NCBI GenBank assembly: GCA_024741835.1
Contig: JAENRP010000304.1
Span: forward strand, 1 to 54,036
DNA length: 54,036 bases
Reading direction: 5' to 3'
Source of the DNA: Diplocarpon mali
Taxonomy: Eukaryota > Ascomycota > Leotiomycetes > Helotiales > Drepanopezizaceae
Part shown: piece after piece, positions 1 to 54,036 of the stretch
Numbering within the stretch: position 1 is the first letter of the stretch
Layout of the letters: each line of letters starts with the position of its first letter
Notes under the pieces: model-generated
The model's database searches: none
What the model was told of the DNA's origin: nothing
What the model saw: only the letters and a program-made list of their open reading frames with translations
Position numbers and translations under genes: made by a program

Positions 1-434
1 AAAAAAAAACTCTCCTTTTTTTTCTTTTACCTTTAATAATAATATAGCCTTAGTTTAAGCCTTTTAATATATTAGTTTTCTCGCACTTAGGGTTTGCTAG
101 TAATTGATATGCTATTACCTTGATCTATATTATTTTATATTCTTTACTAATAGTAGTAGAAGCTACTACTTTTATTATTTAAGATATATATAAAGACTTA
201 AGATAAATAAGTCTTATAATATATATTATATAATTGACGTAGGACGGTAGGAGGATAAAAGGGCCATCTTTTATATATAAAGACAGCGCGTATCGCTATA
301 GTACTGAATATACCCTATACTTAGGACTTATTCCTAATATCTTATCTAGGAGAGCCCGCTTATAGTGCTTCCTCCTCTTGTTTTTAGGTCTTCCCTTAGG
401 CCTATTCTTGTATTGTCTCCCCTCTGTTTTATAA
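1..434. other. Unclassified AT-rich segment left of element A0
   Basis: Homology between A0 and A1 stops near position 430-435, so this stretch is either another insertion into A0 running off the left edge or rearranged DNA. It begins with an A-run (1-9). On the minus strand, 296-478 is open for 60 codons and encodes a basic stretch with an AT-hook-like R-P-K-G-R-P-K sequence, which can be extended through a TAG stop. I do not recognise this protein. The A0-homologous part starts within that ORF (about 435-478), so the ORF is at least partly a shadow. No LTR end or TSD could be placed here. Confidence 0.35.
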
Positions 435-2840
435 TACTTGCGAAATAGAATAGGTAATAGACTAATAGTCAATAGCACCTAAATATTGCTATATAAGGCA
501 TATTTTAGACAGAAACTAAGCCTAGACTATATCTATATCTTTAAAAGCGTTTACTACTCCTATATTAGCCTAAAGTCCTAGCCTATAAGTATAAAGAGTA
601 AAAAGCTAATAGACTAAGGTAAAGAATATATATTTATTAAGTATATTAAATAGATAATAAAGTAATAGATAATATACGTACTAGATCTAAGGCAAGTAAT
701 TATATCCTTAATAGTTGAGTTCGACGAATTTTAAAATAAAAGAGAGCTATCCTTAAAGCTCTATATACCTAGAGATTCGCAAGATATACTACTTAATAAT
801 AATACTATTAAGCTGAACTAATAATCCCTTTCTCTTAGCTTAAGTATATTAAGCGCACTTGCTAATTAATAACCTACTAATCGCCTAAAGGCCGAATAGA
901 CTATTCCTATCATTTGCAAACTATTTAAAGTATAAAATAACTTCAATATCATTATCCCTTTAATTAAAGCACCTAAGGTAAAGGATATTTCTAAAATAGG
1001 TATAAGTAATAATAAGCCTCTACTACTAGAAAGCGGTTCTTTAGATAATAAGCCTATAAAACCTATAGCTAAACCTACGTCTTTGAAAAGGAATAGAGAC
1101 TTAGAACTAGAAGATACCTTAGATAAACGCAAGTCTAAGCGTATCTAAGCTATAATAGCATATAAGATCTATAAGCTCGAACTTTAATAGAGCTTTAATA
1201 AAGATAATGCGTTCTTAACCGCTAAAAGAATAATGAAAATCTCTTTTCTAAAGATGTATAATAAAGCTATTAATAATCTAAAGAATAGAGTAGTATAAAG
1301 TAAAGCAATCTAAGAGGAGATAAGCTCTCTTATTGCAAATAGTATATAAATAAAGGAACCGATATTAAAGGACGTAAACTTAATATTAATAAAGTAGGTC
1401 TTTATAATTAAAATATATGCAAATAGAACCTTAGAGCATTATAAAGCAAGGCTTATAGCTAAGGGCTTCTCCTAATAGTATAGAGAAGACTACTTTAACA
1501 CATTTGCGCTAATAGTTCATATAGATACCCTTTGCATATTTATAGCAATAGTAGCTATTAAGGACCTTAAATACAAATAGTATAATATTAAAAATGCATT
1601 TATTAAAGCGATTATAAAGGAACGGATTTTTCTCTCTTAACCTAATAGTATTCCTATATGCGCTAGCCACTCTCTTTATATACTCTGCAGTATCTATAGG
1701 CTTAAATAATCAGCCTATGATTAGAACCTTTTATATAGCTTTACTTTAGTAGAAATAGGATTCGTTTAAAGCCTAGCTGACCTTTGTCTATTTACCTATA
1801 TTAAGCGTAGAATCAAGTTACTATTATATATCGACGATATTGCTATAGCTGCGAAAACAACTACTTAATTAGATTAGTTCTTTATAATAATTCGGAAACA
1901 TTTTAATACTAAAGATCTAAGAGGAATTTATAAGATCCTTAGCATTTGTATTATAAGGAACCGCTTTATTTAAAAACTCTAATTAGATTAAGAATAGTAT
2001 ATTAAGAAGATCTTAGACTAAATAGGACTTTCTACTTATACTCCTAACTTTAAGCTAAAGTGTACTCTAATTAAAGGAAAGTATAATAAGTTAGAGCCTA
2101 TTAATAAAAATAAGCAAAGAGGAGATTTGAAGAAGTACTAATAGGATATTAGAGCAATTATATATATTATAGTATATATAAGACTAAATATCGCCTTTAT
2201 TATTAAGCAACTTAATTAGAACTTAAAGGATCTGATAATTCGATATAAGAATGCAGTTAAGCGACTTAAAAGGTACCTTCGATTGATAATTATATAAAAG
2301 GTAAAATATAGACTAATGAAATATATAAGCGTAAAGCTTAAGGTATATACCAATTCTAATTAGGTAAATATAAAAGGTCGGAAAAGTATATTTAAAAGTA
2401 TAGTAGTACTATATAATAGACTTATATCGTAGGGAAGTAGGAAGTAAAAATCAATAGCTACTATAAGCACTAAGGCCGAATATATATTAATATTATCAAA
2501 TTGCAAATAAAGAGTATAAATTGCCTAAGTTTTAAAAGATATAAGTTTTATTAAGTATATTAGATAAGATAGGAATTATATTAATCTTTAAGCAAATAAT
2601 ATAAGGGCGATTGCACTTATAAAGAATCTATACTTATATAAGCAATCGAAATATATTAATATCGCCTACTACTTTATTTGCAACCTTATTATAAAGAATA
2701 AGTTATTAATTACCTATATCTTAACCGATCGAATAGTAGCAAATGGATTTATAAAGCTATTAAAGATAGTTGCAAAGTTTAAAGCATTTAAAGATATACT
2801 AGGATTATAAAAGATAGTAAGGGCTTAGCAAGCTTAAGGA
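435..2840 (+). pseudogene. A0 copia pol remnant (integrase C-term, RT, RNase H)
   Basis: This is the degraded 3' part of a Ty1/copia polyprotein. Reading TAA/TAG as former Gln or Trp codons, I see the integrase C-terminal region (Y-L-R-N-R, then the substrate-loop region, 435-760), then RT beginning with a V-F-I-I-K and H-Y-K-A-R-L-I-A-K-G-F pattern (about 1390-1475). The RT active-site motif Y-I-D-D-I lies near 1828-1842 and is preserved. RNase H follows, with an S-T-K-A-E-Y-I pattern near 2465-2490 and a C-terminal region to about 2800. Multiple TAG/TAA stops make it non-functional. No start is present because the 5' part is missing. Copia order (IN before RT) is clear. Confidence 0.88.
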
Positions 2841-2842
2841 CG

Positions 2843-2995
2843 ACTCCTAGGCCCGCCTTATAAATTAGGTCATATAGTCTTATAGAAGAAAGTTTTTAGA
2901 TTAACTCCTAGGCTTAAACCGCAAGTCAAGTCATATAGTCTTATAAAGGAACGCTTTTAAGAAATTTAACTTCTAGTCCTACCTTATAAGTAGGA
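2843..2995 (+). repeat. Three degenerate units of the T-P-R-P peptide-coding repeat (A0)
   Basis: Units begin at 2843, 2904 and 2969 with ACTCCTAGG or ACTTCTAGT followed by a CCG(C)AAGTCA-like half. They share a downstream catatagtcttata block. They lie between the RNase H end and the 3' LTR and are the same motif as the nine-copy array in A1 and the two units in D1. Confidence 0.75.
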
Positions 2996-3129
2996 TTGGT
3001 GATTTTAATAAAGGTTACTATTAATTAATTGTTTTTAATTTAAAGAAATACTTAAAAGTTGGATTAGCGCAAAAGGATAGTTGTTATTTTCTTAACTGTA
3101 AGTCAATCGGAGTAAGGTTTAAGTAAGGG

Positions 3130-3324
3130 TATTAAGATAGGTAATATAGCTATTACTCTAATGTATTATCATATAACCCTATTGCTTAATTAGTAGGATA
3201 TTAATATATATATAGCTATAGGAAAGAAAGGGGTAACCTTCCTTCCTTAACTCTTACTAATATATCGATTATCGACCTTTAGAAGCCTCCTTTACCTACT
3301 GCGCCGACTTACTTAAGCTCAATA
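3130..3324 (+). repeat. A0 3' LTR (195 bp)
   Basis: It begins TATTAAGATAGG and ends CTTAATA, which read as TGTTAAG...CTTAACA before RIP, a perfect 7-bp inverted terminus. Same length and alignment as the LTRs of A1 (44462, 50916) and A2 (53713). A purine-rich stretch (aagtaaggg) lies just upstream, the expected polypurine-tract position. Confidence 0.93.
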
Positions 3325-3329
3325 AATAA

Positions 3330-3768
3330 ACGTTTAGCTTGCCCTTGACCTATAAAGGCACTTGATAAGCTTTATATCGATATGGTTTATCTAAAGCCAA
3401 CTGGCCTTAATAGCTATAAATACGCCTTTATCTTCACTTACTTAGCTATAATAGCTAAGTGGGGATAGACTTATACAAATAAATCTAATGCTTTTAAAGT
3501 AAATAAGAAAATGATCAGCCTCTTATAAACTTAGTATAATTGTATAATTAAGCGGTAGAGAACTAATAGAGGCAAGGAGTACTCTTCTATATAGATGCAA
3601 ATACTTATAGAAAACCTTAGTATGATTTTAGAGGAATCTATTCTATATACGCCAGAATAAGACAGCAGATTAGAATGATTAATTCGCATACTAATAGAAA
3701 AGTTGCGAATAGCTGTAATTAACTAAAATATCCCTTCCTTTCTCTAGCCTTACCTCCTTCTTTCGATG
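3330..3768 (+). pseudogene. D1 copia integrase catalytic core, 5' piece
   Basis: The reading resembles the copia integrase core (rve): R-L-A-C-P, then Y-I-D-M-V-Y-L with the first catalytic Asp near 3378. Next comes a K-Y-A-F-I-F-T strand and an R-T-N-R-G-K-E-Y block in which the second catalytic Asp has become Asn (RIP). A Y-T-P-E-x-D block near 3650 leads to the third acidic residue, and L-W-P-Y-L-L-L ends it at the E insertion. The frame continues at 34202 when E and one TSD copy are removed. TAG/TAA stops at former Gln/Trp positions inactivate it. Confidence 0.88.
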
Positions 3769-3965
3769 TGTCGTGCAGAATGGGCGGAGTCTCCACTTAT
3801 TCTAGAGACCCTCTATATAACTCTACTAAGTCATAGACTCTCCCTTTTCTTTCCGAAGTCTCCTTACTATATATACATTAGATAATAATATAATTAATCA
3901 TCTTCTCCTACTTTTGCGAGCCTCCTAAGCGACCTAATAAAGGCCCTTCAGCCGACCGCACTATA
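3769..3965 (+). repeat. E 5' LTR (197 bp)
   Basis: Starts TGTCGTGCAGAATGGGC and ends CGCACTATA. It aligns end to end with 34000-34196. It is less RIP-damaged at its 5' end than the 3' copy (TGTCGTGCAG against TATTATACAG). Confidence 0.92.
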
Positions 3966-3977
3966 GTTATAAGCCCT
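3966..3977 (+). other. E primer-binding site, initiator tRNA-Met anticodon-arm type
   Basis: GTTATAAGCCCT directly follows the 5' LTR. Restoring one RIP change (TGA to TAA) gives the complement of the GGGCTCATAAC anticodon arm of eukaryotic initiator tRNA-Met. Copia of Drosophila and Ty5 of yeast are known to prime from such half-tRNA molecules. Confidence 0.7.
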
Positions 3978-4020
3978 ATGAGTACTTTAATATGCTTTCT
4001 CTTTGCATGCAACTGGCTAA

Positions 4021-4591
4021 AAGGCCCTTTGAGCTTTTGACCGACTTTTCGAATATTTATAATAACTCAAAGGACCTTCATTTTCAATTAATAAATCTCT
4101 ATTTTCTAATCGAACCTTATTTGCAAACTCCATTTATATACCTAACCTTTTTCACTAGACTCTATTTAATATATCTGACTCTTCGAGCATCTCCGAGCCT
4201 CGCTTTAATACCTTTGCCTCTTAAGTAAAGTGGTTTAGTAAATATATATTCTTCGCTAAGCTTTATAATATCACCATTTTTACCGATCTAAGACTCTTAT
4301 TTAAGTCAATTATAAAGACTGAGCCTTAAGCTCCCTTTATATAGGAGCTTAAGGAATTAGAAACGGCTAACCTTTGCATAGCATATGCAAGGTTATATAA
4401 AGAGTATATAGCAATTCCATTCGAATAGATTTACGCCCGCTTTCCCTTAGGAGATCCGTTAAAGGCTCCTCCTCTATAGGCTTCTTATAAGGATATTAAG
4501 GATAAATATAAAATCCTAATAAAGGAGCACTATATGCGCAAGGAAACTTAAAAGACCTAATACAAATACTACAAACTACTCTTAAAATAGG
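4021..4591 (+). pseudogene. E gag, N-terminal piece (interrupted by B1)
   Basis: The frame containing S-D-S-S-S-I-S-E-P-R-F-N-T (about 4165-4210) continues through K-W-F-S-K-Y, L-K-E-L-E-T-A near 4350 and I-A-Y-A-R-L-Y-K-E-Y, typical of a helical, charged copia gag. The start is uncertain: an ATG lies at 3978 in another frame. The frame stops at the B1 insertion and resumes at 19863 in phase when one ATAGG copy is counted. TAA/TAG codons at former Gln sites are scattered through it. Confidence 0.75.
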
Positions 4592-4760
4592 TGTTGCGCC
4601 ATGAGGAGCCTCAGGCGCTGAGGCCTCTGAGGACTGGCTTATGTAATATACCCCTGAAGTGGCCACAGAGCACTTCTATAAAGGGAGCTCAGATATACAG
4701 TTAGAGTAGAATTTTACAAGCTTCTGCTACTACTAAGAATCCACTTCTAAATATAGTACA
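4592..4760 (+). repeat. B1 5' LTR (169 bp)
   Basis: Runs from TGTTGCGCC to GTACA. It is nearly identical to 19686-19857 over the block from ggactggcttatg to ctctaaata; a 3-bp indel (cga) near the 3' end explains the length difference. The following atagttattagcac is a poor match to the PBS seen in A, D and E. Confidence 0.9.
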
Positions 4761-5328
4761 ATAGTTATTAGCACTATTCGCAACTCTTAGGAGCAAACGA
4801 TTAAAAAATCCACTATATTTAAAGGCTTCTTAAAGAGGTTTCACTACTATTTTTCATCCATTCTCCCTTGCCTATACGCGTTATACGACCTGACTCGACG
4901 TTCTAATGCTCTTAGCTAACTAATACCATACTCCCTACCATCTTAGTCAATATAAGCGAATACTAGCAAAAAGAAGCTTAAGAGCTTAGCTCTAGTGGAG
5001 TTATGCTCTAGGATAGGAAGTTATAGCGCATTTGGTACGCTAAGCTAGAGTTTTAAGCTGAATTTCTACGCCTTTAAAAGCATATAGAGAAGCTAAGATA
5101 GATTAATAATCCTAAACTATATGCTATAAAGATAGGAAATCAAGCTCTGCTTTATAAGAACAAAGCTCTATATCTGCTAGATCTAGAAATAGAACTGCCG
5201 CAGCTTGAAAAAATTATAGAAGGATAGGACTAGAGAGTATTATAAAGCTACTATAAGTTGTACTAATAGTAGGAAGCTACCGATTAATAAACGCCAGCTC
5301 TACTACTACCTGCGAAGATAATAGTTAA
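4761..5328 (+). pseudogene. B1 gag, N-terminal piece (interrupted by C1)
   Basis: The frame ending L-L-L-P-A-K-I-I-V (about 5300-5328) is open apart from TAG/TAA and gives charged, helix-forming sequence such as L-E-I-E-L-P-Q-L-E-K-I-I. It joins in phase to 13392 (K-D-V-K-L-E-Y-K-M) when C1 and one GTTAA copy are removed. It is identified as gag by position between the 5' LTR and the Cys-rich motif at 14045. The start codon is uncertain. Confidence 0.65.
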
Positions 5329-5627
5329 TATAGGTTCTATACCAGTAATCGATATTCACGTGAATATAGTTGAGTACTTATTATTAAAAAGAATCTATTA
5401 TAATATCTGTCTATCTTTATATAACTGAGATAGTACCTTTATACTTATAAATGTCCTCCTTCCTATAGTCCTTCCTAGCCGCATATAAATATCCTTTTAA
5501 GGTCCTCCGGCTAAATAGCCGTCTGAAATACATATGAAACCCCTTATATCGCATATAATACAGCTATATAAGATGACCCTAGGAATAAGGGCAGCTTGCC
5601 TCTTATATAGGAATCTGCGTACTAACA
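5329..5627 (-). repeat. C1 3' LTR (299 bp)
   Basis: On the minus strand it reads TGTTAGTACGCAG...CCTATA, a TG...CA-type LTR after allowing RIP. It contains the palindrome ATATTCACGTGAATAT at 5352-5367, which the 5' copy has lost to RIP. Minus-strand purine-rich sequence (aaaagagag) lies just upstream of it. Confidence 0.93.
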
Positions 5628-6183
5628 CCAGTAGTACTCTCTTTTGAAAAGACCTTTTTAACTCGCATAAGGAAGTATATAAAATAGGTATATAAAGGAG
5701 GTAGATTAGTAGCAAATAATCAAATAGTAATAAAGAATAAAATAGTAAAGATAAATAGCTTAATAGCAAAGGCAGGTATAATAGGTAGTAAGGATAGTAT
5801 ATAGGAAATAGAATAGCAAAGATAAAGGCAAATAGCAAAGAGGGAAAGGAAAGGTATTCAAGTGATAGAAGTAATTTAAAGTCTTTATTTAAGCCTTATA
5901 GTAGTGCGATTATAGTCTAGTTGCGTTTTAATAGGTTCAAGACTCTTTATTAAAGAGTCATCCGGAGTTGTAATCTACTATAGCTATGAATTATAATAAT
6001 CTATAGAAGGGAAAAGAGGGGCCTTTAAGAAGGCATATATATCGAGCTTCTCTCTTCCTTTGATCTTTTAACTCCAATTCCCACTTCTTATAAGTAGGTC
6101 GATTCCCCCTCTTACTTTTAAATTAATTAACCTTATAGTAGATCTTATCCTATACTATCCTATTAATAATATTATTATTAATA
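5628..6183. other. C1 non-coding segment between 3' LTR and antisense ORF
   Basis: It contains tandem-like tag-rich sequence (5690-5850), whose minus-strand aromatic/Leu ORF I treat as a shadow, and the exact palindrome gactctttattaaagagtc at 5941-5959. No coding signal supported by C1-C2 comparison was seen. If the antisense gene is transcribed, its promoter would have to lie here or in the adjacent LTR. Confidence 0.5.
5941..5959. repeat. 19-bp perfect palindrome conserved in family C
   Basis: gactctttattaaagagtc has 9-bp arms around a single central base. The same 19 bases occur at 36344-36362 in C2 although the flanks have diverged by RIP. It could form an RNA hairpin or be a protein-binding site; no function is shown. 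Confidence 0.7.
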
Positions 6184-7215
6184 AGTGCTTTAATTGTTAG
6201 CCGACCCCCTTTAATATATATATCGCTGACTTAGATAGTACTTAAATGCAATCCTAAGGACCTGCTTAAGGCTTTTCAAGTGCTATGCGTACGTTATGCG
6301 CATATGATATTAAGAAAGGAGGCTAGTAAGAATAATAACAGCCATATATACGCATTTAATACTCTCACTTTTAAGAAGTATAACTACTGCATTACGCAAT
6401 AGGCAAAGTGTATCTTAGTAAGTGCCCTTTAATATCCTCTTACCTTAATAACCTTTAATAGATATCCGTTTTAAATACCCATTTAGGCTTAAGATAAGTA
6501 CATTATCCTTTAAGATGCTTAGGTTAGTAGTAATATTAAAGTGATTTAAGAGGCAGCCTAAATCTTATCTAAGGAGACTTAGATATAAATCTCTATAGTC
6601 CTAAAGACTTAGAATGCCCTTTAGCTGGCTTAGCTAAATAAAGCTTATACTCTCTACTATAGTATCGACCTTGTAAATACCTAATAAGCTATATATGCCC
6701 TTGAATCTATTTAATATTAATAATTAACTATTCGCAGGATCTATTGCGTACTATCTAAGGTAGCAATACTGCCTTTAGGTGTTTTGAAACTTAAGGTGCT
6801 AAGGTGCTTAGCTCCCTTTAGTATATAGAAGGGCTATTTAGCTTAGCTAAGGGCTGCTCTTAGGCTCCTTTTAATAATATCTGCTATTAAAAAGGCAAGG
6901 GCAGATAAGTGCCTTTTAAAGGCTCTTTAAAGGGTAGGGATCTGGATCTTAATAATTTAAATAAGTCGAATCTAAAGGAGATCGCGGCCGCTTTTGCTTA
7001 AGTGCAAGCTTAAAAGAAGTAGGCCAACTTGGCTGCTATTTCGGGTAGTAAGGCTTCTAGGCCTTAAGGGTTTAGGAATCTACGCCTTAGAAATCCTAGT
7101 GCTTAGGATAAGTGCTTATTAGGAGTAGAATCGCTAGTAGATTATTATCTTTAGTAATATAATAATTGCTACTTTGCTATAACCTCCTTCTTTAGTATTA
7201 CTTAAGTGATAAAAA
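6184..7215 (+). pseudogene. C1 antisense accessory ORF with Cys cluster
   Basis: On the strand opposite to gag-pol, this frame is free of TGA from 6184 to about 6830, with only TAA/TAG at likely Gln codons. Near 6335-6430 it encodes an F-N-T-L-T-F-K-K stretch followed by N-Y-C and A-K-C-I-L-V. Comparison with C2 suggests an ancestral C-x9-C-x2-C-x6-C cluster, possibly zinc-binding. Downstream, a +1-shifted frame looks protein-like, with a helical L-K-E-I-A-A-A-L-T-Q stretch (best read in C2), so a frameshift or intron is likely. The start codon is not certain. I do not recognise the family. It is convergent with pol, ending about 180 bp from the pol end. Confidence 0.6.
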
Positions 7216-7229
7216 AATGCAAGTACGCG

Positions 7230-7370
7230 CAGGTAAATAAGAAAAGATAAAAAGAAGGTAGTAATAGTAAGTATAGGAATATAGTAAGAAAAAAAGAAGG
7301 TAGTAATAGCAAGTATAGGAATATATCTCATAGTAAAAATAAAAAAATAAATAAAAAAATTGCCAATAGC
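7230..7370. repeat. Purine-rich direct repeats at the pol/antisense-ORF junction (C1)
   Basis: Two copies of an approximately 45-bp unit (aagaaggtagtaatag, then aagtataggaatat) followed by A-rich sequence fill the gap between the 3' ends of the two convergent frames. C2 has the same arrangement at 37650-37760. The minus-strand ORF here encodes only Tyr/Phe-rich low-complexity sequence and is not a gene. Confidence 0.75.
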
Positions 7371-7394
7371 TTGCAATTAAAAAATATCAGATAT

Positions 7395-10300
7395 CGTTAA
7401 TCTAAGACCTTTTCAGGTCTGGTTATGCCCTAATAGGCCTTTATACCTATCCCTCCTTCCTAACAGTTATCGAATTGGTATCTATCAGTTGTTAAAGGGC
7501 CTGATTTAGATTGGCTTTTATCATAGTATTAGCAGGATTACTAGCGCTATTAATCCAACGTATCTCTATAAGCTCCTTATTCTTATACGATTATCGAATA
7601 GCTATTATATCGATTATTAATCGCTTCTCCTTTATAGTGCCTAATTTAATAATACACTTATATAAGGAGAGGGAATCTGTATATATAATAGTAGGAAGGC
7701 GGGGTAGACTCAGCTTAGCTATTACTATATCGATCGTCGTAGCTATAGAAACTAGCATATTAATACCTACTACTATAGTATATAGTTCAGAGGCTAGTAT
7801 AGCTCTTGTTACTCTTTTACACTTCGTTGAGCTATAGTATAGAATATTGCCTTTTAAAGTAAACTGCGATTCTCCTTCCTCTTTAGTAGCTAGTATAATA
7901 ATATAGCCGATCTACGAGCTTAAATCCTTATTATTAGTAAAAGATCTATCGATAAATGCGAATAGTTTAGCATTTTGCAAATTAATAGCAAGGTAGGTCA
8001 GGCCTCTTTCGGGGTTATTTTAAATCCACTTAAGTCGCTTATTTAGATTCTCTGCATTTTAAACTATCGGATCCTAGTATTAGGCTATAGCTGATAAATC
8101 GAAGGAAGCTTTTAGCTAGTAGATTATAGCTAAATAAGCTCCTCTTACTCTCTGCTCTAGGTATTATTACTTATAGCCCTTTTAAGAAGTATCGACTAAT
8201 TCTAGCCTTTGGCCCTAGCCCTTTTATCGTATATATACTATATCCCTTTCCTAGGAAATAATATACCTATTGAAAGCTAGTAATTCGGTGCTCGATAGGT
8301 ATTATATTAGCTTTATAAGGAATCCTACCCTTTTAATCTCATCCTCCTCCTTTTTTAAGAAGTCTACTTCTTTAAGTATTAAAGTATCATCTATTTGTAT
8401 TCCTATTATATTGAAAAAGGGAGAAGTGCTTAAGGTTAATAATAGATAAGGGTTATAAGTTGAGTTGGCTATACTAAGATTGCTACAATAGTACTTATAG
8501 TAGGTATTAAACTAGTGATTTCCTAATTTGGGAATGCCATAGAGCGGCAGCACTACTTTAAAGACTGTACTTATAGGGAATAGCTTAGCAATATCTTATA
8601 AGGGAAATATAAATATATTGCATAGTAGCTTTGAAGCTACTTAAGTATATACTTATATAATATCCTATAGGCCGAGAATGCCTTCCTTGCCCTATTCTTT
8701 AAAGTATTCTTAGATTAATGCTAAAAGTGATACTAAAAGGTATTAGCTTGCTTATTAAATGGTTAGGGATTGAGTGATTATGCCTTCCTCCTTTTTACTA
8801 GTATTGTTCTAAGCTTATATAATTAGGTGTGATTTCTCGAATAGGTGGTTTATCTCTTTCTCTTTTATCTTATCAACTATTCTCAATTTGAAGATCCTTT
8901 TGCCTTTTATAATAGGGTCATTTTTATTTATTAGTATAAATACCCTTTTATTTATTAGCCTTTAGTACTCCTTTAGGCGAGATTGCTAAAAAGGGCGCCT
9001 AAGGGTAGTAATCTTGCCTTTTGCCTATAGCTTTTGCAATAGTTCCTAGTCCTTATTCTCCTTCTCTATTAAGAATACCTCCGATTTAGCTACATATAGC
9101 TTATCGTTTGCTTTAAAGGATATTTATATCTTAGCATTATAATTGTTATTAATTATAAGAAGGCCGGAAATAGGCTTAATAAAGGGAACCTCTACTCTTG
9201 GCGATTGCTTATAGCTATTAAGTTGCGGCTTAATTAAGCGAGAGGGCTCTACTTCTTTATCGATATTAGTTGCGTTCTACTCCCTTTTAATAGTCGTTTG
9301 ATCTTTAGGTTTAGTTCCTTTAGTTTCCTTAGTTTCCTTTAAGCAGTTTTCTTTATTATCGATTTTAAATAGGCGTACGCTTATTGACCTAAAGTGCTTT
9401 ATTCTACCGCCGATATTGACTATATAGGTTTCGTTCTTTAAGCCTAGGAACTCGAATAGGCCTATCTATCCTCCCTTTTCCTAATATATTAATACTAGGT
9501 CTTTTAGCTTTAAATTGTAGATATAAGTGGTTCTAAGGCTATTCTTTATACTTAAAGCATTGTTAACCTTGCGAGTAGTATATATCTTTTTAACTTCCTT
9601 TATAGCCTTTTTAATTATTGCTGCCCTTTATTCTATTAATAGATTTAGTAGATTTAGTTCAATTAGCCTTAGATATGCCTTGAAAATAAGTAGGGTGGGA
9701 ATTATCCTATTAGGCCTTGCTATATTGTTAACTGCTTTAATAGCTATTTGCAGCCTTTTATTATCGCTTAATTAAGGGTATTTAGCCGTTATTATCTCAA
9801 AGGCATATCTTAAAGGGCGATAATACCATTTGACCTTGCTAATAGAGTAGTGCGCCTTTATAAGAACTAGTTTAAGGGTTATTCCTATAGATCTTAAAGA
9901 GCTTTTAAACTCTGCTGAATTAAAGTTAGTACTATAGTCGTATATTATAAAATCAAAAGGTCTAATATACGTATCTAGCTAAGCTAATTTAAGGGCTTAA
10001 AATACTACATCGGCCGAATGTGCTTTTATTCCCTTTTGTAAGAACCTTGCGGCTTTAAATCCCATCGCTTTATCAATTATATAAAGGGCGTTCCTTCTAC
10101 CGAACTAAGCAATATTAATATATATAGTATAATTGAAGTCGATATTATCTTATAGCTTAAATTGGAATCTATAAAGGGCATTGGCGTAGAGTTGATAATA
10201 TCGGTATATTTCCCTTACTCTTACTATAATGCTAAAGTCGATATTATAACTAGCTTAGTTTAAGAGGTATTTAAGGCGCTTTACTAAAGGATATTCGAAT

Positions 10301-12950
10301 CTTTTATATAGCCTTTAGATCTCTATTTCTATTAAGTGGTATATATTGATTATACCCTTTGAAGTTATTAAAAGTTGCTCTATTATATTAAGTAGGAGCT
10401 ATAGGTACTTATGTTTTTTAATAATTAAGTGTTTCTCCTTGCCGATTATAAGTAAATTGTGCAGATTGTCGTATTTAGCTCCTATTTTATTAAGTTGTTA
10501 TAAGCAGATTAAAAATTGTATATCTACTTTTATAATTAAGAACTCTATAAGGCCTATTAGTATTCGAATAGTTATCTTGCCAATTGCATTTCGCGAACTT
10601 GCCCTAAAGGTAATTTTATGCTTTTTAGCGCTAAGTAGAGTTAGAACTGCGTCTTATATATTTTATAGGGCTTTGAATTGGTTAATTCCTCTTACATTTT
10701 TATTTAAAGCGCTTATATCGATTAGGAATCCTTAGAAGAATTGATCTATCTATTAGGTTATAAATACCTTAGGGTCTATTTGTATCGGTTTATTAACCCT
10801 TATTATTAAAAGGTATTTAGCCTTTTGCTTTTTAAGCTAATTAAGTATAGTTCTTAAGTTATACTCCTTTTCAAAAGCTAGGAATACTATAGTGAAGTTG
10901 ATATTACTATCCTTAAGGTCGCTACTTACTTAATCCTTCTCTTCTAAAGACGTTTCCTATTTATTCTTATTAATCCTATTGCCCTTTGAATATACTCCTT
11001 TATCTTCTTATAAAAGGTATACCTTATATATTTTATCTATTGGCTTATACCCTTTAGCTTATTAGCTTGCTATATAGTAAGACTTCTAGGCGGCTCTTTC
11101 TTCTTTTAAGTGCTTACTATTATAGCAGTCCTTTTTCTAGCATATAATACACCTTATATAGCCTGGCTTTAGTTAGAAGGTTATTCCTCTTTTATTACCT
11201 TAGGTAAACTTCATCTTTCTATTTGAAAAGTATGCTATAGATTGCCTTTGCTCTTTAGCTAAATGATATTAAGGTCTATTAGTAGCCGAACTAGGGTACT
11301 AGGGTCTAAATGGTCTGTCTTAAGCAACTACTCCTGCGCAAGTCTATAAGCTATCTAATAGAGCTAGAAACGTTGCTAATAGCTTAAAAAGTACTATTTG
11401 GAAGAGCCGATTCCTAGAAATACCTTATATAAGTCTATCTTTAATCGATCGATTGTTCCTTATACTAGTATATAGGCCTAATTGCAAGTTCTACAGCTCC
11501 TTAGTATAGTTTTTAAGTTAGGTTAAGATTAGTTTCCCCTTTTAATAGTCTTCTTATTAAAATAGGTCAAATATCAGCCGAAACTACCTCTTTAAGAATC
11601 TGCTACTTCTCTCTTCGGTCTTGTAATTGGCCCGAATGGCCTCTATTAGCTTAGCAAACTTAAAGTTCTTATTTTATAAGTACCGATAGTAGTATATCGA
11701 GGCCGAGTCTTATAGTATAAATGGAAAGGCTTTATACTATATACTCTAGTCTATTAAGGCTCTTTAGTATAAATTAGCGAATATATAAAGCTTCTTATTA
11801 AGGTGATCTTTCCTACCTAAGTACTAAGTCTCTTTAGTATATATCTTATTTAGATTTATAAGGGTTTTAGCCTAATCTAAAGTCAAAGGTTTCATAATAT
11901 ACTAAGATAGTTAAGCGTCGCTTTAGTTAAGGTTTAAAAGCACTTTTAAACCCTTCCTTATAATAAAGGGTAGTAATAATCTATCTCTCAATTGGATTAG
12001 CGGTATTAATATCAGATTTAGGATCTTTAAGTATTATAAGACTAAGGTCTATTTTAATCAAGGTTAATAAAGTATTCTTTTAAGATTATATTATTCAATT
12101 GTTTATCTTAGAGTATCTACTTTATATAAGTTATCTTATAAAGTGTTATTATTATATCTAAGGTATCCTTACTAAAGCGAGTCTTAGCGTAGTGTCTTCT
12201 ATTTAACTATAGTAACCCTTTAAGCAGGTAGCTCGCTTATTTATATAAACTTGGCAAATTCTAAAGTAGACCTTATTCCATATCTCAGAGATTATACTAT
12301 AATTAAGTTTAGTACTTCTCAAGTCTATAACTCTAGCTGGTCTTTTAGCTACTCATTTCCTTCTTAGTATACTATATTGAAAAGTACTTAGCTGATCGAA
12401 ACGCCCTTCTTATACTAAACGTATACTCTATAGTACTAAAGGTCATCCTTTAAATATTATTGAATATCCTTATCTAGCGATTTAAAGTCGCTAACTGTCT
12501 AATCTTAGAACTCCTTTTAAAAGTCCTTAGTAAGGTATAACCCTTTCCTTTTGCTATCTTATAATATCTTTCGAAAGTTCTTTATATATTAATCTTTTAG
12601 TCTAAGGGCCTCTTCGCTAGGTTGATCCTCCTAGGGTCTTATATCCCTTTCGAAGTCCTTTAGTATCTAGGGTTGCCTTAGATTAAGCGGTATTAATAGT
12701 CCCCCTTTAATTATTTCCTAATATTATCCGGATATTGCTCTACGCCCTAATAGGGTTTGAAAGAAGTCTGATATAGTTGTATTTTACGTATTATTATACT
12801 ATTATCTAATTGTAGTTAAGATACCGATTGCACTTTGGTTTTACCCTAATTATAATATATAATAGAACGCAGGTAAAAGAGGATAGTATCTACCTTTAAA
12901 GTAATAACTCTAGCTTAATTCGCATACCTTTCGCCTTTTCCCCTCTAATA
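7395..12950 (-). pseudogene. C1 copia gag-pol polyprotein, RIP-inactivated
   Basis: Read on the minus strand from the 5' LTR at 13088: gag (about 12950-11250); a Cys-containing knuckle-like region near 11165-11100; a protease-like I-D-I-S-A patch near 10710 where I-D-T-G-A is expected; integrase with N-x-D-F-N-Y-T-I-Y-I-N-I and Y-D-Y-S-T-N-F blocks (about 10300-9500); and an integrase C-terminal L-V-L-I-Y...G-G-Q-I-G-L-F-E-F domain near 9490-9430. RT includes G-I-Q-I-D-D-T-L near 8402-8378. RNase H has L-A-S-E-L-Y near 7830 and T-D-S-L-S-L-Y, ending near 7440. This matches a fungal copia subgroup. Dozens of TAA/TAG stops rule out function. Confidence 0.88.
8378..8402 (-). other. C1 RT active-site motif (x-D-D)
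   Basis: The minus-strand reading G-I-Q-I-D-D-T-L carries the two Asp residues of the RT catalytic box. In fungal copia elements of this type the motif is usually Q-T-D-D or similar rather than Y-V-D-D. Confidence 0.75.
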
Positions 12951-13087
12951 GTAACTGATATTACTTTATACATTTAGATTAGTATTTAAAATAAGCTGGA
13001 AATATAATTAAGTACTCTTTAAATCAAGAAAGAATTCTTTAGTTTAATAACCTTGCTATTTATAGTAAAGGTGCTACCACTAATTAG

Positions 13088-13386
13088 TATAGGTTCTATA
13101 CTAGTAATCGATATTCATATAAATATAGTTAAGTACTTATTATTAAAAAGAATCTATTATAATATCTGTCTATTTCTATATGATTAAGATAGTACCTTTA
13201 TACTTATAAATATCCTCCCTCTTATAGTCCTTCCTAGCTGTATATAGATATCCTTCCGAGGTCCTCCGGCTAAATAGCCGTCCGAAATATATACGAAACC
13301 CCTTATATTGCATATGGTATAGCTATATGGGATGACCCCAGGAACGAGGGCAGCTTGCCTCCTGCATAGGAATCTGCGTACCAATA
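13088..13386 (-). repeat. C1 5' LTR (299 bp)
   Basis: On the minus strand it starts TATTGGTACGCAG and ends CCTATA, and is followed by ctaattagtggtagcacc, which is not the initiator-tRNA PBS seen in A, D and E. Its CACGTG palindrome has been converted to catata by RIP. Confidence 0.93.
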
Positions 13387-13391
13387 GTTAA

Positions 13392-16300
13392 AGATGTAAA
13401 GCTAGAGTACAAAATGGCGGTAATGTAATATAATCTTATAATAGAAATGTAAAAAAGGAACAGGAGCTCCTATACTTAGTTATACTATTAGATTACTAAG
13501 ATAGTATACCCTATATTGCTCCGAGTAGTGCAATATGACTGCAAGGAAGCAGGGAAACTATCAATTCAATAGATCGTAGAGTACTTATGTAAGGAACTAG
13601 CCCCCTCTAAGGTTAGTATAATAGAGTCAATTTAGGAAGACTATAATAATAAGCTCTTTAAAATAAAGAGTAGCAAAGTAGAACTGAAGACCTGGCTTGC
13701 TAGCTTTAGGGAGATCTACTAAGAAGTATAAATGTATAGAATCCCAGAGGTTTAAGGCTCCCTTGCGATTATGAAGTTTCTATAGTCGGTTTACCGCTAG
13801 GCTCCTACTTAATCCTAGTAGACTTAGGCAAAGCTTATTAGAGATAATAAGCTAAGTCTAAAGTATAGAAAAGATATAGTCTACTATATTAATTAGTTCT
13901 TAAGCTTAATAGAGCGAAGCCTCGCAAGCTCTTTATTAAAGGCAACCCTTGGAGTATATGCCTCGCTTAAAGGAGTAGGCGATTATACTAATCTAGGAGT
14001 ACTAAGTAAAGGCAAGGCGAAGAAGACTCTTAAAGGGAGCGTTAAAAAGTGCTCTTGCCCTTAGGTCAAAAATCAATTTTAGAACCTAGAGGAGTGTAAT
14101 AGGCTGAAATACGCCTTAACTAGCGCTAAGGAAGGTACGCTTCGAAACCTTCCTAGCTATAATAAGGTTAAAAGAACGTATGAAAACCTTACTTCTTTAA
14201 AATAGAGAAAGCTTTAAGCTAAGCTCTCCTATATTAAATAAGCTTTTATAAATCAATTTAAGGAAAGAATATTTGCTAAAGCTTTAAAGAGCGGCAAATC
14301 TAAGATTATCGCTGCCCTCTTAGATCTAGCTCTCTTTAAAGACTTTACCCTAGGAATATACTCTACCCTTGGAGCTCCCTACGCTCTTTTAAATACAACC
14401 TTATTTGATAACTGCGCTGCAACGCACCTTATTAATCGAAAGGAGCTTTTAGTTCCTAGATTATTAAAAATCGCATATCCTTAGGACTATATAAAGGTAA
14501 GGAGCTCGAGTCTGCTAATAAGGAGGAAGGGTATACGTCTAATAAAAGGGGTTCTCGCTAATAGAGGAGACTTAGAGCTTAAGAATATAGCGCTTATAGA
14601 TAGGTTTAATATTAATATTATCTTAGAGCCTCTTTTAAAGAAGGCTAGGGTATAGTATATAGGCTTAGACGCGACGCTCTAAAGGGGTATAGTAGATAAT
14701 AATATAATTATAAAGCAGCTGGAGCGTAGGTTGAATGTTATAGTGTTTAAATATAAGCCTATCAACTTTTATAATACTCCTAACTTACTATACTATACTT
14801 AACTAACCTACTTAGCCTTCCCTACCTTATAATAGCGTTTGCAAAGCTAATATAAATCCTTAAGGAGCAGCGTATTCCTAAGAGCTAGGAACGATTCGGT
14901 AGATATTTAGTACCTTCGATTAAGCCATCTAAGAGCAAAGGCGCTTAAGAAGCTTATATTAAACGCAAGAGGGGTAAAGATCAAGGGGAAGCTATAAATC
15001 AATTATAAAGCTTGCGCTTAAGCAAAAGCTAAGTAAAAGCCTTTTAAAAGAGAGTCAGATTTTAAGGCTCTAAGACCGTTCTTTAAATACTCCTAGGACC
15101 TATTTAACTATAGCATATTAAGCCTCTCCTTAGAAAGCTGGCTTCTTCTAATTAAGGATAAATTTAATAGGAAGTTATTTAAATATACTCTACTTTATAA
15201 GTCCTTAACGCTAGTTCTAAGAGCTCTTCAATCTTTTAAAGTATAGGTAAAGTACTATTACTACCTCTCCTTATATATTTTAAGGAGCAATAATAATACC
15301 TTAGTATTTCCCTTATAAGAAGTATCGAAATATAAAGAGTAGTATAAAGCTAAAGGTATAAAGGTAGAAGTCACTCTATCCTATACTTATAAATTAAATA
15401 GAGCCTTTAAGAGAGCAGGAGTAGAGATCATTAAAAAGGCACTTACTATACTAATCTCTGCTAACCTCCTAGAGCACCTATATCCTAAAGCCGTACTAGC
15501 TGTAATATACCTTTATAATATTGGCCTATTAAAGCGCAAGAGATGGAAGAATTCAAATAAGGTACTTTAGCTTTAGTTTAGATAATACTTTAAGTAGTAT
15601 AATCCGCAGATCACTATAAAGCTTACTACTGATTTAAAACCAGAATAGGGGGGTATAAAAGCGTATAAAGCGCGCATATACCTATTAGTAAAAGAGAGGA
15701 AAGCTTTAAAGAATAAGAGAGCTTTTAAAACTATGTCATAAGGGCATATTAGATACTTAGTTAGTTACTATACTACTAATATATATAGGATCTAAGTGCT
15801 TAAGCTTTGAAAGGTTATAATCTCCTAAAACGTCAAGTTTAATAAGTCCAAATTCTACTTTAAGGAGTATAAAAAGGTAGCTGGCTACCTGCTCCTAATA
15901 ATTAAGGAGATTATGCAAATGATCGAAGAGGAGGAGAAGGAAGCTTAAGATATTAAGTTAATTATTAAGAATATAGAAGGAGCTTTGGATAAGCAACCTA
16001 TAGATAACCTAATAAAGGGTAAGCCTATTAATCTTTTACTAATAAAAGCTTTAAACTCAGATCTATCAAGGGCTATCGTCCCCTATAAGGCTACTTATAG
16101 CGTTTCTACCTTAGCTACTTAGGAGCAGCTGCCTAATAGCAAAGGGTTAGACGCTTTAAGACAACTGTCAATAGTTGGAAGGAGCGTCGAAAGCGATATT
16201 ATAAATGCTAGTTCTGCTAGGGAGCGCAATACTAGGCCTTTAGTTACTATATAGACTAAGCAATCGCAAGGGTAAGAGCAGGCCCCTTAATTACTAGAAG

Positions 16301-18370
16301 CTCTACTATAGGCAACTGGTAAAGAAGCACGCTAGCTCTTATTAAAAGTACCGATCGATCGGGAGCTATACTAGGATATAGAAGCTCTTAAGGATAATAC
16401 CGAAAGAGGGAGTTCTTTAAAACTAATAGAAGCTTAGCCTAAAGTACTTAATATAAGGGCCTTCCGAAAACGCAAGAAGCCTAATAAGGAGTTGGAAATG
16501 ATACTTATACTGCTTTATAGGTTAAAAAGGAAAAGAGGGAGTAGGAATGCTATATATGCAATATATATTAAGGATCTCTTGCTAGCCTTTAAAGAACTTA
16601 AAATATATTAGTTAGAGTAGGTAAATAGCTTTATATCGACTTTCTAGCTAAGTTAGGAGCCTGCGAGAACTAATAGAGAAAAGTATAAAGTAGTATATTG
16701 CGTTATTGCTGCAGTAACTTAATCTAAAAGCTTTAAAGGAAACTCTACCCTTCTAATTCCACCTTAAGATAAGCTTCCTAAAGCGCTAACTTACTAAAAG
16801 GAGCTTGCAAATCACCCTTTCGGAAAGCAATTTAAAGAAGGAGCTAGAATTAAGATTAAGAACCTAGAAGCGCGCAATTGCTAAAGAGTGATTAATAGAA
16901 GCAAGGCTACTATAAGGCCTATACTACTAAAGTGGGTCTTTAACTATAAGCTAAGCTCCTCTAAGGAGATTAGCCGCTTTAGGTCAAGAATAGTAGTAAA
17001 GGGAGATCTTTAAAAGGAAGCTTCTATTTTCTCTACCTATGCTATAATGCTTGCATTAAGATCTTTTAAGGTTATAATAGCGATAGCCGCTAAATTCGAT
17101 ATAAAGCTCCGATAGTTCGATATTATTAACGCCTTTATAAATGCTAAGAGAGACCTTTAGAGCGCGCCAGTTGTTTGCTTCTTGCCAGATAGTTAAAAGC
17201 AGAAAGATAAGGTAGTAGAGCTCGATCGAGCCTTATACGGCCTTTAAGACTCCTTAGCGCTTTAGTACAGGGATTTTACTAGTACTCTTAAGTCTCTGAA
17301 GCTTACCCCTTTTAATAAGGAGCCTTGCATATTCGTTAATAAAGAGAGGACTATATTTATAGCCTTTTATATTAATAATATATAAGTAATATACTACTCC
17401 TCTTATATAAAAGAAGCTTAGAAGACTATAGAAAGACTACGCGAAGTATACGAATTGATAGCTATAAGAGATGTTAAGTGGTTCTTAAGGGTAAGAGTCT
17501 CTTAAGATAGGAAGTAGGGTATAATTACTCTGCTCTATAACGCTTATATTAAGAAGATGGCAAAGAGGTTCGGCCTTAATATAAGGCGTTTCCTTAGTAC
17601 GCTGCTCTCCTACTTCGAACTTAAAAAGAACTATAAAACAGCTCCTTATTCGAGAATTAAGGAGTTCTAGGAAAAAGTAGGCTCCGCCTTATATATAGCT
17701 ATTATACTATACTTAGATATAGCTTTTGCAATCGCTTAGCTATCTTATTTCTATATAAACCTAAGCTTTGAATACCTTAAAGCTATCAATTAGACAATTT
17801 GCTACCTTTTTAGTATACGCTTCTTAAGAATCACTTATAGTCGATTTAGCAGATCAAATAACCTAATAGTATTATTAGATACTTCCTTTATAAATGATCC
17901 AGAGATAAGGCGCTCCTTTTACAGTTTTATTATATTCCTATTTAAAGGAGCAATCATTTGGAAGGCCTTGAAGCAACCGACAGTTACTACTTCTACTATA
18001 GAGGCTAAGCTCTTAGGAGTAGCGCATATAGCAAAGGAGATAATAGCTTTAAGAAGGTTCTTTAAGGAAATATAGCTTAAGGTAGAAGCTCTATAGTCCA
18101 TATTTTACAATAATCAATAGATAATATAGCTTATTATAAGAGACTCTTAAAGGATTTCTACAAAGCTCTGATATATTAATATATATAATATATAGCTATA
18201 ATAGGAGCACTAAAAAGGGAGCTTTTAAGTGGCCTTTCTTCCTACTAAGGATATGCACGCTAATAGCCTTACTAAAAACATTCTTTAATAAAAGTTCGAA
18301 AGCTTTATTAAGCTTTTAAACCTTTAAGACGCAAGAGGTCTAGTCGAGAAGCTAGCATTTTAAATGCTCT
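13392..18370 (+). pseudogene. B1 copia gag-pol, main piece
   Basis: Continues the gag frame from 5328. A Cys/His knuckle-like motif C-S-C-P-x-V-K-N-Q-F ... E-E-C lies at about 14050-14100. The protease appears as F-D-N-C-A-A-T-H-L near 14405-14435, an aspartic site in this fungal copia subgroup. A GAG-pre-integrase-like Y-L-R-L-S-H-L-R-A-K-A-L is near 14910. RT has K-W-V-F-N-Y near 16930, S-T-Y near 17035 and an F-Y-I-N-N-I box near 17365, where Asp-Asp has become Asn-Asn. RNase H has T-I-E-A-K-L-L-G near 17995 and the C-terminus is near 18370. It lies in the same subgroup as E pol. Stops are nearly all TAA/TAG. Confidence 0.85.
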
Positions 18371-18474
18371 ATAATTCTTTCATATCTCCTTTATAATAGC
18401 AAGTGGGAAGGAAGCGTAAGATAGGGTTCAATTTTCCTTATACTAATATATAAGAAGGCTTAAAACCAACTCCC

Positions 18475-19398
18475 TTAGATAATCAGAACCTCTAATAGCT
18501 TTGCGAATAATATAAGGGCGCGTCCTTACTAAGAAGCAACCGACTCCTCCGGTAGTATAGCCCTAGGAGCCGCCTAAGGAGCAACGCCAGGAACAACTAT
18601 AGGTATACTATAAGCTACTGCAAGGGCAGGAGCCTTAAAAGCCTCTATAAAGCAAGCGGCGAGGCTAAGAGGTGCTATAATCGGCGGCAGGAGCTCCTAA
18701 GCCACTGGTTCTAGGAAGCTATTAGCTATAGTATAAGAAAGCTTATAATTAACGTACCCTCCGACGATACTACCTCTTCTATCTCTCTTTAGCGCGCCTT
18801 CCGAAGCTCCTCTCTTACCTTCCTTTTAATAGCAGCAAGGCCCTAAACTGCTTATTAGTAGTAAACCACCTAGAGAGAGCTTAAGAATATACTATAGTAT
18901 TACTATCGTTCTCCTTTAATAAGAATATATAATCTTCCTACGCCTCTAAGGCGCTAATAGGAAGCTCCTAGCACGCGTAGCCTCCCTTTGTATAACGAAA
19001 GCAGCGTACTCCTACTATGCTATTAAAGTATATACTAGCCGACTTCCTAGCTAGGAAGCTTTAAATGTATCCCTTATATAGTATATTCCTTATTAGCCCT
19101 TGCTTTGGCTTATAGCAGGAGGAGGGAGCTATAGAGGGGACCGCCGGTATTCTAGGAACTATGGCCTAGGGGGTGGCGAGGAGGGAAGGGGGCGCGCTCC
19201 CTCTTAAGGGTATTATTATATCGAACGTCTTAGGCGCGTTATTATCTTACTATCTGCTGCATTAAGAAGCTCTAAGCTATGTTCAGGTATGACGACTTCG
19301 CTAGAAGTCTATTAGCAGGAGTAAGGGAGCATAAGCAGGAAGCGTATAGTAGTAGCCCTAGTAGGGCGCTCCTTAAAGTTATTATTACTATTCTCCAT
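18475..19398 (-). pseudogene. B1 antisense accessory ORF
   Basis: The minus-strand frame starts at an ATG (19398, M-E-N-S-N-N-N) and runs about 300 codons with no TGA; all in-frame stops are TAA/TAG explainable as former Gln codons. Protein-like blocks include P-E-H-S-L-E-L-L-N-A-A-D, R-L-R-R-S-I, Q-R-E-A-T-R-A-R-S-F and G-A-L-K-R-D-R-R-G-S-I. The region is visibly more GC-rich than the pol genes. It occupies the same slot as the antisense ORFs of C, E and F, between pol and the 3' LTR and convergent to pol. I find no clear Cys cluster and do not recognise the family. The plus strand is also TGA-poor here but less protein-like. The end is placed at the TAA at 18475 and is uncertain. Confidence 0.55.
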
Positions 19399-19685
19399 TT
19401 TTTAAAGTGATTATTTAAAGAAGTATAAGGAAGGAAAGCTTTATAAGGAAAAACGCGTACTTTTATAGGCGCGCTGCCTTTATTAACTTTCCTTTATTAC
19501 CTAATTTAGCTTCTATTCTATAGAGGAAGCACCTAGAACGCGCTTCCTCTTTCATTTATTATAGCTTTATCAAGCAATTTTCATTATTCTAAAAGCTAAG
19601 GAGTATAATAAAGGAGTCTTATATACTAGATCTAGCGCTAGTTATAGCTAAGCCTAGCTAAGAGCTGCTTCTTACCTAAGGGATA
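19399..19685. other. B1 segment between antisense ORF and 3' LTR
   Basis: No gene seen. It would contain the promoter and leader of the antisense ORF if expressed. A short purine run aaggga abuts the LTR (about 19677-19682), the polypurine-tract position. Confidence 0.45.
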
Positions 19686-19857
19686 TATTGCGCTATAAGG
19701 AGCCTTAGGCGCTAAGGCCTTTGAGGACTGGCTTATGTAATGTACCCCTGAAGTGGCCACGGAGCACTTCTATAAAGGGAGCTCAGATATACAGTTAGAG
19801 TAGAATTTTACAAGCTTCTGCCACCACTGAGAATCCACCTCTAAATACAGCACGACA
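19686..19857 (+). repeat. B1 3' LTR (172 bp)
   Basis: Runs from TATTGCGCT (TG became TA) to GCACGACA. It aligns with 4592-4760, and the following atagg equals the 5-bp sequence before 4592, proving that this is the 3' LTR of B1 and not the 5' LTR of the copia genes that follow. Confidence 0.93.
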
Positions 19858-19862
19858 ATAGG

Positions 19863-22800
19863 TCTTTAAGACCGTTGATAGAACGCTCTTAGCTTCTGCG
19901 ATAGCCTAAGTATAAATCCAAGCTAAGAAGCTCTCTTCCTTAATACCTAATAGAGATACTCCTATAAGTGGAACCTTTACTAACGACCTATATGCTAATT
20001 TGGTAAACTAGCAACTCTTACTCTAAGGCCTAGTATCTATTTTAAAGTATGATATTACGCCTTCTAATAAGGCTATTCAATCTTAGATAAGGCTCTAATA
20101 CCGCAATATATTATATTAAGGCAAGACTAAGAGAACTAATACTTAGCAGTAGATCTGAAAGTAGTAGGAGGTATACTACTTAATAGAATAACACAATCTT
20201 CTTAAGATTAAAGGGAGATTAAGAATTACTGACTTTTTAAACTTAGTTATAATAAAGATCAATCTGAGTTAAGCGACTCGCTTAAAGGAGGAAATCATTA
20301 CTAATAAGCAAATAGGAACCCTATATAAGTATAACCTAATGCAGCTAAGCCGCGCCTTAGCAGGCATTAAATCTAATAAAGCGATCGATAATAAAGGACT
20401 AGTAGTTTTTACTACTTAAGAGTCTTTCTTAAATGCCGAAACCCCTTTGCAAGCTTTAGCAAGCAGCTCTTGAAATCGCTTTATAAGCTCTAAAAGGGAG
20501 ATTAGGCCTAAGTGCCCTTGTAAAGGCTTTAAAAATCACTATTAGAAGCCCTAGGACTATCGGAAACTATTATATGCTATAAATAGGCGTAAGGAAAATA
20601 TAAAGGTTCTCCCTTTATAAGAGGAGGTCCTATGAATACAAAAGGCGTTAAACGCAGGAGACTAGTTCAAGGGTCTCTAAGTATAGCTTAAGGAGAATAA
20701 TATTGCGGTAATAGCGATTGATAAATTCAAAGGAAAGGCTTTAGCCTTTAAGGAGGATAGTTTAAATAATAAAAGGGAGAACTCACCAGTCTTTATAATA
20801 ATAGATCCCTTTACCTTTAATACTTTTAAAGAATCGTTTAATATCTACTACCTCTTTAAGCTAGAACGCTACTTACTCTCCTTAAGTATGCTCCTTAATA
20901 ATTGCGCAGCTACTTATATCGTTCATTTAAAGGATTTACTTATCGCAGGCACCTTTAAGCCTTCTGGCGACTTATAGTAATATATTAAAGTAGGTACCTT
21001 AAGACTCTTAATCATTAGGAGAGGTAATAGATATATAGCGGACTCTCTTTTATAGTATAACGGCTTTCCTATAGGAATAATGCTTTATAATATTGCTATT
21101 ATAAAGGAGTTTATTATTAATATTATCTTAAAGAGGCTCTTTGCGAATAAGGGTTTTTAATACTCTAGAGTAGACCTCACTTTGCGCTTTAGGAGCATTA
21201 GAGACTCTATAAAGTAAGCTTAGTTAAAGCGTTACTATAATCTCGTTTTCTTTAAATATAAGCCTATTAACTATTTAGATCTTTTAAATATGCTTTAATA
21301 TAACTTCTCTACTTTAATAGCGTTTCTTATAGCTAAGACAATGCTTTATAATAGGTTCTAGTCTAGCTATATACTTACTAAGGTATAGGATAATAATACG
21401 TATACTTAGCACCTTTGCGCTAGCTACTTAGGTGCAGAGGCTCTTTAAGCGCTAGTCAAGTGCACTAGGGGAGTGAAGATCAGGGGAATATAGAGGCTAG
21501 AGTGCCCTATATATATAATAGCGTCTACTAGGCAAGTTATTTCTTATACTACCTTTAAGAACCAATCTCTAAGGCCCTTCTTTAAGATCTCCTAGGATCT
21601 TTTTAACTTTCTAAACAACTTATATAATAGTTGCTTATAGGTTCTTTTAATTAAAGATAAGTATAATAGTATACTTTAGATATTCCTATTAAGATCGAAG
21701 GGCAAAGACGTAGTTATAAAGGTCCTTTAGGCCTTTAAAGTATAGGTGAAACGCTAATATATGCTTTCTATTTGCAAGATTAAGTAAGATAATAATACTT
21801 TAGTAATCTCCTTAAGGGAAGACTCTCTTATAAAGTACTAAAGATAGGTAAAAGAGGAGGGAATCGATTTAGAGCTTACTCCTACCTATATATACTAACT
21901 TAATAGAGGCGTAGAGCAAGTAAGAAGGGAGTTGATTAAACGCTCTATTAAAATAAGGATCTATATAAGACTTCTAGTAAGCCTTTGGCCAAAGGTTATA
22001 GAAGCTACTATATACCTTTATAATATCTCCTTACTTGCTAAGAAGAAGATGATCTTATTAAGCAAGGCTCTTTATAATTAGTTTAAGTAGTATTTTCGAT
22101 TTTATAAGCTATTGCTTATTAAGTAGATAATAGCAAGCTTAAAGCCTAACTGGAGTTGCGTTTATATATATAGCGCTTATATATATCCTTTAATTAAAGA
22201 GAGGGAGGTAGGAAGGGACCGCTGAACCTTTAAAATTAAACTATAAGGGCACTTAAGTTACTTAATTAGATATATTACCTTTAATATTTATAGAATCTGG
22301 GTTCTTATGCTTTAGTAAGTAATAATAACTTATAATATCAAATTTAATAAGTCTCTCTTTTATAGTTTAAAAGCTAAGCGCGTAAATCCTATATTACGCT
22401 AGGAACTTAAGATAACCCTTTAATTGATTAGAGAGGGAAAGGGAGCTTAAGACGCTAAGTTCGAAGGCATTTTTAAGGAATCGGAGCTTATCGCAAGGTC
22501 AAATGCAATTGCCGCAAAAGAAGCCGCTATATAAGAAGAGCCTATATTATAGACTAATGCTATTCTATAGCCTTTAACTAATAATATAAAAGGCCTTAAC
22601 TTAAATCTAAATTCTTTAAGAGACCTACTTAAAAACTCAAGGGTAGAAGCAAGCGAACTAAAAGCTACTTCGCCAATCTTTAAAAAGGCAAATAGCAATT
22701 AGAGCTTAGGGGTAATAATTCCCTATAAAGGCCCTATTAAAGAAGGAACTATAGAAGACTCTAAAGGAGTCTTTAAAGATAAGTTCTATAAGGCGATCGG

Positions 22801-25000
22801 CAGATCTTTAGCTACTATTTTATATAAGAATAAAGATGGCTTAAGAGCTTTAAAATAGAGTCTTCAATTATAAAGGCAGGCCTTAGTAAACTCTAGTAAA
22901 AGGCTAAAGGCACTACTACCAAGATCTGGAAGGAGCTTTAATAGTCTTATAAGAAGCGACCTAATAAGAGGAGTAGGCCTTAATAATATAATACCTTAAG
23001 TTGTAATACTAGCTTAAAGATTATAAGCTTAAAAGATAAAGCTACCTAGACTTTTAAAGGAACCTTTAGCAATAATAAAAATAAAGAAGAAGACCTATAG
23101 AGAAAAGCGCAAAGAGGAACTCCTTCTTCTTAAGTAAAAGAGGATAAAACGCTTAAGCATTAAGTAATAGGAGACTTTAAAAGTATATACTATTGCTTTA
23201 AAGTATATACTCTTTTAAAGTAATATTGATTTACCCTACTCTTTATATATATAGGAGTTTGTATTAACCTTTTAAGCGAACGAATAGATAAAGGAGAATA
23301 AGAAGGACTATTTAATAGTTTATATAATTATTAAAGCTATAGTTAATAGTTAGGCAAAGGATAAAGCGCAGTCTCTTAACCGCCTATAGCATTAAGGCTT
23401 TCTACTAAAGCCTCCGAAAGGATAGTAGGACTTAGAAAAGTACCCTTTTAACAAACGATTTAAAGAAGGAGGGTATTAAGAGATTAGGAATCTAGAATCT
23501 CAAAGTTGCTAGAAAATTATATAAAGGGACTACTTAAAGCCCTTGCTAATACTATTAAAATGGGTTTTTACTTATAAGGTTAATAGCTTTAGCGAGCTTC
23601 TAAAGTACCGATTATAGCTAGTTATACAAAGGGATTTTTAAGATAAAGCTTCAATTTTCTCAACTTATATAGCTATACTTATAGTAAGGTCTTTTAAGGT
23701 ACTAATAGCACTTATTACGTACTTTGATATAGAAGTAAAGTAGTTCGATATTATTAATACATTTATTAATACTTTTAAAGACCTAAGGAGTGCTTTAGTT
23801 ATATGCTTCCTATTAGATGGCTTTAAGCGCCTTAGTATAGTAGTAGAACTAGACCGCGCGCTCTATAAGCTAAAAGACTCTTTAGTGCTATAGTATAGGA
23901 ACTTCGCAGGAATGCTTAAGGGCCTTTAACTCAAGCTATTAAGCGAGGAGCCTTATATTTTTATAATAAAGGATCGTATAGTCTTTATAGCATTTTATAT
24001 TAATAATATTTAAGTATTATATAAGGCCTTTAACTTAAATTAGGTAACTTATTTAATTAAAGACCTAAAGAGGGTATATAAGCTTACTATTATAAGAGAT
24101 ATCTCCTAATTCCTTAGAATAAGGATTATTTAAAATAGAAAGGTAAAGAGGATCTTTTTAATTTATAATACTTATATTAAAAAGATCGCTCAAAAGTTTA
24201 AAGCTAATATAAGAAGAGTGCTTAATACTTTATTATTAAAGAAGGAGTTTATTAAGAACTTAAGGCAAGCTTTTTTAAAAAAGGTAAAAGAGTATTAAGA
24301 GAAAATAGGCTCTATTCTTTATATAGCGATTATAATACGCTTAGATATTGCATTTATAGCCTTTTAATTATCTTTCTTCTTAACTAATCTAAGCTTTAAG
24401 TACCTTTTAGCCGCGGATTAGACGCTTTAATACTTATATAGTATGCGCTTTTTAAGAATTACCTATAGCTTTAAGGCTAAGGAATACTAATTGGTTGCGT
24501 CTTTAAATACTTCTTTTAAAAATGATTAAAAGACTTATAGATCCTCTTAAGGATATATCTTCTTTCTATTTAAAGGACTAATTATTTAAAAAGCGAATTA
24601 TTAAGCGATTATCACGCTCTCCTTTATTAAAGTAGAACTCTATAGTATAGTATCTATTATAAAGGAGATAATAGTTATAAAACGCCTCTTTAAGGAGATT
24701 CGCATAAACTCCCTCTTTAAATAGAATATCTATTATAATAATTAATAGATAATTCGGCTAATTATTATAAAGAATAAGAAGATTAAGATAAGCCTTTAAT
24801 ATATTAAAATTAATAATATATAGATCTGCTAAAAGTATTAAAGAAGAAGCTTTTAAATAATTTACCTTCTTATTAAAGAGATATACGCAGATAGGCTTAT
24901 TAAGAACTTAGACTGCTAGAAGTTTAAAAGCTTTATTTATTTATTAAACCTTTAAAGCTTTTAAATAATCGTTTAATAATTCGCATTCGCTAGCAAGTAG
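19863..25000 (+). pseudogene. E copia gag-pol, main piece
   Basis: Resumes the E gag frame at 19863 (V-F-K-T-V-D-R-T-L-L-A-S-A). The knuckle-like C-P-C-K-G-F-K-N-H-Y lies near 20510-20545. The protease-like L-N-N-C-A-A-T-Y is near 20890-20925, with Asp-to-Asn and His-to-Tyr RIP changes against B1. GAG-pre-integrase-like sequence is near 21405, and RT has K-W-V-F-T-Y near 23555, S-T-Y and F-Y-I-N-N-I near 23995. RNase H is around 24420-24750, with C-terminal L-L-N-L near 24945. Domain order and motifs match B1, so E and B1 are members of one copia clade with different LTRs. Many TAA/TAG stops are present; not functional. Confidence 0.85.
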
Positions 25001-25158
25001 TCACTTATTACTAAAAGACTTATACTTATAAGCTCCTACTCTCTTATAGTTATATTTATTTGTTTTCTCTTATAAAGCGCATTATAAAAGCTTCTCCTTT
25101 TCTAAAAATATAAGATAGGTAATATTCCTAAGCTGTTATTATAAAGCGCAACCCTTTC

Positions 25159-25779
25159 TCAAATCCTCTTAGCTAAGGCTAAGAGCCGCGAAGCTATAGC
25201 TATAAGCTCTATATAGATCTCCTCTTAAGAGAGGCCTAGAGGCACTCCCTTAGCCAAAGGCCTGCTGGCGAATATACTAGTAATAATAGGGGCGAAGGCA
25301 AGGGGTACGGCAAGGGCGATAGGAGCGAGGATAGCAAAGGCGGCGGCGATAGTAAGAGCGGCAATAGCAGGGGCAAGGATAGGAGAGATAAAGGGAGATA
25401 CTATAGCAGCGGCTGCAATAGCAGCGGCAGATAGGATAGGAGCGGCAGCGGCGATAGTAAGGGCGAATAGGTCCGAGCCGAAGGGGCTAGGAGCGAACGG
25501 GAATAGTATACTAAGAGTAGGGAAGGCAGCAGCACTACTACTCGCAGGAGTAGCAGGCCCTCCTAGCACTAGGGTCCAATCGCTCCTATCTTTTAAAATC
25601 AGCCTAAAACTTAATAAGACTTAATAAGATATATTATAAAAGCTTTAAAGCGCACCCTTTACTATATTAAGTAGTAGTACCACCTCCTCTTTAAAGGCGC
25701 CGCAGGCGCAGGCCGATATAATAGCCTCTTAAGAGGCAAGGAGAGGTCCGCTGGCCTACTAGCAGCCGTTGCTTAATAC
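25159..25779 (-). pseudogene. E antisense accessory ORF, C-terminal piece
   Basis: This minus-strand frame continues, in phase, the N-terminal piece at 33334-33516 once F and one AATAC copy are removed. After the Cys cluster come L-S-N-G-C, an S-A-C-A-C-G-A-F-K-E-E-V-V block and a long Ala/Ile/Pro-rich segment (25225-25569). A helical E-E-I-Y-I-E-L-I-A-I-A-S tail then ends at a TGA (25159-25161), not a RIP-type stop, so this may be the true end. The segment is unusually GC-rich for the window. An ORF of 114 codons (25225-25569) is intact within it. The other strand would read as a Gly/Ser/Asp/Lys-rich low-complexity chain, which cannot be wholly excluded. Family unknown. Confidence 0.55.
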
Positions 25780-26086
25780 TATAACGGCTGCACCTCCACT
25801 TGGTGCAATTACCTAGGAGTACGGCGTTTTAAGGTTTTGCAATCTCGATTCGATATAAGGTTATTTCGAATCGACCCCAAAGGTGCAAAAGGATATTCTT
25901 ATATAATATTATATAAATAGATAAAGAGCCTTAAGCTGCTTATATATATAAGAAAGACGGGCTCTCTCCTAAGGAGGGCTCTTTAACTTCTTCATTTCCT
26001 TTATATTAGACCTATAGAATACGCCTTTTGCACCACTTCTTACTCCTATACTTAATCTTGCACTTCGGCAGTTCTATATTATTATA
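25780..26086 (+). repeat. F 5' LTR (307 bp)
   Basis: Starts TATAACGGCTGCACC and ends ATTATTATA. It is heavily RIP-mutated at its 3' end compared with the 3' LTR, which keeps GTGTCGTTACA. The 26087-26390 leader that follows shows no gene. Confidence 0.93.
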
Positions 26087-26389
26087 TTAAATAAAGAAGT
26101 TCTTCTTCGCTAGGGACGGCTTTTAATAATATCCTATCTCTTTTGAAAATCGATTTGCAATTGTTTCGACTTTTAATAGAGTCAGGATTTTAAAGATCTC
26201 TTAAATAAACTGGAAGCTTAAGTATAGCTTATTAACTAATATAATCGAAGAACGCTTTTATTAGCCGGATTTTCTTAACTACTCCTTTTATAGAAGTACT
26301 ATAAGCAGAAGTTAGGAGAGTACTACGCTATTAAAACCCTTTTTCTATAGAACCCCTTTTTAACCGAATTACTACCGAAACTAAAATCG

Positions 26390-29300
26390 GTAAAATGAAT
26401 TCCCTATTAGCTGGAAGTTAGTAAATATAGAATGTACCCGATTCGTTTAGGAAATTAGCTTTTATAAGGAGTACCCCTACCCTAGCTCCTAAGGCCGGAC
26501 CTTCCTCTACCGCCAAAGGTAAAAGACTATAATACTATAGTTAAGCCAATTAAGATAAATAAGACTTTTTAAACTTAAACGTTTTATAAGGAATAGTCTT
26601 AGGTTTAAAGGAATCCTTATAATGCTAAGATTAATCTAATTGATAATTATAAAGCGAGATTAGCAGGATTGCCTAAGCTATCTTTAGCCTAAAGACCTTA
26701 GCTTATTAAAGCTAAGAGACGGCTTAGCGCGTATATTAGACTATTAAGTAAGAATCCACTTACCTTTAATAAAGTAAGACCCAGCCTCCTTTAAAAGTTG
26801 ATATAGATATAAAATGGCTAAAAATTCAGCTAATCGAAAAGATCACCTCCTTTAATAATAGGACCTCTTTAATATATAAGTAGTAGTTAGCTTTAGTCTA
26901 AGACCGATTGTAAGTTAATACTAACCTATATTTGAATAAGCAAGCTCGCTAAGCCTTTATTTAAGGATCTACTATAAAATAAGCCCAAATATACCTTAAA
27001 CCCTAGTACCTCTTAGAGACTAACTCCTTTTAGAACTATTAAGAAATAGTAAAACTGCTAAGTAATTACTTTTTAATTAGCTAAAAGGTAGACTTATTCT
27101 AATTTACTTTCTATTACCTTTATATAAGAGAAGCCGGTTATACTAAAGAAACTTTCCTTTAATTTCAAGCCTAATTCTAATCTACTATAATTTAAAAAGA
27201 GGTCTTAAGATCTGAGTAGTTCTTCTTTATATAAAATAAAATTACCCTTTAGTTTAAAGCTGCCTACGCCTTAGCTAAGGCCTCTTAAAGGAAGGACTAT
27301 ACTATTATAATTAATTAATTGAATGCCTTTAATGCCGAACGCTAAAGTAATTAACTTCTTAACCCTTTGATTAAAAGTAAGGCAACTTTAGTATTATATT
27401 AAAAGATATTCGGTTCGCTCTTTAATAAGACTGCTTGCGGTTTAAGCGCTAGAAGTACTACCTAAGTTTCTAAGATACTAGCCTTAAAGCCGATTACCCC
27501 TTTTTACTAAGATATACTAGCTAAGGCTAGTTCTTCTACTTTGCCCTTTAAGCAAGCTACCTACTAGACTTATAGTAAAATTGATCACTATAAGACTAAG
27601 TGCCCTTTTATAAGTAAGATTAATACTTTAAAAGATATAAAGGAAGATAATCTAACTTTAGACTTAATTAAGAATAGGGTTAAAATAAAGGAAGATTAGA
27701 AAAACGAAAAGGCTTAAGAAAAGACTTTTACTTAGGCCTGCGAAAGTGCGACTTATTAAAGCTAGATCTTAACTCTTTAATAAAAGGGAAGCAATTCCTA
27801 ACCTTTTATACTATTAGTATAAATGGACTTAGAGTATTATTATTAGCTTTAATAGATACTAAAGCCCTTAGTTACCTATTTTTAAATTATTCCCTTTTTA
27901 TATATCTTTCGAAAGCGACTGGCTTTAAAATTCTTCCTCTTCTAGCCCCTATTCCTATCTATAGATTTTAGAATACTATTTGCGCATAAGCTATGCACTA
28001 TATGCGCTTTTACTTAATAATTGATAAAAGGCATATTTATAACTGCCCTTAGGTTATTCTCGACTTAGGCTAGCGTAATACTATTATTAAAGTCAAATAG
28101 ATGCGCCGATTCCGACTTAAACTTAATCTAAAGGAAAACCGATTTATATAGCCTTTATATTACCCCTTATCTCCTTAATTTGCAAAGGAAATTATCATTT
28201 ATCTTCCCCCTTTTAAAGGACTTCGAATCCGATCTAATTATTAAACTAATATTAATTATAAAGAACGGGAAATAGCTATAGACAAAGCTCGATAGATTAA
28301 TAGAAGATAGTCTTACGTTAATTTAATAGTCCTAACTAGGCGCAAGATCCCTTTTGCTATTACTAAGCCAGCGCCCTTGCCTATAACTAAGCTAGATCCA
28401 AGGAAATAGCCTAATATAAATCGACTATAATCTGACCTTATTTGCAAATGCCTTAAAGCTGCAGTTCTTATTTGCGAAATCAATACTAATGCCTTTTATT
28501 ATAATATAAAGTATAAGGAGATAGAGTTCTTTTAAACTAGTATTTATAAAGTAGATAGGATTCTAAAGGAAAGATACGAACCTAAGAATCCTAATATCGA
28601 AAAGCTAATTAACAATCGACTCTTAAAATAGTACCGATCTTTAAGATAAGCCTTTTTAAAAAGGGATATAGATACCCTCCTTCCCTATTAGTACTATAAT
28701 TATAAGATATAGCTAAAAGGGCCCTTGCCTAATGCCTATTTGCCCCTCTACTGTCAATCTACTAAAGAGCTTAAGGTTATAAAGGAGTACTTACTTAAGA
28801 ATTTAAATAAAGGCTTTATTAAGACAAGTACTAGCCCCTTCGCTTTACTAGTACTATTTATAAAGAAGGCCGATAGTAGCCTCTGATTTTATATAAACTA
28901 CTAGAAGCTAAATGCACTAACTCGAAAGGACGCTTACCTAATTCCGAAGATAGATAAACTTTTAAGATAAGTATCTAAAGCTAAGATTTTCATAAAACTA
29001 GATATTCGAGCCGCTTTTAATCGGATACAAATAGACCTTGAATCAAAGGAATATACTACCTTTCGAATAAAGTATAGATCCTATAAATGCAAGGTTCTCC
29101 CATTCGGCCTTTATAATAAACCTAGTACTTACTAATAGTATATAAATAATATTCTTTTAAATTACTTAAATGATTTTTATATAGCATATTTAAATAATAT
29201 TTTAATTTACTTTAAGAATATTGAAAAGCATTAGGACTATATTGAAAAGGTGCTGAAATAACTCTTAAAGGCTGGCCTTTAAGCAAATATTAAAAAGTGC

Positions 29301-31690
29301 AAATTCTATATTACTTAAACTCAATATCTCAAATACATTCTAATAATAACCGGGATCGAACCGGACCTTGAAAAGGTCGAACTACTATGCGATTAGAAGT
29401 ACTTAAAAACTATTATTAAAGTAAAGTCTTACTTAGGATTTTGCGAGTTCTATTAATAATTTATTCGCAACTTTAGGCTAATCGCCAAACCCCTTTTTAT
29501 TTTAACCCAACCGATAGTACTTTAGAATTGGATAAAAGAGTACCGAATCGCTTTTAAAGAGCTTTGTAAGCAATTGCTTTCGATTTAGCAGATTTATTAT
29601 TTTGACCCTAACTTACTTATAAAGCTGGAAACTGATGCTTCTAATAGCATTATCGCTAGAGTACTTTCTTAGCAATACTTTAATAAGCAATAGTACTTAA
29701 TCGGCTTCTATTTATATATACTTTCTAGTTATAAATCTAATTAGGAAATATATAATAAGGAACTCTTTACTATTATTGAATCCTATTATAAATAGAGACT
29801 TAAGCTTATATCACTTAAGGAGCGAGTTAATATTTACTTAGATCACCGCTCCCTTAAGTATTTTATAACTATTAAGGTTCTAACTATAAAATAGTACTAA
29901 TAGATAGAATTTTTATTTGACTTTAATTTTCGAATTATATATACTTTTAATAAAGACAACTAAAAGGCTAATATTCTTAATTGCTAAGAGTAGGATATGC
30001 CGGTTTATAAATAAGCGAAGTTAGATAGCCGATCTTAGGTTCTGATTTCCCTAGCTTAATTAGACCTTTGAATTAATATTAAACTGGCTGACAAATTTCT
30101 TGCCAGATTTACTAAAGGCACCTTTACCCTAATATTAACTGATGCTCCCGATTCGACCTTGAATCGACTTAAGGATTCCTTTAATTTAATTGAAAAGCTT
30201 TATTAAAATAATTACAAATCCTTTTAAAAGATTCGTACCAACCTCCTTAAGAATTACTTTTTAAAAGACAGATTGCTTTACTTTAAGAAGCGTCTTTGCG
30301 TATACTATAATACTCCTTTATATACTTATCTAATTTAGAAAGCTTATAACCAACCTTTAAGCGCGCACCTTAGTGGCTTAAAGACCTATTAGCTACTTAC
30401 TTTTAAGTACTATTAGGTTGAGATAGGTTCAGATTGCAAAAGATTTATTGCAAACTGCAGACCTTATTAATTCTCGCATTCAAAGATAATTAAATAATAA
30501 GGCCTCTTATAGCCTCTTCCTATTCCTAACTATCCTATATAGCACTTATATATAGATTTTAAGGATTTCCCTTTTAATAAGTATAGTTTTAATCGAATCC
30601 TAGTTTTTATAAACCAACTTAATAAGAGTACTATTATAATCCCTTATTAAAAAGATATTAACGCTTAAGGAACTGCCCGATTATTCGTTTAATAGATATA
30701 TCAATTTGGCTATACCCTAAAGACAATTACCTTAGACTAAGGCCTTTAGTTTGTCTCCTTATTTTAAAAAGAGTTCTGCTATATTATTAATATTAAGATT
30801 AAACTCTTTATAGCATACTATAAAAAGACTGACGGCTAAATAGAGATCATAAATAAGTATATTAATTTAAGGCTACGGCCTTTTATTAATTATTATTAAA
30901 ATAATTAAAGTAAATTAATTCTATTAATAGATCGTATGCAATCGACTCTCCTTTATGCTTCGATCGGTATAACCCTATATTAGCTTAAGTATAGAGTTGC
31001 ACCTTAGATAAGTTAGGACTAGATCTCTCCGAAACTGTCTAGCCTATAGAAGAGATTAAACTAAGCAAAGGCTAGGCTAATAGTAGAAAGGATGCACTTA
31101 GCCTAAGAAGTAGCAAAAGGCAATATAAAACGCGCTTAAGAGAAAATGCGTAAGTTTATAAATCAATATTAAAGGGAGATTGATTAGAAACCTAAAGATA
31201 TAGTCTACCTTTTAATAAAAAATCTTAAGAACTACCGCCTTAATAGGAAACTGGCTAATTAATAAGATAGTCCTTTTAAGGTTCTTAAGAAGGTAGGCAA
31301 TTTATATTAGATTAAGCTGCCTATAGGTTCTATAATATATAATATCTTTATATTAAAGCTACTATTTAAAGATCTGTAGAACCCTTTACTAGGTTAGGAA
31401 TAACCCTAGCTTATTATAGAAAAGATCGCTAGGTAAAAAGAGTATAAAGTATTTAAGATACTAAGGGTACGCCTATCTTAAGGAAAACTAAAGTACTAGG
31501 TTAAATAGACTAGTTATAACCTTGATTTAAGTTAATATCGCGCCTTAAATTTTACAAGATCCTTATATAAGATTCGCGACTTTTATTAGGCCAACCCTAT
31601 AAAGCTAGGACCACTTTAAAACCTATAAGCTTAACTAAAGGCTTAGGAAAGCGGTATAGATAATTATAGTCATTTGAAAGATAATAGACC
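26390..31690 (+). pseudogene. F gag-pol polyprotein with chromodomain, RIP-inactivated
   Basis: gag occupies about 26400-27600 and ends in a CCHC knuckle (D-H-Y-K-T-K-C-P-F near 27580, with two Cys changed to Tyr). The protease-like I-D-T-K-A near 27850 has the Gly of D-T-G mutated. RT includes F-I-K-L-D-I-R-A-A-F near 28990, L-P-F-G-L-Y near 29100 and the active site as Y-L-N-N-I near 29190 (Asp-Asp to Asn-Asn). RNase H starts with L-E-T-D-A-S-N near 29625. The integrase HHCC region (S-A-H-L-S-G, S-D-C-K-R, N-C) is about 30360-30475. A chromodomain (E-Y-K-V-F-K-I-L ... L-K-Y-x-V-K-W near 31440-31520) ends the protein. Chromodomains in such elements bind heterochromatin marks and guide integration. 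Confidence 0.9.
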
Positions 31691-31719
31691 AGATGCGAAA
31701 TAGGTTAGTAAATAAATCT

Positions 31720-31738
31720 AAAAAAAAAAAAAAAAAAA
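31720..31738. repeat. 19-bp A-run at the pol/antisense-ORF junction (F)
   Basis: An uninterrupted run of A lies between the chromodomain end and the 3' end of the convergent minus-strand ORF, followed by A-rich sequence to about 31770. It occupies the same relative position as the purine repeats of C1 and C2. Confidence 0.85.
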
Positions 31739-31764
31739 GGAGAAAAATAATAAAAAATATAAAA

Positions 31765-32786
31765 ATAATAACACTAGGCCTATTGCCCTTCCCTTTTATA
31801 ACTCCTCTGACCCCTCTTCCTCTGCGCTTAAGGAGATAAGCTCTAACTCTATTCTAAAGCTAGAGCTCGCCTTTTATCTATGCCTCCGCTTAGAATAACC
31901 CTAACCTTCTCTTGCCGCCGCTAGCGCCGTCCTATTAGCCACTGCGCCTAATGCTACCCTTATTACTATAAGCCTTCCTCTCCTTATAAGAGACTCTGCC
32001 GCTATAGCAGTCTGCTCTATTAATATAATAATAGACCTTAGAAGGCCTAGTATAGTTTGGCTGGATTGCTTTAACCTCGCTAGCTAGGACTTAATAAAGT
32101 TGCTGCACTCTTATTAGAAAGTTAGCAATTAATTTAATACTAATTTAAGTTGAACTTATAGCAATTATCGCCTAAACCTCCTTTAGCTAGCTTACTATAG
32201 CTTTAGTTATAAAGCGGAGCTTTATAAGGCTAGCGCGCTCGATTTAAGTGCAGCTAGTCAAAGCCTTTGCGCTAGCTATTAGTAAGAGGTTGATAAGGAT
32301 CCAGGCGCGCTAGACCGCCTTTTAATAGAGCATCTTGCGGTTCCTTACTAAAACCGCCCGCGCGTTATCGTTATCGCTATTATCGTCCTCCTCTTACTAC
32401 TAGGCAGCCTCCCCCTGCTACTCCTTAAGGGCCGCAGATAGCGCTACAAACTCCTCCTTAATATAAGAGAGAAGCTATAAATAAGTATTAGCGTAAATAG
32501 AATTGGAGAATCGATTTAAGGTACTTATAAGGATGCACTCTGCCTTCTGCTCTTAGTACTAATAGCACTTTTTACTACATTTAGACTCAAATTCGCACTT
32601 ATATGCAATATCGCGCATAAGGCGCCGTATATACTAGTAATAATAAATGCGATAGGCTACCGCAAGGGCGCCTGACAGCAAAGGGATCGGTACTATATAT
32701 ATTAGACGCGATTCGACCTTAGACTAGGGCAAACTTACTTATAGTAGTTAATAATAGTAGTAGTAATTGTTTCTACTACTATGCAT
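31765..32786 (-). pseudogene. F antisense accessory ORF with Cys cluster and acidic/Gln region
   Basis: On the minus strand from an ATG at 32786 (M-H-S-S-R-N-N, then a Tyr run) about 340 codons carry no TGA; the stops are TAA/TAG consistent with Gln codons. The order is Y-I-R-R-L-M-R-D-I-A, a Cys cluster Y-K-C-E-F-E-S-K-C-S-K-K-C ... A-E-C-I-L-I (about 32600-32530), a helix I-K-E-E-F-V-A-L-S-A-A-L-K-E, an E-E-D-D-N-S-D-N-D-N acidic stretch near 32380, then a basic C-terminal tail. The composition is hydrophilic and protein-like, unlike the plus-strand reading. It lies between pol and the 3' LTR and is convergent with pol. The exact C-terminus is unclear. Family not recognised; the Cys spacing is looser than in C and E. 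Confidence 0.62.
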
Positions 32787-33007
32787 TAGTCTTATACTAT
32801 ACTAGTAGGAGTAAGGGACTTATATAATTATATATAATTATTATACTAAGGAAGGAAGATCTTATAAGGGGAAAAACAAATTTAAATATATAACGCGACT
32901 TGCGCTAAACTAAATATAAAATAGTACCGTTTGTATAATAATGCGCTAAGTATATTACTATATAAAAATTATCGCAACCTACTAACGCTTATAGATAAGT
33001 ATTCTTA

Positions 33008-33021
33008 AAGGGGGAGGGTAG
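33008..33021 (+). other. F polypurine tract
   Basis: aaagggggagggta immediately precedes the 3' LTR, the site expected for plus-strand DNA priming in LTR elements. It confirms the plus orientation of F. Confidence 0.85.
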
Positions 33022-33328
33022 TATAACAGCTGTACCTTCACTTGGTGCAATTACCTAAGAGTATAGCGTTTTAAGGTTTTGCAATCTCGATTCGATATAG
33101 GGTTATTTCGAATCGACCCTAAAGGTACAAAAGGATATTCTTATATAATATTATATAAACGGATAAAGAGCCTTAAGCTACTTATATATATAAGGAAGAC
33201 AGGCTCTCCCCTAAGGAGGGCTTTCTAACTTCTTTGTTTCCTTTGTATTAGACCTATAGAATACGCCTTTTGCACCACTTCTTGCTCCTATACTTGATCT
33301 CGCACTTCGGCGGTTCTGTGTCGTTACA
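33022..33328 (+). repeat. F 3' LTR (307 bp)
   Basis: Starts TATAACAGCTGTACC and ends GTCGTTACA; full-length match to 25780-26086. Its 3' half retains CpA/TpG sites and is clearly less RIP-damaged than the 5' LTR. Confidence 0.94.
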
Positions 33329-33333
33329 AATAC

Positions 33334-33516
33334 CGCATAACGAATGCAACGCGTACCAAAGGTGCTATTAAAGCACCGACGATTGAGATTGCCGGTACTC
33401 CTGCGTGCGATATAACGTATATACGCGTTGTTGCGCTCTATTATAGGCTTAGGCATATGGCGCGCAGCGGGGGCAGGGCTCTCTAGCGGCAGTAGCAGCA
33501 AGGGCGGCGGCGGCAA
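33334..33516 (-). pseudogene. E antisense accessory ORF, N-terminal piece with Cys cluster
   Basis: The minus-strand frame opens at ATG 33516 (M-P-P-P-P-L-L-L-L-P) and encodes an Arg/Asn-rich segment. A cluster R-R-C-F-N-S-T-F-G-T-R-C-I-R-Y-A-V follows (33370-33334). The Tyr is a plausible RIP product of Cys (TGT to TAT) and the next Cys lies beyond the F insertion (L-S-N-G-C), giving C-x8-C-x2-C-x6-C. The reading then continues at 25779. The apparent ORF extension to 33211 is read-through into the F LTR and is not native. The region is GC-rich and little RIP-mutated. An alternative frame (Ala-rich, with P-C-P-R-C) also looks plausible upstream. Confidence 0.55.
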
Positions 33517-33999
33517 GGGCGACGGCTGCGGCGGCTTATTGCCTAGCAGGCACTAGGACGAGCGCGCTAGGGTTACAGCTCCTAAAGGAGCGCCAGCGAC
33601 CTAGCGCAAAGTCAGTATAACATAGGGTATAAGGACTCTAAGGGTCTTACTTTGCAAGGGCAGCTAGGGCTACGATAAGTAGGAGTTCCTTCTATATTTA
33701 AAAATTATTAGTATAAAGATAATATTTTTAAATAATAAAGGAGGGTTCTTTTTAAAAGAAGGGAAGGAGAACCTCTGCGATGGAAATACTCTATAAGAAG
33801 CCTAATAGAGCACTAGTATAGAATCGCGAAGATTCCTAAGCGCGCTTATTGCCTATAGCAACCCTTTTCGTTTTAAAAGGAACGACCTCTAGAGGAATAG
33901 CACGTAAGATAGAGCCTCTTTTCTTTATAACTGCCATTCTTTCTTTTGTTTTATCTATATAACTAAGCAATTTTAAAAGCATTGCCTAACTAAGGGGTA
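33517..33999. other. E segment between antisense ORF and 3' LTR
   Basis: It begins GC-rich (33517-33640) and becomes AT-rich. No convincing gene. A short purine-rich stretch (aactaagggg) precedes the LTR at the polypurine position. If the antisense gene is expressed, its promoter should lie here or in the LTR. Confidence 0.5.
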
Positions 34000-34196
34000 T
34001 ATTATACAGAATAGGCAGAGTCTCTACTTATTCTAAAGACCCTTTACGTAACTCTGCTAAGTCATAGACTCTCCCTTTTCTTTCCAAAGTCTCCTTACCA
34101 TATATATATTAGATAATAATACAATTAATCATCTTTTCCTACTTCTACAAGCCTCCTAAGCGACCTAATGAAGGCCCTCCAGCCGACCGCACCATA
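34000..34196 (+). repeat. E 3' LTR (197 bp)
   Basis: Starts TATTATACAGAATAGGC and ends CGCACCATA. It aligns without gaps to 3769-3965 with C/T and G/A differences. It is followed by the RIP-altered TSD copy cgata. Confidence 0.92.
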
Positions 34197-34201
34197 CGAT
34201 A

Positions 34202-35731
34202 ATATATATTACTAATCTTACTGCCTCTGATATTCTAAGTGGCAAGACTTTATATAAGGTCTTTTGGAATGATATTAAGCCTAATAAGCCTTATACTCCC
34301 TTAGTTAAGCATCTTCGAGTACTAGGCTATCGCATCTATATGCTAATTGAGAAAGAAAAGCGAACTTAAAGCAACAAACTTGCTTTAAAAGCAAAGGTAG
34401 GTACTCTTATCGGATTTAATAGCAGAAGTATCTATTAGATCTATATACTATCGCAAATAGGTAATAAGATTATTCGATTATCTTATATTCGATTTGATAA
34501 AGACGGCCTAATTATAAAGCTACAATTAAGGGATGATTTGACTCCTAGGCCGGGACCGCGAGTCAATACTGACTCTTACAATGATTTCACTCCTAGGCTA
34601 GGACCGCAAGTCAATTCTGATTTAGGAGAAGCTAATGAAGCTGAGCTTCTAACTCTAAGAAAGAGAGGAAGACCTCCTAGTTTAAAGAATAAGGCTCACC
34701 CTTAGCCTTCTAAGAAGAGAGCTACTCGCTTAACTTATGCTCTTAGATTCAAAGCTAATAACTTTAATAATAAGGAAGCCTATTTAAGTGCCTTCTATAT
34801 AGCCTTACTCGACTCTCCTTACCTAAATGACTTGAAAACAGTCGAATAAGCCCTCTCTTGCGCTAATACCGATAAATGGCAATCTGCGATCAACTTTAAG
34901 TATAATTCCCTTACTTATAAGAATATATAGGTAGTAGTTAAACGCTTAAAACTCTCTAAAGACGATAGAGTACTTAGATCAAGGCTTGTCTTTAAAATAA
35001 AAAGAGATTAAAATAGGGAAATCTCCTGATCGAAGGTCAGATTTATTATATAAGGCTATATATAATAATAAGGTCGAAATTACAATTAGACTTTTGCTAA
35101 AGTATGCAAATCTATAGTTTAGAAGATCGCGATTGCGCTTATAGCGCTATACGACTTTAAGCTAGATTAGTTCAATATTAAGATAGCTTTCCTTAACTCA
35201 AAAGCTAACTCTAACATCTACGTTAAGTTACCTCTTAAATACACTTAAGATAAGGTTGTTCTTTCACCTTAAGACTACTATCTTAAGCTTCTTAAGGCCT
35301 TATATAGCTTAAAGCAATCTCTACGACTATAGTAAGAAAAGCTATAGTCCAAGCTGCAAAAGCTCGATTTTCAACCTCTTAATACTAATAATTGCATATA
35401 TATCAACCGCGCCTTTCGGATTCTTATCATTACCTACGTCGACGACTTCCTTATAGTAGCAAAGAAAGTTAATATATATAATAAGTTTAAAAGAGATCTT
35501 TGCAACCTCTTTAAGATTATAAGTAGCGAACCGGCTAACTACTTCTTAAGAGTACGTATAGTTAGAGATCGATAAAATAGAACGATCTCGCTTTATTAAG
35601 ACGCTTATATTAATAAGGTTCTTAAACGTTTTTATATAATTAATTGTAAAAGCGTACTAACGCCTTTTGCTAATGGCTATGAAATTCATATAATCAAATT
35701 TGATAGCTAAGCCACTCTATAGGAAGTGAAG
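34202..35731 (+). pseudogene. D1 copia integrase C-term, linker and RT
   Basis: Joins the D1 frame from 3768: I-T-N-L-T-A-S-D follows L-L-L-S-M, as expected of copia integrase. The capsule L-R-V-L-G-Y-R-I-Y and a K-V-G-T-L-I-G-F block follow (about 34315-34420). A linker with two T-P-R-x-G-P-x-V peptide repeats (34537-34615) and an AT-hook-like K-R-G-R-P-P-S lies next, near 34665. RT starts near 34870, with L-V-F-K-I-K-R near 34990 and an intact Y-V-D-D-F-L-I-V-A box at 35434-35460. The C2 insertion cuts it at 35731. TAA/TAG stops are relatively few for this window. Confidence 0.88.
34537..34615 (+). repeat. Two T-P-R-x-G-P-x-V peptide repeat units in D1
   Basis: Units ACTCCTAGGCCGGGACCGCG (34537) and ACTCCTAGGCTAGGACCGCA (about 34582) are each followed by agtcaat and ctga. 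Each has gactc/gagtc-type inverted ends. Both are in frame with D1 pol and encode T-P-R-P-G-P-R-V-N and T-P-R-L-G-P-Q-V-N. Confidence 0.85.
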
Positions 35732-36030
35732 TATAGGTTCTATACCGGTAATCGATATTCACGTGAATATAGTTGAGTATTTATTATTAAAAAGAATCTA
35801 TTATAATATCTGTCTATCTTTATATAACTGAGATAGTACCTTTATACTTATAAATGTCCTCCCTCTTATAATCACTCCTAGCCGTATATAGATATCCTTT
35901 TAAGGTCTTCCGGCTGAATAGCCGTTTGAAATACATACAAAACCCCTTATATCGCATATGGTATAGCTATATAGGATGACCTTAGGAATAAGGGCAGGTT
36001 GCCTCTTGCATAAGAATCTGCGTACTAATA
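35732..36030 (-). repeat. C2 3' LTR (299 bp)
   Basis: Matches 5329-5627 and keeps the ATATTCACGTGAATAT palindrome at 35755-35770. It ends at ctaata, with flanking ccggcag in the element interior. Confidence 0.93.
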
Positions 36031-36587
36031 CCGGCAGTACTCTCTTTTAAAAAGACCTTTTCAACTCGCATAAGGAAGTATATAGAATAGGTGTATAAAG
36101 GAGGTAGATTAGTAGTAAATAATCAAATAGTAATAAAGAATAAAATAGTAAAGATAAATAGCTTAATAGTAAAGGCAGGTGTAATAGGTAGTAAGGATAG
36201 TATATAGAAAGTAGAATAGTAAAGATAAAGGCAAATAGTAAAGAGGGAAAGGAAAGGTGTCTAAGTGATAGAAGCAATTTAAAGTCTTTATTTAAGCCTT
36301 ATAGTAGTACGATTATAGTCCGGTTGCGTTCTAGTAGGTTTAAGACTCTTTATTAAAGAGTCATCTAAAGTTATAATCTATTATAGCTATAAATTATAAT
36401 AATCTATAGAAGGGAAAAGAGGGGCCTTTAAGAAGGCATATATATTAAGCTTCCCTTTTCCTTTGATCTTTCAACTTTAACTTCCACTTCTTATAAGTAG
36501 GTCGATCTCCCCCTCTTGCTTTTGAATTGATTAACCCTATAGTAGATCTTATCTCATACTATCTTATTAATAATATTATTATTAGTA
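36031..36587. other. C2 non-coding segment between 3' LTR and antisense ORF
   Basis: Collinear with 5628-6183 of C1. It holds the conserved 19-bp palindrome at 36344-36362. The minus-strand aromatic ORF 36047-36277 is a low-complexity shadow, also present in C1. Confidence 0.55.
36344..36362. repeat. 19-bp palindrome, C2 copy
   Basis: gactctttattaaagagtc is identical to C1 5941-5959. Confidence 0.7.
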
Positions 36588-37612
36588 AGTGCTCCGATTA
36601 TTGGCCGACCCCTTTTAATATATATATTACTAACTTAAATAGTGCTTGAATGCAATTTAAAAGACCTTCCTAAGGCATTTCAAGTGCTTTGCGTATATTA
36701 TACGCAAGTGATATTAAGAAAGGAGGCTAGTAAGAATAATACTAGCTATATATGCGCATTTAATACTCTTACTTTTAAGAAGTATAATTACTATATTATG
36801 CAATAGGCAAAGTATATCCTAGTAAGTGCCCTTTAATATCTTTATACTTTAATAACCTTTAATAGATATTTATTTTAAATACCTATTTAGGCTTAGGATA
36901 AGTATATTATCCTCTAGGATACTTAAGTTAGTAGTAACGTTAAAGCGATCTAAGAGGCGGCCTAAATCCTATCTAAAGAGACTTAGATATAAATCTCTAT
37001 AGTCCTAAAGACTTAAGATGCCCTTTAGCTAGCCTAGCTAAATAAAGCTTATGCCCTTTACTATAGTATCAACCTTGCGAATACCTAGTAAGCTATAAGT
37101 GCCTTTGAATCTATCTAATATTAATAATTGACTATTTATAAGATCTATTATGTATTATCTAAAGTAGTAATGCTACCTTTAGGCGTCTTAAAACTCAAGG
37201 CGCTAAGGTGCTTAGCTCCCTCTAGTATATAGAAGGGCTATCTAGCTCGGCTAGGGGCTGCTCTTAGGCTTTCTTTAATAATATCTGCTGCTAAAAAGGC
37301 AAGGGTAGATAGGTACCTTCTAAAGGCTCTTTAAAAGGTAAGGATCTGGATCTTAATAATCTAGATAAGCCGAATCTAAAGGAGATCGCAGCCGCTCTTA
37401 CTTAAGTGCGAGCTTAAGAGGAGTAGGCCAACTTGGCTGCTACTTTAGGTAGTAAGGCTTCTAAGCCTTAAGGGTTTAGGGATCTACGCCTTAGAAATCC
37501 TAGTACTTAGGATAGGTACTTATTAAAGGTGGAATTATTAGTAGATTATTATCTTTAGTAATATAGTAATCGCTGCTTTGCTATAACCTCCTTCTTAAGT
37601 ACTACTTAAGTG
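36588..37612 (+). pseudogene. C2 antisense accessory ORF with Cys cluster
   Basis: Collinear with C1 6184-7215. It reads I-C-A-F-N-T-L-T-F-K-K then N-Y-Y-I, with A-K-Y replacing A-K-C. C1 and C2 have lost different Cys codons to Tyr by RIP, so together they indicate C-x9-C-x2-C-x6-C. The 3' part in the shifted frame gives K-G-K-D-L-D-L-N-N-L-D-K and L-K-E-I-A-A-A-L-T-Q-V-R-A-Q, a clearly helical hydrophilic segment, ending after S-F-L-S-T-T. Only TAA/TAG stops occur. Position and direction are as in C1. Function unknown. Confidence 0.6.
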
Positions 37613-37649
37613 ATAAAAAAATGCAAGTACGCGCAAGTAAGTAAGAAAA

Positions 37650-37760
37650 GATAAAAAGAAGGTAGTAATAGCAAGTATAGGAATATAATAAGAAAAGATA
37701 AAAAAGAAGGTAGTAATAGTAAGTATAGGAATATATCTCATAGTAAAATAAAAAATAAAT
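37650..37760. repeat. Purine-rich direct repeats at the pol/antisense-ORF junction (C2)
   Basis: Two aagaaggtagtaatag/aagtataggaatat units, as in C1 7230-7370, lie between the convergent 3' ends. Confidence 0.75.
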
Positions 37761-37799
37761 AAAAAAATTACCAATAGCTTATAATTAAAAATATCGGAT

Positions 37800-40700
37800 A
37801 TTATTAATCTAGGACCTTTTTAGGTCTGATTATGCCCTAATAGGCCTTTGTACCTATCCCTCCTTCTTAACAATTATTGAATTAGTATCCACCAGTTGTT
37901 AAAGGGCCTGATTTGGATTAGCTTTTATTATAGTATTAGTAGGGTTGCTAGTGCCATCGATTTAATATATCTTTATAAGCTCCCTATTCTTATACGATTA
38001 TCAAATAGCCATTATATCGATTATCAATCGCTTCTCCTTTGTAATACCCAATTTGATAATACACTTATATAAGAAGAGGGAATCTATATATACAATAGTA
38101 AGGAGGCGGGGTAGACTTAGCTTAGCTATTACTATATCGATCGTTATAGCTATAGAAACTAGCATATTAATACCTATTACTATAATATATAGTTCAGAGG
38201 CTAGTATAGCTCTTATTACTCTCTTATACTTCGTCAAGCTATAGTATAGAATATTGCCTTTTAAAGTAAACTGCGATTCTCCTTCCTCTTTAGTAGCTAG
38301 TACGATAATATAGCCGATCTATAAGCTTAAATCCTTATTATTGGCAAAAGATCTATCGATAAATGCAAATAGTTTAGTATTTTGCAAATTGATAGTAAGG
38401 TAGGTCAGGCCTCTTTTAAGGTTGTTTCGAATCCATTTAAGTCGCTTATTCAGATTCTCTGCATCTTGAACTATCGGATCCTAGTATTAGGCTGCAGCTG
38501 ATAAATCGAAGGAAGCTTTTAACTAGCAGATCGTAGCTAAGTAGGCTCCTTTTACTTTTTGCTTTAGCTATTATTGCTTATAGCCCTCTTAAGAAGTATC
38601 GATTAATTCCAGCCTTTAGCCTTGGCCCTTTTACTGCATATATACTATATCCCCTTCTTAGGAAATAATATACCTATTGAAAGCTAATAATTCGGTACTT
38701 AATAGGTATTGTATTAGCTTTATAAGGAATCCTACCCTTTTGATCTCATCCTCTTCCTTTTTTAAGAAGTCTGCTTCTTTAAGTATCAAAGTGTTATCCG
38801 TTTGTATTCCTATTATACCGAAAAAGGGAGAATTGCTTAAGGTTAATAATAGATAAGGGTTATAAGTTGAATTAGCTATATTGAGATTGCTGCAATAGTG
38901 CTTATAGTAGGTGCTGAATTAGTAATTTCCTAATTCGGGAATGCTATAAAGTAGTAGCACTACTTTAAAGACTATACTTGCAGGGAATAGCTTAGTAATA
39001 TCTTATAGGGGAAATATAAATATATTGCATAGTAGCTTCGAAGCTACCTAGGTGTATGCTTATATAATGTCCTATAGGCCGAGAATGCCCTTCTTATCCT
39101 ATTCTTTAAAGTGTTCTTAGATTAATGCTGAAAGTAATATTAAAAGGCATTAGCTTACTTATTGGATAGTTAGAGATTAGGTGATTATACCTTCCTCCTT
39201 CTTACTAGTATTATTCTAGGCCTATATAATTAGGCGTGATTTCTCAAATAGGTGATCTATCTCCTTCTCCTTTATCTTATTAACTATTTTTGATTTAAAG
39301 ATCCTCTTGCCTTTTATAGCAGGGTCATTTTTATTTATTAATATAAATACCTCCCTATTTATTAGCCCTTGGTACTCTTTTAAGCGAGATTGCTAAAAAG
39401 GGCGCCTAAGAGTAGTAATCTTGCCTTCTGCCTATAGCTTTTGCGATAGTTCTTAATCCCTATTCTCCTTTTCTATTAGGAATACCTCCGATTTGGCTAT
39501 ATATGACTTATTATCTGCTTTAAAGGATATTTATATCTTAATATTATAGTTATTATCAATTATAGGAAGGCCGGAAATAGGCTTAATAAAGGGAACCTCT
39601 ACTCTTAGCAATTACTTGCGGCTATTAAGTTGCGGCTTAACTAAGCGAGAGGGCTCTACTTCTTTATTAACGTCGGTTGCGTTTTACTTCCTTTTAATAA
39701 TCGTTCGATCCTTAGGTTTAGTTCCTTTGGTTTTCTTTAGGCAGTTTTCTTTATTATTAATTTTAAATAAACGTATGCTTATCGATCTGAAGTGCCTTAT
39801 TCTACTGCTAATATCGACTATATAGGTTTCGTTCTTTAAGCCTAGGAACTCGAATAGGCCTATCTATCCTCCCTTCTCCTAATATACTAATACTAGGTCT
39901 TTTAGCTTTAAATCGTAGATATAAGTGGTTCTAAGGCCATTCTTTATACCTAAAGTATTATTAACCTTGCGAGTAGTATAGATCTTCCTAACTTCCTTTA
40001 TAGCCTTTTTAATTATTACTACCTTCTATTTTACTAATAGATTTAGTAGATTTAGTTTAATTAGCCTCAGATATGCCTTAAAAATAAGTAGGGTAGGAAT
40101 TATCCTATTAGGCCCTATTATATTATTAACTGCTTTAATAGCTATTTGCAGCCTCTTATTATCGCTTAATCAAGGGTGTTTAGCTATTATTATCTTAAAG
40201 GCATATCTTAAAGGGCGATGATACTATTTGACCTTGCTAATAGAGTAGTGCGCCTTTATAGGAACTAGTTTAAGGGTTGTTCTTATAGATCTTAAAGAGC
40301 TTTTAAACTCTGCTAAGTTGAAGTTAGTGCTATAGTTATATATTATAAAATCAGAAGGTCTAATATACGTATCTAGCTAAGCTAATTTGAAGGCTTGAAA
40401 TACTGCATCGGCCGAATGTGCTCTCATTCCCTTTCGTAAGAACCTTACGGCTTTAAATCCTATCGCTTTATCAACTATATAAAGGGCGTTCCTTCTATCG
40501 AATTAAGTAATATCGATATATATAGTATAATTAAAGTCGATATTATCTTATAGCTTAAATTAGAATCTATAAGGAGCGTTAGCGTAGAGTTAATAATATT
40601 AGTATATTTCCCTTACTTTTACTATAATACTAGAGTCGATATTATAACCAGCCTAGTTTAAGAGGTATTTAAGGCGTTTTACTAACAGATGTTCGAATCT

Positions 40701-43350
40701 TTTATATAGCCTTCGGATCTCTATTTCTATTAAGTAGTATATATTAATTATACCTTCTAAAGTTATCAAAAGTTGCTCTATTATATTAAGTAAAAGCTAT
40801 AGGTGCTTATATTTTCTAATAATTAAGTGTTTCTCCTTACCGATTATAAGCAAATTGCGCAGATTATCGTATTTAGCTCCCATTTTATCAAGTTATTATA
40901 AGTAGACTAAAAACGGTATATCTGCCTTTATAATTAAGAATTCTATAGGGCCTGCTAATATTTAAATAGTTATCTTACCAATTGCATTTCGTAAACCTGC
41001 CCTAAAGGTAATTTTATACTTTTTAGCACCGAGTGGAGCCAAAACTACGTCCTATATATTTTGCAGGGCTTTAAATTAGTTAATTCCTCCTATATTTTTA
41101 TTTAAAGCGCCTATATCGATTAGGAATCCTTAAAAGAATTAATCTATCTACTATATTATAAATATCTTAGGGTCCGTTTATATTAGTTTATTAACTCTTA
41201 TTATAAAGAGGTATTTAGCCTTCTACTTTTTAAGCTAGTCAAGTATAGTTCTTAAGTTATATTCCTAATTAGAAGCTAGGAATACTATAGTAAAGTTAAT
41301 ATTACTATCCTTAGGGTCGCTAATTACTTAATCCTCCTCTTCTAAAGACGTTTCCTATTTATCCTTATTAGTCCTATTGCCTTCCAAATATGCTCTATTA
41401 TCTTCTTAAGCAAGGTATACCTTATATATTTTATCTATTGGCTTATAGCCTTCGGCTTATCGGCTTGCTATATAGCGAGACTTTTAAGTGGCTCTTTCTT
41501 CTTCTAAGTGCTTAGTACTATAGCAGTCCTTTTTCTAGCATATAATATACCTTATATAGCTTGGTTTCGATTAGAAGGTTATTCCTCTTTTATTACCTTA
41601 GGTAAACTTTATCTTTTTATTTGAAAAGTATACTATAGATTGCCCTTACTCTTTAGCTAAATAATATTAAGGTCTATTAGTAGCTGAACTAGGATGCTAG
41701 GATTTAGATAGTCCGTCTTAAGCAACTACTCTTACGCAAGCCTATAAGCTATCTAATAGAGCTAGGAATGTTACTAATAGTTTGAAAAGTGCTATTTGAA
41801 ATAGCTGATTCTTAGAAATACCTTATATAAGTCTATCTTTAATAGATCGATTGTTCCTTATACTAATATATAAGCCTAATTGCAGGTTTTATAGCTCCTT
41901 AGTATAGTTCTTAAGTTAGGTCAGGATCGGTTTCCTCCTTTAATAGTCTTCTTATTAGAATAGGTCAAATGTCAGCCGAAACCACCTCCTTAAGAATCTG
42001 CTACTTCTCTCTTCGGTCTTATAATTGGCCCGAATAGCCTCTATTAGCTTAGCAAACTTAAAGTTCTTATTTTATAAGTACTAATAGTAGTACGTTAAGG
42101 CCAAGTCTTATAATATAGATAGAAAGGCTTTATACTATATACTTTAGTCTACTAAGGCTCTTTAGCATAAATCGGCAAATATATAAAGCTTCTTATTAAG
42201 GTGATCTTTCCTACTTAAGTACTAAGTCTCTTTAGTATATATCTTACTTAAATTTATAAGGGTTTTGGCCTAATCTGAAGTTAAAGGTTCTATAATATAC
42301 TAAGATAGTTGAGCGTCGCTTTAATTAAGGTTTAAAAGCGCTTTTAAATCCCTTCTTATAGCAAAGGGTAGTAACGATCTATCTCTTAATTAAATCGGCG
42401 GCATTAGTATTAGATTTAAGATCTTTAGGTATTACAAGACTAAGGTTCGCTTTAATTAAGGTTAATAAGGTATTCTTTTAAAGTTGTACTATTCGATTGT
42501 TTATCTTAGAGTATCCGCTTTATATAGGTTGTCTTACGAAGTGTTATTATTATATCTAAGGTATCTTTACTAAAGTGAGTCTTAGCGTACTATCTCTTAT
42601 TTAGCTATAGTAACCCTTTAAGTAGGTGGCTCGCTTATTTGTATAGATTTGGCAAATTCTAAAGTAGACCTTATTCTATATCTTAGAGATTATACTATAA
42701 TTGAGTTCGGTACTTCTTAAGTCTATAACTCTAGCTAGTCTTTTAGCTACTTATTTCCTTCTTAGTATACTATATTAAAAAGTGCCTAGCTGATTGAAAC
42801 GCCCTTCTTATGCTAAATGTATACTCTATAGTACCGAAGGTTATCCTTTAGGCGTTATTAAATGTCCTTGTTTAGCAATTTAAAATCGCTAACTATCTAA
42901 TCTTAGAACTCCTTTTAAAAGTCTTTAGCAAGGTATAACCCTCTCCTTTTGCTATCTTATAATATCTTTCGGAAGTTCTCTATATATTAATCTTTTGGTT
43001 TAAGGGCCTCTTTACTAAGTTAATCCTCTTAGGGTCTTATATCCCTTTTGAGGTCCTTTAGTATCTAGGGTTGCCTTAGATTAAGCGGCATTAATAGTCT
43101 TCCTTCGATCATTTCCTAATATTATTTAGATATTGCTCTACGCCCTAATAGGGTCTAAAAGAAGTCTAATATAGTTGTGTTTTATATATTATTATACTAT
43201 TATCTAATTATAGTTAGGATACTAATTGCATTCCGGTTTTACCTTAATTGTAATACATAATAGAACGCAGGTAGAAGAGGATAATATCTACTTTTAAAGT
43301 AATAACTCTGGCTAGATTCGCATACCTTTCGCCTTTTCCCCTTTAATAGT
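37800..43350 (-). pseudogene. C2 copia gag-pol polyprotein, RIP-inactivated
   Basis: Collinear with C1 7395-12950 and with the same domains in the same order on the minus strand. RNase H L-A-S-E-L-Y-I-I-V and T/I-D-S-L-F-L-Y lie near 38190-38090; this part is still open as a 78-codon ORF (38001-38237). RT lies around 39300-38300, the integrase C-terminal domain near 39900-39840, the integrase core about 40700-40000, the protease-like region near 41100, and gag 43350-41600. Stops differ in part from C1, indicating independent RIP. No functional product expected. Confidence 0.87.
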
Positions 43351-43486
43351 AATTGATATTACTTTATACGTTTAAGTTAGTATTTAAGGTAAGCCGGAAA
43401 TACAATTAAGTACTCCTTAAAATTAAGAAAGAATTCTTTAATTTAATAACCTTGCTATTTATAGTAAAGGTGCTACTACTAATTAG

Positions 43487-43785
43487 TATAGGTTCTATAC
43501 TAGTAATCGATATTTATATAAATATAGTTAAGTACTTATTATTAAAAAGAATCTATTATAATATCTATCTATCTCTATATAATTAAGATAGTACCTTTAT
43601 ACCTATAAATGTCCTCCCTCCTATAGTCACTCTTAGCTATATATAGATATCCTTCTAAAGTCCTTTGGCTAAACAGCCGTCCGAAATACATACGAAACCC
43701 CTTATATCGCATATGGTATAGCTATATAGGATGACCCTAGGAATAAGGGCAGGTTGCCTCTTGCATAGGAATCTGCGTACCAATA
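43487..43785 (-). repeat. C2 5' LTR (299 bp)
   Basis: Full-length match to the other C LTRs. The CACGTG palindrome is lost (atttatataaat), as in the C1 5' LTR. Confidence 0.93.
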
Positions 43786-43790
43786 TGAAG

Positions 43791-44461
43791 CTATACTAAG
43801 AGATCTATAGTTCTCTATAGTACCTTGCGTACTATATACATTAGGATATATTATACTACTGCTCTATTCTCAGCAAATTCCTTACCAACCCTTTGCTATA
43901 ATATATAGCAGCTTTAAAACGAGTTTTATAATACTTATAAGGAACGCGATTCTATTATACTACCTTTAGAAGTAAAAAAACTGACTTAAAGCTTTAGAAA
44001 TTGTATAGCTACTGCGATTCTAACTAGGCAGGTGATAGAGGAAGTAGAGCCTCCCATTCTAGGGCTATCTTCTTCCTTAATAATAGTATAATCACCGCCT
44101 CCTTTAAGCGATAAACTATTATCGCTCTCTTATCTATAGAGGTAGAGTATATCGCTATATGCAAATTCGTATAAGAAGCCTCTTAGATACGCCAGGTACT
44201 TAAGGAAATGGGCTACGCTAGTAATAATACTACTAAAGTCGAGATAATCTGCGATAACTAAGGAGCCCTTTATCTTACTAAAAACCTTGAATATTATTAG
44301 AGAATAAAGCATATTGATATTAAGTTCTATTATATTTGGCAAGAGCTTTAGAAAGGCCATTTAGACCTTTGGTATACTAATACTAAAGACAACGCTGCCG
44401 ATAGACTTACTAAGAGCTTAAATAGCTCCAACTACGCCGCCTTTATTAAATTGTTAAATAT
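43791..44461 (+). pseudogene. D1 copia RNase H and C-terminus
   Basis: Continues D1 pol after C2. RNase H-like blocks include the region around 44010-44060, where Y-C-D-S-N-x-A-G-D-R would read as the usual D-S-D-W-A-G-D-R. The E-V-E-Y-I-A-I-C block lies near 44145-44170, I-I-C-D-N near 44245 and K-H-I-D-I-K-F-Y-Y-I near 44307-44340. The C-terminal T-N-T-K-D-N-A-A-D-R-L-T-K-S-L near 44380-44420 is the classic copia end, followed by Y-A-A-F-I-K-L-L. A1 inserted just after this (TSD aatat). Confidence 0.88.
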
Positions 44462-44656
44462 TATTAAGATAGGTGATACAGCTATTACTCCAATGTATTA
44501 TCATATGACCCTACTGCTTAATCAGTAGGATATTGATACGTATATAGCTATAGGGAAGAAAGGGGTAACCTTCCTTTCCTAACTCTTACTAATATATCGA
44601 CCATCGACCTTTAGAAGCCTCCTTTACTTACTGCGCCAACTTACTTAAGCTTAATA
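44462..44656 (+). repeat. A1 5' LTR (195 bp)
   Basis: From TATTAAGATAGG to CTTAATA; the least RIP-mutated of the A LTRs (keeps gatacagc, ccaatg and atcagtagg). Confidence 0.94.
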
Positions 44657-44668
44657 GGTTATAAGCCT
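44657..44668 (+). other. A1 primer-binding site, initiator tRNA-Met anticodon-arm type
   Basis: GGTTATAAGCCT follows the LTR. With the RIP change reversed it reads GGTTATGAGCC, the complement of the initiator tRNA-Met anticodon arm. Confidence 0.72.
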
Positions 44669-44777
44669 TAGATAGACCGATAATAGATTATTAACTTCCT
44701 TTAGAAAGCACTTGCGCTGCAACTATTAGTAGGAAGTTGAATGAGACTTATAATAAGAGGCGAGCAATCGGCGAATA

Positions 44778-44910
44778 GGAGGTATAATTCCCTATTTAGC
44801 CAACCTATATTACAAGAGGTATGATTCCTTACTTTACAATCCTTTAGTATTATAAGAGGTATAATTCCTTACTTTACTATATTTTATAAGAGGTATAATT
44901 CCCTATATTA
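44778..44910 (+). repeat. Four short leader repeats in A1
   Basis: The unit aagaggtataattcc(c/t)ta recurs about every 30-45 bp upstream of gag. The right window edge ends within the first unit of the A2 copy. Function unknown. Confidence 0.6.
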
Positions 44911-45039
44911 TAGCCTTAAAACCCTTTTCGATAAAAGGACTTCCTCCCTATTTAATACTTCTATAATACCGCTATTTAATCATTTCGACTTTTCGATAAG
45001 AGGAGTGCCCTTAACTATTTAATTTATTTGATTTTAACG

Positions 45040-48000
45040 CAATTCTATTCGAAATAGCAATAGCTTCCGATTCCGATCGAAATACTAGACTTAGAGACCT
45101 TTAACTCTCTTAAAAGAACTAGCAATAATAGTTCAACGATTTAAAGCTTTACTTTAAAAGCAAAGGCATTAAAATAGCGATTTAAAAGACACTTATTAAA
45201 TACGCAAGAATAGCCCCTTATACTCCTTCTACTAATTCGTCTACTTCTACTTTAATAGCTAATACAATTGCTAAGGATTTATTAGATATATTAAATAAGC
45301 TTAGCCTAAGAGCTTTAGTAGATAATAACTAAGAATCCTAAAGGCAGATTTTAAATATAGAAAAGGAGAAGGAGTATAAGCTGGCCTTAGCTAAATATAA
45401 GCTTAAGATCAATAGAGGTTTAAGCGATAAAGACCGAGATTTTATTTGAGTTTATAATAATATAAAAATAAGATAGGATACTTTAAAGGCAAAATACTCT
45501 TAGATAATTGCCTTTAATACTTAGTATCTGCTATAGTAGATCACTTCATTTTAATATAGAAAAGATAAAGATAGTAAGGATATAAATATAAATATAGACT
45601 TTACCTAATCTATACTATATAAAGTAAGGAGGAGAATAAGAGCTATAGATCCTAGGATAGCTATAACTTTTAAAGAAACTTAGCTTTTTAATTTCTTACT
45701 TAATAGCCTCCCTTTTAAATTTACTATTATAAAACAATCTCTTCTTATCTAACCTAACCTTAAGATCTATAAGAAGATCGACCTCCTTTAAACTATTAAG
45801 TAAGACTTTAAAGGACGCTTTAAATCGGCAAATACTGCGTTATAAAGCAATAATAAGCCTAAGAAAAGGAAGAAGCGTAGGATAAGCCCTTAAGCTTATT
45901 AGGAATGCTACTTTTATAATAGTACTTATAATATTACTAATTATAAAGTTAGAAAGCAACTGATTAATATAGTTATTAGCTTTAATATTAAAAAGCAATC
46001 GAAGTAGAAGTTAAAAAGTAAAATGCCCTTATCCTACCGAAGGCTGCAACTATTAAGGAAAGGCAAAGGAAAAGGCTATTTAGCTAGAACTTTAGCAAAT
46101 ACCTTTAATAATAATAGTAGGTTATTTAAACTTAAATCCACTTCTGATGATTTAAATAATAATTATAATAAAAATGCTTACGTTTTAAAAGCCGATCTTT
46201 ATAAGATCCTTAAATCCGATTGGTATAGTAATACTAATTGCATAGCATATATAATTAATAAATCCTACCTATTTAAAGGCCCGCTTACTAAAATAAAAAG
46301 GCGCTCTATTAAAGTTAGTAGTAGAAGGTTATATATAAACTCGATAGGTATAGTAAAGATGAATATTATTAGCATTTCTTTCCTTTTGCAAAATGTTCTT
46401 CTTATACTTAGCTTAAGTATTAATCTCTTATTTAATTATAAGATCTATATAAAGTTGAATTAAATAAGAGTTTTTAATAATCAATTTATATAGTTTATAA
46501 ATAATAATTATAAAGTGATTTTTAAAGCTAAAATTAAAGATAAACTTTATATTATTTTAAAAGTGATATTATAGAAATTAACTCTTAAGCCAGACTTATA
46601 AGTAGATTCCTTTAAAGAAAGTATACTCTTTACCCTAATATAATTAAGTAAAGATAAGGAGAATAGATAGACTCTTAAGCTAGGATCGCAAGTGAAATTT
46701 GTAAAAATAACTCTTAAGCTAAGACTATAGGTAGATTGCAAAGTATCCTTAAAGATAACTCTTAAGCTAGGATTATAAGTGAATTTAATAGAAATAACTC
46801 CTAAGCTAAGACTATAAGTAGATTCTACAGATTCGCTAATAATAACTCTTAAGCTAAGATCGCAAGTGAAATTCGTAGAAATAACTCTTAAGCTAAGACT
46901 ATAAGTGAAATTCGCAAATTTATTAAAAGCGACTCTTAAGCTAGGACCGCAAGTAGATCTTGCGATTTTATTAAAAACGACTCTTAAGCTAGGCTTGCAA
47001 TTGGAAAATGGCAAAACCTTAAATTACTATTACTAGTCCTTTCTAACCGCTAATAATAAAGTATCAACTAATAATAGGCTACTAAAGCTATTAGAAGCCG
47101 AAAGCCTATTAAAGTATTAGCTAATATATAAAAGATTTGCATATTTAAGGCTAGAGAAATTAAAGGGCCTATATAAGGTCTCGACTTTAAAACAGAAGAT
47201 CTAAATACTAAAGGATCGCTTAGTATACCGAATTTATAAGCTAATAAAACTTCGAAATCAAATGCAAACTAAGCTTAGTTTATAAAAAGATTCAATACTA
47301 GTGCTAATATCTATTAATACTACTAGACTATTTACAACTTCAATTAAAGGAAATAATTAGTTCTTTTAAATAGTAAATAACTCTATTTAGCAAATATAAA
47401 CTATTTGCGCTAAGATTAAATCTAAGCTTATAGAAAAGCTAGAAACTTAGAAAGTAATAAAGGAATGCTAGACCTAGTTAAAGCTAATAGCTATTAGGTC
47501 TAATAATACCTTAAAGATTAAGGTAAAGCTTAATAAATAGGTAAAACAAGGAGTTTATTATAAACTAACTATAATATATAAAGGTTCTTACTAGAATAGT
47601 ATTATTAAGCGAAGCATTTAGTAAGTAAAGATTGACTATCGCACTCTACTATAAGATACTAACCTACTACTAGAATTCTAAGACCTTGCAGTTAAGGTAG
47701 ATATATACCTGCGAAATAGAATAGGTAATAGACTAATAGTCAATAGCACCCGAATATCACTATATAAGGCATATTTCAGATAGAAACTAAGCCTAGACTA
47801 TATCTACGTCTTTAGAAGTATCTACTACTCTTATATTAGCCTAAAGTCTTAGCCTGCAGGTATAAAAAGCAAGAAGCTAATAGATTAAGATAAAGAATAT
47901 ATATTTATTAAGTATATTAAATAGATAATAAAGCAATAGATAGTATACGCGCTAGATCTAAAGCGAGTAATCATATCCTTAATAGTTAAGTTTGATAAAT

Positions 48001-48116
48001 CTTAAAATAAGAAGGAGCTATCCTTAAAGCTTTATATATTTAAAGATTCGCAAGGTATACTACTTAATAGTAATACTATTAAGCCGAACTAACAACCCCT
48101 TTCTCTTAGCTTAAGT
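45040..48116 (+). pseudogene. A1 copia gag, protease and integrase (upstream of G)
   Basis: gag spans about 45040-46020 and has a UBN2-type helical region and a knuckle remnant E-C-Y-F-Y-N-S-T-Y-N-I near 45905. The protease lies in an open frame (46023-46463): D-W-Y-S-N-T-N-C near 46215 stands for D-W-Y-x-D-T-G-C. An in-frame nine-copy repeat follows (46581-47003). The pre-integrase region then has R-F-A-Y-L-R-L-E-K-L-K-G-L near 47140 and the integrase extends to about 47860 with V-D-I-Y-L-R-N-R-I near 47700. The start codon is not determined. Stops are TAA/TAG. Confidence 0.85.
46581..47003 (+). repeat. Nine-unit in-frame minisatellite in A1 (T-L-K-L-G-x-Q-V)
   Basis: Units start at 46581, 46671, 46710, 46758, 46797, 46845, 46884, 46932 and 46980 with ACTCTTAAGC (one ACTCCTAAGC). 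After the first 90-bp gap the spacings are 39, 48, 39, 48, 39, 48 and 48 bp. All nine starts share the protease reading frame, and each unit encodes T-(L/P)-K-(L/P)-(G/R)-x-Q-V or similar. The pre-RIP form resembles the T-P-R-P-G-P-R-V units of D1. The minus-strand ORF 46547-47014 is its shadow. Confidence 0.88.
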
Positions 48117-48201
48117 TGTCGTGCATAATACCGCTTGGCCAAAATGTGAATCCACACCTTAGGGCGCGTACTAGCATATTTAGCCTATTTTCTGTATAAT
48201 A
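48117..48201. repeat. G left terminal repeat (85 bp)
   Basis: TGTCGTGCATAATACCGC to TTCTGTATAATA. It keeps many CpA/TpG sites. Confidence 0.88.
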
Positions 48202-48540
48202 TACCCCCTAGGTCGCTGGAAGAACAGTTTTTCCGGCGGCCTAAGTACTAGCCTAGTCTATAGTAGCGTAGATATGGCGCATAGACCGCTAAGCTAGTAG
48301 GAAATAGGTGGTCGGAAGGGCCGGAATGCAATTTTCTTCGGCCATATATCAGACGGCTATCGGACGTCTTTTTACTTAAACCTATCGAAACTTCTATCGA
48401 TATAATCGAAACTAAGTATAATTATTGCCGAGAATTTGAAAAGTGGTTTACTAGTAGAACTTCGAAGCGAGAAACGTCGGCTAAACCTTGCGCAAGAGGA
48501 ATGCGAAAAGAATTATTGCTACGCTTATAGGGCTTATAAC

Positions 48541-48625
48541 TATTGTATATAATACCGCTCGGCCAAAATGTGAATCCACACCTTAGGGCGCGTACTAGCA
48601 TATTTAGCCTATTTTCTGCATAATA
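48541..48625. repeat. G right terminal repeat (85 bp)
   Basis: TATTGTATATAATACCGC to TTCTGCATAATA. It differs from the left copy mainly by C/T and G/A changes in the first ten bases. Confidence 0.88.
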
Positions 48626-48630
48626 TAAGT

Positions 48631-50620
48631 ATATTAAGCGCACCCGCTGATCGACGACCTACTAGTCGCCTAAAGGCCGAATAGACTATTCCTATCGTTT
48701 GCAAACTACCTAAAGTATAAAACAACTTTAATATTATTATTCCTTTAATTAAAGCACCTATAGTAAAGGATATTCCTAAAATAGGTATAAGTAATAATAA
48801 GCCTTTACTATTAGAAAGCGGTTCCTTAGATAATAAGCCTATAGAACCTATAGCCGAACCTATATCTTTGAAAAGGAATAGAGACTTAGAATTAGAAGAT
48901 ACCTTAGATAAACGAAAGTCTAAGCGTATCTAAGCTATAATAGCATATAAGATCTATAAGCTTAAACTTCAATAGAGCTTTAATAAAGATAATACGTTCT
49001 TAACCGCTAAGGGAATAATGAAAATCTCTCTTCCAAAGATGTATAATAAAGCTATTAATAACCTAAAGAATAAAGTAGTATAGAATAAAGCAATCTAAAA
49101 GAAGATAAGCTCTCTTATTGCAAATAGTATATAAATAAAGGAACTGACGCTAAAGGATATGAACCTAGTATTAATAAAGTGGGTCTTTATAATTAAGATA
49201 TATATAAATAGGACCTTAGAATATTATAAGGCAAGGCTTATAGCTAAGAGCTTCTTTTAATAGTATAGAGAAGACTACTTTAATACATTCGCGCTAACAG
49301 TTTGCATAAATACCCTTTGCATATTCATAGCAATAGTAGCCGCTAAGGACCTTAAATGCAGATAGTATAATATTAAAAATGCATTTACTAAAGCAATTAT
49401 AAAAGAATGGATTTTTCTCTTTTAACCTAATAGTATTCCTATATGCGCTAGCCACTCTCTCTATATACTCTGCAGTATTTATAGGCTTAAACAATTAGCC
49501 TATGATTAAAACCTCTTATATAGCTTTACTTTAATAGAAATAGGATTTATTCAAAGCCTAGCTGACCTTTATCTATTTACTTATACTAAGCGTAGAATTA
49601 AGTTACTACTATATATTGATAATATTGCTATAGCTACGAAAACGACTACTTAATTAGATTAGTTCTTTATAACAATTTAGAAACGTTTTAATACTAAGGA
49701 TCTAAAGGGAATTTATAAGATCCTTAGCATCTGCGTTATAAGGAACCGCTCTATTTAAGAACTCTAGTTAGACTAAGAGTAATATATTAAAAAGATCCTA
49801 GATTAAATAGGACTCTTTACTTATACTTCCAACTTTAAGCTAAAGCGTACTTTAATTAAAGGAAAGTATAATAAGTTAAAGCCTATTAATGAAAATAAGC
49901 AAAGAGGAGATCTAAAGAAGTACTAATAAAATATTAAAGCAATTATATATACTATAGTATATATAAGACTAGATATCGCCTTTATTATTAAGCAACTTAA
50001 TCAAAACCTAAAGGATCCGACGATTTAATATAAGAATGCAGTTAAGCGACTTAAAAGGTACCTTCGATTAATAATTATATAAAAGGTAAGATACAGACTA
50101 ATGAAATATATAAGTATAAAGCTTAAGGTATATACTAATTCCAATTAGGCAAATATAAAAGGTTGGAAAAGTATATTTAAAAGCGTAGCAATACTATATA
50201 GCAGACCTATATTATAAGGAAGTAGGAAGTAGAAATCAGTAGCTACCGCAAGCACTAAGGCCGAATATATATCGATATTATTAAATTGCAAATAAGGATT
50301 ATAGATTACTTAAGTTCTAAAAGATATAGGTTTCGCTAAGTATATTAAATAAGATAGGAATTATATTAATCTTTAAGTAGATAATATAAAGGCGATTGCA
50401 CTTATAAAGAATCCATACTTATATAAGCGATCGAAATATATTAATATTACTTACTACTTTATTTGCGACCTTATTATAAAGAATAAGTTATTAATTACTT
50501 ATATCCTAACTAATTGAATAGTAGTAGATAGATTTATAAAGCTACTAGAGATAATTGCAAAGTTCGAAGTATTTAAAGATATACTAAAGTTGCAAAAGAT
50601 AGTAGGGGCTTAGTAGGCTT
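48631..50620 (+). pseudogene. A1 copia RT and RNase H (downstream of G)
   Basis: Collinear with A0 846-2840. RT has K-W-V-F-I-I-K near 49178 and Y-K-A-R-L-I-A-K near 49225; the active site near 49608 reads Y-I-D-N-I, with one Asp lost, whereas A0 retains both. RNase H has S-T-K-A-E-Y-I near 50255 and the C-terminal region extends to about 50600. The mutation pattern differs from A0 at many sites, so each copy was RIPed separately. Confidence 0.87.
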
Positions 50621-50627
50621 AAGGACG

Positions 50628-50780
50628 ACTCCTAGGCCTGCCTTACGAATTAAGTTATATAGTCTTATAAAGGAAAGTTTTTAAATCGACTCCTAGGCCT
50701 AGACTGCGAGTCAAGTTATATAGTCTTATAAAGGAATATCTTTTAGGAAATTTAACTCCTAGTCCTACCTTGCGAGTAGG
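50628..50780 (+). repeat. Three degenerate T-P-R-P repeat units in A1, 3' end
   Basis: Units start at about 50628, 50689 and 50755 and match A0 2843-2995 in order and spacing. They retain more of the consensus (actcctaggcctagactgcgagtcaa split over the unit). Confidence 0.75.
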
Positions 50781-50915
50781 GTTAGTGATTTTAATAGAGG
50801 TTACTATTAATTAATTGTTTTTAATTTAAAGAGATACCTAGGAATTGGATTAGCATAAAAGGATAGTTATTATTTTCCTAACTATAGGTCAATTGGAATA
50901 AGATCTAAGTAAGGG

Positions 50916-51110
50916 TATTAAGATAGGTAATATAGCTATCACTTTAATATATTATTATATAATCCTACTACTTAGTTAATAGGATATTAATACGTATATA
51001 GCTATAGGGAAGAAAGGGGTAACCTTTCTTCTTTAACTCTTACTAATATATCGACCATCGACCTTTAGAAGCCTCCTTTACCTACTGCGCCGACTTACTT
51101 AAGCTCAATA
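50916..51110 (+). repeat. A1 3' LTR (195 bp)
   Basis: From TATTAAGATAGG to CTCAATA, preceded by a purine-rich aagtaaggg. It pairs with 44462-44656. Confidence 0.94.
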
Positions 51111-51115
51111 AATAT

Positions 51116-51409
51116 AAAGGTTCTGCACCTCGATTAAGGGGTGATTTTTTTTTGCACCTCTATTATAGGGTGATTTTTTTTTGCACTTCTATTAAGGGGT
51201 GATTTTTTACTCCTGGGCTGGGCCCGCGAGTTGATTTTGACTTTTTTAAAGGGTGGATTTCCTACTCTAGAGTAGAGCGCGCTAGCGAACTCTACTCTAT
51301 TTCCCATATCTGCAGATTGATTTTTTATACGAAACTGTAAATTATAACAAAAGTTATAATATCATATATATTGCTAGCAAATACCTTTAAAGGTCTCCCC
51401 AGAGGGGTG
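51116..51409 (+). other. D1 3' untranslated region with tandem repeats, a peptide-repeat unit and polypurine tract
   Basis: After A1 the D1 sequence resumes. Three tandem units of about 29 bp (tgcacctc, then attaaggggtgattttt) occupy about 51124-51207. They are followed by one well-preserved copy of the dispersed motif, ACTCCTGGGCTGGGCCCGCG (51208), which would encode T-P-G-L-G-P-R-V-D. The purine-rich agaggggtg (51401-51409) directly abuts the LTR and fits a polypurine tract. Confidence 0.7.
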
Positions 51410-51656
51410 TATTACAGATATGCCTATTATATATTTATTATATGATCTATCATATGACACATTATATATATGATATATCATATGACTTGCTATATGACTT
51501 AGCGCCTTTATTAAGAAGGCCGCTTACCTTAAATAGCTCCTAGTTAAAGAGCTCTTATAAATCAAAACACCTAACATCGTCGTTTGCACCTCATACTTCT
51601 TCGTACCCTCTTCTAGTTTACTATCAAGTTCACTATTAGAGAACCTCCTTGCTACA
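51410..51656 (+). repeat. D1 3' LTR (247 bp)
   Basis: Starts TATTACAGATATGCC and ends GCTACA; it aligns with 52095-52341. The polypurine tract on its left marks it as a 3' LTR. It contains AT-rich near-palindromic tcatatga repeats. Confidence 0.85.
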
Positions 51657-52094
51657 ACCTATATAAGGACGATTCCTTTGAGATTTCCGTCCTTATACGA
51701 CCTTATTAATCTCTTAATTCGCAGATAAGAGACCGGCCTTTTGAAAAACCTCTTTGAAATATTTATAGCCTTTTTATTTAACTTTAAAAATCATTAATAT
51801 CTCTACCCTTAATCGCCTAGTTACTTAAAACTATCGATTTTATTTAGCAACTATTAATAACCTTAGATTTTCCCTTTTCGGCTCTGCTTTAAAAAACCCC
51901 TATTTTCTTCCTTAACTCCGAGATTTTCGGAATTTTCGGCTTCTTAATATAAAAAGTTTGATAAACCTTATAATAGCAATCTTAAATAGCAGTAGTTTTA
52001 AGTACTTAAGTAATATTAAGCGCAAACTCCAATTAGAAGTATCTCTTTAGAATTATTAAAAATCCGAATCTGATAATTTAACTGCCTTAGCTTA
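51657..52094. other. Unassigned 438-bp spacer between D1 and D2
   Basis: This is the only stretch in the window that I cannot assign to an LTR element. It is AT-rich with T-runs (gattttcccttttcgg, gagattttcggaattttcgg). No ORF, RNA gene or repeat was recognised. It may be original host DNA or part of a still older element. Confidence 0.5.
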
Positions 52095-52341
52095 TATTGC
52101 AGGTATGCCCGTCACATATTTGTCATATGATCTATTATATGACATATCATATATATGATATATCATATGACTTGCCATATGACTTAGCGCCTTCACTAAG
52201 AAGGCCGCTTACCTTAAATAGCTCTTAGTTAGAGAGCTCTTATGAATCAAGACACCTAACATCGTCGTTTGCACCTTATACTTCTTCGTGCCCTCTTCTA
52301 GTTTACTATTAAGTTTACTATTAGAGAACCTCCTTGCTATA
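52095..52341 (+). repeat. D2 5' LTR (247 bp)
   Basis: Starts TATTGCAGGTATGCC and ends GCTATA; less RIP-mutated than the D1 copy. It is followed by a primer-binding site, so it is a 5' LTR of a second D element that begins here and continues beyond the window. Confidence 0.85.
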
Positions 52342-52400
52342 AGTTATAAGCCCCGCATGCCTATAAATAGCATTCGACAAATTCCATCGATTAAAGTCTC
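52342..52400 (+). other. D2 primer-binding site and leader
   Basis: AGTTATAAGCCCC directly follows the LTR; allowing one RIP change, GTTATGAGCCC is complementary to the initiator tRNA-Met anticodon arm. The leader is cut by C3, whose left flank is gtctc (52396-52400). Confidence 0.7.
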
Positions 52401-52699
52401 TATTGGTACGCAGATTCCTGTGCAGGAGGCAAGCTGCCCTTATTCCTAGGGTCATCCTATATAGCTGTACCATATGCGATATAAGGGGTTTCGTATATAT
52501 TTCGGACGGCTATTTAGCCGGAGGACTTCGGAAGGATATCTATATATAGCTAAGAGGGACTATAAGAGGGAGGACATTTATAGGTATAAAGGTACTATCT
52601 CGGTTATATAAAGATAGATAGATATTATAATAGATTCTTTTTAATAATAAGTACTTAACTATATTCATATGAATATTAATTACTAATATAGAACCTATA
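52401..52699 (+). repeat. C3 5' LTR (299 bp)
   Basis: TATTGGTACGCAG to CCTATA. Reads the same as the C1 and C2 LTRs in opposite orientation. Confidence 0.93.
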
Positions 52700-52829
52700 C
52701 TAATTAGTGGTAGCACTTTTACTATAGATAAGTAAGGTTATTAAATTAAAGAATTCTTTCTTGATTTAAGGAGTACTTAATTGTATTTCCGGCTTACTTT
52801 AAATACTAACTTAAATATATAAAGTAATA

Positions 52830-53712
52830 TCAGTTACTACTAGAGGGGAAAAGGCGAAAGGTATGCGAATCAAGCTAGAATTATTACTTTAAAGGTAGAT
52901 ACTATCCTCTTTTACTTGCGTTCTATTATATATTATAATTAAGGCAAAATCAGAGTGCAATCGGTATCCCGACTATAATTAAACAATAGTATAATAATAC
53001 GTAAAATACGATTATATTAGACTTCTTTCGGACCCTATTAGAGCGCAAAGCAATATCCGGATAATATTAGGAAATGACTAAGGGGAGACTATTAATACCG
53101 CTTAATCTAAGGTAACCTTAGATACTAAGGGATTTCGAAAGGAATATAAGACCTTAAGAGGATCAACTTAGCAAAGAGGCCCTTAGATTAAAAGACCGAT
53201 ATATAGAGAACTTCCGAAAGATACTATAAGATAGTAAAAGGAGAGGGTTATACCTTATTAAGGACTTTTAAAAGGAGTTCTAAGATTAGATAATTAGCGA
53301 TTTTAAATCGCTAGATAAGGACGTTCGATAACGCTTAAGGGATAACCTTCGGTACTATAGAGTATATGTTTAGCATAAGAAGGGCATTTCGATCGGCTAG
53401 GCACTTTTCGATATAGTATATTAAAAAGGAAATAAGTAATTAGAAGATTAGCTAAAGTCATAGACTTAAGAAGTACCGAACTCGGTTATAGTATAATCTC
53501 TAAGATATAGAACAAGGTCTACTTTAGAATTTGCCAAATTTATATAAATAAGCGAGCCACTTGCTTAAAGGGTTACTATAGCTGAATAGGAGATACTATG
53601 CTAAGACTCGCTTTAGTAAGGATACCTTAGATATAATAATAATACTTTATAAGATAATCTATATAAAGCAAACACTTTAAGATAAACAATCGAATAATAT
53701 AACCTTAAAAGA
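52830..53712 (+). pseudogene. C3 gag, N-terminal piece
   Basis: Collinear with the gag regions of C1 and C2, sharing blocks such as gaggggaaaaggcgaaagg (about 52845) and the following charged region. Stops are TAA/TAG. It is cut by A2. No conserved catalytic motif is expected in this part; the assignment rests on alignment and position behind the 5' LTR. Confidence 0.7.
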
Positions 53713-53907
53713 TATTAAGATAGGTGATACAGCTATCACTCCGATATATTATCATATGACCCTACTGCTTAGTTAGTAGGATATTAATACGTATATAGCT
53801 ATAAGGAAGAAAGGGGTAACCTTCCTTCCTTAACTCTTACTAATATATCGACTATCGACCTTTAGAAGCCTCCTTTACCTACTGCGCTAACTCACTTAAG
53901 CTTAATA
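53713..53907 (+). repeat. A2 5' LTR (195 bp)
   Basis: TATTAAGATAGG to CTTAATA; close to the A1 5' LTR. Confidence 0.94.
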
Positions 53908-54036
53908 GGTTATAAGCCTTAGATAGACCGATAATAGATTATTAACTTCCCTTAGAAAGCACTTGCGCTGCAACTATTAGTAGGAAGTTGAACGAGACTT
54001 ATAGTAAAAGGCGAGCAATCGGCGAATAGGAGGTAT
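53713..54036 (+). mobile_element. A2: 5' end of a family A copia element in C3
   Basis: 5' LTR 53713-53907 followed by the initiator-tRNA-type PBS GGTTATAAGCCT (53908-53919) and leader matching A1 44657-44785. It runs off the window. Left flank aaaga (53708-53712). Confidence 0.93.

What the first reader, a model, noticed from the sequence alone, without database searches (positions are those of the whole stretch)
5628..37612. Convergent antisense accessory ORF between pol and the 3' LTR in four LTR families, Copia and Gypsy
Five elements (B1 18475-19398, C1 6184-7215, C2 36588-37612, E 33516-33334 joined to 25779-25159, F 32786-31765) each have a long frame opposite to gag-pol in the same slot. 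In the stretches I read, in-frame stops are TAA/TAG, attributable to RIP of Gln codons; TGA appears only at the likely true end in E. In E the frame is kept across the F insertion. Antisense ORFs in this slot are known in some plant elements (e.g. Grande), but I know of no description of a shared module across fungal Copia and Gypsy families. It may act as a regulator or a captured gene, with its promoter in or near the 3' LTR. Family A lacks the space for it.
Basis: partly seen in the sequence, partly recalled or inferred. Interest (0 to 1): 0.85.

Follow-up and report, generated by a model that had tools for sequence, protein, structure and literature searches.

The report
Cysteine-motif antisense genes in fungal retrotransposons
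Mutated jumping genes in a fungus appear to carry an extra, intron-containing gene on the opposite strand, and in two quite different families that gene shares a small cysteine-rich exon, so an accessory gene seems to have been inherited or swapped between them.

Summary
TGA is rare in every frame (572 of 9,972 stops), because RIP destroys TpG; and outside E the long antisense frames are no more open than others. Copy-to-copy comparison still points to antisense genes between pol and the 3' LTR, split by short introns. In E, shared transversions fall 14 of 14 on one codon position and are synonymous on the antisense strand (11.0 of 12), not on the mirrored sense strand (3.0 of 13). C (Copia-like by domain order, my reading) and F (Gypsy) share a cysteine exon: best of 216 frame-pair comparisons, 0 of 60 shuffles as good, flanked in both by predicted introns in matching places and phases. 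B and E (Copia) share a similar exon with each other; the link between the two pairs is weak. Six predicted Diplocarpon/Marssonina proteins match E and F. Strand is decided only for E; F is undecided. Antisense accessory genes are known (Boty brtn, Grande, Retand); sharing across element types was not found in my listings. Expression and function are untested.

The parts
6239..6417 (+). C1 antisense exon with CxxC...CxF...KKCxxC......C pattern (gag-pol is on the minus strand)
   Evidence: coordinates from the mapping; stop fraction 0.033 against 0.058-0.116 in the other five frames over ref 2-257
6181..6238 (+). C1 putative intron upstream of the cysteine exon
   Evidence: donor GTAAGT in 7 of 9 readable copies, acceptor AG in 17 of 19; no RNA evidence
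6418..6461 (+). C1 putative intron just after the cysteine exon, phase 0; one of three acceptors the scan offered, chosen by hand
   Evidence: donor GTAAGT in 11 and RIP form in 6 of 19 copies; acceptor AG 17 of 19
6462..7238 (+). C1 putative antisense exon 2 (weakly supported)
   Evidence: stop fraction 0.083, hardly lower than 0.086 and 0.090 in two sense-strand frames; shared transversions 3/1/2 by codon position
36643..37642 (+). C2 copy of the same gene (cysteine exon 36643-36821, intron 36822-36865, ex2 36866-37642)
   Evidence: mapping
32529..32692 (-). F antisense cysteine exon; same pattern as C except that the first Cys position reads Tyr in copy L096
   Evidence: but the frame is not the most open of six here (0.065 against 0.032 and 0.033)
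32693..32738 (-). F putative intron upstream of the cysteine exon
   Evidence: donor GTAAGT 31 of 31, acceptor AG 26 of 31
32475..32528 (-). F putative intron after the cysteine exon, phase 0
   Evidence: donor in RIP form in 30 and canonical in 1 of 31; acceptor AG 30 of 31; junction as in predicted protein P0007
32160..32474 (-). F antisense exon 2
   Evidence: matches P0007; of 12 stop columns 10 have Gln and 1 Trp in other copies; a sense frame is more open (0.043 against 0.084)
32111..32159 (-). F putative second downstream intron
   Evidence: donor in RIP form 28 of 31; acceptor AG only 16 of 31; junction as in P0007
31796..32110 (-). F antisense exon 3, acidic end, terminal stop
   Evidence: matches P0007 in a frame different from exon 2
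18894..19186 (-). B1 antisense exon 1; in copy L037 reads C..S.........Y........C..Y......C, alignable with E
   Evidence: 3 of 5 stop columns are stops in every copy
18475..18846 (-). B1 antisense exon 2
   Evidence: stop fraction 0.043 against 0.069-0.114; shared transversions 2/1/6 by codon position
33332..33489 (-). E antisense exon 1, first part (cut by the F insertion)
25636..25775 (-). E antisense exon 1, second part
25588..25635 (-). E putative intron (about 45 bases; limits set by hand, ends approximate)
   Evidence: stretch absent from P0002-P0005; acceptor AG 17 of 17; donor GT in 5 and AT in 2 of 7 readable copies; the automatic scan offered none here
25159..25587 (-). E antisense exon 2 (Ala/Pro-rich, conserved C-terminus), terminal stop
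   Evidence: matches P0002-P0006; codon-position and strand tests over the E span

Best explanation
Each of the four families carries a real antisense gene between pol and the 3' LTR, read from the 3' LTR side towards pol and interrupted by short introns on the antisense strand. In C and F the gene is homologous: a small cysteine-cluster exon bounded by two introns at matching positions and phases, then tails too diverged to align. B and E carry a cysteine-cluster exon homologous between those two, possibly a distant relative of the C/F exon. RIP has put stops into all five window copies. Most likely working, inferred: a nuclear, metal-binding regulator of the element's own transcription or silencing, made from an antisense promoter at or near the 3' LTR. 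Shown: constraint on the antisense strand in E; a shared exon with matching predicted introns in C and F. Inferred: expression, splicing, metal binding, regulation. My probabilities: gene real in E and F 0.95, in B and C 0.85; C-F homology 0.85; all four homologous 0.5; regulator by protein 0.5.
For: E: 14 of 14 shared transversions at one codon position, synonymous 11.0 of 12 antisense against 3.0 of 13 mirrored sense; the method favours the true strand in both pol controls (13.0/20 against 8.4/21 and 15.0/24 against 10.9/21). Nine chosen exons pooled: 21/3/32 shared transversion sites at codon positions 1/2/3; 48/18/56 if single-copy changes count. C-F cysteine exon: best of 216 frame-pair comparisons (E 1.2e-4); E 3.8e-5 with 0 of 60 shuffles; 0 of 100. 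B-E: 0 of 100. GTAAGT in at least 30% of copies: three places on the antisense strand of C and one of F, none on their sense strands, none in B or E. Positions and phases of the two introns around the cysteine exon match in C and F. Six predicted Diplocarpon/Marssonina proteins follow the antisense strand of E (five) and F (one). Many copies: 117, 150 and 119 scored matches for C, E and F.
Against: No RNA data. The chosen frame is the most open of six in 5 of 9 exons only (B ex1, B ex2, C ex1, C ex2, E ex2); in E ex1 and the three F exons a sense-strand frame is more open, and frames were chosen by eye. In the lightly mutated E copy L094 five of six frames have only 4-5 stops, so openness says little there. 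P0007 skips most of the F cysteine exon and reads its start in another frame. F strand test is undecided (3.8/8 antisense, 4.5/7 sense), C only suggestive (3.7/5 against 1.3/6); B shows no periodicity over the claimed span (17/14/13). At a laxer cut (either donor form in 80% of copies) one F sense-strand site also appears, against three in C and four in F antisense. Mirrored sense frames score nearly as well in profile comparison (C-F second best of 216). Tails do not align: Cex2-Fex2 28, Cex2-Fex3 13, Bex2-Eex2 22 of 60 shuffles as good. No homologue outside Diplocarpon/Marssonina in three searches, which used E twice and F once and scored only the candidates sharing most words or 86 candidates. 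No start codon assigned.
Confidence: 0.58

Rival explanations
1. The antisense genes are real, but the C/F gene and the B/E gene are two unrelated captures; the cysteine patterns resemble each other by convergence on metal binding.
For: Cross-group profile scores are weak: B-C 41, C-E 6, E-F 2 of 100 shuffles as good. The intron pair found around the C and F exon was not seen in B or E.
Against: B-F 0 of 100 and 0 of 60, though over a short stretch; similar spacing of the second CxxC and the last Cys in C, E and F.
Confidence: 0.35
2. No gene: RIP and base composition leave mirrored frames low in stops, and the reader saw chance openness.
For: TGA scarcity is window-wide; the claimed long frames of C, F and B are no more open than others; mirrored frames score almost as high; chosen frame is most open in only 5 of 9 exons.
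Against: Transversions, which RIP does not cause, show codon periodicity and antisense synonymy in E; cysteine exon and matching intron plan in C and F.
Confidence: 0.05
3. The sense strand is coding (an extension of pol or a small extra sense gene) and the antisense frame is its shadow.
For: In F the plus frame in phase with pol has the fewest stops over the claimed span (17 against 24); sense frames are more open in the three F exons; F strand test undecided.
Against: E strand test 11.0/12 against 3.0/13; GTAAGT sites only on the antisense strand of C and F at the 30% cut; predicted proteins follow the antisense strand.
Confidence: 0.07
4. The antisense transcript matters as RNA (double-stranded RNA feeding silencing), the protein little.
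For: Proposed for such elements in the review PMC7264820 (passages); three Botrytis Gypsy subfamilies make small RNAs (PMC8365987, passages).
Against: Protein-level constraint in E and a protein-level shared exon in C and F would not be kept for RNA alone.
Confidence: 0.1

Closest known systems
brtn of Boty (Gypsy, Botrytis cinerea; Zhao et al. 2011)
   Same: Extra antisense gene between pol and 3' LTR of a fungal LTR element; known to me through passages of PMC8365987, PMC7264820, PMC4227169 and PMC5987419.
   Different: The paper itself is not held and I had no brtn sequence, so homology is untested. PMC8365987 mentions further additional ORFs in its Figure S1, which I did not see; some may be antisense. 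Here families with Copia polymerase carry such genes and introns are predicted.
Retand antisense ORFs with TRP28 domain (plants; PMC11963269, passages)
   Different: No PF04195 match here; plant Gypsy lineage.
Grande gene23 (maize; PMC7264820, passages)
   Same: Antisense gene in the same slot with its own promoter; nuclear protein.
   Different: No sequence relation tested.
HBZ of HTLV-1 (name and properties recalled; the HTLV antisense promoter is in PMC7264820 passages)
   Same: Antisense, 3' LTR-driven regulator as a working analogy.
   Different: Retrovirus; no sequence relation claimed.
Zn(II)2Cys6 fungal transcription factors (pattern recalled)
   Same: Six cysteines with CxxC pairs.
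   Different: First loop is 10-17 residues in E, F and C rather than 6; no Pfam hit (on partly mutated copies).

Membership tests
Antisense accessory ORF between pol and 3' LTR (aORF-3R class) | Lies between pol and 3' LTR | tested here: met
Antisense accessory ORF between pol and 3' LTR (aORF-3R class) | Protein-coding on the strand opposite gag-pol: family E | tested here: met
Antisense accessory ORF between pol and 3' LTR (aORF-3R class) | Protein-coding on the strand opposite gag-pol: families B, C, F | tested here: inconclusive
   strand test suggestive for C, undecided for F, not run for B; supported indirectly
Antisense accessory ORF between pol and 3' LTR (aORF-3R class) | Present in most copies of the family | tested here: inconclusive
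   117 (C), 150 (E), 119 (F) scored protein matches and 40 scored of 131 first-look DNA candidates for B; for C first-look candidates are similar for the gene (160, 165) and pol (172); no copy-by-copy count made
Antisense accessory ORF between pol and 3' LTR (aORF-3R class) | Transcribed antisense | not testable with these tools
   no RNA reads available
brtn | Sequence homology to BRTN | not tested
   brtn sequence not in hand; paper not held
TRP28 (PF04195) proteins | Match to the Pfam model | tested here: not met
Zn(II)2Cys6 (Gal4-type) domain | CX2CX6CX5-12CX2CX6-8C (recalled) and Pfam match | tested here: not met
   first loop 10-17 residues; no such Pfam match at E 10
Copia superfamily (family C) | RVT_2 match | tested here: inconclusive
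   no match in any frame tried; BLASTP found none and profile comparison with A, B, E, F gave no significant match; order integrase-RT-RNase H read by eye
Gypsy superfamily (family F) | RVT_1, then RNase H, then integrase zinc-binding domain | tested here: met
   (integrase zinc-binding match below Pfam's cut-off)

The most novel reading that the evidence does not exclude
One ancestral antisense, intron-bearing cysteine-cluster gene has been carried by, or exchanged between, Copia-type and Gypsy elements across the Leotiomycetes, with brtn of Boty as one descendant. It works as a self-encoded regulator read from the 3' LTR side, and its introns survive because the genomic RNA is the other strand.
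Probability: 0.28. Interest if true: 0.78.

Novelty: new variant of a known kind. Interest (0 to 1): 0.58.

Why it matters
Antisense accessory genes of LTR elements are known, and their origin and role are called open in the two papers I saw passages of (PMC7264820; PMC11963269). A homologous antisense exon with matching introns in a Gypsy and a Copia-like family would show that such modules move between element types or are very old. The predicted antisense introns offer a direct test: spliced antisense reads can be sought in RNA data.

Tried and rejected
Rejected arguments: TGA scarcity and long open frames. Stop counts over whole spans were uninformative: one search used badly aligned flanks, and mixed exons and introns. 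A plain Cys-pattern scan over 96 loci hit six; only one (C copy L095) is convincing, the others being low-complexity or flanking frames. Codon-position counts with L094 as reference put E exon 2 at 9/1/6, I think because L094 differs by indels; the 14 of 14 figure is from projection on L070. The C pol control had only 3 transversion sites and says nothing. Pol of C could not be placed in a superfamily. Intron limits: the scan offered three acceptors in C, four donor-acceptor pairs in B, one each in F, none in E; I chose by hand. Single-sequence fold of P0007 gave mean pLDDT 53.8 with a helix at 125-207: too weak for a fold search, none made. Literature: no paper on a shared antisense module of Copia and Gypsy in fungi in the listings (open-licence PMC only; 87 listed 10 of 377). 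Copies used: C 18-19, B 30, E 16-17 with the window, F 30-31, chosen as best matches to the mutated window copies or, for L094-L096, as copies with few stops; not a random sample.
Full report
What is in the window. The window is a nest of strongly mutated LTR elements (CA and TG at 0.37 and 0.41 of expectation, TA at 1.39). C1 (5322-13387) and C2 (35725-43785) are two copies of one minus-strand family. F (25777-33326) is a plus-strand Gypsy element with RVT_1 and RNase H matches and a weaker integrase zinc-binding match, nested in E. B1 and E are plus-strand Copia elements with RVT_2 matches, 38% identical over pol. E copies elsewhere in the genome run across the F site without a break (15 of 15 fetched). 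Named proteins closest to the E and F antisense genes come from Diplocarpon (Marssonina) coronariae, so the host is that fungus or a near relative (inference).

Why the first argument fails. TGA is 572 of 9,972 stop triplets over the six frames, because RIP removes TpG everywhere. Outside E the claimed frames have about as many stops as their neighbours. On whole spans of C, F and B this would have been a negative result.

Why the genes look real. RIP makes transitions, so I used transversions shared by at least two copies. In pol, where the frame is known, they fall mostly on third positions (B 3/0/10, F 4/0/14; the C pol control had too few sites). In the E antisense span 14 of 14 fall on one codon position. 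At those sites the change is synonymous in the antisense frame in 11.0 of 12 and in the mirrored sense frame in 3.0 of 13; in both pol controls the true strand wins. C gives 7 of 9 in the claimed phase, with strand test 3.7 of 5 against 1.3 of 6. F is biased to the claimed phase (17 of 34 counting single copies, p 0.1) but strand-undecided. B shows nothing over the whole claimed span (17/14/13). With exon limits, pooled counts at codon positions 1/2/3 are 21/3/32. Against this, the chosen frame is the most open of six in only 5 of 9 exons; in E exon 1 and the three F exons a sense frame is more open.

Exon plan. Frame shifts explain the poor long frames. A predicted D. coronariae protein (P0007, 252 aa) runs through F exon 2 and then, in another frame, F exon 3; it reads the start of the cysteine exon in a different frame and skips most of it. 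Donor and acceptor states across copies: F intron after the cysteine exon, donor in RIP form 30 of 31 and canonical 1, acceptor AG 30 of 31; next F intron, donor in RIP form 28 of 31, acceptor AG 16 of 31; C donor canonical GTAAGT 11 and RIP form 6 of 19, acceptor 17 of 19; E donor GT 5 of 7 readable, acceptor 17 of 17; B acceptor 25 of 30. GTAAGT in 30% or more of copies occurs only on the antisense strand of C (three places) and F (one); with either form in 80% or more there is also one F sense-strand site. These are sequence predictions; no RNA was seen.

The shared exon. Among 216 pairings of six frames of four families, the best is the antisense frame of C with that of F (E 1.2e-4), over the cysteine region; its mirror pair is second (E 5.5e-4). 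Restricted to the exon: probability 70.9, E 3.8e-5, 0 of 60 column shuffles as good, and 0 of 100. In both families the exon is preceded by a putative intron ending ATAG in the same phase (46 bases in F, 58 in C) and followed by a phase-0 one right after A-x-C-x-x (54 in F, 44 in C). The F position aligned to the first Cys of C reads Tyr in L096. Exon lengths of 164 and 179 bases differ by five codons; the alignment puts a six-residue gap in the first loop. The B and E cysteine exons match each other (0 of 100), with a putative intron after the same GTA|GTACGT junction. Between groups the evidence is weak and mixed: B-F 0, E-F 2, C-E 6, B-C 41 of 100. Tails do not align in the pairs tried: Cex2-Fex2 28, Cex2-Fex3 13, Bex2-Eex2 22 of 60.

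RIP and stops. In the chosen exons, stop columns with Gln or Trp in another copy are: B 2 of 5 and 4 of 7; C 3 of 5 and 18 of 27; E 2 of 5 and 3 of 4; F 3 of 5, 11 of 12 and 7 of 8. Columns that are stops in every copy number 3 and 2 (B), 1 and 7 (C), 1 and 1 (E), 1, 1 and 1 (F); terminal stops are among them. So RIP of Gln and Trp codons can explain most F stops, and about half to two thirds in the others. Among the 150 E matches listed, one full-length match has a single stop inside: near-intact copies exist.

What it is and is not. The class is known: antisense accessory genes in this slot (Grande, RIRE2, Retand, PvRetro13, Boty brtn; PMC7264820 and PMC11963269, passages; PMC8365987 and PMC4227169, passages). 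What I did not find in the listings is one antisense module in Copia and Gypsy families of a fungus; PMC8365987 mentions further additional ORFs in a figure I did not see. The Copia label of C is the soft spot: only the order of integrase-like, DD-containing RT-like and RNase H-like stretches, read by eye, supports it; the pol frame itself is clear (11 stops in 683 codons against 49 and 32).

Mechanism. The most likely role is a self-encoded regulator made from an antisense transcript, by analogy with Grande gene23 and retroviral antisense genes. The cysteine pattern suggests metal binding, but it fails the Zn2Cys6 spacing and no Pfam model of that kind matches. Expression, splicing, promoter, start codon, location and binding are untested.

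Noticed in passing
34202-34801 (+): SH3_retrovirus match (PF25597, E 9.9e-9) in a frame with 3 stops per 600 bases just beyond the E 3' LTR repeat: a piece of another Copia pol.
   Followed up: no
52400-53712: Truncated copy of the C family in the opposite orientation to C1 and C2, carrying one LTR and about 1 kb next to it.
   Followed up: no
46513-47059: Diverged tandem-like repeats about 67-70% alike, overlapping the only ORF of 150 aa or more in the window, 46547-47014 minus.
   Followed up: no
51410-51663 and 52095-52348: Two direct repeats of 254 bases, 90% alike, 685 bases start to start: possibly the LTRs of a very short element.
   Followed up: no
3776-5322 and 19688-34196: LTR fragments suggest three levels of nesting: C1 inside B1, B1 inside E, and F separately inside E.
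   Followed up: partly
E antisense region of L094: A lightly mutated E copy has GC 0.65 and only 4-5 stops in five of its six frames, which alone would mislead an ORF scan.
   Followed up: yes
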